The notes below the pieces were generated by a model. The model made no database searches and was not told the origin of the DNA. It saw nothing but the letters and a program-made list of their open reading frames with translations. A program made the position numbers and the translations under genes. Source: Strigops habroptila (Eukaryota > Chordata > Aves > Psittaciformes > Psittacidae). From it: 64,000 nt of DNA. Of the stretch, positions 1 to 64,000 are shown one piece after another; position 1 is the first letter of the stretch; each line of letters starts with the position of its first letter. The stretch lies in contig NC_044288.2 in assembly GCF_004027225.2 (NCBI RefSeq), positions 21,710,744 through 21,774,743 on the forward strand. The letters are read 5' to 3'.

Positions 1-656
1 CCTGGCCACCCCTTCTCCTTTTGGCAGCAAAAATCAGGTTACTTCTTTTGTAACCTAAATTTCCCCTGTGCCCTGGATGTGGAGAGGTGGCAGAGGTTAT
101 GAGAAACCTGTTGGATGTAGCCAGGGTCCCCTGGGCACCACCTGAATGGAGCCTTTGGAGCTGAGGGTGACGAGCAAAGCCTGGCTGTTTTTTGAGCCAG
201 CTGGAAAAGGGATTTGATCAGAAGTTGTTTGTCTGGTGTCCCGGGACCTTCCTGTTCTTCACTTTTGTTCTGAGCATACAGCAAAAAGCCTCTGACTTTT
301 TGCTGGAAGATGGGGAGACAGCCTCCTAGTTGGGGGCCTGGCCAGTACGAGGAGGCATCAGCCCCGGAGGGAGAACATCTCCCATGCTGGCATGGGTGAC
401 CATATCCGAACCCTGTCCCTGTGGCTTTCCTGTCTGCCCTTTTGATCGCGTTGGGTTGCAGGGGACCCATTGTGCTTGGTAGGAAAAGGGACATGGGCAG
501 AGCTGCATCCCAGGGCTGGCAGTGTCAGGGGCTCCCATGTCCGGAGCCACGGGGCAGGGCAACGCCAGGTCCTGCAGTTGCTGGTGACAGCTCCTGCATG
601 GTCCCGAGTGGGAAGGAGCAGTGGGAGCTGAACGCGATGCCTTGTGTCCTCCACAG
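1..656 (+). other. 5' flank or intron 1 of the PAR-like receptor gene
   Basis: This stretch precedes the receptor coding exon and ends in a pyrimidine-rich tract with the acceptor AG at 655-656. PAR genes normally have two exons, the first carrying the signal peptide. I found no convincing exon 1. An ATG at 392 opens a short hydrophobic peptide but meets a stop after 17 codons without a good donor, and a hydrophobic stretch near 421-480 has no ATG. Exon 1 probably lies left of the window. Confidence 0.5.
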
Positions 657-1681
657 TGCGTGGTAAAGGGCGAGTCTTGATCCCCCTCACTGCCCAAGAA
701 GAAACCGCGTGCCCCAGCGCTTCCGTGGAAGGTTTCCTCAACAGCACCCTCACCACCCGCCTCCTGCCTGCCCTCTACTCTGTGATCCTGCTCGTGGGGC
801 TGCCAGCCAACGCTCTGGCCTGCTGGGTCCTGGTGACCAACTTCAGGAGATGTTCCAGCACCCTCTTCCTGCTCAACCTGGCGAGTGCCGACCTGCTCTT
901 TGCCCTCCTGCTGCCCTTCAAGATCTCCTACCACCTCCTGGGCAATCACTGGCTCTTTGGGGACTACCTGTGTCGCACTATGATGGCCTTCTTCTATGGG
1001 AACATGTACAGCTCCATCCTTTTCCTCACCTGCATTGGCCTGGAGCGCTACATCTCTGTTATGCACCCATTCCTATGGAAGGGCTCCAGTCAGACGTGGG
1101 TCAAGGTGGGCGTCTGTGTGGGCATCTGGCTGGTGGTGGGGCTGGGCATGACCCCTCTGCTTTTGTGCCCCCAGACAAGTCATATCTCGAGCCTGAACAT
1201 CACAACGTGCCATGATGTCCTAGGAAAGGATAAGCACACGTTCCTCGTCTACTATTTCCTCTGCCTAGTGGGACTGGGCTTTGGCTTGCCCTTTGTGATC
1301 ATGACCATCTCCTACAGCTGCATCCTAGTGCAGCTGCTGGCCAAGGAGAGACGCTATGGGCAAGTGGTGCATGTCCTGGCCGTGGTCCTCCTGGTCTTCA
1401 TCCTCTGCTTCACCCCCAGCAACGTGCTGCTCTTCATCCACTATATGCTGGAGGCCAAGGGGTGCCACAACGTCACCTATATCTGGTACACTGTGGCCCT
1501 GGTGCTCAGTGCCTTCAACAACTGCTTTGATCCCTTCGTCTATTTTTATGTCTCCCGGGATTTCCGGAGCTGGGTGCGGGATGCAGGCGGCTGCTGCCCA
1601 AGGGAGCTCGACACCTCCTCGGGAAGGGCCTCGGAGAAGGCAGCCTTGCCCCTGCGGTCCAAGGAGCAGAGCCAGCTGTAG
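657..1681 (+). CDS. Protease-activated receptor-like GPCR (F2RL family), main coding exon
   Basis: This is a class A GPCR of the thrombin/trypsin receptor family, expected in the plasma membrane coupled to Gq or G12/13. The exon opens after the AG at 655-656 in phase 1, like the second exon of PAR genes. Seven hydrophobic segments are visible; TM1 starts near 760. The family hallmark CHDV in extracellular loop 2 is at 1208-1219, directly after an NIT glycosylation site. The TM3 end reads ERY (1043-1051), TM7 carries DPFVY (1529-1543), and a GGCC cysteine patch follows as a likely palmitoylation site. NST and NVT are further N-glycosylation sites. TM1-TM2 and the short RRYG third loop resemble PAR4 (F2RL3), while the MHPF and PFV stretches resemble PAR3 (F2RL2). 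A protease site with tethered ligand could be GKGR/VLIPL at 662-688 (inference). The exact paralogue is unresolved. Confidence 0.9.
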
Positions 1682-1979
1682 GCAGGGCTTGGGGTGCTGC
1701 GCTGTGTCCCCCTACCCCGGGGGGGGGACATCCTGCAGTGCGGTGCCACCACAAAGAGCTGCGGCATCCCAGGCTGGCATCAACCCTGGGCAGAAGATAC
1801 CACCCTGGATCTGAGCTTCAATAGGACTTCACCCCAGTTTTGTAGTTCCTTTGCCACCACCAGTGCTGCCCCCATCCCGTGGGCACCCCCCGGCTGGGTG
1901 TCTAACCCTGGCACCCTTATTTCCCCATCTAATGGACCCTGACGTCCCTCGCCACTCCTCCTGCAGTGACCAAACCCTC

Positions 1980-3193
1980 CAGAGTACAAATAAACCTTTA
2001 TTTCTCCCTGCTGCTGGAAGGAAGAGGTACAAACACCCTGGCTGAGCAGGAGCTGTCCTCCATCGCCAGGACTATGCGCCGGGCACACATGGCCAGCCCT
2101 GCTCCCATTGACCACCCTTCTCCCCCCACAAATATGCCATGTTAGATGCAAGAAGGGAACTAGGGGGTGACTTGGGTGTCCTGACCCTGCTCCATGGGCC
2201 CAGTGCTGGAGAGGGGACATCATGCTGTGTTCCCCCATGCTGGCAGGCACCGTGCGCCCCGTGCCTGACACCGTGGACGCTGCCGAAACATGCAGGCACC
2301 ATGTTTCTGCTTTCATTTTCCCTTTTACTTGCTTCCCGTGGTGCTTGGCCCAGTGGCAGATGTGCCACCCAGGAGCGAGAGCACATGTGGCAGCATCCCC
2401 AGCCCTCCCAAGACGGGGTACCACAGCTCAGCATCCTGGTCCCCATTAGTCCTCTGGTTCCCACTAGTCCCCGGGTCCCCACTGGTCCCCACTCCCAGCC
2501 GGCTCTGGGGTCAGAAGGAGGAGGAGGGTGCGTGCTCCATGCTGGAGGAGTGTGGGGTACACATTGTTGCTGCTGCTGGGCACAACTTGACCCCCAGGTC
2601 GGTGGCCACCCCTTTGGCACAGCGGGTCACGTCACCGGCTGGCCCGGCCCCGGTGGCTGGCCCTCGTTCTTCCTGAGGATGACGCTGCTGAGCTCCTGGA
2701 TGAGTTTGTCGTTGATGGGTGAAGGAGGCTGAATGCTCCTCTTCCTGGCCATCTCCACTGTGGTCTCCGCACTGGGACTGCTCCCTGGTGTGGCTGCCTG
2801 CTCCCAGTCCCTGCCCAGTGCCAGGGAAGGTTCCATGTTCCTCTCCAGAGAGGCCGTTTTGGTGGGTCTGAGCCCCTGTGCTGGAGCTTTGTCGCTCTCC
2901 AGGTTCAAGCCCCTCTCGAGGGACAGGGCTTTGGTGACAGAGGGACCTGCCACCCTCTGGGCCGGGCTGGCGGGCAGCGAGGAGCGCAGTGCTGTGGCTG
3001 GGGGCTGCTCAGGGAACGGGGATGGCTTCTTGGACCTGTCCATGGGGGGCACGGCCGACAGGTCTGCCAGCAGCCCCTGCCCCAGCTCCAGTGTGGCCAG
3101 CTCTGGGAAGTTGCCCACCTCCTCATAGACAGGATCAGCATCTGCCTCCTTCTCTTGCTGCTCCTCCAGGGAGTCCTGGTGAATCTTCATGGG
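1980..3193 (-). CDS. ARAP3: ARAP3 last exon: C-terminal tail, stop and 3' UTR
   Basis: The exon starts in phase 0 at 3193 (PMKIHQ) and stops with TGA at 2627-2629. It encodes residues 1589-1776. PVYEEVG (Tyr about 1611) matches the tyrosine-phosphorylation motif of mammalian ARAP3, which as I remember it is present there in two consecutive copies; here there is one. The rest is low-complexity Pro/Ser-rich sequence ending in a conserved LIQELSSVILRK stretch. The 3' UTR runs to about 1980 and contains a three-unit 18-bp repeat. The 3' boundary is inferred from the poly(A) signal. Confidence 0.93.
1989..1994 (+). terminator. Poly(A) signal of the PAR-like receptor gene
   Basis: AATAAA lies 308 bases after the receptor stop codon, giving a short 3' UTR. 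Cleavage would be expected about 10-30 bases further right, inside the 3' end of the opposing ARAP3 transcript. Confidence 0.75.
1997..2002 (-). terminator. ARAP3: Poly(A) signal of ARAP3
   Basis: The + strand reads TTTATT, which is AATAAA on the ARAP3 strand, about 625 bases beyond the ARAP3 stop codon. It is separated by only two bases from the AATAAA of the convergent receptor gene. Confidence 0.75.
2436..2489. repeat. 18-bp tandem repeat, three units, in the ARAP3 3' UTR
   Basis: Three consecutive 18-bp units of the form CTGGTYCCCAYTRGTCCY lie at 2436-2453, 2454-2471 and 2472-2489, differing at a few positions. This is a short minisatellite in the 3' UTR that could vary in copy number. 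Confidence 0.85.
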
Positions 3194-6100
3194 CTGCGGG
3201 AGGGCAGGATGTCAGGGTGAGGGGCACTGTCCACAGCACTCAGCAGTATACCCTCCATCCCCCCTCACCTTGCCCTCCCTGCAATCCCTGCCATGGACAC
3301 ACTATCCATCAGCTCTCTTGGCTCAAGGCACTGTAGCCCTTTCTTCCCCATTGCTGATGTTTGGTGAGTGTTATGAACCTGATAGTCCATGCCACCAGGC
3401 TGTAGCATCAGCCCTGCACCCCTTGGCAGAGGTGGTCTGGGGTGGGAAGGGAAGATGGGTGCCCATGCAGAGCACAGAGCCAGGCTAGGTGAGGTCCAGC
3501 CAGGTGGTCTCCATGCGAATAACCTGATGATGAGGAGGACCTAAACCTATTTCCTCACATATGTTGATCCTTTCCGGGTAATGGGAGAGGCTGTGGGAAC
3601 TGGGCTGGACTGTTGGGGTCTTGCTTGCACACACTGGGACCACGCAGGGACCCCCATCCCTGGGTATAGGATGCCCAGAGCAATAGGCACTCCCTCCTCT
3701 GCCACACAGGGGGGGCAGGATGGCCTGGGCATGTCTCAAGCGTAGGTGACATCTCATTGCCAGCAAAGTGCAAAGCCAGCAACAAATGCACTCAGTGTGT
3801 GGTGGTACTTACAAAGAACATGGACAAAGTCCTTCGCGTGTGCAGGCGGCGCTGGAAACAGAAGAGATGGGCAGAGGTAAGCGTGAGATAGCAGGGAGCA
3901 GGGTTGCGGATGCCTGGGCAGGCAGCAGGGAGCTGCCATGGGCACAAGCACAGCACCAAGCACAGGGACACCCATCCAAAGCATCCATCAGGGACAGGCG
4001 CACGCATCCAGCTCTGGGGACCTGGGGTGGGTGCATGGAGCTGGGTGGGTGCATGGAGCTGGGTGGGTGCAGAAGCATGGGGTAGCTGTGGGGCTTTACC
4101 AGGGTCTGGTTGGCAGAGAGCATGGTGGCATCGGTGCTGTCGCCGTGCAGCGGCACCAGCGGCATGGTGCCGAACTTCTGCTTGGCGAGGTCGGAGGAGG
4201 AGCGCCGGCGCAGGATCACGGGGCGCAGGTCATCGTGCTGTGCACAAGGACAGGGAGCGGGGTCATGCTGGGCTGCCCTGCCTGCCCCCTTGAAGCCCAG
4301 CACAGCCAGCCTGCACCCACCTGAGCCTTGAGGATGCTGGTGGTCCAGTCCCACAGCTCAGCCTGCCCCGAGCACACCAGGTACCTGCAGTGGAGTCAGA
4401 GGAGAAGCTGCCAAGGAGCAGGGCCAGTGGGGCCCATGTCCCCTTGTCACTTTGACTGTGAACCCGGGACTGTCAGGCACAACTACACCTCTGAAACTGT
4501 GCCCAAATCATGCTTCAGAGCAAAGTGAGAGCTCCTCAGCTCAGATGCCCTTGCTGCCCTTAGCAGAACATCTCAGCCCCATGTCCCTGCCCCAGTATCA
4601 GTAGTGTCAGAGGAATGGGGAGGGCCTGAGCAGGATGCAGGGATGTGTCCGGTGCTAGGGAAGCAGGGGCAGGGAGCCCAGCTTGGTGCAAGGCACAGGA
4701 GCACTTGGTGTTGGGTGATGGGGACACAGGCTGGGTGAAGGCTGGCAGGCAGCACAGCCATGCAGGTGCCACGCAGACCTGAGCAGGGTGGGAATATCCC
4801 TCTGGAGCCTGCTGTGGGTGCTTGGAGCCACATCCCCCAGGGGTGCTGGTGTGGATGGGGAGGTAGGAGGGGTGTGTGGTACGGAGATTGCCCCTAGAGC
4901 CTGGCCCCCACCTTGTAGCAGGGCACATACAGCCCCACCACTCTGTCCCTCAAGTGCCCCAGCCAGGCACCAGCTCTGCCCTGACCCTGGGGCCCCATAG
5001 CACTGCCCCTGGCTGTCCCACTGCCACTGAAGCTGGGGACCGATCTCAACACCCCCAGCCCCAGGGGGGCAGGGACAGGTACTCACAGCTGCTGCTTGTC
5101 CAGGGTCAGTGTGAAACCCCACCTGGGGAATGGAAGAGACAGGCTGTGAGGAGGCACTGCCGAGCTCAGACATAGCCCAGCGTCTGTGGGCAGCAGTGGG
5201 GTGCTGAGCTTGCCCCATGGGTCCAGGCTTGTCATGGGCTGGGTCCCAGTAGGGCTTGGCATGCTCCCAGTGGCTGTGTGTGGGTGGCCAAGGGACCGAG
5301 GGATGCATGGCCCAGGGAAGGTCCCACTTACTGGGCTGGTGGCTTCAGCTTCTTCCTAATGCCCATGTAAACCTTGGCTGCATCCAGGGGCCACTCGCGC
5401 TCCGGTTTGGCACTCTGGGGAAGGAGATCCATTGGGTCAGCCCAGCTTGGTGCCAGCTTCCCTGCCAGGAGGACAGCCGCCACTGTGACACTGCTGTCCC
5501 CATGTTCCCCTCCCTGCCTCTCCTCCCTCAGCATCCCCTGGGTACCCTCTTCTCCTTGAGCAGCAGCAGCCTCCGGTCCCGGATGACGAAGTAGCGCTCC
5601 TGAAACTTGTTCCCCAGCAGCTTGGGGGGCTCCTCGCGGCACTTCAGCAGCCCACACTTGGGGGTCTCACGCTTGACGCCTGCTCATTTTGGGGACACAT
5701 GGGTCAGGGTCCCACTGTGCATCTCAGGGATTTGCCCCTGATGGCCGCAGGGTGGTGGCCAGGGCAAGGGGAAGCTCAGGCAGAGCTGTCCCCCCTGGTG
5801 ACACTGGGGTGCCTTTGTGGTTACCTGTGAAGAGACAACTGCCCTCGCCGATGGGGACCTTCTTCACCAGCAGGTACGCGGCGCTGGGCTCCGGGAGCTT
5901 GCACCACTGCAAAGCTTGCTCCAGCACCTTCTCCTTGGGGTGCAGGGGCCGCTCTGGGGAGGCACAGACACTCTGTCCCCTTCCCTGTCACCAGCAGCAA
6001 GCTGCCCCCTTACCCCACACCTCCTCCTCACCATGCCGAGAGCATCCCCCCGTGCCATCCCCACCACACTCACCCAGCTCCCCGTTCTCCAGGGCCTCGA

Positions 6101-9100
6101 AGGTCAGCCAGATGTCCAGGCTGGCTGCCACGTTGCGCATCTCCAGCACATGGTTGGTGAGCTCCTCTGCTGTCATCGTGGGGGACACCTGCGGCCGGAC
6201 ACACGGGGAGCTGTCGTGGGTGGTGGCAGGATGGGTCCCAGGCTGTGCCAGAGCCTGCATTCCTCCTTGCCTCCCCCAGCACGGCCCTTTTTTGGTACTC
6301 ACCTTCAGGGTCACGCAGCAGTCAGGCAGCTTCTGCTCCAGGTAAACCTCGATGATGAGGTCTCCTGCCTGTGAGAGCTGGGGGAAGATCAGGTGGCATT
6401 GGTGCTGTGCTGGCATGGGTGCTGTGCATAGCCTCTTCCATGGGGCTGGTGATGGTGACCCAGGGAGCTGGGGGTGCTTATCCCCTGGGCAGGAGCCTCA
6501 AGGTGATGGGTGAAGGGGACACAAGTGGGGGAAGGTCCTTCTCCATGTATCTGGTGTGGGACAGTGGGAACCTGGGAGTCCCACCAGCCCAGGGATCCCT
6601 AATGGGTGCTGGCAAGCACATCCCCAGTACCTGGGTGTCCTTCCAGGTGGTGATCAGACTGTTCTCCAGATCCATCTGGGAGACCTGGTCCTCATCAATC
6701 TGCCAGAGGAAGGGTGCACAGGGTGAGAAGGGAGACACATGGAGTCAGTGTGGAGTGGGATATGGCTTGAGGACACATGGCCAGGATGGAGGGATGCAGG
6801 AGGAAGCAGAGTTGGGTAATATGGGGGGCTACAGGGGGAGACAGACAGAGTTAGCATGAAAAGGCCCCTGCAGGGAGCTTACATTGAAGATGCTGACATA
6901 GTTGTCAATGAGGTCTTCCATCACCTTGACCTCGTGCTCCCCTTTGCCATCGGTCTGGAAGAGGCTGGGTGCGAAGAGAAGCGACAGGTTCTTGGTGCTC
7001 ATCTGGTTGAGGTCCGCACATTTCTGCACCCTGGGACAAGGAGGACAAGGTGAGGGGCTGGTCCCATGCTGGATGGGGTTTCAGCCCCAGCCACCCTCCT
7101 CTACCTCATACAGACTCTCCTCAAAACAGCTGTGGAATGTGGTATTTTTCCCTCTTTTTTTTTGGGCACTGGGTGAAGTTTATGTCCTACAGGGGGGTGT
7201 CCTTTACTCCCAAACCTCCTGTCACTCCCCTTTGCTGCAGGATAACTTTGGGAACATTTGAGATGTCCCAGAGCATCATGCTCCAGCACACCCCAGCAGC
7301 TGGGAGGCTGATGGAGCAGGGCACGGGCACTGGGCTCTTCCTGTCTCCCTGGAATGGGATCCAGCATTCCCTGGGCAGTGGGGTGACCCCACACTGCTGG
7401 CTGGCCTTGGGTACCCTGGCTGGACTAGGGGACCCTGCAGGGAGGTGGCCACTGACCGGTAGAGGTGCCCGATGAGCGCAGCCAGGGTCTTGTGGTTGAG
7501 GCGAGGCAGGCGATGAATGAGCTCCTTGTACCGCTCCAGGCGCTGGGGCTTCGAGGATATTTCTGGAGTGAGGAAAACAGGTCATGGCTTAATGGTGAAT
7601 CCAGCAGATCCAGAGCTGACACGGCACCAGGACCCTGCCCTGAGGGACATTGGCTCAGGCGTCCCTGGCAGGCAGCCCAGTGTGGCAGAAGGATGTACCT
7701 GCAGCTTCCTTCCACTGCGGGTGCAGCTCCAGGGTGAAGACAGGATCTTCCAGCTCTCGAAAGAACCTCTTCAGCACGTCTGTGACATCCTCGATGAAGT
7801 TATCATTGATGCGCAGCTTGACGTTGCGGGCGTCCCGCCGGAACTCCTCCATCAGTACCTTGATCCGGGACTTGGCTCCGTTCTTGCGGTAAATCCCCTC
7901 ATGCCGCAACCCTGGGACAGAGACATGGGGTCACGGGGGCCTGATCCTGCCCAGAGAATCCCTAGTGGGGGTCCCTGGCCCTGTTGGCCATCCCATGTGT
8001 GTTGGAGGATGCTGTGGCCGTGGTCCCCCCGCCGGACTCACCGTACTGCGTGATGAAGGCGATGCAGCTATCCACGATGATGGGGATGTCTGCCCGGCTC
8101 AGCTGCTGGTCGCGCAGCGCGTTACCCCGGCCCCCCGCTGATGCCTGGATGTCGCTGTACCACGCTGCCGAGTCCGCCCGCGACAAGCCCTGCAGGTAAA
8201 ACGTCCTGAGAACAACAAGGGCAGAAAAGAGGGAATGAAGGTTGCCAGGGGTGGCAGGTTATCCCCTCCTGCCCGTATGCACAGGGAGCAAGGCACAGCC
8301 AGGCTGAGCCAGGGGACACCCTACCCCAGTGAGACCCCAGGCTGCGTGACCTCTGTAAGCCCCTTGGCCACAGCCCTACAGTCCCAGTAGCACCCCCACC
8401 ATGGGTTTGGGATCAGCATCAACCCATGAATGAGTGCCTTTGTCCTGCGCAGCCTGCTGAGGTTGCTTGGCTCATTCTCCGTCATTCCCACAGCCAGGCC
8501 TCACCTCCCCATCTCCACCAGGATCAGCATCTCCTTCTTTTCTGGGGTCTCCGTGGGGGGAACCAGACCTGCATTGGGGGAAGAAGTAGAGGGGTCAGAG
8601 CCATGCATGGGCGCCCACCACATGGTGCCTTGTCCCGGGCTGCAGCACTGGCACTCACTGAGCTCCTGCAGCCGCCGCAGGTTGATGCTGTCCTCAGCCC
8701 CGTCATCCTCGGCGGGGCAGATGAAGAGGTGGGCTTTCTGCAGGATGAAGAAGGCCTGCTGCCACCGCTCGGGGTTAAGCATGCACTTGTAGCGCAGCTG
8801 GCCCACGCGCTGGAACTCGTAGCCCAGCAGGCAGTGACAGCTCACGGGTGTGAACCACTGCGGGATGGAGCAAGAGGTGAGCTGGGTAAAGGCAGGGCTC
8901 AGCACCCGAGCTCAGACCCCCCACGAAGATGGGGACAGGTTGCTGGGGAGGATGGGAGCCCCTGCAAAGGGAAGGAGGGTGCTTGCCACAGAGGATGAAG
9001 AGTGTGGGAAGCACAATGGGGAAGCAGGGACAGAGCACAGGGACCCACCAGTGGCACGGGGCTGGCTCACCTTGCCGACGGCGCTGGCCCATGCTTGCAG

Positions 9101-12100
9101 CGTCTCGGGCCCATCGGTTCCCAACTGCTGCACTTTCTCCCCAGTGAGGAAGAGCTCGAGGGTGAAGCGAAACCTGCAGAGGATGAAGTAGCCCATCAGG
9201 GCAGCCCCTTACCCTGAACCTGCACGCAGAGCCAGAACAAGGAGCAGGAGCAATGCCCATCCGCAGGCTCCCTGGGCATGCAATGGGGGCACAAATGGGG
9301 GTACCTTTCAGTGGGGCCAGGGCTGACGACTGCCTGAGCTCTGCTCACGCCCATGGAGAGGAGGTCCCCGCTCTCGATGTGGCCCAGGGGCTCGGTGCAT
9401 TTCTCTGTCTCGAAGAAGAGCAGGGCTCTCTCCAGGGAGCACCACGTGCGCTGGAAGTCTGCGGGACCAGGGGGTCAGTGGCACTGGGGTGCGCACCTGC
9501 TGGCTGCCCTCCTGTGCTCCCCACACTTACCCTCTTTGCTCTTCTTGGTGCCTGGGAGCTTGTGGGGGGCTGTGGCCCGGTACAGGTACCCGCTGTGTGC
9601 CACTGGCTGAGTGATCTCGTTGTAGACACTCTCCGGCCCTGGTTCCTGTGCGTGGGGGGTCCCTGTGGGGGAATGGTGCTGATAGAGGGGTGGGAGCAGG
9701 CACCCACCAAGGCATGGGTACTGGAGGGGCAGGGAGAAACCACTCATGCAGGTGTAGGCAAGGGGGTGTGCCAGGCATGGGATTCCCTGAAAAGGGGCTC
9801 CAGAAGAACCCACTGCTTTGCCCCATCCCAAAGGGGGGGTGCAGTGGGGCAGGTGGGTCCCCCACAGCAGCTGATGTCCTGGCTGTCCCCAGCCTTGGAG
9901 TGTGCTGTGGGGGGCAGCGGAAAGGAGGAAGCCCCCATATCACAGGCAGATGGGGCTTGAGGGTCCTCGTACCTGAATGGCTCCTGGGCCTTTTCCTCTC
10001 CGGTCCCCCTGGTGCCACCTCGCAGGCAGCAGGGTCAGCCGCCAGCCCAGCCTCCGTGGATGAGAAGAACTGCAGGATGGTCTTGAGCAGAGCTGGTCCT
10101 GTCACCGCAGCGCACAGTGCCTGGGATGGGACAAGTGCCTGTAGGGACCATGTCCTGGCACACAGAAACCCCCAGCCTGCTGCCAGGGGTGCTTGAAGGC
10201 AGGCAAAGAGGGCACAACCTCCTACCCGAGCCCCCAGAACTGCCTGGCACAAGGGTGCAAGCACAACAGAGCCAAGCAGGAGGTGTTGGCATCTCAGCCC
10301 AAGAGCTCTGGGATGGTTCCCAGCACCCCAACACCCTGCCTGCATCCTAAGGTTCCCTGCTCCTACCTGGAGCACGTCCTCCTGAGTGGCGTAGTGGGGA
10401 TGGGGCAGGCGGTACCATCCCTCTCGGTACTTGCGGGAGATGAAGTCCCGTCTCTGCTCGGCGCTGGCATCTGGGCACAGGGCCTCGGCGGCGGGGAGGC
10501 GGGCGGCCCAGAACCGGTTGGCTCGGTCATTTCCCAGCATGATAAAGAGCTGTAGGAGAGTCCCATGGACATGGCTAGGGTCAGACGGGAGGAACAGCAT
10601 CCCTGCATCCCGAGGGAGACTGTGGGGCTGCTGCCCTGCCTGGAGAAGCAGCCTGGCCCCTGAGCCTGCCGTGCCAGCCCCAGTGCCCTGCCCTGAGTGC
10701 CTTTACCTGTACGATCTCATTGGACCACACGCTGGTGTCAAGCTTCAGGCTTTGTACTTTGGAGATATTGGAGCCCAGGCTACGGTGCTGCCCTGTGGGG
10801 AGCAGGACAGTGAGGACCCCTTGGTCCCACCAGGGGAACCAGTACCCAAGTTGCACCCATACCCCAGCCAGCACCCTGACCCATGGCACCCCAATATGCC
10901 CCCCAGGGAGATGTACTGGCCTGCACACTGCTTGCAGATGACCACGCACAGGTTGATGGATGCCCAGTCGGGACTCGGAGCCCAGCAGTCCGCACAGTGT
11001 TTGTTGGCTTTGTTGGACCAGATCTTCTCTGCCACCTCGTAGTCGTAGAGCATCTCAGCTATGGCCTCCTGCAGGGCCTCCATCCACTCCCGTTTCTCCC
11101 GCTCCGACTCCGCCACAAAGCTGTGAGCACCAGCACAGCCAAAATTCAGGGGTCTGGAGCAACCAGCACCCAGGTCCAGCATCAGGCTGCTCCCCCCACC
11201 TCATCCCACTGGATAATTGGGATACCTGAATATTTTGGAGGGGGTGATGAGCTCGAAGCTGCGGTTCTTGGCTTCGCGGATGGTGGAGCCACGCATCTCA
11301 ATCACGCAGATGCCAATGCCCATTTTAAAGAACTGCAATTCAGAGTGGCACTGGTGTTGGCTCCGCAGCACCGTGGCTGTGCGGGACACACCACCCCAGA
11401 CATGCCTGTGATGCTGGGCCTGGAGCCGGGTTGCTGCATCCAGCATCCCCAGCATCCCATCCCTGCTTTGCCTGGACAAGCCAGACCTGGTACCATGCTA
11501 CATCTACCAGCTACCTCATGAGGGCTGACATAAAGCATCCTGCAAATACATGATGGCTTAAACTGAAAGGCAAGTTCTGCACACAGCCCCTGAAACCCGG
11601 GCATTCAAGTGCCTCAGTTCTGGGGTCAGGCACACTCATAAGGAAAGCATCAACTTGAGCAGAAACCACAGAGACTTGATGCTGAGCAATGCACGTCTGG
11701 CAAACTGAAAATGAAGTGACTGGAAAACACCAGGGGTGCTGAGAAACCTCAGCAGGCAGGAGGAGGAGAGTCCCGTGGGAAGCAGGTCACAGTGAAGAGA
11801 CTGGGACAGGGGTCCATTCCTGGTACCTGCATCTCCAAGCCCAAGCTCCTACTACTGCTGCCCTGTGCAGGATCTTCAGCTTGCTGATCTGCCATTCCCT
11901 TTCTCCTACACATTTTTTTCCTCTCTGCTCTCCCTTTGGCACCAGCCCTAGCTAAAATCCCTCCGTCCCTCCATTGCTCTCATCCCATCCACCATTAGCA
12001 CAGCCCTCTGTGTCCGCTCCAGTCACGAACCTGCTCACTCTTGTACAGCCACATCTCGGGCAGGCTCAGGGTTGCGAACACCTTGGACTTCTGCCCCTTC

Positions 12101-15100
12101 AGCTCCAGGATTCCTGACTTCTGGCAGTGGGCGGTGTTGGCGGGCCGGGGCCGGGACCCCACCAGGCGCTGCTCCGTCACCTTCTTCTGCAGCGTGGAGC
12201 ACCACTCATTCCTCTGGGCTGGGGACCAGGTATGAGGGAGCGGGTCTGAGCCCTTCCCAACAGCCCTGGCATGGAGCAGAGCACCCAGCGGACATGGCAG
12301 GGGACAGGTCCCCTTGCTCATTGTGGCTGGATGGTTTGGGGATGGGGTGAGAGCTGTCCCCGGGATGCTCTGGCTGGAGAATGGAGGCAGGCACCAGTGG
12401 TCCCTGGCCGGGGTCTTCGCTTACCCTCATTCTCAGCACGGAAGACAAAGATCCGGTGGCTGGTGATGACTTGGAACTTGTTGTCCTTGGTGGAGCGAGC
12501 CATCTCAATCACAGACAGCGGGACCACCCCCTTGGGGTAGGGCTCCTGGAACAAGCCCCAGGCAGGGTTATCCCCCTTTGCCCTTCCTCTGGGACACATC
12601 CATAACCCGGCCACCCAGCACCTGTCCCTGTGGTGCCATACCCATAGGGGTAAGGAGGTGGGGCAGAGCCCACAAGCTCCTGCAGTTGTGGGCCGTGCAT
12701 GGCACGTGTTTCTGCATGGGTGCCACTGATGTAGGGCCAGGGCAGCAGAGTCTGTCACTCCAGGCGGCGTGGCAGCCACCAGCACCCCACATCAGGCCTA
12801 AATGGGGCCATGCACCCACAAAAGCATGAGAGGACGTGGGACAGGAAAAGGTTGTTGTTTCATCACATGCACCTAACCCACAGCGCAGCGCTCACAGCAA
12901 GAAAAGCTGCTCTGTGCAGCACATCTCAACACCCCGCAGGTGCTCGGCTGGGTGCTGCCTCAAAGCACAGCCCAGGGCCACCAGGAGATGAGGATTTAGG
13001 TAGGGATGGGTCCATGGTGGGACCCAGAGATCCCCCATTTGCAGTCTGCTCCAGTGCTTCGGAGCCAGAAGAGCCCCCCTTGCCTGCTCTCTGTTGGCAG
13101 AGGGACTCTTGCTACCCTGGGCTTCCCATGGCACGAGGCTGTTTTCAGAGCCCCACCATGGCTGCTCTGCCCTGGTGATGGTGAAGGAGTGCTGGCTCCT
13201 TACAGAAGGACAAGGGGAGGCAAAGGGGATACGACAGCTCATGTGGTGTCAAGACACCCTGCTCTGGGTGCAGCCTCCCCGCCCTGCCCACATCCTGCCC
13301 CTTCGTACCTTCTCACTGCTGAAGTACATCAGGTTCTTCCCGTCGAAACGGACGTAGCGCCTCTGGAAGACATAGTTCCTGTTGGGATGGCAGAAAAACG
13401 GGGCTGTTGGGAAGGGAATGATCCCCCCAGGGACCCCTTATCTGCTCACAGACCCCCCCTTCCCCTAAGAATGGCTGCACAGAGACCCTTGCAATGGTAC
13501 CCAAAAGGGTCCTCCTCCTGTGGGGACGTCTGGCACGGTGACCAGTGTGCCCATCACACCAGCCTTGCCCAAGGGGGGCTTTACCTATGGGGACTGTCCC
13601 ATGGGTGGGCACATACCCCTGTGGGGAAAGCTTGTCCAGCCATCCACTGAGCATGGTGGGCCGGGGCTCGGACAGCGACGTGAAGCTGGCGTAAGGGGAG
13701 ATGGTGAGATCATCCAGGACCTCGTCCGGGTAGAGATGTGCAGGCAGGATGAACGGGGTGCCCTCGGCCCGCGGTGCCTCCACAGTGGAGTATCCCTCTG
13801 TGTCATTCTGGATGATGCGGTCAATGAGCCGGGACCGGGTCTCCTCGTCCTCACTCCTTCCCTCGCTGCTGCACTCGCTGCTTGTCCTGTGGGAAATGGG
13901 GCTGGGAGGGAGCTGGCCTGTGGCAGCTCAATGCCATCCCTTCTGGGACTGTCTCACACTGCTCCTGGCCTCATCCTGAGCTCCTGGGGGCACCCAGTGA
14001 TGTGGGTGTTTGCATCTCCATGAGCAGGGTGGGACAAGGGCTCAGTGATCATGAGCCCCATAGCCATCAGCAGCCTGGGGCTCAGCCAGCCTTACATGGT
14101 GGCAAGGCTGGGGCTAGCTGGCAAAACGGGCTTCCCACTGTGGGTAACACTGCACAGGCCACCACACATCTCCAAACCCCCGGCATCACCTCCTGCCCCT
14201 CTTCACAGCAGCAAAACAAGCCCAGTCCCACCCCCTGCTCCCCGCTCTACACCCACCCCAGACACCTCCTCACCAGGGGTCTCTGCTTCCTTCACTCTCT
14301 ACCCCTCCAGCGTTCATGGTACTGAGAAGGTCCTTCAGCCATGACAACCTCCTGCCTGCTCTTTTGTTTTGCAAAGAGATTGGGATGGAGAGATGGGCCT
14401 GAGGAGCTCCTGCAGCCATCTCCTGTTCTTGGGAAGCTCTGCTATCCCCCAGCCAGGCCTGGTGAGCCCATCCAGCCACAACAATAAAAGGAAGTTATAA
14501 AAATAAGCTTCTAAGCCTGCCCCTTCCCCTCAGCACTCTCAGCCAGACGTGTTTCTTTGCCTGGAAAGGAAATGTGCTGGAAAATGTCTGACAGTCCCAG
14601 GAGCAAACAGCCGAGCTGCCCAGGTGCAATGGTGATGGGCAGCAAGAGGGTCATGGAAGTTGGGACACCCCAGCAACCAGCACCATGCCACTGGGTCACT
14701 GATGGCATCCAGTGCCAGGATGAAGGAAAGGCTCCAAGAGAGGCAACAAGGATGGTCCAAGCCCTATCACAGCTTCTGCCCGATGAGCACCTGAGCAAGT
14801 GGTGCTCCACTTCTCCAGTGGGGAAAGGGCGAGTGATGGGGCAGGTTCCTGAAGCCATGAGCAGCATGAGGAGGGCAGAAAGGCATCTCCCCTTTCTGCT
14901 GCCACAGGAGCTGGGTGACGGCAGATAAAGCCAGCAGGCGCAAGGTGCAGAACCACATGGGAAAGGAGCATCTGACCTGTGGGAATCCTCACTATGGGAT
15001 GTTGTAGAAGGAGAAATTTATGGAGGAGAAATCCACTGGGGGATACTTAATATGAGAAACCACCTCCAGCAGCATCCCATGTGCTAGAAGTGCTTTTGGA

Positions 15101-18100
15101 GCAGGAGAATGACCACAAACACCTCTCCTCATCGTAAATTCTCAGAACACCTTGTTTTGAGCACTGCCTTATCATAGGAACCAAGGCAGTGCATGGACTT
15201 GTGCTTTGGCCCTGGACAGGCTCTTTATGAGGCCATTGGACATCAGATGTCCCCAAAGCACGTGGGACAGAAGTAAGACACACAGTTTGCCTGGGAGGAT
15301 GTTGGGCAGGAGCCACCCAGGCTGGGGGTCAGCTCTGGGATAATGTGTGGGGCTGGAAAGGGAAAATGGTCTGTTTGGCTCCAGAAAGACAAGAAATGGC
15401 CATGGGTGGCTTGGAGGCTCAGATCACAATGACCATTGCTGTTTAATTAGTGTAACAGAGCCTTGGCAGGGTGATAGATCTGGCTGCAGTTCCAGCCTGG
15501 TGTCCAGCTCCTACAGGGGTGGCTGTAGGGCTCTGCACGTCACAGGCGGGCATCAGCCTTGATGTCAGAGCCAAGTGGGAGAGACGCTCTGAATGGGTCA
15601 GGGCAAGAGAAAAAGAGGAAAACCCCATGACGGACCCTTCCTGAGCCTTCCTTACAGCCACTGAGGCCACGAAGAGCTGGAGGACAAGCAGCACCCAGCA
15701 GGGACAAGCAAAGCTCATGGCCCAGCTGGAGTGCGGTCTCTCAGCATCCCAGGAGCATGCCAAGACCCTCAACTTCCAGGCCTTGAGGACAGGGTTGGTA
15801 GAGGAAGGCTCCAAACCTCCAATTAAGTCTACTAAGGCCAAGTCGTCCCCCTTTCAGCTGGTGCTGGGCAATGGAGACAACTAACCTTAGGGCCAAATGA
15901 GTCCCCAGGTCAGCTGAGCCTGGAGGCTGATGCCTGAGGTGCACTGAGTTGGGGCAGTCTCAGCCTGCCAGTGCTTAAATGGGAGATCTGGGAGATGGAG
16001 GATGGGTGATGGAGGAAAGGGATCTGCGGGTGGTGAGGGGACCAAGGAGCTGCTGACGGATCTAGTTACTTCAACAGGGGTCATGGGCCAGACAATCAAC
16101 CTGGAGGTAAGTAGGGAGATAAGGAATAAGCTGTCAAGGATACACCATTCCTAGTTTTAAGGTGAATTTTCATTCCTCTCCCTCGTTACTGAGGATATCT
16201 CATTGCTGGCCAAGGTGGCTCTGCCTGTCTCTAGCATTAACCCACAATGCCCAGACCCCAAGCCAGAGAGCAGCGTGGTCCAGATGGAACTCTCCCATAA
16301 GAGGGTGAGAGGAGGTATCTCATGTAGGATACAGATAGCCCGTAGCTCCAGGGGGATCATGGTTGGACTGGTGGGGCTGGTGAGGAGAGGAAAGCATTGA
16401 AGCAGCCCACTAAAAGGATTCATGAGCACAATGCGAAAAGCCTTCAAAGGCTTTTCTGTCCCTTGTTCAACTCCCCACACCCCAACCACCTTAGTGCTCA
16501 GGCTGTGAGAAAGAAACCTGTCAAGTGCTGCCTGTGACGCTGCTGGTGGTCACATTCTGCCTCCTCTCAGCAAGACCCTGCTGGGTCCAGGGCTGAAAGC
16601 ACTCAGCTGATGCCCTCAGGATGCTCTGCATGCTGGCTCCCTGGAAGCTGATAGATGGAAACTGACCCATGGGCCAGCTCCCAGCCCTGCTCTGAACTAC
16701 TGGTTCAGTATCTCCACAGCAGATGTCAGCATTTCTGTTTCCAAAGCTCCTATTCCCAGGTATTTGCAGTTCCCCATCCATGGCCCGTGTTGGGACTGTG
16801 ACCCTGGATCAGGCCAGACTCGCTCCCAGAGCTGGACTGACCAACACTGGCACCAGAAAGGCAGGGGCATGGGCATGCACTGGCCAGCAAAGCCACGGGC
16901 AGAGCTGAAGGACACAGCGCCTCAGCTCACCGCCTCCTCTCTGAGCAACACAGGAAAAGGAGCCCTCCCCATCCGAAATGGGAAGAGCAACTTTCCTTCC
17001 TCTTTCTGAGATGGTATCAGGAGCTATGGAAAGGACATTTGAAAAGCATTTTAAAGGTGCCCCTCACAATCTCACTGTCCACCACAGCGCGTGACAGGTC
17101 AGCAAATGCTGATTAGATGATGCTGAAGCCTTTGAAGGTCGCACATTCCTTTACCTGGACCTTAGAGCAATCCCATTTCTGACCGATCCCTGTTCTCCTC
17201 TGGTGTTTTCCTGCTTAAGCAGCCAAATCCAGGCTTTGCCTGGTGTGCAGGTGCCCAGTGCCACGGGAACAGCCCCAGAGCATCTGCTGGCAAGCGCTGT
17301 CCCCTCCAGGGCCACCCACCAGCACAGCCCCTTCTCATGTCTGAGCCCGTCGGCTCTTCTTGAGATGCTGACCTGATCCCAGACACTCCTGATGGGTTCC
17401 GCAGTGGGGAAAAAGCCCCCGTGGCCTCTCAGGCTGTCCCCAGGGGTGTCTCTGCCCCCTTGGCATGCAAATCCCAGCCCCCGAGCCCAGAGGAGGTGAT
17501 TCCTACCTGCGCGCTTCTCGTTCCAGGTCCAGCTCGGACACTGCCTCGTAGCTCTGATCGGAGGAGATGCCAACACCCTGGGAGGAGACATTGGTCACAT
17601 CTCTCCCCTCTGCCTTCTCCCACCCCAGACCTCCTCAACCCACCTGTCCCAGTGCAAGAGGACTCAGTCTGTGACCCCCACCCCAGCAGTGATGCTCAGC
17701 ACTGCCAGGCACCTCGGTCTCACCAGCAGCAGCTGGTGGGATGCAGAGTGACATCTGGGGACACCCACCATCCCCACTGTGTCCTCTCACCTTCTGCTCC
17801 TGCGATGGGGCTATGTGCCCGAAGATGGTCTCGCTGTAGGGGCTGACGAGCTGCTCACTGACGTCTGTGGGCAGAGACATGGGAGGGAAAGCAGTCAGCA
17901 GTGCCTGACAACCCTGGAGGGGACCCCCCCACTGAGCCCTCCACAGTGAACCCCAACATCCAGAGCATCTGGATAACAGAAATGCCAGCCAAATGTGTCC
18001 CTGAGTGAGACAGGGGCACAAGGCAGGACCTGGGGACAAGGCAGAGGGTGTCCTCCTAACTGCCCCTTCATTGGGGACGCTGGGAGATCCCCGCTGTGCA

Positions 18101-19815
18101 CCCTGGGTGCTCTCACCTGATGTGCTGGTGGGTCTCTGTGGGACGGGGGGCAAGCCGGGACTGCTGGAAAACAGGAGAGGTATTATTGTGGCTCCAGCCA
18201 GGATGGGGAGGGATCTTTCCACCTTGTTTTCCCATGTAGCTCACTTTGCTTCTGGCCGGGGCTGAGCCCAGCTTCACCCCCAGGATGTGCAATATCCCCT
18301 CCCTGCTCCCAGCACCCTCCTTTGCTCCCTTCCTCTCCCAACCCCATGCTGTGTCTCCTAGGGCTGCCGGGCATTTCCCATCCCAGCTCACCGCCTTCTA
18401 ACATATCCCACCTTGCTCCCAGCAGGAGCCAGACCCAGACCCTCCCTCAGCCACCCCTCACCATGACAGGGACCCCCAGCCCTGCTGCCCTGGGAGGGCA
18501 GAGGAGGGGCAGCAGCTTCTCCCCCCAACCAGAGGAGCCATGCGGGGGCCCAGGGCCACCCTGTCATCTCGGAGGGATCCCAGCTGCCCTGCGGGCTGGC
18601 TCCATGCAGAGCCTGGGGAAGGCACGGGAAGAGTGGTGAAAGGGGCTTGTCAGCACCCAGAGGCAGGCAAAGCCAGGCTAGGAATGGGGTCCTGTGGGGG
18701 GACGGTTTCTCTGGATCCTTGGATCTGGATGCTCTGCACCCCCCCCTCCACTCCATGTGGGGAGGGAAAGCATCTGCTTACTCAGGCTTGTCCGGCTGTG
18801 TCAGCTCCTGCGGGGACAGAACCTGACCCTGGGGACCATCCTCCCCTCCCGAGTCCTCAGCGGGTGCTGACGGGTGCTTGAGTCCTTCATAGATGACGTT
18901 GGACACCATCTCCATCCTGCCCTGCGCTGAGGCAGGCTGCAGGGCTGGCCTGGGGCACGGCGAGGGGTCTCTCCTGGCTGGGATGGATGTGGGGTGCCCC
19001 TCTGGCACACTCCCAGCGCTGGGCTCCGCTGCCGGGACCCTATGGCTGTGCCGTGGTGGGACAGATGGGATGAACAGGGGGGACTTCTCCGATGCCTCCA
19101 GGGTTTGTCCATGATCCGGAGCTGGTGGGGACCGTGTCTCCTCCCGAGCGCTCTCCCGCACCCGCAGCCGGGATAATCCCATGCCCATGGCTGCCCCTGG
19201 GCCAACCGGCTGCACTGGCTGGGGATCTGGGCTCTCCAGATCCGTGGAGCTCTCCCCTGGCACAAACCCCTCCAGTACCACAAAGGCTGCAGTTGCCCTG
19301 TCTCTGCCTGGGCCGTGTGCCGGCACCGTGGTGCGCGCCGGCGGCGCAGGCGCTGAGCCCTGCTCTGGCTTGGAGCGAGGGAAAACCGTCCTCGGCTTGG
19401 GAACGGGCTTCACGAGGGGAGGAGCAGGGTCCTTCTCTAGAGGCGATGCCTGGGCGGGCGCAGCGACACGCTGCTGCGTCCCCAAGGCGTCAGTAGCCCC
19501 TCCTGGCTCTGCTTTCATGGCATCCTTGCCCGTCTGGGGGGCATCCAGCACCTCGGTGGCTTGGAAATGGGTGTTTTCCGCTGCGAGTCCACTCCAGGAC
19601 TGACTAAGCACCCGTGTCTGCTGCACCAAGTTCAGGATCCTTTTGCGGTGCCCGGTGGCGGTGATGCCGAGCTGCTGCAGGTGGTCACTGTCCAGCGAGG
19701 CGGCGTCTCTGGCCACATGGTACCCATGCTGCTTGAAGACATCCCGGTACCTCTCCAAGTGGATGGTGGCCAGCCAGTCTGCGATATCAGAGTCAGGACC
19801 GCACAGAGAGCTCAT
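2627..19815 (-). CDS. ARAP3: ARAP3: ArfGAP with RhoGAP domain, ankyrin repeat and PH domain 3 (whole coding region)
   Basis: A dual GTPase-activating protein that inactivates Arf6 and RhoA at the membrane in response to PI(3,4,5)P3. I read 33 coding exons by homology and splice sites: 18782-19815, 18117-18163, 17791-17864, 17507-17577, 13617-13886, 13309-13378, 12425-12545, 12031-12218, 11226-11332, 10921-11120, 10707-10792, 10367-10549, 9973-10120, 9531-9662, 9305-9458, 9071-9173, 8659-8857, 8505-8568, 8042-8205, 7699-7911, 7457-7562, 6883-7030, 6631-6699, 6303-6377, 6074-6188, 5825-5953, 5546-5679, 5332-5414, 5087-5122, 4321-4384, 4100-4237, 3813-3851, 2627-3193. All phases agree and the total is 5331 nt (1776 aa), versus about 1540 in human. 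Most of the extra length is in the N-terminal linker and the C-tail. ARAP3 is preferred over ARAP1 because of the SAM domain, the PVPKPRTVF motif, the QKFGTMPL motif and the C-tail. Confidence 0.97.
3813..5679 (-). CDS. ARAP3: ARAP3 exons for PH domain 5 and post-PH region
   Basis: Six exons (5546-5679, 5332-5414, 5087-5122, 4321-4384, 4100-4237, 3813-3851) encode residues about 1424-1588. The fifth PH domain runs from about 1428 to 1530. It includes KLLGNKFQERYF, the EREWPLDAAKVYMGI core and the terminal WDWTTSILKAQ helix with the conserved PH tryptophan. The next exon carries the ARAP3-diagnostic LRRRSSSDLAKQKFGTMPL stretch; its SSS run resembles a basophilic kinase site. The 39-nt exon 3813-3851 encodes only 13 residues (RRLHTRRTLSMFF) and has a strong GTAAGT donor. 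Exon 5087-5122 is only 36 nt. Both very short exons are multiples of three, so skipping them would keep the frame. Confidence 0.93.
4027..4080. repeat. 18-bp intronic tandem repeat, three units
   Basis: The unit GTGGGTGCATGGAGCTGG occurs at 4027-4044 and 4045-4062, with a diverged third copy at 4063-4080. It lies in the ARAP3 intron between exons 3813-3851 and 4100-4237. Confidence 0.85.
5825..6699 (-). CDS. ARAP3: ARAP3 exons for the Ras-associating (RA) domain
   Basis: Exons 6631-6699, 6303-6377, 6074-6188 and 5825-5953 encode residues about 1295-1424. After the end of the RhoGAP domain come LITTWKD and then a ubiquitin-like RA domain. Its core reads SQAGDLIIEVYLEQ, CVTLKVSPTMTAEELTNHVL and, at the end, YLLVKKVP. 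In mammalian ARAP3 this domain binds Rap1-GTP and boosts RhoGAP activity; the same role here is inferred from the close match. The acceptor at 5954-5955 (AG/AGCGG) is fixed by the reading phase, because the alternative two bases further on breaks the frame. Confidence 0.93.
6883..8205 (-). CDS. ARAP3: ARAP3 exons for the RhoGAP domain
   Basis: Exons 8042-8205, 7699-7911, 7457-7562 and 6883-7030 encode residues about 1084-1294, with the RhoGAP domain at about 1117-1294. The start is the LSRADIPIIVDSCIAF helix. The arginine finger lies in GIYRKNG (Arg about 1147, near 7886-7888). LKRFFRELEDP, LPRLNHKTLAALIGHLYR and the NLSLLFAPSLFQTDG helix follow, as in active RhoGAPs. All catalytic-site landmarks are present, so the domain should be active; mammalian ARAP3 prefers RhoA. 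The donor of exon 7457-7562 is GTCAGT, weaker than its neighbours. Confidence 0.95.
8505..9662 (-). CDS. ARAP3: ARAP3 exons for PH domains 3 and 4
   Basis: Exons 9531-9662, 9305-9458, 9071-9173, 8659-8857 and 8505-8568 encode residues about 867-1084. The first begins before the conserved VYNEI motif and SGYLYRA, the start of PH3. PH3 closes with the GTDGPETLQAWASAVGKW helix. PH4 follows, with a phenylalanine-rich strand (QQAFFILQKAHLFIC) and LRRLQELS, ending in KKEMLILVEMGRT. The acceptor at 9663-9664 rather than the AG nearer the exon is required by phase and adds TPHAQ. ARAP3 PH3-PH5 are thought not to be the main PI(3,4,5)P3 binders, which are PH1 and PH2. Confidence 0.92.
9973..11120 (-). 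CDS. ARAP3: ARAP3 exons for the ArfGAP zinc finger and degenerate ankyrin region
   Basis: Exons 10921-11120, 10707-10792, 10367-10549 and 9973-10120 encode residues about 661-867. The first contains the end of PH2 and then AEKIWSN and the ArfGAP zinc finger CX2CX16CX2C (Cys 703, 706, 723, 726). The catalytic arginine is in the HRSLG motif (Arg about 731) at the start of the next exon. KVQSLKLDTSVWS, LGNDRANRFWA and ISRKYREG follow, as in human ARAP3. The ankyrin stretch is weak, covering ALCAAVTGPALLKTILQF and a variable basic tail. Phase forces a non-canonical GC donor after 10921-11120. Confidence 0.95.
10919..10920 (-). other. ARAP3: Probable non-canonical GC splice donor in ARAP3 (GC-AG intron)
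   Basis: On the gene strand the exon ends TGTGCAG and the intron would begin GCCAGT. No GT nearby keeps the frame into the next exon (acceptor after 10792, GGCAGCACC), whereas this GC donor restores CAGQHRSLG exactly. Positions +4 to +6 match the donor consensus; +3 is C, which is atypical. Confidence 0.7.
11226..13886 (-). CDS. ARAP3: ARAP3 exons for PH domains 1 and 2
   Basis: Exons 13617-13886, 13309-13378, 12425-12545, 12031-12218 and 11226-11332 encode residues about 409-661. The first carries an acidic Ser-rich linker and then SPYASF and SGWLDKLSPQG, the start of PH1 (about 487-581). NYVFQRRYVRF, PKGVVPLSVIEMARS and WCSTLQKKV complete PH1. PH2 (from about 598) starts at GILELKGQKSKVF and continues with WLYKSEQFFKMGIGI. 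In mammals this tandem binds PI(3,4,5)P3, PH1 with high affinity, and recruits ARAP3 to the plasma membrane. The KxnRxR pattern of PH1 strand 1-2 (KLSPQG...QRRYVRF) is present. The 11333-12030 intron holds nothing recognisable. Confidence 0.94.
13887..17506 (-). other. ARAP3: Large ARAP3 intron without recognisable genes
   Basis: This 3.6-kb intron separates the linker exons from the PH1 exon. I see no exon with good splice signals in frame, no CR1 tail and no tandem repeat. The centre (14.4-16.5 kb) is less GC-rich than the rest of the gene and may hold decayed repeats or intronic enhancers. Confidence 0.6.
17507..18163 (-). CDS. ARAP3: ARAP3 linker exons (Pro/Ser/Tyr-rich)
   Basis: Three short exons encode residues about 345-409: 18117-18163 (SPGLPPVPQRP, an SH3-type proline motif), 17791-17864 (VSEQLVSPYSETIFG) and 17507-17577 (GVGISSDQSYEAVSEL). 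Each has a clear GT donor and the phases 2-1-0-2 fit. Two tyrosines sit in SPYSE and QSYEAV contexts and could be kinase targets. The acceptor of the first exon reads CAGCAG, so it may start at 18163 or 18160, adding or omitting one serine without changing the frame. Confidence 0.85.
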
Positions 19816-19855
19816 GGCCCTGGGGTGCCTCTGCGACGGATGCTCAGCCCATCAT
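18782..19855 (-). CDS. ARAP3: ARAP3 first coding exon: start codon, SAM domain and proline-rich linker
   Basis: The ATG at 19813-19815 opens a 345-residue stretch. Residues about 8-68 form a SAM domain (IADWLATIHLERYRDVF, LGITATGHRKRIL), which in mammalian ARAP3 binds the SAM domain of SHIP2. KPVPKPRTVF (about residue 135) is identical in human ARAP3 and is a proline/arginine motif of SH3-ligand type. EMVSNVIYEGL near the end matches another short conserved block. The rest is low-complexity and longer than in mammals. The exon continues 40 bases 5' of the ATG to an acceptor after 19855, so the 5' UTR is spliced. The donor GTAAGC is at 18776-18781. Confidence 0.95.
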
Positions 19856-21590
19856 CTGTGGAAGGAGGAGAGAAAGGAGATGAGGAGGCAGCAGGAGGGG
19901 AAGGGGGTGTTCAGCTGTGAGTGGGAGCACGGGCAGCTCCCAAAGGCCCCCCTGCCTTGCTGCTCTCCCCGTTGTTGCTCACCTCCCAGCTCCAGGAGCC
20001 CGCATCCTGTTGTTTCTCAGCCCCAAGCCTCTCGCCCCTCCCCGGAGCTGCCGGATCCTGGCCCCGCTTTGTCGGTGAGGCCGTGACCCGAGTCCAGACA
20101 GGAACCGAGCAGCCGGGGGCTCACAGGGGAGCGGGTTGCTGAGCAGATGCTGGGCGATGGGACATCCCGGGCGCTGCCACACACGGGGCTGGGTGTGAAG
20201 AGGATGGGAGCTGCCAGAGGGGTGTCCCGGAGGAGGAGCTGCCCCAGGCAGATAATGGGGGGAGCAGCTGGGCCCCTCCCAGGGGATGAGCTCCTGAGCC
20301 GGCCGGCTCGGGGAGGGCTCTGCGGCCGGAAGGGACAGACTATAATCTCTCTCTGTCACTGCTGGCGAGGGCATGGGAGAGGTCAGCGTGACTCACGGCA
20401 GGCAGAGGGGGGACAAGCCTCCCACCCCAACAAGCCCCTGCCTGCCCCACTACCAGCACCCACAGCTCGAGGCAGAGGGGCATGGCCGGGGGCTCAGCAC
20501 GCTGCCGCCCCCCAGGCCCTGCTCTGCTTGTGACCCCCATCCCCAGATCATTTGCTGGCACAGCTCTGGGACAGAGCCGTGGTCCCTGCGGAGCGCTGAG
20601 GGCCTTTTTCCCATGAATCACGCTGCTCCGCGCTGAACCATCTGTGCTGACTGTGCTGCCACTGGGTCTTTTTCCAGTTCCTCCATTTCCCTCTATTGTT
20701 CAGTGCAGGCTTCCTTCCTGCTGCCTGCATGATCCCACGCATCCCCTGCCCCCTCCCGCAGGAGCGGAGGGACAGCCAGGCCAGGATTCCTGCTGCATGA
20801 TCCCTGTGCAGGCATCTGCTCGCTCCCCACTGCTGCCTGCACAAGCAAGAGTTGCAGCAGTGCCGTGGGGCTGGTGGTGGCTGTGGTGTCCCTGAGCACG
20901 TGAGGAGGATGCTGTCAGCAAGCACGCATGAAGAGCAGGGCTCTCTGCTTACATGTGCCCAACCCTGTATGTGTGTGCATGGGGGGCTCCCCATGGGGCA
21001 AGTGGCTGCACACTGGAGTGCATTGAGGAGGGACAGTCGTGGCAGGAGCTGGCTGAGAAGGTGGGGCAGCAAGGCATGGGGAGCAGGGCATAGGGACGCT
21101 GCAGCCTGATATAGGACCAAAGGGCTGGGCAGAGGGGTATGGAGGGTGACGACCCATATGGGTGTGGGTTGGATGTCACTGCCACAGGCTTAAAGGGCTG
21201 TACCCACTTGTGCCGAGCAGAAATGGGGCAGTTTCCCCCTTCCTTGTGCCTGTATTGCCCCGAGGGATCTGTGGCCAGCTTTGCCCACTGCCTGCCCTGC
21301 CTGGGGGGTGGTTCAGCAGGCAGCCTCCTGCCAGGACCTGGCTCCCGAGAGCCTCCCATGCCAGGCACTGGGCACTGGCTGTGTTGTGGCACTTTGGGGC
21401 CGTCCCGTTGTGCCCACGGGCAGTGGCACTTTGCAGGGAGGTGGACACCGTCGCTGTCCCTGCAAGCACAGGCAGACCAGCCAGTGCAGGGGGCTGGAAG
21501 AGGGCATGAACTGCCTCAGCCCTGGCCCTTCCCTCCCTGTCCCCAGGTCTGCCCCGTCCTCCCCCTGCCGCCGTCGGGGTTGTCCCTCAC
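19856..21590 (-). other. ARAP3: Probable first intron of ARAP3
   Basis: The sequence lies between the 5'-UTR acceptor (19856-19857) and a strong candidate donor at 21589-21590. It contains a GC-rich, CpG-bearing patch near 20000-20350 that could be an alternative promoter. No coding exon is recognised. Confidence 0.5.
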
Positions 21591-21760
21591 CTCTCGCCCC
21601 GCAGCGCGGTCCGCAGCCCCCCCGGCCGGTGGCAGTGCCGCTGCCGGCTCCGTCCCGCTCTGGGCTCCAGGGTGATGCAGAGGTGTCCCCCCCCGGGCAT
21701 GGGGCGCAGCCCGCAGGTACCGCGCACGGGAACCGCTGCGGGCACAGCCAGGCTCCGCAG
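21591..21760 (-). promoter_or_regulatory. ARAP3: Candidate ARAP3 non-coding first exon in a CpG-rich block
   Basis: About 21560-21760 is dense in CpG (GCCGCCGTCGG, CAGCGCGGTCCG, TACCGCGCACGG). On the ARAP3 strand GGGGCGAGAG/GTGAGG at 21591/21590 is a near-perfect donor. Since the first coding exon has an acceptor upstream of its ATG, this is the best candidate for exon 1 and the promoter. The transcription start cannot be placed from sequence. Confidence 0.5.
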
Positions 21761-24700
21761 CACCCAGCCCGCCTCCCGCTGCCGGTCCCTCCTACAGCCC
21801 AACCCTCCGGCCCCCATCCCTGCCCCGTCCTGACCCTTCCTCGGCATCACCCTGCCCCTGGCCCGGCTGCCCCGTGGCCTGCCCCTCAGCCAGGCTCTGC
21901 CCTCCTTTGGGGGCTGCATCCTCCCTGCTCACCCCTCGTGCTCCTTCTCTCACCTTCCCAGTGGAGGCCCTGCTCCCCACATGCGTTGCCATGGGGGAAC
22001 CAGACTCCCCTGAGACCCACATCCCAAGGCTGCACAGCTGAGGGAGATGTTTGAAGTTCTCAGGTGCATTGGGCTCTATCTGCTCTTCCTGCCTCTGGCC
22101 ACACACAAGAGGAGGTATTCATCCTGGCCTAGAACCAGGCAGGGTGCAGGTGCTGCCAGATTGGCGAAAACAGGCTAAAATGCCCATGTTTATGAAGCGA
22201 CGGGGGGGCTGGCGCTGGGGCTGGCTGGGTGAAATGCTGGGAATACAAACCCCTGCCTTGCGCTGCAGGGATGCTGGGGATGCAGCACCCACCCCACTGC
22301 TGCTGCCCCATCATGAGAGTGGAATGGGCTGAGGGGCAGGGTGGCAGCAGGGTCTGGGTGGCAGGGGGACATCAGGGGGTTTCTCTCCTACAAGGAGCCT
22401 GTGCTTTCACCGCGGGCTGACCTGGCTGCCTTTAACGCAATGCTTTCGCAAGAGCCGCAGTGGGGCTGGCAGTTAGTGCAGCTCTGCTCTTACCCAACCT
22501 TGCACACAGCATGTCCGAGGGTGGTATCTCACAATACCCTTCAGCCCTTCTCTGGTCCTGATGCTGAGGCTCCGACTCCCCTTAAACCAACTCAAGCTGC
22601 TCCTTCCCTGCCCCAACAATATCCCCAAAAGCCATTGCAGGGGCTGGGAGCTGCGGGAGGCCCTGCTGTGGGAAGTCCACCCTTACAAGCCTCTGTGCGT
22701 GCAACTAGAAGTGAAAGGGCAGCTTCTCCTTATCACAGGCTTGCTCCTACAAAGCAGAAGCAGAATTCAGCATGAATCTGCATGGCTTTTGCCTTCCTCA
22801 CCCTTCCCCACCAGCTGCTCCAGTGGTGGGTGATGTCCCTGGGGCTGGGGACAGCATTTGTGGCCCCATGGACCACCCCTGTGGGTGAGGTGTGGAGACA
22901 GGGTGCACGGGGACCCTAGGGGTGTGCAGCGACCCTCTGATCCTGCCCTACTGACTCTGCCATCCCCCTGGGCTCCCACCTCTGTTGTTTGGCTGAACAC
23001 AAGCACTGGTGCTCAAGGGAAGGTTGCTGATGTCTGCAGTGTGAGTGGCTGGAGGGGCAGAGCAAAGGGTGCCGGTGGCACTGGTGGCACTGGGGTGCCA
23101 TCACTTCCATCGCGCTGTGCTGGGGCACTAGCACCAGTGAAACACACTCCTGCAAGGGGCCAGATCCTGGCTCACTGCTCTTCAGCACCCTGAAGCATCT
23201 CTACAGACCCCTCATAACCTGCTGTGGAGAGCAGTGCTCATCCCCATGTACCAGGAGGGCAGAGATAGGCTGCTGGGAGGGAAATGTATGAGGGTGGAAG
23301 GGACACCCCGGGACACCCCCAGAGTGGCAAGTCGCAGTCCCATCCTGTGGCCAAGTGTGACCACGAGTTCCCACAACCCACATCCTGATGGCTGCTGGCA
23401 GGCCAGTTCAGCACAGAAAACCTTCTCCCCTCATCCTTTCTCCCTCCACAGTCACCTAAGTGCCAGGACTGGGGCTCGGTTTCCCTGGCAGGGGGAAAAT
23501 TGCTGCTCAAACACCCAGCACCCGGTTCCCAATGGGAACTGCCCAGCTGGAGCTGGGATATACCTCACCCATGGGACCACCAGGGATCCAGACAGCTGGA
23601 ACAGGGGGAATGGGGCACAGCAGAACACCAGGCCTCAGGGTCCCGGTGTGGGTGGTGCGGCTGAGAGTTGCCCAAGACGTATCCATGAGCTCAGGCGGTG
23701 CAAAGCATGAGATGAGGGTGCTGAGGCGCTGGCACAGGGTGCCCAGAGAAGCTGTGGCTGCCCCATCCCTGGCAGTGTTCAAGGCCAGGTTGGACACAGG
23801 GGCTTGGAGCAACCTGCTCTAGTGGAAGGTGTCCCTGCCTGTGGCAGGGGCTTGGAACTGAAGGAGTTTTAAGGCCCCTTCCAACCCAAACCAGGCTGGG
23901 ATTCTGTGATCCCGGGCATGCAGTCTCATCCTCCCCCAATCAGGGTGTGTTTGACACTGGGGGCACTGGAGTGGGCCGCAGTTGTGTGCGGGCAGAATGG
24001 GGGGCCCACACCATGCTCCCCCTGACCCCTATCCATTGGGTGCTGGCTGACATCACCGCCTCCGGGCTAATCTCTTGTCCAGCAGCAGCTTCCCGTTTCC
24101 TTTCCAATCTCTGGAATGGCTTGTCTCTGCTTGGGGCCAGCAGGAAAGGCTGCCCAGATGGGGCTGCAGCCCCTGTGTGTGTCTGCCCATGTCCCACTGG
24201 GCTGTGGACCACCCATGAGGGCACACAGGGGGCTCCGGTCCCCTCACACACTGCCTGCTTATCCCTCCCTCAGGCACTCCGGGATACCAGCACACTGCTG
24301 CTTTCCTCTTTGTGCCACAGGAAACCCAGCAGTGTCACAGGGAAGAAATCACCATGCTGAGGGTCCAGCACCCCACAGGGTCTGGGGCAGCCCCACTCCC
24401 CTGTACCACAGGTTTCACCCTGCTCCCTGGCCAGGGTGATGCTGGGGACCAGGACCTGGATGTAGATCAGTGCTGGATGTGGACCAGGGTCCCTGCCACC
24501 CCAGTGTCCCTTGTCCTCTCCATGCGCTCGATGTCACCACCAACCTGGATGTCTTGAGCATCATCCTGGGCCGGGATGTCACTCTCTGCACAGCCTTCCC
24601 TGAGGCTGGTGGGAGCGGGGACTCAGGCAGCAGCTCCTCACACCTACTCTGAGATGGCTAAAGATAGCTGCAGCCTGGCTGCTGCTGAGAAACCTCTGGG

Positions 24701-25930
24701 GAATGAGGAGAGAGGAGGCTCTTCCTGCAGCACTGAGGCTGTGCGGGGTGCTCTCCACTCCAGCACCCTGCAGGCTCGGGGTGCCAGGGGGCTATGCCCC
24801 ACTAGAGCAGCACCCAGGGGTGTTTCTGCCCATTGCTGTGTCCATGGTTCCCTGCCCAGCTCTACCACAAAGTGTTACTGGGGCTATTTGGGGCTGGGAT
24901 GTGTTAAAATCCTCCCTGCTGTGGGTGCCCTCCCTCTGCTGACATGGTGGGAGCAGCACAGGGCAGGGAGGGACTGAGCCCCGTGTGCTGTGAGGGGGGA
25001 GTTGCACATCCCCAGCCCTGGAGTGTTCCACATCTTCCCTGCAGAGACGGCTCCTCGCCCCTGCTCTGCTTGTGCTGCCAGCCCAGCTGCAAGCCGTGGG
25101 AGCTGCTGCCTTGATGGACTCCTCTCTCTTCCCCAGCACATGTGTGGGTGATGTCCCCATGGACCAGCACATATGCAGGACATATGTGACCTTATGGGGC
25201 AGCTAAAGGCAGACAGTGAGCATCCGTGGCAGGGATGCTGGGATGGGGGTCTGAACGAACTGGGGAGGAGAAGGACAAGGTGGGGGGGAAGCAAGCACAG
25301 GGCAGCAGCTCTCACAGCTCAGGGTGGGATCACAGGGGCTTGGGGTGACCAGGAATGTGAAGCTGAGTCGGTCAGAAGGGTCCCAAAAGACACAGTGGCT
25401 CTGTGGATGCTGCTGGGGGGTCATCCCCCCCATTGCCTAGGCTCACCATGTCTGCCGTGTCCTGGCCATGTCCCTGTCCCCTGGTCTTTACCTTGCTGGG
25501 ACAGATCTGGAGCTGAGCCTCTCAGCACCATCAGCAGTGACAGCCCCGTTTGCATTGGCCTTGCACAGATCAGGATTAAACCCACGTGGGGCAGGAGCCC
25601 AGCAGCTGCAGGCAGCCCTGGAGCACAGGGGCGAGCGGATGGATGGAAAACCCAGCTCTTGTCAGTGTATTCCCCAGCGCTGTCTGTCTAGACTCACTTC
25701 CCGTTGTCCGGTGGAAGCTGCCCCGTGCCCATGCACACTCACATGGGTGTGCAGGGCGCAGCACCCACCTCTTCTGCCCCATCACCAGCCACCTCGCTCT
25801 CTGCTGAGCATCCCCCCTGGGTGCTGGGGCTCTGTGGCTGGCCTGGCCCTCCTGTCTGACCAGGATCTAGTGCTGGACAGCCCCAGGGAGGGCTCGGTGC
25901 CAGCACCATCCTGGGCCAGCCCAAAGCTGT
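21761..25930. other. Intergenic region between ARAP3 and the STARD10-like gene
   Basis: About 4 kb separates the ARAP3 promoter block from the STARD10-like poly(A) signal. Apart from one CR1 tail (23695-23914) I see no repeat, RNA gene or exon. A long + strand open frame at 21281-22054 is a by-product of CpG/GC-rich sequence. Confidence 0.6.
23695..23914 (+). mobile_element. CR1 LINE 3' fragment
   Basis: The conserved CR1 3' region is present: GTGCTGAGGCGCTGGCACAG, the GAAGCTGTGGCTGCCCCATC block and TTCCAACCCAAACCA, followed by a remnant ATTCTGTGAT tail. The element is 5'-truncated. Confidence 0.9.
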
Positions 25931-25950
25931 CTTGTGCACACAGCAACCCC

Positions 25951-25956
25951 TTTATT
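25951..25956 (-). terminator. Poly(A) signal of the STARD10-like gene
   Basis: TTTATT on the + strand is AATAAA on the gene strand, about 670 bases past the STARD10-like stop codon. It is the first such hexamer downstream. Confidence 0.65.
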
Positions 25957-26624
25957 GTTGTGCCAGAAACCACAGCAGCGGCAAACACCGAGAGAGTGGG
26001 GACAGAGGCTGCCGAGACCCCACTGCCAGGACAAGCCCCCCCAACACCACTGGGAAAGGGGTCCCCAGAGCCAGCTGGGCTAGAGCCAGCCTCGGAGGTG
26101 AGCCTGATACCCAGGAGAGGACCTGGGAGCGCTCCCTGAGATAGGGGGGTCACACTAAAACTGAGGGGACTTGGTGGGCTGAAGTGGGTCCAGCCTGATG
26201 GTGGGGCTGTCAGAGCTGGAGCACAGGCCAGAGAGGCTTAGTGCAAGCCCTGTGCTGCAGCAAAGCCTGGGCAGGACCCCCATAGATCCCCCTACTTCTG
26301 GACCTTTGAGGGGCACCCCTAGAAGGTCTTACAGTGGCAAAGGTATATCCTGGTGCCAGGAAAGCTCCTACCCACCCCCTGAAGGGCTCCCCCTCTCTCT
26401 GCCCAGCCTCTCCTTGGGGCTCCCGCTCCCACTTCCAGCTTTATGTCCTGCATGGGGACATCATTTCCCATGGGACAGTACCTTGCAGCACTGCTAAGGG
26501 GGTCTATGGTGAAGGAGTTGGGGAGCAGACATGACTACTGGGGTGCAGGGGGCCAAATCCCCACCCGTGCCCCCCCCCCGCTGCCAAGCCTCGGTCACGA
26601 GGGGGTCCCCTGTGCGGTGAGGGC

Positions 26625-29600
26625 TCAAGCCTCATGGTCACTGGTGCTCAGGTGGTCCTCGGGCAGCCCGGTCTCATCGATGTTCTCCAGCGAGTCGGCG
26701 TGCTGCACCGAGAGCTCGGCCAGGCTGACACTGGGCAGCGTGTTCTGCTCCGGGTACACCCAGGGCTTGTACCCGGGGTCGTGCTTGCGTTTCCACTCCG
26801 GGTACTTCAGCCCAGCCTTGTAGATCTTCTTCATTGCCTGTGGGCAGAGCGGGACCAGCCCACCACAGTGCCCCAGGTCCCCACTGGGGATGGAGCCACC
26901 CTGGTCTGCAGGCACAGCTCCCATCTGCCCCATTACTTGCTTTTTGGGGGTGCTTGGAGGGGATGGGGGCTTAGTGGTGGCTTGGACTACACAGACCTGC
27001 AAGCCCTGGGTCACCCAGCACCCATCCTGCGAGGTCTGGGTCACCAGCATCCATCCTGCCCCTACCTAGGGGCTACTTCAGGGCAGCTCATCCCTGATAC
27101 CCCTGCATCCCACCAACGGCCACGCACCCTGCTTACCTTTGGTGCCACAAACTGGGAGACACGGTTCACCACCCACTTTGGCAGCGACCCTGCAAGAGCC
27201 CAAAGCCCCATCGCTCAGGCGATCTGGGCCCTGCACAGCACCCTGTGCCAGACTCAGCACCCCCCAGCACTGATGGCTGTGCCCTGGGAGGTGACCCGCT
27301 TCTTCCCTGGGTTGTCCCCGCTTCCCTTTGGTGATGGAGAGCCACAGTGGGTGAGCTCTGGGGGTACAATGGGGGGCATGGTGCACCTTCCCCTCCTGCT
27401 GGCACTCACCACGAGGGTCCACCTGGGTGAGATAATAGAGGATGCAGGCACCGGTGCCGTTCGCCTTGATGAGGTAACCTGTCTGCAGGGACACGGCTCT
27501 CACAAAATCCTTCCGGGGGGGGTATTTCTGCAGAGAGACCCCGTGCACCTCAGAGCCTGCCCCAGCCGCTGCCCAGCCCTGCCTGTGCCTGCTGGCACCA
27601 GCACCCTGCCAGCGCTGGAGCTCACCGGGTGCTTGACGCTGTAGTTGATGATCATGTAGTCATTGCCCAGGGGCAGCCAGGAGCGCAGGGTGACGAAATC
27701 CCTGTTCTTCAGCGGGCTCGGGCATTTCCCTGCGGATAGACCCTGTTACATCCCAACCCATTGCCTCTCGTGGCCCCGTAGCCATGCACGGTGCTGTGGG
27801 GTCAGGGAGGGGGTCCCCAGGAGCTGCTCACAGGAGTAGTATCCCACGTCAGCATTCACCGTCAGGCGCCCGATGTCGTAGGTCTCGATCATGTTCGAGT
27901 CCCATTTCTTGCGGTAGTCGGTGTCGTGCAGCACGTCATAGAGTGTCTCGGCAGGGACGTCCTTGCAGGAGATGCGAGTCTGGGGGGGTGACAGGCAGTG
28001 GGGCAGGGGTGCAGCACCCACCCCAGAGCACAGAGCAGCGCCTGTCTGGGGATGAGGACTTCAGGCTGTTCCTGTGTGCGGTGGCATGTCCCCGTGCTGC
28101 TGTAAACCCATGTACACGTGTGCCATGGAGGATGCTCTGCACACACACGGTGCAGGGCATGTCCCAGCTTCAGGACAGCCCAGGGTAGCCAGAAGGTACC
28201 CAGTGGGTAGAAGGACCCTCTGCTCTCAAACGGAGCTGCTTGGAGGTCTAGGCTCGGCTGCCTGGGCACCCCGAACCCAAACCTGCTCAAGCACAGGGAT
28301 GCTCCTGCCCCGGCATGGTGGTTTTGGTGTGGGGTCCAGCCCAGGGGGGTTGGTGGGGCCCCGGCTGTAACCGGAGCCGTGGAGCTGCCCGACCCGGCAG
28401 CGAGTGCATTATTGATGAGCTGGCCGCTAGGTGCCGGGAGGAGGGAGATGTCATCTGCTCCTCGTTAGAGGCCTTGCATCTTTGATGAGGTGCTCAGCGC
28501 TGGTGGGTAACTGGAGATGCCCCTCTGAGCGTGGCAGGTCCCATCAATCTCGGGCAAGCGTTCCCCGATGGCCCCGGTGACGGTTTCTGCCCCGTGTACT
28601 GGACTCGTGCCCAGGGCAGGCTTGGAGATGTGCTGCAGCCCCCGGGGCACCAGGGAGTAGAGTGTGGGAGCACCCAGCCCCCTCGTCTGACCCCCAAGCC
28701 CCATGCTGTGCAGCTCAGCTCATGGGTGGCATCCTCCATCCTGCGTTTTGGGAAGGGTCCCAAACCCATGCACCATGCCCAGGCCCTCTCCAGATCAGGG
28801 AAAAACCACATCAAGGAGGTATTCCTTGCAATGAACCAGGGTGATGGTGCTCAGGCACCCCAAACCTGCCTCTCTATGGGGCTTGGTGGTGGCAAGGGGG
28901 GTACAACTGCACCCCCGCTGCTGGGCTGTGCGTGTTTGACCTTGGCTGGACTTCGTGAGGTTCCTGCCAGGAGCAGCTTTGTCTCCAGCATGTCAAGTGC
29001 TCTCCACGCTTCAGTGCTGCACACACTGCAGACTTGCTGATGGGGCACTCGATCCCGTTATCCCAGTAACAGGGTGGGATCCAGCAACTGGCCACCATTC
29101 AGACCGTGCACTGCTGCCCACCATGCTGTGAGCCTGGTGCTGAGCTGGTTTTCTACCCACCTCATCATCGGCTTCTCCAGTCCAGATTCCATCAATGTGG
29201 TGATGAGGGCACTATGGGAAACCCTGCCAAAGGTTTTACTAAAGTCAAAGTACGGGGCTTTCACTGTTCTCCCCACACCCAGCCAGCCAGTCCTCTCATT
29301 GCCGGAGGCAATCAGCTGGTCTACCATGATTTGCCCTTGGTAGGTCCCTGCTGCTATCAGCACTGCCCTTGTCCTTCAGGACATGGCTTTCAGAAGAATC
29401 TTCTCCATCCCATCCAGGCCATAGTGCCCTGGAGCATCCTTCTTGCCCTTCTGGAAGATGAATGTGACATTTGCCTCTTCCCAGTTATCAGGGACCTCCT
29501 GCAGTCACCAGGACTTTTCAAAGAGACATTGACCAGCACCTCCCGGGTGCATCCTGCCTGGTCCTGTGGACTTGTGCATGCCCAACTGGCTTAAGTGCTC

Positions 29601-31091
29601 CCTGATCCTAGCCCAAAAGCTCTTCCCTGGCCCACAGCAGCAAGGCAGGATGCATTACAGCTACACCTCTGTAAGGAGTGCTGCTCCTCCTCCTCACCTT
29701 GCCCTGAAGGGCCTCCCTCCATGGCAGCACCGCAATCATCGTGTGCCCAGCTCCACCTTGTGTCTGCCCAGCCGCAGGCCCGTGAGCTGGGCTTGCAGTT
29801 ACTCTGTGGCCAGGAGAGCAGCGCAAGAGCCTCCTCCAGCATAGTGTACCCCAGACACCCCCACCACCTCCCCATGCTGTTCAGGTCATAGTAACCCTTC
29901 CCTGACACTCCTAGTTGACAGCTCTCTTTGTCAAGCTGGCTGTCCCATAGGTAAGATGCTCCTGTCCTACTTGCTTGGGCAGATCCCATCCCTGCCCAGC
30001 AGCCCTGAGCCTCGGTGACCAGAAAAGCCAAAGCCCTGCCCGTGACACCAGTCATTGACCCGCAGGATGATCACACCCAAGGCTTACCCTGTAATGGGGC
30101 TCCCTTGCCCCCAGCACCCTGTAACCACTCTTGATGACCTCAGGGTCACCTGCCAGCGTCACTGGTGCCATATAGAGGAGCAATAAGGTATAACAACCTG
30201 AGGGATGGTTGAACCTCATCTCAGATCCATTCTGGAGGTGAGGAAGGAATTGTTTACAATGAGGGTGCTGAGGTGCTGGCACAGGGTGCCCAGAGAAGCT
30301 GTGGCTGCCCCATCCCTGGCAGTGTTCAAGGCCAGGTTGGACACAGGGGCTTGGAGCAACCTGCTCTAGTGGAAGGTGTCCCTGCTCATTGCAGGGGCCT
30401 TGGACTAGATGACCTTTAAAGTCCCTTCCAACCCAAACTATTCTATGATTCTATGATCCAGCCCCTGGCAAGCAACAAACACCCTAAGACAGCACATGGG
30501 AGCTCTTAAACTCTCCAAGATGCTCCCCCAGTGCAGGATGCCAGGGATGCACCCCAGGATGGTGTGGCTGGGGGAGAGGCACCAGGGAGGCATCCCGTCA
30601 GCCTGTCTCATGCTCGGGGGCTCCCAGCAAGGCCATCTCTATAACGTAATCGATCCTGGGGCCTTCCCTCCTGTGTCTGGATCAAGGGCAGCCGCAACGT
30701 GAGCCCACATGCGTGCATGGTAGGATGCTGCAGCGGCATCCCTGCAGGTCGAGAGGCTAAAGCCACAGGACAGGAAGCATCAGCCCTGGCGTTCAGGGCA
30801 GGAACACCCCCAGGCAGGCTGGACCAGGGTGCTGTGCACCCCCAGGATGGGCCAGCACCCAGGGACCCTCGGGTGCAGCTGAGGTAAGGAAGGGCTGTGG
30901 TCCCACAGCTGCAGGTGATTGCTTACCTTGATTTTCTGCACAGTGCAGCTTTCCTCCTGGCCCTGACTCCACACGGTCACGCCAGCCTTGTTATACCGAC
31001 AGTGCCAGCCCTCCAGGCTCTCGCACTGATCCCTGAAGGAGCTGAAGTCGGAGTCATCCGGGATATAAACCATCTCCCCTCCTTTGGACAT
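26625..31091 (-). CDS. STARD10-like START-domain phospholipid transfer protein
   Basis: STARD10 proteins carry phosphatidylcholine and phosphatidylethanolamine between membranes. Six coding exons fit in phase: 30927-31091, 27832-27979, 27626-27729, 27410-27527, 27137-27189, 26625-26837, totalling 801 nt (266 aa; human STARD10 has 291). The START domain covers about residues 10-225. Landmarks are VPAETLYDVLHD, YRKKWDSNMIET, LTVNADVGYYSW, LKNRDFVTLRSWLP, SVKHPKYPPRKD and LPKWVVNR. The C-terminal LSVQHADSLENIDE block is shared with STARD10. The N-terminal exon is only about half identical to human STARD10 and the tail is different and shorter. Together with the location beside ARAP3 rather than ARAP1, this suggests a paralogue, not STARD10 itself. 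The only in-frame ATG before the domain is at 31089-31091. Poly(A) signal at 25951-25956. Confidence 0.93.
29035..29635 (-). mobile_element. CR1 LINE ORF2 (reverse transcriptase) remnant
   Basis: On the - strand the frame around 29100-29290 reads YFDFSKTFGRVSHSALI and MMRWVENQLSTR, matching the CR1 reverse-transcriptase blocks around DFSKAFDTVSH and RWIENWL. The right part (CCTGTGGACTTGTGCATG, GGCTTAAGTGCTCCCTGA on the + strand) matches more 5' ORF2 sequence in order. It is broken by stops and has no 3' tail. It lies in intron 1 of the STARD10-like gene, on the gene's own strand. Confidence 0.85.
29640..30225. other. Intron 1 of the STARD10-like gene, unassigned segment
   Basis: This lies between two CR1 fragments. 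It contains no exon-like element I can support. It may include further decayed CR1, since several phrases look repeat-derived. Confidence 0.4.
30228..30457 (+). mobile_element. CR1 LINE 3' end with octamer tail
   Basis: The 3' region of the same CR1 subtype as at 23.7 kb, ending in AACTATTCTATGATTCTATGAT. The intact octamer tail marks a true 3' end. It is antisense to the host STARD10-like gene, in intron 1. Confidence 0.95.
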
Positions 31092-31154
31092 GGGGCTGCG
31101 CTGCCGGACCCAGGGCGCGGGCACTTGGCTGCAGGCAGGCTCCTTCTGCCTCAC

Positions 31155-31720
31155 CTCCCGGGGAAACCCAGCTCTGCCCTTGAGCTCTGCCTCGCCGGGT
31201 GCCTGCTGCAGCTCACATCATCCTCCGAGCCCTCAGCCCGTGCCCCTGCAGTGGGCACCGGCTGCCCAGGCACCCGGGATGGGCAGAGACCTCCAGGCAC
31301 CCCGGAGCAGCGGGGAGGAAGGCTCCGCGCCTGTAGTTGCTATCGCAGCTGCTGGAAGCTCGGATGTCTTCTCCGGCTGGCTCCCAGGATCACATTTCTC
31401 CCCGGCTGGCTGTCAGCTCCTCTATTATTCAGCAGGTAGCAGCCTGCAGGTGACTCGGCTTTCAGGGCAGAGCTGCCCCTGGCCCCCCGAGCCCCCCAGC
31501 CCCGCCGGCCCCTCGCCTCACGCTGGCAATCTCTGTGCCTGACTTTGCAGCACCGGCTCGCTGATGGGATCAGCTGATCACCTGCCTGGAGCAGCAGCCG
31601 GGCCTCCAGCAGCGCGGCGGAAGCGATGGGCAGCAGCATCAGCAGGATGCGGGCTAGCGGGGAGCCCGGCCTGCCTGCGGTGGGGCCGCGATCCAGTGCA
31701 CAGCAGCCTGGTGCTCAGGG
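31155..31720 (-). promoter_or_regulatory. GC-rich 5' flank and probable promoter of the STARD10-like gene
   Basis: GC-rich sequence with scattered CpG (CCCCGCCGGCCCCTCGCC, CAGCGCGGCGGAAGCG) lies just upstream of the first coding exon. On the gene strand GGGAG/GTGAGG at 31155/31154 resembles a donor, so an upstream 5'-UTR exon is possible, but I see no strong acceptor before the ATG. Exact start unknown. Confidence 0.4.
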
Positions 31721-33985
31721 TGGCCTGGGTCTGGGGGGAGGCTTTGCAGGTGGGGAGGTTGCCTCTCACTGGGCTCGGCAGGATCCTGGTGATGCTGGTG
31801 GGAAGGGATCGCTGGGGGTCTCTAGCCCACCCTCCTCCTTGGAGCAGAAACACCACCAGCACAGTGTAAGGTGACCCATGGCTTTAACCAGCTGTGACTT
31901 GAAGGATGGGCTTGCCCCATGCCCCTGGTGGCATGTCTCACGTGCACAACCTCCCCAGGAATAAAAAAGAGTATTTCCTACGGTCCTACCTGAAGCTGCA
32001 ATTAGTTCTCATTGTCCTTTGTTACATCTCATTTTGGCTGTTGTCCTTGGTTACTCCCTACCAAGACAGATGGCTCCATCTCCAGGTAGCTGCATGCTTG
32101 TAGATCCCTCCTGTAGCCCCAGGCCCCAGCCCTGCCAGCAGCAAATGCTGGTCCCTCTCCAGCTCCTCCACCTCCTCCTGAATTGGGGGCCCCTGTCTCA
32201 GGCTGCTGGCCCCACTACTCCTCATGTCACCCAGGATGTAGCTTGTCCCATTTGTTCAGCCTCTTCCCATGACTTTGGGTCCTGGTTTGTGTTGTCCCAA
32301 CTTTGTAGTCCCTTGGGGTCCACCTGGGCTGAAGCTCTGTGTTCGCTGCACACCCATTCCTCCCAGTTTAGCCTCACCTGCAAGGCAAGGGTGCACTTCT
32401 CATCAACCCTCTGCTGATGATGTGGGACTGACCCTGGGGTACCCCACTTGAGACCAGCTGAGCATCAAGGCATGCGCAAAACCTCATGGAAGGGAGAGCA
32501 GGGAGGAAGCTGGAGAGCTGCAGAGCTCACAGAGCCTTGCCTAAGGAGGAAGGCTGCCTGCAGCTCTCCATGCTGCAGCACGGTGGGCTGAGCAGCTCCT
32601 CCATGCACACCAGCTCATCCTGGGGCTGTGTTTCACAGCTTGGGTTGCTCTGGGTGCCATGGTCACCACCAGCGAGGCAGAGCTGCCAAGAGCCACGCTT
32701 GGCTGAAGAACTGCCGCAGTGGGCAGGAAGCAGCAGATCCTGAGCTGGGGATGGTGCAGAGGAAAGACCTTGGGGTGGCCTTGGGGCTGTGGAGTAGGGA
32801 GCAAACGGGGCCAGAGGGATGGATGTGTGGGATAAGGTAGAACCCGAGCCTGGGGGCTTTGTAGCTGCAAAGCTCCACAGGGTGAAAGGAGGGAAGACAC
32901 TGCAGTCCTGGGGATGGAGGAGCTCTGTTGGGCTGTGTGGAAAGGAGCACACTGCTTGCCCAGCATCACTGAAGCATGAACCAGCCCTGCTTGGCCACAT
33001 ATTTCTCTGCACCTGAGAGATGGAGCATTTGTCTCCCTGGTTGGACAGGCTGGTTGAATTGAAGGTGCTTTCCTCTCTTCTGCAGCACCCCTGGGTCAGT
33101 GTTCAAGCTGGGTAAGAGTGCAGCCACCCAAGAGCTTGCTGGTCACCATCACATTGCCTGCAAGTTGAACTGAGATGGGTTCCCATCACCCACTTGCCCT
33201 TGCAATCACTCAGGGCTCAAAACAACCCCCTTTGTCACTGTCCTTGGCTCTTTTGGAGCCAGGGTCTGGATGTGAGTGATGCTGCTGGGAAGCTGCACAC
33301 CCCAAGGGAGAGAGGAGGTGACTGTAACAAAAGTAAAGCCACAGGTTAATGTGGCCTTGCCTCTGTCACACCTTTTGTAACTTCTATTCATGAACATTGA
33401 CTATCAAACATCCTGTGGCTGGAGCCACCTTGAGTTTCCAGCCAGGCAATGGCTTCCAGGAGCAATTTTATGGTGTGTCTCCAGGTATAACATTCCCATC
33501 CTCCCCATCTTCCGTTGAGGAAGTGCTTCTCAGCAGCGCTGTGTCTGAACAAGGACTTTCTGGTCCCTTCCTCCTCCTCCTTTCATTCCCCGGGTCACAT
33601 TCCTAAAATCTGCAAGTGTCTTTACAGACCCTAGAGCTGGGATGTGGGATTTCTGCGCTGGGAGTGGGGTTGCAGGTCTGGGATGTGGGTGTTCAGGGCT
33701 CCGTTGACGAGTTTGGGTGCCTGAGCAGGATGAGCTTCCAGCCTCTCCAGAGCTGGAGAAGAGCATCCAATCCAATCTCCCCTGCAGCGACTGCTCCTTC
33801 TCCTCCGAGAATGGGCTTCAACAGGCTTTGCAAATTGAAATGAAAAATGCTTTTCCTACAGAAAATAGTTGTGCTTCGGCTTTATGTGAATCACAGTGCT
33901 AGCTCTCCTCAGGTACTTGGGTTTATCTCCTGGGGAATGAAGAAGACAGGCAGGAGGAAAAGCTAAAGATGGGCTGAGAGTTTCC
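31721..33985. other. Gene-free stretch right of the STARD10-like gene
   Basis: I see no supported gene, RNA or CR1 tail here. A small + strand frame at 31906-32103 has a hydrophobic segment but no other support. Sequence at 33340-33480 and 33830-33900 is relatively AT-rich. Confidence 0.5.
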
Positions 33986-33989
33986 TGGC

Positions 33990-34272
33990 ATGCAGTGACA
34001 AGAAAAGACACAATGGCTTTAACCTGCCAGAGGGGAGATTGAGATGAGCTCTGAGGCAGAAGCTCTTCCCTGTGAGGGTGCTGAGGCGCTGGCACAGGGT
34101 GCCCAGAGGAGCTGTGGCTGCCCCATCCCTGGCAGTGTTCAAGGCCAGGTTGGACACAGGGGCTTGGAGCAACCTGCTCTAGTGGAAGGTGTCCCTGCCC
34201 GTGGCAGGGGGTTGGAACTGGAGGAGCTTTAAGGTCCGTTCCAAACCAAACCAGGCTGGGATTCTGTGACCC
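33990..34272 (+). mobile_element. CR1 LINE 3' fragment
   Basis: It extends further 5' than most copies (AATGGCTTTAACCTGCCAGA, GGGGAGATTGAGATGAGC) and runs through the GTGCTGAGGCGCTGGCACAG block to GGCTGGGATTCTGTGA. Confidence 0.93.
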
Positions 34273-34687
34273 CTTGATGCCAAGTGTGGTCACAGAGTCC
34301 CAGGACCTCAGGAACCACCCCAGAGCCCCGGGGCCGCAGGGATCCCCCCAGCCATGTGCCCACCCAAGCCAACCTGCAGCTCCCTCGGGAGGACAATGTC
34401 CCCGCACCGCTGGCACCCCCAGGCCAGGGCCCGGTGCGCAGGGCCCCTGCCCGGGCTGTGCCGCCCTGTGCAGTCTGGTGCTCGCCCGCTGGGTGTCACG
34501 AGTGCTCCACGGACCGCAGCGGCAGGGACACGGCAGGGAGAGGCCGCGGAAAGGGACGAGTCGAGGGACAGAGAGCGGGGCGGGGCCATGCCATCGGAGA
34601 GGACAGCGCAGGGGTGACCTGTCCTCCCCTCCGCGCTGATGCCACCAGCTCGTCCACGGAGGTGGAGGTGATGGCTGGGGCTGATTC

Positions 34688-35062
34688 TGAATCACGGAAT
34701 GGTTTGGGTTGGAAGGGACCTTAAAGCTCATTCAGTTCTCCCCAGCAGAGGGGCAGAATCCCCTCTCTCGACCTGCTGCTCCTGCTCTGGGGGTGCAGCC
34801 CAGCACACGGGGGGGTTCTGGGCTCAAGCGCACACTGAAGCCGGGTCATGGGGAGCTTCTCATCAACCAACACCCCAAGTCCTTCTCCTCAGGGCTGCTC
34901 CAGCCAGTCTCCCCCAGCCTGTGTTTGTGCTGGGGATTGCCCTCACCCATGTGCAGGACCTTGCACTTGTTGAACTCCACGAAGTTTGCATGGTCCCACC
35001 TCTGCAGCCTGTGCAGGTCCCTCTGGAATCCATCTCTTCCACACACAGAGTGATGCAGATGT
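34688..35062 (-). mobile_element. CR1 LINE fragment, internally deleted
   Basis: The 3' end (AATGGTTTGGGTTGGAAGGG on the + strand) joins after about 50 bp to more 5' CR1 sequence (TCGACCTGCTGCTCCTGCTC, CAAGTCCTTCTCCTCAGGGC, GCAGGTCCCTCTGGA). About 350 bp of consensus is missing between them. It faces the CR1 copy at 33990 in inverted orientation. Confidence 0.9.
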
Positions 35063-35504
35063 GCCCTGTATGTGTGCAGACATGTGTGCCCACTACAGCT
35101 GCTTTGGCGTGTACCTTGCTGCTCCTCAAGGGCCTTCCCTTAAGCTCCCCACTCCCATCTCTTAAGCCTTGGTGCATCCTTCTTCCCACTTCCCTTCTGC
35201 CACCATCCCTGCACTGTGGCCCTGCATTCCCCCTTTCTCACTCTCCCGCTGCCCCATGCTGCTCATGTCAGCTAAATCCTTCTGCTGAGCTGGCAGCCAG
35301 CCTTGTGTCCCCCCTGCCTTGTGTGCCCTGGAGCATCCCTCCCTCCCCACACTGCCCACAGCCACCCAGGTACCCTGTGCCAGCCCCCCAGTGCCCATAC
35401 CCTATCTCTGCTCCACCACCCTTCTCCCAGTGCGGCACACAGGGCTGTGGTACCCCATGGCTGCCAGGCCAGGGCTTGCTCGCACAGTGCCCCAGCCAGG
35501 TATC

Positions 35505-35700
35505 AGGATGATTTAAAAGGACTGTGAAAAACGTAGTTATTTTTTTTCCCCCTTTCAGCTGCAAGTCAATACTTGGGTAAAGATGTTTAATTATCTTTGT
35601 CACCCTCCTAAATCTCTTTATGAAAGGGTTTGGCTGCAAATCTTCACATCGTTTCAGAGTTATTGGCTAGCATGGTGCGCAGCGGCATAGTAAATCAGCT
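35505..35700. other. AT-rich island, candidate regulatory element
   Basis: This is AT-rich with TTTAATTATCTTTGTCACC and several AAATC/TTTATG motifs between GC-rich flanks. TAATTATC and CTTTGT are homeodomain- and HMG-type motifs. No repeat family is recognised. Confidence 0.3.
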
Positions 35701-35936
35701 GGTTAGAGCAGGCACGGGTGACCCCCCCTGTGCTGTGCTGGATCCAAGCTCATCACTACCCTGGGGCTGTGCCAGGGTGGGGGGCAGCAGAGGAGCCCCC
35801 TGCTTGTTTGGGGTTAGAGCTGGTGTCCCCTCCATGCATGGGCACCAAGTGGGCATCATGTCCTGGTGCATGCCCCATCCCTGGGGGCATGGCTGCAGTG
35901 GGTAATGCTACAGGCTGGCAGCTCCTGTGGGGTCCA

Positions 35937-36322
35937 GGATCACAGAATCCTAGAATCAACCAGGTTGGAAAAGACCTGTAAGATCATCCAGTGCAACCTT
36001 CCCCAGCCCTGCCAAGGCCACCACTAACCCATGGCACTGAGGGCCTCATCTGCACAGTGTGTGAACACTTGCAGGGACGGTGACTCCAGCACTGCCCTGG
36101 GCAGCCTGTTCCAATGCCTGAGCACCACCAAACCTCCCGTGGTGCAGCTTGAGGCCGTTTCCCCTTGTCCCATCCCTTGTTCCTTGGGAGCAGAGACCAG
36201 CCCTCTCCTGGCTCCATCCTCCTGTCAGGCAGTTGTAGGGAGCGATAAGGTCCCCCCTGAGCCTTCTCTTCTCCAGACTAAACCCCTCCGGTCTCTCAGC
36301 CGTTCCTCATCACACTTGTGGT
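35937..36322 (-). mobile_element. CR1 LINE 3' fragment of a different subfamily
   Basis: The left end reads ATCACAGAATCCTAGAATCA and GGTTGGAAAAGACCTGTAAG, continuing with CAGCCTGTTCCAATGCCTGA and TCTTCTCCAGACTAAACCCC on the + strand. This is the antisense of an older CR1 type whose 3' UTR differs from the copies at 23.7-38 kb. Confidence 0.92.
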
Positions 36323-36729
36323 CTAAAACATATGAGACAGGATCCAGGGGACACGGCACAGCCTCCTGCACCATGAAGTCCATTGTTCTCTCTGTGCCAT
36401 GGTACCCTCAGCACAGCCTGTAACCTCATTCCAGATGCTCTCCCCAGTGCTGGGGACACTCTCACTGGAGCTGGGGCTGTGGTTACCTGGTGCCATGGCT
36501 GGCAGGATCCCCCCAGGATCACCAAATATCACCCCTGTCTGAGAGATGGACCAGGATGGGGCTGAGGCATCTGCACATCAAAGACTCTGGGTCCACCCGG
36601 CTGCTCCGAGCCCCCCAAACTCCCCAGCCCTCCACCTTGCACCTCCTCGAAGGTAGACAGGAGAGAAGACAGATGTGCTGAGATCCAGTGTGGTCACTGC
36701 TGGGTGCTGCTGCTGTGCCCAGGGCAGGA

Positions 36730-36840
36730 GATCACAGAATCATAGAATCACAGAATGGTTTGGGTTGGAAAGGACCTTGAGATCATCTAGTTCCAACTCC
36801 CTTGCTATGGACTGGCCACCTAACCCTAGACCATGGGCAC
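36730..36840 (-). mobile_element. CR1 LINE 3' tail fragment
   Basis: ATCACAGAATCATAGAATCACAG followed by GGTTTGGGTTGGAAAGGACC is the antisense CR1 tail and 3' UTR; the copy is very short. Confidence 0.88.
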
Positions 36841-37504
36841 AGGGCTGGTTGCTGCAGACCAGAGGAGGATGGAGATGCTCCAGCAGCATGGGGAGCAGGC
36901 ACAGCCGCGATCCCCAACGCCTCCTCTGCTTGGGGACACAGAAAGTGGGTTGCAGCCCCCCCCCATCAAGCGGCACCCATCGCCCTCTATGCCCTAAGCC
37001 TTCTGTTCTCATGCAAAGCCAGGGCTGGGCTGGAGGCCTGAGATACGCTGGAACAAAATGCCAACTTCCCGATAATGCCTTTTATTGGACTAGGTGACAC
37101 GCAGGCTTTAGGGGATAGCGGGAGAATCCTCTCGGCTCATCCACAGAAAGGATTTCCACAGCCCACCCGGCGGCTTGTTAGCACTCGGCTGCGAGCCCCT
37201 GAGGAGTTATTACCTCCCGACACCCGGCTCTGTCTGCTGGGAGCTGAATGGGAACGGTGTCCCTGCCCCCTGCTCGCTGCTTCCAAAGATTACGGCGCCT
37301 TTGGATAAGCTCTTCGGAGCGCTGCTGCAGGCGCATCAGACAGGGGCTAATCACAAAATTAGCAGGGAGAGAAAACTTGGTGGCAGGAACTTATCCGTGG
37401 CGAGGGTTGGTGCTGCTCCCGCACCTGGCCTTAGGGAAAGCTTCCCTGGGATCACAGCAACAAGCCCTGCTGCAGATGTGTGGTATGAGGAGGTGGTGCC
37501 ATGT

Positions 37505-37705
37505 GTGTGTGGTTGAGCATGGAGATGCAGTGTGTGCAAACACACCTGCATGCATGTACAAAGACACGCTGTGTCATACATGCGGACATCCATCCATGTG
37601 TGCTTGTGTAGAGTACACAGTTCTAGACATGGGCACATACACAGAGGTATGCCTACACTCATGCACATGTATGTACACACATGCAGACATGTGCATATAG
37701 ATAGG
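37505..37705. repeat. Degenerate TG/CA alternating tract
   Basis: Alternating purine-pyrimidine sequence rich in TGTGTG, ACACAC and CATGCATG runs up to a CR1 insertion at about 37730 and resumes at 38047-38165 (ACACAAGACATG, CACACACCTGCAC). It appears to be one tract split by the CR1. Confidence 0.75.
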
Positions 37706-37729
37706 TATAGCAGCCTTCCACTGCTTAAA

Positions 37730-38046
37730 GGCGCTACAAGAAACCTGGAGAGGGGCTTCGGACAAGGGCCTGTAGGGACAGGACAAGGGGAATGGCTTTA
37801 ACCTGCCAGAGGGGAGATTGAGATGAGCTCTGAGGCAGAAGCTCTTCCCTGTGAGGGTGCTGAGGCGCTGGCACAGGGTGCTCAGAGAAGCTGTGGCTGC
37901 CCCATCCCTGGCAGTGTTCAAGGCCAGGTTGGACACAGGGGCTTGGAGCAACCTGCTCTAGGGGAAGGTGTCCCTGCCCGTGGCAGGGGGTTGGAGCTGG
38001 ATGAGCTTGAAGGTCCCTTCAACCCAAACCAGTCTGGGATTCTATG
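37730..38046 (+). mobile_element. CR1 LINE 3' fragment inserted in a CA/TG tract
   Basis: It begins near AACCTGGAGAGGGGCTTCGG, contains AATGGCTTTAACCTGCCAGA and the GTGCTGAGGCGCTGGCACAG block, and ends CAGTCTGGGATTCTATG. It is nearly identical to the copy at 33990. Confidence 0.93.
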
Positions 38047-38165
38047 TGCACATGAATATACTACATACACAAGACATGTGATTACTTGCGTGTACACTCA
38101 CACACCTGCACTGCGGAGCACGGACACATACGTGCACATGCATATCCCTACACATGTGAACACAC

Positions 38166-41100
38166 GACACTGGGACAGCAGTTCCGGACACCCTTGGGTG
38201 CTCCCCAGCCACCCCATGCTGTGCCCTGGGGCTGGCAGTGCGCTGGGGGGGCAGGAGCTGTGCAGGGGTGATTAAAATGCGCTGTTTGTTTTATTTGAGC
38301 ACAGTGTCAGGGAGAGTTACAGGGCACTGAGCTAGAAAATAGCATTTACAGAACCACCTCCTGCCACCCGAGCCCTGACCTTTGCAGACTTCATTAGCAC
38401 CACACACATGGGTGCACCTCCAGCCTGAGGGGCACGCAGAAGGGATGTAAGAGACAACTTCCAACCTGATGCCAGCACGGCCCCTCCATGGGACCACAAA
38501 CACGGCCGTGTCCCAGCGTGGGGGCTCTCTGTGGGGTGCCTGAGCCCCATGGCACAGTGGTGATGGTGGCACTGAGGGCAGGGGGACATGGATCGTGCTG
38601 GCATCCCCAGGGTGCTGCTGCCCCCAGGGCTGTTGGGGCAATACTGGCAGCCCCACTTGGCCATGGCCATCTTTTGGGGATGGCTGATCCAACCATAGCA
38701 AGGGTTGCTATGATTCCCTTTTCCCATTCCCTTTATCCTGACTTCTCCATCTTCCCATGGCAGCTCTGATGCTGCCGGGGATGTGTTTACAGCAATTAAA
38801 GCTCATTAATTGCTCAGAAGCAACGGAGGCCCTATGGCAATGTGTGGGGGTGAGTCCTGCAGGGGAGACAGACCTGGCTGGTCCCAGCACATCCAGGGTG
38901 GTGTGGGGGGAAACAGGGGTCTGCACCCACCTGGTGCAGGGATGAGCTTAGATCCCTGGAGGGATCTGGAGCTGGCAGCAAAGCCTGTGGGATATGTAAC
39001 GTGTGGGCATTGCCACTCAGCAGCGCTGTGTGGACATTGAGTGGTGCCGCACCAAGCTCTGAGCATCACAAAGGGGGTCAAGTCCCCAGATGTCTCTTCC
39101 CTCGGGGGGTACCAGCCTCATCTTCCACCCTATAGCCCAGTGCTTTGTCATGAGGATGAAACAGGCTCTGCTCTGGGCAGGCTGGAGCCAAGTGGGTGCT
39201 TGCTCAAGGCTCTGTCCCATACATGTCTTGAGCAGAGCTGGTGCGGGCTGAGCGGCTGCTCCCAAGCCTTGGAAAAACAAAAGCATTTGGTAGGAAGTGG
39301 GGGAAAACCTTCTCCTGGATTGAAATGATGCTTTGATTGGGAACAGATGCAAGAGAGAATAGGAGGAGGCAGGTACCCGCATGGTTAGACACAGGGCCAG
39401 CCGCCAGCCTGCTGGTGGGTCCTGGCTGCGAGGAGCTGAAGGGAAGAGCCCCTGGAAGTAGCTGGTGCTTGTCTTCCTGCTGTTCTGTCTGCTCCAGGGC
39501 TGCCGGGATGGATGAGGGTCTGCCTCGGCAGGCGGCAGGCACTGGATTGGGTGGAGGGTGCAGTGGCACATGGGATGTGCCCCGCTGCTGGATGCAGGGT
39601 GCTGGATGCAGTCCTGGGGGGACTGGGTGCTGCCATGGCAGGGTGTGGGCATCAGTCCTGGGGAGGTGAGCTGTCCCGTGGCTGGGGGGTCACTGGCAGC
39701 AGGGATTCATGGGGAGAGTGCTCTGCCATACTGGGAGGAGCTGCAAGCCTGGGAATTATCCTGCCAGGGAGGATGCGTGTGATGCTGAGCCCCATGCCCA
39801 GCTTGGTATCCTGCAGGACCAGCACAAGAAATGCTGCGGGTAGCACTGTGTGGTCTCCTTCTTCTCTTCCTCTTCTTCCTCCTCCTCCAGCGTTGGCCAC
39901 AGGGCCCAGCAAGACGAGCCACAGCTCTGGCAGGCTGAGGCCAAGGGCACAGCTGACAATAAAGACTAATTATGCTGAAATTCAGTGCTCTCCTGCCTGC
40001 ACAGAGGCTGCTGTGCATGGGGCCGGGTCCTGGGGTGCTGGCACTGGTGCTCAGGGGCATGCTGCTGTCAGCAGGAGGTGGAGAGTGGCTCGGCAGGGCC
40101 TGACCCCTGCCCCAGCTCTGCCTCCATCCTCTCTGGCTCCCATGCTCACCCATGGGACCATCGTGCTGGAATCCCTCTCTGCCTGGCAGGAGGGTGCAGA
40201 ACGGGTGAGGAGCTGCCCACTGATGGGTCTGGCCTCGGGTGGACAAGAACATCCTGCCACACCAGTGGGGGAGAGGAGAGCACCCACCAGCCCTTTGGAG
40301 ACCCCAAATTCCCCTGGAAAGACCTGCAGAGGCTCATCGCCCACCTCTGAGGAGGTACAAGCCTTTTCCTCCCTATAAGCCAGCTCCCAGGGGTGGGAAG
40401 TGGCTATGCCTCCATTCCCTGGGAAGGGATGCAGCGTGGTGGGAAGGGATGCAGAGCTCAGTGAGCTTCCCTGCGAGGCTGCAGGCACCAACCCAGCCCC
40501 ATGTCACCCCACTGCCCCACCACACTCTGCCTCAAGGCTCACTGACCCCAGAACCCAGGCTGGGAAACAGCAGGAGCAGCCAGGGAATACTTACATGAGC
40601 CAGAGCATTGGGGTGCCGGGCACGCTGGGAAGCTGGGAATGGGTCCATCCTGCCTGGGGAGGTACCATGCCTGGGTGCCATGCAACACCAGCAACGATGG
40701 AAGATGCTTGTCCTGTTTTAACCCTTTCCCTGGAACCGCTGCCTCTGCCCATGATTGCCACTCGGGCTGGGTGTCCCCCCCCATCATCCACAGAAGATCC
40801 AGCGGGAAGCAGTCGTCAGGCACCCGCTGCGGAGCGGCGCTTTTCTTCTCTAATCTTCTTATTTCATTTTAGCATTTACAATACAGGCAGCCGGTAATCC
40901 TGACATCAAACACGCCACGCACACTTCAAGCTGCACCGACGTCAGGCTGCGCGAGCGCTGGCAGGAGCTGGCAGCTCCGACGTCTCCAGATAACACACAC
41001 GAGACAGACAAGGAAAGCGGCTCTGCCAGCGTGACGAGCAGCACCGGGTGCTGTGGCCTCCAGAGCCCTTCCCCGGGAGGCACACGCAAGGTGCCCTGGG

Positions 41101-42584
41101 TGCAGGACCCATGGGGTGCCTCTGTAACTGAGGTGGGTGCCCGCGCTCTTCAGGACAGGTTGTGTCTCTAGGGAGAGGTTGGAGTCAAAGTGATCCAAGC
41201 TGGCAGCCCAGAGGACGGGGGGGAGCTGGGTGACCCGACTGGTGCCTACTCGGCTGTATTCCTCCCCCTTGGAGCTGCACATGCCTCTGGGGCAATGGCA
41301 ACGCTGGAATGTTGGAGGTTCTTCTGAGCCTTCACTCCGCTGGAGCATCCTTTGGTGAGCAGGCACGGCAGCTGAGCCTTGGCTGGGGTACCTGAGTCTG
41401 ATGGGGATGCCATGGGGTTGTGCAGGGCCATGGCACCATGTCCCACATGGGGTTGGCTGCAGAAACCCAAGGGCTGGGAAGCCAGTGAAGCTCACGAGTC
41501 TCTTTGCCACCCTGTCACCAGTTTTCTGTTGGACACCAATGGCTGGACCAGAAATTTAGGTGGCCAAGGAAACATCTCCCTGCTCCCACATGGTGTGGTA
41601 CAACACCCATCTCACCATGGTGAGACAGATCCACAGTGTTCTAGCATCCCCTGGGGTGTCTTTTCTTCCCCAGCCTGGTGTCCAGCACTGAGCTTCCAGC
41701 TGCTGAGAAACTCCCGGAGTTTTCTTGGAGCTGAAAGGCTCAGTGGGGTTGGTGAGAGGGGCTGATAGGAGAGAGGCAGAAGAGCCTGAAAAATCATTTA
41801 ACCCATCCTCAGGCTCCAGTGAGGATGGGACCTGCCTAGATCCCTCTCATGGGTGGTTTCAGCGGGTACCCCAAGGCTCAGGAAGGCTTCACCTTTCTGA
41901 GCATCCTAATGCCCTCTGCCCAGGTGGTGCCCTGCGCCCATGCAGCGTTACCATCCTCTTCCTCAGCCCGCTCAGGAGGAATGAGCTCTGCTAACACTGT
42001 GCTCGGCTCGGCGCTGACAGTGCCAAGGGATGTGAGGGATGACAGCCCATCGAGGAGGGCAATGGCTCGTGTCCCCATGCAAACCCCTGCCAGCCCATCC
42101 TCAGGGTGCCTGCATGGGGCCAGGCAGGTGCTGGGACTCTGCCTGGTGGGTTGCACCCCCAGAGGAATAGACTCAGGTCTAATCTGTGCCTTGATAGTCG
42201 GGATTTAATCGTCCCTGAAGTAAGCAGCTTGCTGGGTTTTTTTTCTTCTAAGGCAGAGAAGAGCTCCGACTCCATAGGAATTAATTTGCCTAATTAGGGT
42301 CTTTGGGAAGCTCTCCCTCCTGCGCTTCCCAGTGGGGGGATTTGAGGGCTTGGGGTCTCAAGATTGTGCCTTAGGGGGTGCTGCCCAGCATGCTGATGCC
42401 CCCCTGGTCCAGACAGCCCTGCCCCAAGGCCCTGCAAGGAACCGGCCCAGGATGCAGATGTCGAGCATCATTTGGATGCCCATCACCGTGGCGGCACCCA
42501 CTGGGTGCTGAGCGTGGCCGGGCACGGGTGGTGTGGGGCGGGGGGGGCCGGCCGGGGGGTGCAGGAGCGGGCGACTGACAGGGA
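38166..42584. other. Gene-free stretch with small AT-rich patches
   Basis: No exon or repeat family is supported in this 4.4 kb. Small AT-rich patches with TAAT cores stand out at 38765-38825 (AGCTCATTAATTGCTCAGAA), 39935-39990 (AATAAAGACTAATTATGCTG) and 40840-40935. Longer open frames such as 39512-40378 are GC-driven. Confidence 0.45.
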
Positions 42585-42905
42585 AGATGAATGGTTTTAA
42601 TCACACCGCTTACAGGGCACCATCTGAAGTTTCGTGTAAGTTATGATAGCGACAGTTTGCACGAAAATTGTATTTCCAGGCTTCATTGACTGGCTTAATG
42701 AGAATCTTTACATGTCAGATATTAAATTAAGAAATTAAAGAGCTGTTTCGGTGTGTATAGACTCCTCTCCCTCGCACTGAGCTGCTTCTTCCAGATCAAT
42801 CAGGAACGTGCCTCTAGAAAAGATGGGAGAAGCCTTTGATTTTCTGTCACTGGGGAAGTGAATGTAATATGCCTTGGCACCTAATTCATGTTTTATTAAA
42901 AGGTA
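42585..42905. promoter_or_regulatory. AT-rich island, candidate conserved enhancer
   Basis: A sharply bounded AT-rich block in very GC-rich surroundings (GGGGGGGGCCGGCCGGGG sits just to the left). It contains several TAAT cores (GGTTTTAATCAC, GGCTTAATGAGAATC, ATTAAATTAAGAAATTAAAG, CACCTAATTCATG), a TCF/LEF-type CCTTTGATT at about 42833 and GTCAGATATT. Motif density and boundaries resemble conserved non-coding elements. No alignment was possible. Confidence 0.4.
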
Positions 42906-44396
42906 TGAGGTGATGCTGCTGGCCCCCGCCTCTGCCCGCTGCCCTCCCTCTGCCTGCGCTGCTCCAGGAGGAGGGAGCATCCCTGGCTCCACCATCCTTG
43001 GATCTCCGCACTGCCCGGCTGTCACACTGCATCCCAAATACCAGCATCCCAGGGCTCAGGTGATGCTGAGCACTGAGAAGGTGCAGAGGTTTGCTCTGCT
43101 AGCCAGAGGTTAAGATCAATTTGGAAAACTCCCATGTTGGAATCACTAGAATGGAAAATACTACTGCTCTCCTGTGTTGTATCCCGGCTTTCATTTCAGT
43201 GCTGGCCATGTTTGACCTGAATTCACCGACTGTTTTGGTCTTCCCTCAGATTTTGTTGGAAATGTGCACTTGGCCAACAATTCCACAGTTGGGGAATGGA
43301 GAAGGTGTCCTGGCCTTGGGGAGGGACTGGAATGGCTGAAGGACATGGAGTGAGCAAGCTCTTGGGAATGGTGAGCAGGAGTTGTGAACCAGAGCAAGAC
43401 AGGGCAGTGGATCACTTAAGGCCACACCATGGACACTGGAGATGAACACCCGGTTCAGGGATGCCGGAGAGTAACTCATGGGACAGGGACCCCAGGGGTA
43501 AACGTCCCAGGGCAGGGACATCAACGGGCACCAGAGATCAGGGTGAGGGCATCCAGGACACAGGAATAAATGCCACCATTCAGAGGCATCCAGGGAGATA
43601 ACCCCTGGGGTAAGGACATGACATGACAGGGCAGATAAGCTGGAGACACAGGTCAGGGAGGGAGTCCATCTGGGATGTCTCCCCATGTCCTGACTCACCT
43701 TGGCCCTGCAACATGTCATGGAGGAACCTGGGGCCACCTTGGCCCCTGCCACCATCTCAGATGTCCCCACAAAGGGGACAGGAGCATCAGGCTCTCTCTG
43801 GCTGGGATAGTGAGCCGGGATGAGCCCCAGGCCCCGGCTGTCAGCGTGTTTGGATGGAGTCCTGCTGCCCGGCTGCTCTCGGAGTCCTTTCACCGCATCT
43901 CCACCTTGTGAAGTCGCAGGCGAGGAGGGGAAGGCATCGTTGTTGCAAACTGTCTGTCACGGCAAGAAAAATCACACCTCCGGGTCCCTGAGAGTGCCAT
44001 CCATCTTCACCTCCCCACGCCGGCCCCGGCTTCTCCTTGTGCAGGGAAAGTTTGAGTAAACAGCTTAATTTGGCACTAATATGAGCGGAGACATCGTTCG
44101 TGGTGTCAACTATTGATTTGTGTCCTTACGGCCCCATCAATCTTTTGGGCTTTTTTCATGTTTTGATATTACAATCAGAAGGGATAAACCTCCCAGCAGC
44201 TCCAGGCTGGGCTCACTGTGCCTGTCCCCGAGCCCCATGGCCAGGGACCCCGTGTCCCCACAGGAGCCTGGTCCTGGTGCATTCACCCTGTCCCAACCTC
44301 TGCTTGCAGTGTTGTCCCCATGGGACATACAGCAAAGGGGGACATGGGGGAGATGGAGCCATGGTGACCCCTGCAACAAGGACTGGCTACCAGGAT
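42906..44396. other. Gene-free stretch with AT-rich patch at 44050-44190
   Basis: No supported gene. 44050-44190 is AT-rich (CAGCTTAATTTGGCACTAAT, CAACTATTGATTTGTG, CATGTTTTGATATTACAATC) and could be another regulatory island. Confidence 0.4.
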
Positions 44397-44397
44397 A

Positions 44398-44645
44398 GAA
44401 GCATAGAATCCCAGACCGGTTTGTGTTGGAAGGGACCTTAAAGCTCATCGAGCTCCAACCCCCTGCCACGGGCAGGGACACCTTCCACTAGAGCAGGTTG
44501 CTCCAAGCCCCTGTGTCCAACCTGGCCTTGAACACTGCCAGGGATGGGGCAGCCACAGCTTCTCTGGGCACCCTGTGCCAGTGCCTCAGCACCCTCACAG
44601 GGAAGAGCTTCTGCCTTGTACCTAACCTGAACTTCCCCTACCTGA
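44398..44645 (-). mobile_element. CR1 LINE 3' end fragment
   Basis: Antisense of the same CR1 subtype: GCATAGAATCCCAGA tail, GGAAGGGACCTTAAAGCTCA, the GGGATGGGGCAGCCACAGCT block and GGGAAGAGCTTCTGCC, fading after CTAACCTGAACTTCCCCTA. Confidence 0.93.
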
Positions 44646-45094
44646 GAATACACTCAGGACCCTTGCCCAGCAAGACAGGGATGGGGTCAGGACCAGGATC
44701 CACGGATACTGTTGTCCCCATGCGATGTCCAGGCTGGCCGAGGTGCTGTCACAGCCCGCCCTGGCAGCCACGCACCCCGCTGGCCCTGCCTAAATGCCTC
44801 ATTAAAGGGATCAGTGGGGGGTGCTGAGCTGGGCTGTAATCTGGCTCTTGCCATTCATTTGTTCCAGGCAGTGGGAAAGGTCGTTGGATCTTTAATTACG
44901 CCGATGCAAGCAGCGGGCACAGCGGGGAGGAGGAACCACTGCGGGCATCGCGCAGGCAGCGTCAGGGTAACAGGGAAAGGCTTTCTGTCCTCGGGAGCCC
45001 CGGCCAGCGCAAGGAACCTTCCCAGTGTGGTGTCGTCGTGGCCAGACAACCCATCCCCTGGCTGCACAGTGGCTGCGACCTCGGATGGCATTGC

Positions 45095-45492
45095 GCCCTT
45101 CCTACCCTTCCTCCTCCTTGTCCAAAGCCCCTCTCCAAGTTTCCTGAAGCCCCTTTAGGCACTGGAGCTACTCTAAGGTCTCCCCTTCAGGAGCCTTCTC
45201 TTCTCCAGGCTGCCCCAGCCCAGCTCTCTCAGCCTGGCTCCAGAGCAGAGCTGCTCCAGCCCTCGCAGCAGCTCCGGGGCCTCCTCTGGCCTCGCTCCAG
45301 CAGCTCCACGTCCCTCTTGTGCTGCTGCCCCAGAGCTGGATCAGGACTGCAGGGGGGGTCTCCCCAGAGTGCAGCAGAGGGGGAGAATCCCCCCCTTCGA
45401 CCTGCTGCTCACGCTCTGGGGGTGCAGCCCAGCACACGGGGGGGTTCTGGGCTCAAGCACACACTGAAGCCGGGTCATGGGAAGCTTCACGT
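45095..45492 (-). mobile_element. CR1 LINE fragment, more 5' segment
   Basis: Antisense CR1 sequence GGAGCCTTCTCTTCTCCAGG, CTCTCTCAGCCTGGCTCCAG and TCGACCTGCTGCTCACGCTC. It is colinear with, and in consensus follows directly after, the fragment at 44398-44645. About 450 bp of unrelated sequence lies between. Confidence 0.9.
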
Positions 45493-45800
45493 ATGTACAA
45501 CATGCGCATGTGTGTGCCTGTGCACACTCAACCATGGTGTGTTCAAGCATGTGGGTGTGTTTCTCAGTTCTGAATACCCCCAGAATAAAGGATGTGTGTG
45601 TCTATGTTGTATATGCGTGTACAGTGACACGCATGCAGGATATAGGCTGAGTTTGCACACCTACATGTGTGTAGCTCACTGCTGCACGCACATGGGCTAA
45701 GGCCCATGTGTGCACATTGCATGTGCACACATGCATGTGCGCTCCCACCTGTGGCTGCTCAACGCTGGCAGGATACACAGCGTGTGTGTGCTGCGCCGTG
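45493..45800. repeat. Degenerate TG/CA alternating tract
   Basis: Rich in ATGTGTGTGCC, GTGTGTGTC, ACATGCATGTGCG and CACACATG, directly abutting the 5' end of a CR1 fragment, like the tract at 37.5 kb. Confidence 0.7.
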
Positions 45801-46740
45801 CAGTGCTTGTTTGTGCTGCGGGAGGGGGCTGGAGGATGCTGTGTGCTTGACAGGGCTCCAAAGAGCAAGTGACAGCAGGATGGGAAGTGAGGAAAGTCAA
45901 ACAATTATCCCTGCCCTGCATGTAGAGCCATCCTGCTCCGCCACAGTCATTAGTGGGCTGTCATGTCCCGCACTGACATGTGGGGACCAGTGATTGACAC
46001 ACAGTGAGGTGCCTGGGGGCTGCGGGCTTGGGGTGACAGGCAGGGACCATGGTGGGGATGCGGCCTGCCCCTGCCCATGCGCTCTGCCTGGCTCCTGCTC
46101 CTTGGTACCCCCCAACCCTCAGGGTGACACTGCACCCGGGTGCCCAGGGAGGCAGGGTGATGCTGTGCAGCCCTCCCCGCTGTCCCCATGGGCTGCAGAG
46201 CGTGCTGCGGGGATGCAGAGGCTCACTGGAGGGATGCAAATGCTCTTCCACCGGTCCTGTGCTGGTGGGGGGACATTCCAGCCCCAGGTGTGCCCCCGGG
46301 GCTGGCTGCAGCCTGAGTGACAGCCTGTCACAGTAATGAGCCCTGATGCCAGGCAGATGGCTGACACCCGCAGCCACCTCCTCGGGCCATCCCCAGGGGC
46401 TCGCCACCACCAGCACTGTGGGGGGGGCTCACGCTGATGTCTTCCTTCCTCCTCAACACCCCTGGAAGCTGCCTGGTTTGGCCCCAGCAGTTTTGGGGTG
46501 CCAATTGCCCTAGAAAACATGTGGGGTCCAGGAGATGCAGCCGTGCTGCCCATGCTCCCCAGTGCAGGGTCACGCTGCCTGCTGCCTGCCCAGATCCATG
46601 GCCTGTGAAGCGTTCCATGGCTGGCCCCAGCCACCCTGGGCAGGGCAGTTGGAGAAAGGTTGAGCCTGGCCAGGGCTGTGGAGTAGGGTGTGTTCTGGAC
46701 ACTAAACACTGATTCTGGAGCAGCCTTGTCATGCCACAGC

Positions 46741-46947
46741 ATCATCCTCCTGCCTCGGCACCATTTCTGGAGCATCCTCTTGCCTATATCCCATTTTTGG
46801 AGCATCTTCTTGTCTATATCCCACCATTTCTGGAGCACTCTCCTGCCTCTATCTTAATCCCACCATTTCTGGAGCATCCTCCTGCCTTGGCCCATCATTT
46901 CTGGAGCATCCTGCTGCCTTGGCCCATAATTTCTGGAGCATCCTCTG
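46741..46947. repeat. Minisatellite of about 30-40 bp units, six copies
   Basis: Six units share the core CATTTCTGGAGCATCCTCCT, followed by GCCTATATCCC or GCCTTGGCCC. Copy boundaries fall near 46759, 46793, 46823, 46862, 46894 and 46926. Later copies form a Tyr-free TTGGCCC subtype and earlier ones a TATATCCC subtype. Confidence 0.85.
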
Positions 46948-48300
46948 TAGTTTCTCTGCATCGCTGCAGCTGTGCCTCTGGAGCCATTTCCAGCTCCTGG
47001 CTCCAGCCTTTGCAATAGCAGGGGGGCCTTATTCCACATTTGCCTATCTCTTATCTCTCTCCCTTCCTCCCACCTCTCTGCTGGCTCACTCCTTGAAGAC
47101 ACACACTTCTAATCCACTTGTTAGCTTATCCCTTCATCTAAACCCGATACGGAGCTGAATGCTGAAGGTAATGAATTGATCAATTAGATAGAGAACTGCC
47201 TGTGCTGATGGCAGTGCACCTGCAGCACGGTTCCCCAGCATCCATCCTGCACCCAGCCATGCACACCCAGCTACATCCCATATGCACACCCAGCCACACA
47301 CGCTGTATGCCTGCACAATGCTTTTTGGAGGGTACTGAGCACCAGTGCACTCGCTTCCTGCCCTGATTTGCTCACCACCTGCAAGGGGTCCCACAGGAAG
47401 GGACAGGCCACACATCAGGGTGACCATGGGGTGCTGGCAGCTCATGGGGATCATGGCCAGCCTGCCTGCCCTGCTGCAGGGACCCCAGCCCATGGCCCTG
47501 CTGTCCCCCAGCCCAGCCTGGATGTGGGCAGGGGATGGGGCAGTGCCAGGCACCTCACCACCACGTCAGAGCTGTGTGACACTGTGACATGGTCCGCAAA
47601 GCTGTGGGTGCCCTCTCTGCTCCCTGGGTGTGGGTGTTCCAAATCCTACCTGGGGGCTCCTGCGCCCTGGTGTGCCCCCCTGGTCACCACCTCTGGGTGC
47701 TGCTGTGCCTCGGTGCCCCAAGCATCCCAGAGCATGAGGTGGGATGCAGAGCACCGGGAGGGTCCCAGCACCCAGGGGTGGGGGGGCACAGACGGGGCTG
47801 CCAGGGAGTCAGGGCGAGCTGGGGAAGTAAATAATGCAGCAAACCCATGTCTACCAACCCCCTCCTCCACGGGCTTTGAAAAGCAACACATTACCCTGAT
47901 CTCCAGACATGAGTTTTTGTCACCAAACAGGATGATGAGGAGACTTTGAAGCAAATACAAACACCGGGAAAGGGAATACATAAGAATAGAGTCGCGTGTT
48001 CTCTTCAGAAAACAATTGTGGTGTCAACTACATGAAGCAGATCCGTGGAAGGGGAGCTGCTAACCAGGAACCTGACAGCCCCGAACACCCGGGAATTAGC
48101 CTCAAAATCAGGAATCCTCCCTCCGCTGTCAATGCTCCGGAGCCTTCCCCGTTCCTGGATACAAGGAGCTTGGGGTGCCCCTTCCTCTTCCTCACTTTGT
48201 ATCCCATGTTGTTTCAGGTGCCCCCACCTCTGTGCCCCAGTGGGTCCCTGCGGTGACATTGCCATCCCAGCTGGGGACACAGCACCCCTGAGCCCCTCTG
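46948..48300. other. Gene-free stretch with two AT-richer patches
   Basis: No supported gene. 47140-47205 (AATGAATTGATCAATTAGAT) and 47870-48030 (AACACATTACCCTGATC, AAACAATTGTGGTGTC) are AT-richer candidates for regulatory sequence. The remainder is GC-rich unique sequence. Confidence 0.4.
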
Positions 48301-48329
48301 CACCCGCTTGTGCTTTGCACACGTTGTCA

Positions 48330-48525
48330 CCTGCAAATGCATGCCTTGCATGCACACTCTCGCACCCTGCACGCTTGCACACCTTCTACAACACTCACAC
48401 CTTGCACAAGCACTCACAACTTGCACAAGCACTCACACCTTGCACAATCACACCTTGCACACTCACACTCTGCACACCCACTTGTGCCTCACACACGTGC
48501 TCACACCCTGCATGCCATGCACACT
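48330..48525. repeat. CTTGCACAAGCACTCACAC minisatellite, block 1
   Basis: Repeats of about 18-20 bp with the core CTTGCACAAGCACTCACA; the best copies lie at 48398-48450. Shorter CTTGCACACTCACACT units follow. Confidence 0.85.
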
Positions 48526-48594
48526 TCCCTCTCCCACAGTCCTACACATGCCCTACCTGTGTGTTCCCCTTCTCCTCCCTGACATCCTCCTTAA

Positions 48595-48670
48595 AGCAGC
48601 ATAAATAAGTATATATCTGTATATGTATATAAAGGCAGTGCTATATATAGCGTGGAAGATGTTATCACAG
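48595..48670. other. TA-rich patch between minisatellite blocks
   Basis: ATAAATAAGTATATATCTGT, ATGTATATAAAG and CTATATATAGCG form a short TA-rich segment between two GC-rich minisatellite blocks. It is more likely simple-sequence than a core promoter. Confidence 0.4.
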
Positions 48671-48959
48671 GTCCCTTTGTGCCTCATAGATTTCACTTGG
48701 GCATTTAAGGTGCCTTGGTAATTCGGGCAGGATCTGGGGGGTCTGCCCTTGAGCAGGGCCCACATGGAGCTCAGGATTGCCCCTGGGAGCCCAGCTCGGG
48801 GTGCTGCCCCTGTGCTCTCTTGGGGAGCCAGGCAAGGGCTGTCCCCAGGGGCACGGCTGGTGCTGGGGGTGTCTCAGAGTGGAGGTCCTGCACAAGGGCC
48901 CCCAGGAGCATGCGGGTACGGGGGACATCTTTGTGTAGCACACAGTTGCCTCCTCACCT

Positions 48960-49290
48960 TCAGACGTACGTGCACTAATGCTCTGCACGTGCACTCCTGC
49001 CCCGGCACACTTGCAGCACATGCACATTCCCTCCCTGCGCAAGCACTGCCACCCTGCTCACACTCATCCCTGCACAAGCACTCCTTCTCTGCTCATACTC
49101 ACTCCTTGCACAAGCGTTCCTGCCCTGCTCACACTCACCGTGTACACCCTCTCTGGCCTTGCACACTATGCACACTTACCCAGGCCTTGCACACCCATTC
49201 ACCTCTCAGGTGTGCACTCATGGCCTGCGTGTCTGCTCACATCCCCCTTGCACTTCCGCTCCTTGCACGTGTGCTCAGCCACTGCACGTC
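48960..49290. repeat. CTTGCACAAGC/CTCACTC minisatellite, block 2
   Basis: The same sequence family as 48330-48525 (TGCACAAGCACTCCTTC, GCTCACACTCACC, CTTGCACACGTG), about 450 bp away. Units of about 29 bp recur: GCACAAGC followed by a TCC-Y-CTGCTCA segment. Confidence 0.8.
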
Positions 49291-49554
49291 CGATCACACC
49301 CTGCCCATGTGCTGTCCCTCGTGCTCCTCCTCGTGCCTTGCACACGTGCACGCTCAAAGGTGTCTCCCTGGCACGACCACACTTCAACAGCCCCCAAACA
49401 CACCTCTGCCCATCCCCGCAGCTCCTGGCACCTCTCACCGCTTCCTGCGCTCCCAGACCCCAAACCTTGCTCATGACCCCCACACGCTGCAGACCTGAGC
49501 ATGTCAGTTCACCCCCCGCATCCCTGCCCACACCTGTCCCCATTCCTTGCTTCC

Positions 49555-49665
49555 CACTTTGCTCATCCCTCATCCATTCCTCTGTCCACCCCTCCATGCC
49601 TCCATCCACCCGTCCATCAATTCATCCATCCATCCATCCATCCATCTGTCTGTCCGTCTGTCCGT
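49555..49665. repeat. (CCAT)n/(CTGT)n microsatellite
   Basis: CATCCATCCATCCATCCATC followed by TGTCTGTCCGTCTGTCCGTC within a pyrimidine-rich strand. Confidence 0.93.
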
Positions 49666-49827
49666 CTGACTGCCACCTTCCCGCACTCGATGCCAGGCAC
49701 ACTTCTCCTCCCTCTTTATCTCTGGCTCCCAGCTGCTTCTCGCCCCTCCTCTCCGCTCCCTCCGTCCCTCCTTCTCCCCATCCCTCGCTCCCACAGTCTC
49801 CTGTCACCGTTATCGCTCCTTCACATG

Positions 49828-49882
49828 CATCCCTCTTCCCTCCTTCCCTCCATCCTTCCCTCCCTCCTTCCCTCCCTCCTTC
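49828..49882. repeat. (CCTT/CCCT)n pyrimidine tract
   Basis: Continuous TCCCTCCTTCCCTCC-type sequence on the + strand, purine on the other. It could adopt triplex structure. Confidence 0.85.
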
Positions 49883-49945
49883 TGCTCATCCTTTTGCCCT
49901 TCTTGCACTTCCCTTCTTCTTCTTCACTTCCACCACTCATTCCTT

Positions 49946-50050
49946 CCATTTCCAGATCTCTTTGACCCCCATCGCTCATCCCCTCCATCTCCAGATCTCT
50001 TTCACCCCCATTGCTCACCCCCTCCATCCCCAGATCTCTTTCCCTCCCAT
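49946..50050. repeat. 39-bp tandem repeat, 2.7 copies
   Basis: Units begin at 49946, 49985 and 50024, exactly 39 bp apart, with the core CCATCTCCAGATCTCTTTCA followed by CCCCCATTGCTCACCCCCT. Copies 1 and 2 differ at only a few bases; the third is truncated. Confidence 0.9.
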
Positions 50051-50284
50051 CCTTCCCTCCCTCCCTTTCCTGGTCTCATGGTCCAGCCTCGTGGCCACCA
50101 CCCCGCCCGGCCACACGTGTCCCCCATGTCCCCCGGCTCACGTGCCCCTCGGTGTCCCGCCGTGCCCCGTTTCCACCCCGCTGCTGCAGCCTTTCAAGTT
50201 TCAATCAGCGCTGGCTGGGAGAGGCAGGGAAGATGCGCCTCCCGCTCCCAGCCCCGCGACGCCGCGCTGCCACTCTGAGTGCTC

Positions 50285-50400
50285 CCGCCTTATAAATTTT
50301 ACATTATTACCCTCTTTAAAGTATATAAAATAACTATTCATAAATTATTGAGGGGAAATTTAAAATACTACAAATGTTTATAAATGTTTATCAAGAGGTC
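50285..50400. promoter_or_regulatory. AT-rich island with paired forkhead-type motifs
   Basis: About 115 bp is strongly AT-rich between GC-rich flanks: CCTTATAAATTTTACATTAT, CTATTCATAAATTATTG, then AAATGTTTATAAATGTTTAT. The last contains two TGTTTAT forkhead-type sites ten bases apart. The abrupt borders and lack of a repeat signature suggest a conserved element. Confidence 0.4.
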
Positions 50401-50825
50401 TTCAGAAGCGAGCGAGCGGAGCCGCAGTGACTTCCCCAGGGCTGGCGGGAGCATGACAGCCACCCTGCCCCTGCCCATGGGGGGATTTCCATGGGACCAA
50501 CATCAAGAGAACAGCGCTGGCTCCCACAGCCTCTTTAATCCATATCCCCGTGGATGGTGAGGAACAAATTACCATCCATGCGCTCCCTTCTTCTGCCAGT
50601 GGTGCTCTGTGCTTGGGCAGCCCTGGCCTTTCCTGTTGCTCATGGCTGTGTGACCCCACTCCGGGACCGCCACTGGGAAAGGGACACGTCCTGCCACAAT
50701 GGGGACATGTCCTGCCCTGCCACATACAGGTCCTGATCAGCCTGGGGATGTGTCCTGTCCCCCAGCCCAATGCCCACTGTGTGCCCAGGTCACAGGCTGC
50801 CTCAAGTGTTCCCAGCAAGGGACCG

Positions 50826-50885
50826 AGTGGTGTGTGCACACAGAGATGTTGGTACATGTGTGGACACACATGTACATGCAGTGCC
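50826..50885. repeat. Short CA/TG alternating tract
   Basis: TGGTGTGTGCACACAGAG and ACACACATGTACATGCA form a short alternating purine-pyrimidine stretch. Confidence 0.6.
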
Positions 50886-51082
50886 AGCTTGATCAGCTTT
50901 GTTGCAACTGCCCAGAGCTGGTGCTTCCACACTGCTGGAACCTCACAGTGCCAGGGAGCAGTGGCACAGTGGCACTGAGCCATGCCAGGATGCTGGTGAC
51001 AGGCAGGAGGGAGTGTGTGGGATGCACTGAGCAGGACATGGCCAGGGCTGCCTGAGTTGTGTGGCAAACAGGCAGACCTCAT

Positions 51083-51298
51083 GGCTTCTTCCCTGTGAGG
51101 GTGCTGAGGCGCTGGCACAGGGTGCCCAGAGAAGCTGTGGCTGCCCCATCCCTGGCAGTGTTCAAGGCCAGGTTGGACACAGGGGCTTGGAGCAACCTGC
51201 TCTAGCGGAAGGTGTCCCTGCCCGTGGCAGGGTTTGGAACTGGATGAGCTTTAAGGTCCCTTCCAACCCAAACCATTCCATGATTCTATGATTCATCA
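51083..51298 (+). mobile_element. CR1 LINE 3' end with octamer tail
   Basis: It starts at CTTCTTCCCTGTGAGGGTGC and ends AACCATTCCATGATTCTATGATT. It has a true 3' end and is 5'-truncated. Confidence 0.95.
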
Positions 51299-51380
51299 TG
51301 CGCCAGGATGGGGTTTGGCATTGACACACACACATGTGGTACCTCCCCAGCAAGCACAGCACCTCCGGGACTGGGCAGCA

Positions 51381-51562
51381 GGCATGGCATGGCATGGCAT
51401 GGCACAGCCCTGCAGGTATGGTACTGCAAAGCCTGGCCAGCCTGCTTGGCACAGCACGGCACAGCATGCCATGGCACAGTACTGCAGGGATGGCTGTGCT
51501 GAGTCTGGGCAGTGTGCTTGGCGTGGCACAGCCCTGGCACACTGGCTGGCACAGCACAGCCC
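51381..51562. repeat. (GGCAT)n and GGCACAG-rich degenerate repeat
   Basis: Five consecutive GGCAT units (51381-51405) are followed by irregular GGCACAGCAC, GCATGCCATGGCACAG and TGGCACAGCC units to about 51562. It is pentamer-based with decay to the right. Confidence 0.85.
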
Positions 51563-51949
51563 CAGCACCATGATACTGCACACTTCTGCTCCTCAAGGAG
51601 CTCCAGGAGCCGGGGCTTGCCTGCAGCAGGGTGTCACTTCCAGCTGGATACAGTGCTGGAGGTGGGCTCTGTCAAACCAGCCATCCAAGGAAAGACCAGT
51701 GACTGGGACAGCCGCATCCCTGTGCAAGACATGATGCAACATGCGCACTGCAGGACACGGACACAACCGAGGCTACTGGAGTCTTCCCCCTGGTCTGGGA
51801 AGCCCAGCACAGCCTGGAGACTGTGCCCACAGCAGGGTGGCAAAGGAGCTCTGTTGTAGCCCCGGCGAGTGGGTCTGCCAAGTGTGTGCAAGTCGTGCGT
51901 GGATGCTCGGTGATCCTGTAGCTTCCAACAAGAGCTGCCTGCAGGGATT

Positions 51950-52100
51950 GTGTTTAAAGCGCTGGCTGATTGGGGTAATCATGGGAGCACGGAGTGCATT
52001 AGCTGTGAAGGTTTATAAAGGGAAATTAAAATAAAATTGGATGTGACAGAAAAGTACATGGAAAATTAGTATAAGAATATGAATATTTATGGCTGTGGGA
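51950..52100. promoter_or_regulatory. AT-rich island, candidate regulatory element
   Basis: It contains GGTTTATAAAGGGAAATTAA, AATAAAATTGGATGTGACAG and AAGAATATGAATATTTATGG between GC-rich flanks, with no repeat family recognised. Confidence 0.35.
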
Positions 52101-52387
52101 GCACGCACTGGGAAAGTGCTCCTCTGTGCTCCCTGACACCCCCCGCCGTGGGTCTCGGGCTTGTCCCATGGGCAGCATCCAGCCGTGGGGCCAGGCTGTG
52201 GGGCTGGACATGCTGCAGTGGGCACACGGACCCTCCTGTCACCACCTACCTGCCTTCAGGGTGACTTTGGGGGTGATGGAGGCTGCAGCATCCCCTCGCA
52301 TCCCCAGGGGTTCCTGCGGGGCTGGTGGTGGCACTGGCGCAGGGTGCTTCCACTGCTGTGATGGCACAATGGCATGGGGACAGTTCG

Positions 52388-52508
52388 GACAGGGCTTGGA
52401 GCAACCTGCTCTAGTGGAAGGTGTCCCTGCCCGTGGCAGGGGGTTAGAACTGGATGAACTTTAAGGTCCCTTCAACCCAAACCAGTCTGGGATTCTGTGA
52501 TTCTATGG
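52388..52508 (+). mobile_element. CR1 LINE 3' end, strongly 5'-truncated
   Basis: Only the last 120 bp is present, from CTTGGAGCAACCTGCTCTAG through CTTCAACCCAAACCAG to GGGATTCTGTGATTCTATGG. Confidence 0.93.
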
Positions 52509-52859
52509 GAGGCACAGCCCATGAGCATCGCTGGTGGCAGAGAGGAGGGGGTTGGCACCGTGCAGTGCTGGCACACGCCGAGGCTGCTCATGCAAGAATG
52601 AGGGCACTAGGACAGCGCTGAGGCTTGCCAGGATGGCAGGGCACAGCGCTCCTCCTGCCCGCTGGGACTCTGCCCGCCGGGCTGCGCTCGGGCAGGGATG
52701 CACCGGCAGCGGCGTGTTAGAGATGCCACCACCCTGCTGGGGAGCACATGCTTCTCCCCAACCCTCCCAGCGCAGGGCGCTGCCCACAGCATCCCTGCCC
52801 GCCCTGCCTGGGCGCTGGACCCGGGAGCATCCATCCCCCTGTCCCCTCCCGCTGTCACA

Positions 52860-52945
52860 CTTAGAAGCCATTAAAATAATTGAATGCTTTAAATATTCAG
52901 CGCTCGGCTTAAATATTCATCAGCAAAGTTATTCTGATTGCTGAA
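52860..52945. promoter_or_regulatory. AT-rich island with duplicated TTAAATATTCA motif
   Basis: TTAAATATTCAG and TTAAATATTCAT occur 19 bases apart, next to CCATTAAAATAATTGAATGC and AAAGTTATTCTGATTGC. Flanks are GC-rich. Candidate POU/homeodomain-binding element. Confidence 0.35.
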
Positions 52946-53029
52946 CTGCATCAGCCAGGCTGGGGAACGGTTCCTCTCCACAGAGCATCCCCCACCACTG
53001 TGCACAGCCCTGCGCGCCCCGACCTGCAC

Positions 53030-53165
53030 GTGGGCTTGCACACACACACGCGTGCACACACATGTACGCACTCGTGTGCATGTATGCACACATATATGCG
53101 CTGCACCTCTGCACAGACATGCATGTGCATGCGCATAGGGAGAAGGATGCTTGCACACACACTCC
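53030..53165. repeat. CA/TG alternating tract
   Basis: CACACACACACGCGTGCACACACATG, GTGTGCATGTATGCACACAT and ATGCATGTGCATGCGCAT are alternating purine-pyrimidine with CGCG cores. Z-DNA potential is high. Confidence 0.8.
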
Positions 53166-54815
53166 CGGAGCGGGTGGCTGTAGGTACTGGGAGCACTGGG
53201 GGGCACTGGGAGCACATTTAGGTGGCTGGTTTGTACCTCCCCTTAGCTGTGCTCCCCTGCAGAGGCTGGGGGTGGCTCCCAGCCCATCCCTGCCCACCCT
53301 GGCACCAGCAGCCTAAATCCCACTCCAGGACCACTCTAGGGTTGGTCCCAGCATCCCAATATCAGCATCACCCAGGCTCCTGGCATGGTCCAGGGCATGG
53401 CAGCACTCACCTCCACCTAAAGCATGTGAAACCTCTGTGTGTGATGTGCACACGGGGGCTGGTCCTCGAGCTGGTGCTTGCATTATTTACCTGTTTCTCC
53501 AAGGGGGAAGGACAGATTAAGGACTGATTCACAATAAAACAGAAGTGAGAGACTGTCTGAAGCTGAGCTCGTTGCCTGGAAAGGTTTTGCTTTGAACCCT
53601 CCTTGCCCACCCTGTGGTACCCCATGGGTATCCCAGCCCTTGTGGTGCTGCCAAGCCATTGCATGCTGGGGACAGGCAGCAGAGAGGTGCCTTTGAACAC
53701 AAAAGGAGGGTTTGTTCGCATCTCTGCAGGGCTGATCCACCCAGCTGGGCCTGTCAATACCCCCAGCTTTATTCTTCCTAAGTGCCCGCTGCATAATCCC
53801 ATCCCTCAGGCCGGCTCCTGGTGGGGGTGCTCTTGGCCAGCTCTGCAGATGTGGCACCACACATCACTTGCAGGATGATGTGCCCAGTCTTGACCATCCC
53901 ACCGTGCCCTTGGCTCTGACAAGCAGGCAATACTCCCCTTTACCCTCTGCTATGTATTTTCCGGGCCCCCAAATACTGATCAGGATGGCCTGAACTAGGG
54001 TGTGAAGGAGAAGAGCATCAGTGGAGCATCCCCTGCAAAGCTGGGGGTCAAAGTGGGATCTGATGTGAACCCCAAGAGGGGTAAGAGCTCTGCACTGCGC
54101 CAGGGCTCTGGAGCTTCTCTCATCTTCTGCTGAGCTTGACAGCACTCTGGTATAATCTCCTATTAGGAGACAAAAGATCATTGCTTGACACCTTTGTTCC
54201 TGGAACAGAGCAACTCAGCTAAAAGAGCAAGAGGAGGAGAATCAAGAGCTGATATAACCCATGGCTGGGAGCACAGGATGCCCTGAAAAGAGGAAAACAA
54301 CCTGCCAGTGCCAGGAGAACCTGGAGCTATCCTGCTTTTAAAAGGATTTTCCTTCTTCACTGAGATGCTCCGGGGTGCAGCAGCATCGGGGGAGCCTGTG
54401 GGGAGCCCGCACATCCCTGGCCAGGCAGGCACAGCGGTGCATTCTCCACTTCTCCCATCTGCAAAGAGTCCTGCAAGAGGCAAGATCTGATGTTCAGGAA
54501 CCAGGGACCGAGTCCATCACATGGAGCCTCAGAGCCACCAGACCCTCCAGCGAAGGTCTGCAGCCGCCCATCGCCTTGCTGAGTGAAGCCAGCCAGCGGT
54601 GCTGCATCCACAGCCCTCGCCGTGAGTGTTGTTGGGTGATAAAGAGCTTTTGCCTTTCACACAGGACTTGTTTGCTCTCTGGCAGCTGGCTGCCAGGGCG
54701 GGAATTACACGTGGGTGCTGGTACACAAGAACATTCCCGCGTGCACATGGGTGCTGGCATGTGCAGGCGCGCGGAGAGGTGGAAGCAGCCCCGGCAAAGC
54801 TCTGCAAGCAGCACT
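53166..54815. other. Gene-free stretch, nothing recognised
   Basis: About 1.6 kb of moderately GC-rich unique sequence. I see no splice-bounded exon, CR1 fragment or tandem repeat. Confidence 0.45.
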
Positions 54816-55079
54816 GATAAAATTGTTTCTCCAATACCTAAAGCAGGCTTAGGTTTAAGCGATCTCGCTCCAAAGACGGCTCCCGCATCCATTTCGCAGG
54901 CTGGAGCTGCAGCTTTAATCCTTAGGAATCATGTACTTTGCATTTGCTTTGCCATTCAGATTTGAGAGGGGGCATGGTGCTCCCTGCGCAGGGTGGCTGG
55001 ACCCTGTCCGTGCCATGGACCCAGAAGCAGAGCGGAGCAGGGCTGCCTGCTGCCCTGCACGGCTGCTGAGCACTGGGAA

Positions 55080-55212
55080 AGAGCTGCTGGTTTATCTGAT
55101 ACGATTTAATCAGCCCTATAATTAGATTAATTTGTTGATTTGATAGCAACCCATTTCTTGCTGTTAGATTTGTTTATGTGTGTTTTATGCGTCGCTTTGG
55201 CAATAAAATAGG
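55080..55212. promoter_or_regulatory. AT-rich island with multiple homeodomain cores
   Basis: TTATCTGATACGATTTAATC, CTATAATTAGATTAATTTG, TTGATTTGATAGCAACCC and ATAAAATAGG give several ATTA/TAAT and GATTAA-type sites within about 130 bp. Sharp contrast to flanks. Confidence 0.4.
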
Positions 55213-55763
55213 AACTGAGGAGGTGGGAAAGTCCCTCTGTGTGCCCATGGTCTGCCCCTGCAGTGTCTGGGCTGGAGATGTGTGTCCTGGGGCTCTGTGG
55301 GCTCTTTGTGTGGGTCAGGAATGGGCAGGGTGGGCAGCTGAACCTCGGGGGGTGCCAGGAAACAGTCTGCAATGGTGATATATAGATATTCCTATAGGGA
55401 TAACTAGGGGGCGAATGAAGGTACCTGGGATGGGGATGATCCCCATGGCAGGAGGCACCCCATGCCTTGGGCTGGGCTCAGGGAATGGCTGCAGGATCTC
55501 ATTTCCCACTCCCTGGGGTCTCTCACAAAGGCCAGCTCTGCTTGCTGAAGCAGGTTGCATTTTGCTTTGATGAATGGACACAGAGCTGACCTGAACCTGC
55601 TGCATTGTTTCCCTCCCTGTGTCAGTAGAGGGGGTCTATCCAGTTCCATCCCATTACCCTTTGTGCATCCTAAAGCAGCATCCCCTAAAAGGTAAAAATA
55701 AACCACAAAACTTGCTTGTTTGAGGGGGGAGTAGATGGGCTGCAGAGTGTGTTGTGAAACAGT

Positions 55764-55882
55764 CAGGGAATGGTTTGGGTTGGAAGGGACCTTAAAGCTC
55801 ATCCAGTTCCAACCCCCTGCCATGGGCAGGGGACACTTTCCACTAGAGCAGGTTGCTCCAAGCCCCGTCCAACCTGAACACC
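55764..55882 (-). mobile_element. CR1 LINE 3' fragment
   Basis: GGAATGGTTTGGGTTGGAAG, TTCCAACCCCCTGCCATGGG and CTAGAGCAGGTTGCTCCAAG on the + strand are antisense CR1; the octamer tail is lost. Confidence 0.92.
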
Positions 55883-56234
55883 ACCCAACGTGGTTGTCAG
55901 CATCACTGCCATACAGGGGCTGCCTGCTCCCAGGTACAGCACTCCCTGCCACCAGCTCAGGGCCACCTCCATGGCACGTCAATCCTTCACCTCGCTGGCA
56001 GCCAACGTGGCATCCAGGCTGGAACCACCCTCCTAAAGGGAACAGCTTGAATAATTAACATTGAAAATAATGGTTTCAGGGCAGGGTGTGGAAGGCAGGC
56101 AGGGAAGGCAGGCGGGGAAGGAAGGAAGGAGACACGTGGAGCGAGCGTGAGGGGTTGCTGGAGAAGCCAGTTGCGAGGAGCTCTTTGATGGGCAGCTCCT
56201 TTGATCAGAGATCTGAATCTAGCCCTCACGTTCT

Positions 56235-56720
56235 CCCCGCGTGAGCCTGCTGCCTAATTACCAAATGGCAGGGCTGCCTGGAGTCCTCGGCATGTTGCTG
56301 TAATAGATTTCACCATGTCCAGCCTGGAGAAGGACATCGATCCTGCCGCAGCCGCAGCCTCGTGCTAAACATTGCTTCCCATCGATTTTCCTTTGCTTTT
56401 GCTTTTTTTCCTCTTTTTCCTTTTTTCTTTTTTAAAGAAAAAAAAAAAAGAATTTTCTTTATTTTCATTAAATCATTAATCAGGGAGAAATCTACATTTT
56501 TATCATTTCTATGGCTGGAGAGGAAGAGAGGAAAGTTATATTGCCATAGAAACTGTTCCCTACCATTCTCAGCCTCGGAGCAGTCCCTCTTGTGCTGTCT
56601 CTTGTCAAAAGGCGTAATTGTTGCTCCTGATCTTCACTGCTCAATTAGCAGTGATGTCTCCCTTCAAGTTAATTGCTGGAGATGGGAGGAAGTAGGACAA
56701 ATGTAACCTTTTAGATGAAA
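56235..56720. promoter_or_regulatory. Long AT-rich island with poly(T)/poly(A) core
   Basis: The largest AT-rich block in the window. It has CCTAATTACCAAATGGCAG on the left and a T-rich then A-rich centre (56405-56455). CATTAAATCATTAATCAGGG, TATTGCCATAGAAAC and GCTCAATTAGCAGTGATG with AAGTTAATTGCTGG lie to the right. TAAT cores and NNATTANN palindromes are frequent. The right edge is followed by a 16-C run at 56730-56745. Confidence 0.4.
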
Positions 56721-56729
56721 AGATCTCGT

Positions 56730-56745
56730 CCCCCCCCCCCCCCCC
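56730..56745. repeat. Poly(C) run of 16
   Basis: Sixteen consecutive C on the + strand (G on the other); G-quadruplex or i-motif forming, and a likely sequencing-error hotspot. Confidence 0.95.
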
Positions 56746-59090
56746 TTCCCCGCCTTTCCTCGCTTGTGTGCAAGAAGGGCCCCTCTGCAGTGAGATATGG
56801 TGGAGGGGAGCCCCACCAGCCTGGGCAGGAGTCACCACATGCTCCACCACTCCCACACAGCACCAGGCTGGGGACCCCTCCCCATCTTCCTCATCCCTTT
56901 ATCCATGGCAGAACCCCTCTTTATCCCCCCTCGGTTCTCTCTGCCTGTTCCAGCAGCATCATCGCCAGTTCAGCCTCTCCATGCTGCTGGTGTCGCATCT
57001 CCTGGGCTGGGGCCACCCTTGTGGGTGCTCCGGGGTTGCTCATGTGGGATGGTCCCATGCTGCAGCAGCAACAGCACTCAATGGGTTCACAGGGATGGGG
57101 TGGCTTTGGTTCTGGAGCAGAGGGACCCCTGCACATGCCCAGGACTAAAAGCTGGTGACAAAACAGGGCTGAGCATGGGGGTATAGATGGGAAAAGAAGT
57201 GTGAGGATTTTTTCCTACAGAAATGAAACCCAGAACAGCAGCACGGTGTTTGATGGGAGCAGGGACCATGGTGGGAGGAGAGCTCAGAAATGGTGCTGGG
57301 GTAGGGGGGGTGCAGCCTTGAGGGAAGCCAGACAAGCCAGATAATACATTAAGAAGTGTGGCAGCTGCCTGTACTTTTGTCATCCAAAGAAGAGCCCTTA
57401 AACAATGACTGAAGTGTTTGCAAGACACAAATCACCCCAACCAGGCTCATGCGGAGAGCACAGACACATGCGGTGATGCCAAGCGCACGCAGCAGCCCCG
57501 TGGGCAGCAGCAACAGTGGGGAAAGGCACCAGGGGTCACCTCGAAGCAGGGACAAGGCAGCCTGGCCAGGCCTGCAGCACAGGACCCCCTGCCCATGGAG
57601 CAGCTAATGAAACAAGCAAGCTCCTGAAGCTCAGGGTGATGGTGAAGGGAATGTGGCAGCTGGTGAACAGCGGTAGATGGAGGGTGCGATGGCATCCAAA
57701 GACTTGCCCCATGGGCAGGAGCTGGATGCAAGGAAAGAGGTTGTCACCTCCCAGGGGGGACACTGGGGCAAGCTGTCAACCTGGAAGACCACTGTGAAGG
57801 TCCAGAACAGATCCATGTAGCAGAGACTGACAGCAATGAGAGCTGATATTGCCTTATGACAGTTCCTTGCCCCAGAACTGCTGTTCCCAGCTCCATGCTA
57901 GGACCTGGGGTTCCCCTGCAGACCTCCCCATAGGCTGATTGTTTGGGGTAACAGTCCCTTGTGATGTCCCCAGCCATCCTGAAGGACCCTTGTTCTGGGG
58001 GTTTCTTGGTGGTGGTGGGATTGCTGTGGCTACCTGCACCTTAGAGGGTTGGCTCTTTCTACAGCAGTGGCAGGGGTGCAGTGTCACCAGTGTCCTTGGG
58101 CATCTCTTTGCCATTCTGAGACATATCTGCTGCAAGGATCGCGCTCTCCAAACTGGGTGCAGGAAGAGCCCTCACACCCTGCCCTGCCTCTGTCTGAGCT
58201 GTGCCGCAGGAGGTCTCAGCTAACCAAGGACCATGGCTGCACAGTGGGGACAGAGGGGCCCCTCATCCAACCTCTTTTTCAGAGCAGCTCTGTCCCCAGT
58301 GCTAGATCCAAGCAGAACTACAGCTAGAAACTCCCCATGGGTTCTTGAAGGAGGAGCCCATGTCACTCCCAGAAGGTCTTGAGCTCAGCTGAGGAGCTCA
58401 GCACCTCCTTCAGGAAGCCCAGAGCAGCAGCAGACCACGCAAAACCCCGCTCAGCATAACCAGTCCTCATCCAAAGCAAAACCTTGCTGTTGCTCAGCAA
58501 ACCACTTGCAAGAGGACACTGCTAAGAGGCAGATAAGCCCACTGCTCATCCCTACTCCTGCTCTTGGGGTAGCCCCCAGCTCCAGGCTGGTCGCTACTTG
58601 GGTAGACCTGAAGGACATCAGAAAGGTTGGGAGCGAGGTGTGATGGAAGTCATGAAGCAAGGGCAGCTCTTACCTTGAGATGATGGCAGGGTACATGGGC
58701 AGTGCTGCTCACACCTTGAGCAGGGGCAAGAGATGCTGGGAGCCCACAGAGTGATGGTCCTCACCGTGGCCCTTCCGGCTGATCTTCTCCTTTGCTGTTC
58801 TGCCAAGTCAGACAGTAATTACTGACTTTTATCTCCTGGAGTGGGGATTGGGGCAGCCAATCTCAGGAAGCCAGAACTAGGTTATCCTCCTGCTCCCGTC
58901 ACTCGCAAGAGGCATTGCTGAGCACATCCACCCTCAGCTCCGTGGCAGTCTATATCACACCAGCCCAAGGCCACTGCATCTCTACCTGGATGCTGCTGGG
59001 CCAAGTTCCTCCTGCTCCAGCAGTGTGTGCCCTGGCTCCTTGTGAGCTTGGTTTGCAGGTCCGAGACAAGGACGTACCTTACCACTATGC
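56746..59090. other. Gene-free stretch, nothing recognised
   Basis: About 2.3 kb of GC-rich unique sequence. Open frames on both strands are short, overlap one another and lack splice or codon support. Confidence 0.45.
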
Positions 59091-59168
59091 ATCAGAATCA
59101 CAGAATCACAGAATTAGGGTTGGGAGAGACCTCTGGAGATCATCTAGTCCAACCCTCTTGCTAAGGGA
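59090..59168 (-). mobile_element. CR1 LINE 3' tail fragment
   Basis: ATCAGAATCACAGAATCACAG, TTAGGGTTGGGAGAGACCTC and GATCATCTAGTCCAACCCTC on the + strand are antisense CR1 of a different subfamily from the 23.7-kb type. Confidence 0.88.
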
Positions 59169-59619
59169 GGTTGTAAATGCTGTCCTGGCCATGCATGCAC
59201 CTTCTATAATGCCTGAGATGCTCCTTTTGTAGAGCTCGAGATGCTCTGGGAAGTCTTTAAGCCACGTGAGGCTGAAAAGAAGCATTTTGGGGGCTGAGCA
59301 CATAGAGGAATGACTTGAGGATGCTTCCCTGTGTGGATGAGCACTTCCCTGGCCCCTTGGCTCCGGAAGGCAGGGAGAAACAATTGCCAAGCTGGGGGCT
59401 CAGCTCCCGCTTCCCTTCCGCTGGATGCAAACAAGCCCTTAACATTTAAGCAAGTGCCTGTGCTTGTGGAGGCACGCGGGGGGCTGAGTGCTCACTTCAG
59501 AGCACCTCGTGACTCAGGCCCCCTGCGAGAAGGTCAGGGAGGAGGATGACAGGGAGTAGAGCACCCAAAGGCCGCTCTGCTGTGGGAGGTGAGGGCGCCC
59601 ATCGCCGCGGCACCTGGGT

Positions 59620-59825
59620 CCCACCATTAAAGCTCACCCTGAGCGTTGCATGAATGTCAGGTTTGCATCTGATTTCCCCTGCGCCAGGTAAGGAGGGGCC
59701 AGCAGGCTTGGAGAGGGATCACACGTGGCAGCTTTTAATAGCAACCCGCCCGCCTGTCACTGGCTCCTCATCGTTCCTCTTGAAACGGTTGCTAATTACC
59801 AACAAGCTGGTGTTTGCGCTCCGGG
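59620..59825. promoter_or_regulatory. Candidate regulatory island
   Basis: CCATTAAAGCTCACC, GCATGAATGTCAGGTTTGCA, CTTTTAATAGCAACCCGCCC and CGGTTGCTAATTACCAACAA are AT-richer segments with TAATTA cores and no repeat identity. Confidence 0.35.
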
Positions 59826-61149
59826 TGTGACGTTCCCCTCGGCTCCCCCTCCTCCTGCTCTGCACCCAAGCTGCTGCCAAAAACACGGGGGGCTTCAGGG
59901 AAGGTGGGACTTGCTCCAGAAGGGCTGTAAGGACCTGGGTCCTTCTGGAGATGGACCCAAGGGTGGGTGGAAAATGGCTGTCTTCTGCTTTCTCCTCCCT
60001 TCCCATCTTCAGGGAAGGACGGATCCTCTGGAAGTGTTAAACCTGAGGAGTTAGGGCGTTGGGATCACACTAGCCACCCCCTCCCAGCCTGGTGATGCTC
60101 TGCTGGACCAGGACACCAGTGCCACCCGCTCTGCCCAGGCAAGATGTGAACCCCTATGCCGGGTCAGCCTGCTCCACGCATCGCCCCTTTAGATCCTTAC
60201 CATGGATCATGCACAAACTTCCAGGGACATTCAGACTTGAGTGGTGGCACATGTCAACATGTCTTGTCTCCCAGCTGCTGCCTCGGGACGTGCCACCCTT
60301 TTCTCCCATGCTTGGGAAGGCTGGGGGGTGGCCAGCACTGTGGGCAGGGATGGGATGGGGACCTGCTGCCAGTGATGCTCTGTGAGGACAGAGAGAGCCA
60401 GTCCTCAGGGGCTCTGACCCCATGAGGCACTTCCTTCGCCCCTCACCCTGTGTTCGGGATCCCTCCTGGGGCAGCAGGAGCCATTGGGGAAGCCAGGGTT
60501 GGGGAAGGGGCTGGAGGCTTGTTTCAGAGGGTGTCCCAGGGAGGTGCAATGCTGAACAGCCTTCACCCCGCTGTTACCCAAGCACTGGGTCTGCCCCCAT
60601 GCCAGCCACCCCCTCCTCTGACCATGGCAGTGAGTGCTCAAGCATCACCTCAGTGCACGCAGAGCCTGGCGAGGGGCTGGAGAGGGGAGATACCTGCTGA
60701 GCCCAGTTCTAACCATTCCTAAAGCAGGCATGACACTTGGGATGGGTGGGAGATCACTGCAAAGGGTTCTCCTGGTCTATGCCAGCCCCAGCAGCTCCCT
60801 GCTCCCTCCATGTCCCAGCTTCACGCAGAGCCCTGTGGTTCTCCAGTGGGTTACTGCACATGGGGTCTCAGGGAGTTCATAAATGCTGCTTTTAGCCTGG
60901 TGCAATCTGCTTCCCTCCAGCACCAGGGATGCTGATGGGGTGGGAAAAGGGGGGAAGCTATTTGGGAGACCCCCAGCTTTACCCACCCACCTCCTGAACA
61001 TGGTTTCGGTGGTCGGAAAGAGACCAAGGCAGGTGCTTTGCTGTCTGAGGAGCCCATCCAGCACGGGGAGAGGCACCCAAAGGCACCCAGCTCCGGCTGC
61101 CACCCGGGTGAGCGACAGCTCCCAGCCCCCCAGCCCACCTCCCCCCTTG

Positions 61150-61360
61150 TCAATCCAACAGGGAATTATTTATCCTGACAATAGCAATTGTCTGCACGGG
61201 CCCTTCCCCCTCCCCAGCACCTACCCCGACAAAGGAAATCATCCTGATATGAAAGGGAAAATTAAATTACCCCAATAAAGACTTAGTGCAGCTTTAATGA
61301 CATCACCAGACTCAGGCGCTAATTAGCTGAGTACAAAGGAAGCTAAATGTGAAAACGTGC
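61150..61360. promoter_or_regulatory. AT-rich island, candidate conserved enhancer
   Basis: GGGAATTATTTATCCTGACA, ATAGCAATTGTCTGC, AAATTAAATTACCCCAATAA, GCTTTAATGACATCACC and GGCGCTAATTAGCTGAG contain many ATTA/TAAT sites, a palindromic CTAATTAG and a CRE-like TGACATCA. The island is close to the minisatellite at 61.7 kb. Confidence 0.4.
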
Positions 61361-61675
61361 ATTTCTGTTCCCTTTTCTCCTGTCGGAGAGCGGCGGGAGC
61401 GGGAGCAGGCGCAATGGGAGGAGATGCTCCCACCCGGCCCCGTGCCAGGCTGGCTGCTGCCCGCGGTGCCAGGGGAATGACATCCCCAAGGTTTGGGAGG
61501 TGCATGGAGCAGATGGAGCCCGTTCGGATCCAGGCAGGGATCCCCGCGGTGCCCACGCTTAGATCCTGCTCCTGGTCATCCCCGGCCACTGTGCTCTGCC
61601 CCTGTGCCGTGGGCATGCAGCTGCATGGAGCGTGCCTCGCCTTTGCATGGGGTCATGCACCCGCGCGCCTCGCAT

Positions 61676-62440
61676 GGTGCTGCACTGCATGGCTCACAGC
61701 TCCCACATGGGCCTGCACTGCACACACACTGCACTGCACACACACTGCACTGCACACACACTGCACTGCATGGCTCATAGCTCCCACATGGGCCTGCACT
61801 GCACACACACTGCACTGCACACACACTGCACTGCACACACACACTGCACTGCAGTGCTCACAGCTCCCACATGGGTGTGCACTGCACACACACACTGCAC
61901 TGCACACACACACACACTCTGCACTGCATGGCTCGCACCTTCCACATGAGTGTGCACTTCACACAGGCACTACACTGCACACACACACCTCCCACAGTGA
62001 GCATGCACTGCACGCACACACTGCACTGCATGTCTCACACCTTGCATACTGTGACACACACTGCACTGCAGAGCTCACACCTCCCACAGTGAGCATGCAC
62101 TGCAACACTCCTCACACTGCACTGCACAGCTCACACCTCGCACAGTGAGCGTGCACCGCGCACACCCTTCACACTGCAGTGCACCCTCGCAGTTCACTGC
62201 GTGCACAGCACACTGCAGGCGTGCACACACGGCACCTCACACACACGAGCTGCACTAACCCCTCACACTGCACGTGCAGCATGGCCTGTACCCGAACACG
62301 TGCACATCTCATGCTGTGCACCCCATCTCCCACACACCCTGCACCTCCGCACACCTCCACTGCACCCCTGCACTGCATTAACACACGCTGCACACACTGC
62401 CTGCACGCAGCAGGTACAGTGCACAGCCCCTTGCACAAGC
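61676..62440. repeat. TGCACTGCACACACA minisatellite with higher-order structure
   Basis: Short units (CACTGCACACACA and variants) alternate with a longer segment of the form GCACTGCATGGCTCACAGCT followed by CCCACATGGG. Long segments recur near 61687, 61767, 61850, 61921, 62027, 62067 and 62120, changing gradually to CTCACACCTCCCACAGTGAG. The right part (62200-62440) decays to irregular CAC/GCA sequence. Confidence 0.93.
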
Positions 62441-62446
62441 TCCATG

Positions 62447-62505
62447 GCATAGAATCATACAATAGTTGGGGTTAGAAGGGACCTTCTCAGGTCACCAAGG
62501 GAGCA
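62447..62505 (-). mobile_element. CR1 LINE 3' tail fragment
   Basis: CATAGAATCATACAATAGTTGGGGTTAGAAGGGACC on the + strand is an antisense CR1 tail, located at the edge of the minisatellite. Confidence 0.82.
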
Positions 62506-63160
62506 TGTCTCTGACACCCAGGCCAGCACCTCCCTTGGAGCAGTGCTGAAGCCGGCCGCCCTCCTTCCTCCCCACACGCCATCAATGCATCATTTCTGTT
62601 TGCTCTGTGCAGGCTTGGCTGCCTCCCCTGCAGGCAGCACCCACTGCTGTGTCCCCCATCGCTGCACACCCCTGCCCTGGCACCCCCCATCCTCCCGGCC
62701 ATGGACTCACCGGTGCAGCGGTGCCGGTGTTCTTCCAGTCCCATCCGAACGGCGACAGCGCTAAGCTGCCGGAGGGAGCTGCCAGCACCACGGAGCTGCT
62801 CAGCCTCGGGGTGCCGGCGCTGGTGGGACCCACATAGAGCCAGGGGAGCTCCAGCAACACTCCACAAGCACCAAGCCCTGGCCCTGGGGCTGCATGGTGG
62901 GACCAGTGCACGCCTGAGCACCCTCCTGGATAAGGGGAGAAGGGAGATAGCGGGAAAAGGTGGCGGGGGCATCTTTGCATCCCTTAATTTGCCTCCATAT
63001 CTGGGGCTGTTTTTTCCCACTGGAAGTGCTGCTACATCTAACCCCCCTCCCCCCCCGGATAATTTCTTAACCGGAAGGGCCGCGGTAATGCGGGGGGGAC
63101 TCCAGTAGAGGCACCAGTGCTGCCCGCAGTGCCGCAGGCCGCCGGCTGGGGGGGAAAGAG
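62506..63160. other. Gene-free GC-rich stretch
   Basis: GC-rich with some CpG (62690-62830, 63055-63160). No supported exon. It could be a small CpG island, but density is not high enough to call a promoter. Confidence 0.35.
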
Positions 63161-63164
63161 GAGG

Positions 63165-63228
63165 GGGGGAGCTGCTAATACTTAAAGCTTCATTTTAATT
63201 AAAGCTTAAATTATCCACAAAGCCAGGA
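63165..63228. promoter_or_regulatory. Short AT-rich palindromic island
   Basis: AAAGCTTCATTTTAATTAAAGCTTAAATTATCC contains a nested inverted repeat (AAGCTTnnnTTTTAATTAAAGCTT) and TTAATTAA, between GC-rich flanks. Confidence 0.35.
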
Positions 63229-63318
63229 TGTGGCTGCTTCCACCCTGAACCTCACCCCAGCCCTTCGGTCTGTGCTCACAGCCACCCCCCAGCGCCTGGG
63301 GCCACCTCAGGAATATTT

Positions 63319-63331
63319 GGGGGGGGGGGGG
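63319..63331. repeat. Poly(G) run of 13
   Basis: Thirteen consecutive G on the + strand; a quadruplex-prone site and probable length-error hotspot. Confidence 0.95.
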
Positions 63332-64000
63332 ATGTATTGACCTCTGCTCCTTGCAGGCTCTTCGCTATCACCTGCTCAGGCTGGGCTGGCAGCAGAGTAA
63401 CTGCCCCAGTGCCACCAGTTGCTCCCACTGGCCCCAGGGGATGCTGGCACACCCTGAGCAGGCAGCCCTGCCTGCACCCTCGCTGCTGGCTCCCTGTGGG
63501 GTGGCACTGCTCAGGGACCAGCCGACCCATCGGGGACCTGAGGGGATGCCGGTCACCTCCACCCCACTCCCCTCGCTGGGGTTCGTCCGAGAGGGATGGG
63601 TGCCAATGCCTCTGCGCCTCCTTAAAATGACATAGCTGGTCTCCATGGCAACTCTCCTCTGCCTTTCGCCTCAGACCAAGAGCATCATCTGCTCCATCAT
63701 CCCTGCAGGCCAGGGCGGGCCTCCCCGGAAAGGGGCTGATGGGGTGGTGAGGCTGCTGGACCCCCCCTGCCCCACACCTCTGCCCTGCCGCCAGTGCCAG
63801 CTCATGTGGCTCGTGCTACCTGCTCCACGGCCAACTACAGGGACCCGTCTGCCTGCAGCATCCCCGTTTCCCCTTTCCCACTGCGGCCGGTGCTGTGGGA
63901 TGAACAGCCAGAGTGCAGCCTGCCAGGGTTGTGTCTGGATGGAGCTGGCACCGCTGGTGATGCCATGTGGCCCCTGCCCACCGCAAAGGCATTCAAATTC
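63332..64000. other. Right edge, nothing recognised
   Basis: GC-rich unique sequence without a supported exon or repeat. No gene crosses the right border visibly. Confidence 0.45.

Follow-up and report, generated by a model that had tools for sequence, protein, structure and literature searches.

A STARD10-like gene beside ARAP3 in a bird genome, a probable ohnologue of STARD10

Introduction

Is the STARD10-like gene that lies next to ARAP3 in the genome of Strigops habroptila an old paralogue, kept since an early duplication of this gene neighbourhood, or a younger copy of STARD10? In humans, STARD10 is a leading effector gene at a type 2 diabetes locus, where it belongs to an enhancer hub of islets together with ARAP1, ATG16L2, and FCHSD2 (PMC7856552). 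Among the 15 mammalian START proteins counted in a review, there is a single STARD10 (PMC3634439). If an ohnologue of this gene has been retained in birds, results obtained for mammalian STARD10 may not transfer to them without considering the second copy, and the assumption that the STARD10 branch holds one vertebrate gene would have to be corrected.

Here, we analysed a stretch of 64,000 nucleotides (C12:21710744-21774743, hereafter the window), together with whole-genome searches covering 1.149 Gb in 89 contigs. Positions given without a contig refer to the window.

STARD10L and ARAP3 in the window

The STARD10-like gene (STARD10L) runs from 31091 to 26625 on the minus strand in six exons and encodes a protein of 266 aa (Table 1). 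Its reading frame, opened by the start codon at 31091, is intact over 266 codons and ends in a normal stop, and all five introns have GT-AG boundaries. With the ARAP3 stop at 2627, these coordinates bear out the placement of a STARD10-like gene upstream of ARAP3 on the same strand, as described by an earlier sequence-only reading of this DNA. Over and upstream of the STARD10L start codon (31001..31700), the CpG observed/expected ratio is 0.44-0.59, with a window mean of 0.27; this stretch, which does not reach the 0.6 usually required of a CpG island, is a possible candidate for the STARD10L promoter.

The protein contains a START domain (Pfam PF01852, 111 bits vs. a cut-off of 22, E 6.5e-32, residues 19-210), while a match to DUF3074 stays under its own cut-off. 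Compared with START proteins of solved structure, CERT among them, STARD10L scores 432.5 bits with human STARD10 (6ser), and the next best is PCTP with 51.7 bits. The core motifs YRKKWD, SVKHPKYPPRKD, GSLPKWVVN, and LSVQHADSLENIDE are common to STARD10L and human STARD10. Residues R78, W81, and D82 of the first of these motifs align with YRKQWD of PCTP. According to a paper on the START family, Trp147 (STARD1 numbering) is invariant and the Arg144/Asp148 pair is common to PCTP and STARD13 (PMC3127847); on our reading of that numbering, these residues would fall in the RKxWD segment of STARD10L.

As far as literature searches show, STARD10L is an additional member of the well-known START family and not a new kind of gene, and no published description of a second STARD10 gene was found among the matches listed. 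Gene databases may already carry it, presumably as a STARD10-like or PCTP-like protein. Neither PMC5901865 nor PMC10208646 mentions STARD, ARAP, or FCHSD in its main text. Searching prokaryote and viral contigs for relatives gave 25 and 4 pattern matches, none of them confirmed, a result that is uninformative on vertebrates.

The identity of the neighbouring gene as ARAP3 was likewise borne out, with both its SAM and its RhoGAP exon matching human ARAP3 best among solved structures. The SAM exon scores 67.1 bits with human ARAP3 (2kg5) vs. 42.3 bits with ARAP2 (1x40), and the RhoGAP exon 90.6 bits with human ARAP3 (5jd0), the best other protein reaching 33.1. Pfam placed RhoGAP above its cut-off and PH and RA only under theirs, and the ArfGAP exon was recognised by eye and via its matches to both further ARAP genes of this genome. 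The first methionine lies at 19815 and the stop at 2627, in an open reading frame at 2627..3211 on the minus strand.

To the right of STARD10L, no Pfam family was found at E 0.1 (minus strand 33998-63999; plus strand 32000-62001), in a search that single exons can escape, and the stretch 32000-64000 appears gene-poor up to a protocadherin gene at C12:21874370 (+), ~100 kb beyond the right edge of the window. A pyrimidine-rich stretch at 48001-50300 (GC skew -0.38 at 48001-50000) contains short tandem repeats (19 to 39 bases) as well as a plus-strand open frame of 464 codons, the latter probably a chance occurrence, and a minisatellite of CTGCACTGCACACACA-like units lies at 61680-62184.

Table 1. 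Positions, strands, and supporting observations for the annotated features of the window.
Feature	Position	Strand	Observation
ARAP3 coding region	2627..19815	-	SAM, RhoGAP, ArfGAP exons
STARD10L exon 6, including stop codon	26625..26837	-	gene model and comparison with C2 STARD10
STARD10L exon 5, 53 nt	27137..27189	-	gene model and comparison with C2 STARD10
STARD10L exon 4, 118 nt	27410..27527	-	gene model and comparison with C2 STARD10
STARD10L exon 3, 104 nt	27626..27729	-	gene model and comparison with C2 STARD10
STARD10L exon 2, 148 nt, contains YRKKWD	27832..27979	-	AG and GT sites
Dispersed repeat fragment in STARD10L intron 1, outside the gene proper	30260..30463	.	many copies around ARAP1-STARD10
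STARD10L exon 1, coding part with ATG	30927..31091	-	donor GT; alignment to human STARD10 begins at residue 18

A separate ARAP1-STARD10 locus and the paralogous blocks

When the whole genome was searched in six frames with the STARD10L protein, 12 matches at E <=1 were obtained (12 scored candidates), which fall in two places only: the window gene itself and C2:122323311-122330186 (-), where all six exons are matched. The gene model at the latter place (C2:122323269-122330192, minus strand) has six exons and encodes 270 aa. Its intron phases equal those of STARD10L at 5/5 introns, and exons 2-5 have the same lengths (148, 104, 118, and 53 nt), so that the shared exon phases proposed by the sequence-only reading hold between the two copies of this genome.

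Downstream of C2 STARD10, on the same strand, ARAP exons were found between 122283872 and 122313546, and they match the window ARAP3 at no fewer than 14 exon-bearing places in the same order and on the same strand. This gene is not a second ARAP3, because its RhoGAP exon scores 64.3 bits with human ARAP3 and that of the window 90.6; since the ARAP gene on C7 is placed as ARAP2, we take the C2 gene to be ARAP1. The genome thus contains, besides the window pair, an ARAP1-STARD10 pair at a locus of its own and equally oriented, the very locus for which the sequence-only reading had called, and the objection that a second STARD10 gene might not exist falls away.

Beyond 23.7 kb, repeats dominate the comparison of the window with the C2 ARAP region. 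The stretches 23713-23912 and 30260-30463 are pieces of a single dispersed repeat that is presumably CR1-like; their similarity to several C2 copies around ARAP1-STARD10 is 83-92%.

The parallel extends to further gene families. Left of the window, FCHSD1 (SH3 domains) lies at C12:21704373-21708663 (-), where it was found with a human query and again with local protein pieces, followed by a RELT-family gene at C12:21693400 (+). On C2, there is one FCHSD-type SH3 exon at 121101997 and a RELT-family gene at 121361086, while C7 carries the third ARAP gene at 23117172-23142033, a RELT-family gene at 23629996, and a protocadherin at 21226293. Three of the eight RELT-family matches listed exceed the cut-off, one on each ARAP contig, and no STARD10 match was found on C7 in the six-frame genome search with the STARD10L protein. 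From the family or protein match and the human neighbourhood, we take the RELT-family genes to be RELL2 (C12), RELT (C2), and RELL1 (C7), the SH3 exon on C2 to belong to FCHSD2, the ARAP genes on C2 and C7 to be ARAP1 and ARAP2, and the protocadherin at C12:21874370 to be PCDH1; the human gene order is RELL2-FCHSD1-ARAP3-PCDH1.

The resulting parallel sets are RELL2, FCHSD1, ARAP3, and STARD10L on C12; RELT, FCHSD2, ARAP1, and STARD10 on C2; and RELL1 and ARAP2 on C7. The ARAP, STARD10, FCHSD, and RELT families are therefore all represented on both C12 and C2, and ARAP and RELT also on C7, in line with the ancient duplicated block retaining a second STARD10 that the sequence-only reading had envisaged. 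Protocadherins were dropped as evidence for the block, since the family's two remaining matches are on C9 and at 85 Mb of C2, a long way from ARAP1. A search for the FCH domain found no FCHSD gene at the expected places on C12 or C2, where the protein search with local FCHSD1 pieces did find them, and an HDAC3 query found nothing convincing in the window, in the 20 kb to its left, or in an 80-kb stretch of C2.

On C2, FCHSD2 and RELT are ~1 Mb from ARAP1-STARD10 and hence not adjacent to it. In human, FCHSD2 and the STARD10 enhancer cluster are separated by ~400 kb (PMC7856552); compared with this distance, the interval C2:121101997-122330186 points to a rearrangement or expansion.

Identity and age of the two copies

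Human STARD10 scores 521 bits with the C2 protein and 432 bits with STARD10L. Over the 254 columns filled in all three sequences, C2 and human STARD10 are identical at 213, C2 STARD10 and STARD10L at 176, and human STARD10 and STARD10L at 178. Judged by these identities (213/254 vs. 178/254 for STARD10L), human STARD10 has its orthologue in the C2 copy. Our preferred reading of STARD10L is that it is a STARD10 ohnologue from the early vertebrate whole-genome duplications (2R), kept beside ARAP3, and we consider this very likely. As the locus was read in one species only, the age of STARD10L, putatively that of 2R, rests on synteny and distances.

A different origin, which we consider improbable, would be an avian or archosaur segmental duplication of STARD10 that landed beside ARAP3 and evolved fast. 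A recent avian duplicate is argued against by the nearly equal distance of STARD10L from bird and human STARD10. By site pattern, 47 of the 254 columns are identical in C2 and human STARD10 only, 10 in C2 STARD10 and STARD10L only, and 12 in human STARD10 and STARD10L only, with all three differing at 19. STARD10L therefore has the bird state at 10 of the 41 sites that differ between bird and human STARD10, where a recent avian origin predicts most, and, where it matches exactly one of the two (22 sites), it takes the human state 12 times. The claim of the sequence-only reading that this is not a recent avian duplicate agrees with this lack of any excess of states common with bird STARD10 (10 bird-only vs. 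12 human-only sites). Calibrated with the bird-mammal split at 320 My, the probability of 12 or more human-state sites out of 22 under equal rates is ~3e-5 for a 100-My duplicate and ~0.10 for a 250-My duplicate; the clock argument thus rules out a duplicate of avian age only with roughly equal rates, and a duplication at ~250 My stays compatible. The divergence of the duplicates is 2.06 times that of bird and human STARD10 (95% 1.57-2.82), and the bird-human distance was the smallest in all 10000 of 10000 bootstraps.

With human PCTP as outgroup (25-26% identity), the best tree under LG+G4 places STARD10L outside bird and human STARD10, but the two alternatives fall short of it by no more than 1.5 and 0.9 log units and neither is rejected, PCTP being too distant to root the STARD10 tree. 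With this distant root, the AU test of the four-sequence trees gave p values of 0.69, 0.20, and 0.41 over 254 columns and 0.69, 0.17, and 0.42 over 176 columns, the old-duplication tree coming first (0.69) and the avian-duplicate tree at 0.20, hence without rejection. At the few sites where PCTP gives the reference state, bird and human STARD10 agree at 5, bird STARD10 and STARD10L at 1, and human STARD10 and STARD10L at 0. Against the avian duplicate, however, it would be a large coincidence for the copy to have landed by a paralogue of ARAP1, in the same orientation and amid FCHSD and RELT paralogues. Outside the exons, moreover, only repeats and one 37-base match are similar between the loci: a blastn comparison of window 23000-34000 with C2:122314001-122336000 gave 16 matches, 5 of them at exons 2-6, 10 in dispersed repeats, and one of 37 bases (E 0.001).

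An ancient duplication of a small block before the bony-vertebrate split, separate from 2R, is about as improbable as the avian duplicate. Distances do not discriminate between it and 2R, but three ARAP blocks with RELT-family genes, on C12, C2, and C7, form the usual 2R pattern.

Compared with C2 STARD10, STARD10L is identical at 28/54 positions in exon 1, 39/50 in exon 2, 28/34 in exon 3, 27/40 in exon 4, 14/17 in exon 5, and 43/70 in exon 6, with most drift in exons 1 and 6. The diverged N-terminus and tail noted from the sequence alone are thus real (28/54 in exon 1 vs. 39/50 in exon 2), and the tail is also shorter (266 vs. 270 aa in total). The two coding sequences differ by a dN of 0.27 and a dS of 1.04 (Nei-Gojobori), and the dN/dS of 0.26 shows STARD10L to be under purifying constraint; together with the little similarity outside the exons, this ratio argues for an old duplicate kept under constraint. 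We therefore think it very improbable that STARD10L is a pseudogene or an assembly artefact: it is known here from genomic DNA alone, but its open frame, its intact splice sites, its dN/dS vs. the paralogue, and its coherent gene neighbourhood on the 27.4-Mb contig C12 all stand against this. The reverse assignment, with STARD10L as the true STARD10 and the C2 gene as the derived copy, is scarcely credible even with six intact exons in both, given that human STARD10 shares 213/254 positions with the C2 copy vs. 178/254 with the window copy and that the C2 copy adjoins ARAP1, as human STARD10 does (PMC7856552).

Proposed origin of the blocks and predicted function

Under the ohnologue reading, ARAP, STARD10, FCHSD, and a RELT-family gene would have stood together in one ancestral block that was then duplicated. 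One daughter block would have given rise to ARAP1-STARD10 with FCHSD2 and RELT, a second to ARAP3-STARD10L with FCHSD1 and RELL2, and a third to ARAP2 with RELL1, on whose contig the search met no STARD10. The second STARD10 would then have been lost in mammals. The 15 mammalian START proteins of the review do not include STARD10L (PMC3634439). In cattle, one 337-kb interval includes ARAP3, FCHSD1, and RELL2, and no STARD gene is listed there, although the interval may end soon past ARAP3 (PMC10464233).

Phosphatidylcholine and phosphatidylethanolamine are carried by STARD10, which also bound phosphoinositides when tested by lipid overlay and whose pocket is larger than that of PCTP (PMC7322359). 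STARD10L would most likely act in the manner of STARD10, as a small cytosolic protein whose START domain takes up a single glycerophospholipid (phosphatidylcholine, phosphatidylethanolamine, or phosphatidylinositol) in its helix-grip pocket and ferries it between membranes. Its carrier chemistry is most likely the same as that of STARD10, and its tissue range or membrane targeting probably differs, as would be expected from the changed N-terminus and tail.

More tentatively, ARAP-STARD10-FCHSD may be an ancestral co-regulated block of which birds have two working versions, ARAP1-STARD10 and ARAP3-STARD10L-FCHSD1, with the second STARD10 lost in mammals and the carrier work split between the copies; we regard this extended scenario as possible but rather doubtful. 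If true, the phospholipid or phosphoinositide carrier work of the single gene at the human diabetes locus would be divided between two genes in birds.

Comparison with known systems

The closest known relative is human STARD10 (PCTP-like, PCTP-L; 6SER), which, like STARD10L, consists of a single START domain with the core motifs given above. The two are identical at 178/254 positions, whereas the C2 orthologue reaches 213/254, and STARD10L differs from STARD10 in its diverged exon 1 and C-terminal tail and in having ARAP3 as its neighbour, not ARAP1. PCTP (STARD2) has the START domain and the phospholipid/sphingolipid subfamily in common with STARD10L, and the Arg and Asp of RKxWD are kept, but only 44/176 aligned positions are identical and the score is 51.7 bits vs. 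432.5 for STARD10.

In its setting, STARD10L resembles the ARAP1-STARD10 pair on C2, where STARD10 likewise has an equally oriented ARAP gene as its neighbour. The human 11q13 islet enhancer hub of ARAP1, STARD10, ATG16L2, and FCHSD2 has its ARAP, STARD10, and FCHSD members represented by paralogues in the C12 block. A retained ohnologue beside ARAP3 would also offer a natural comparison by which the older parts of the regulatory block could be recognised.
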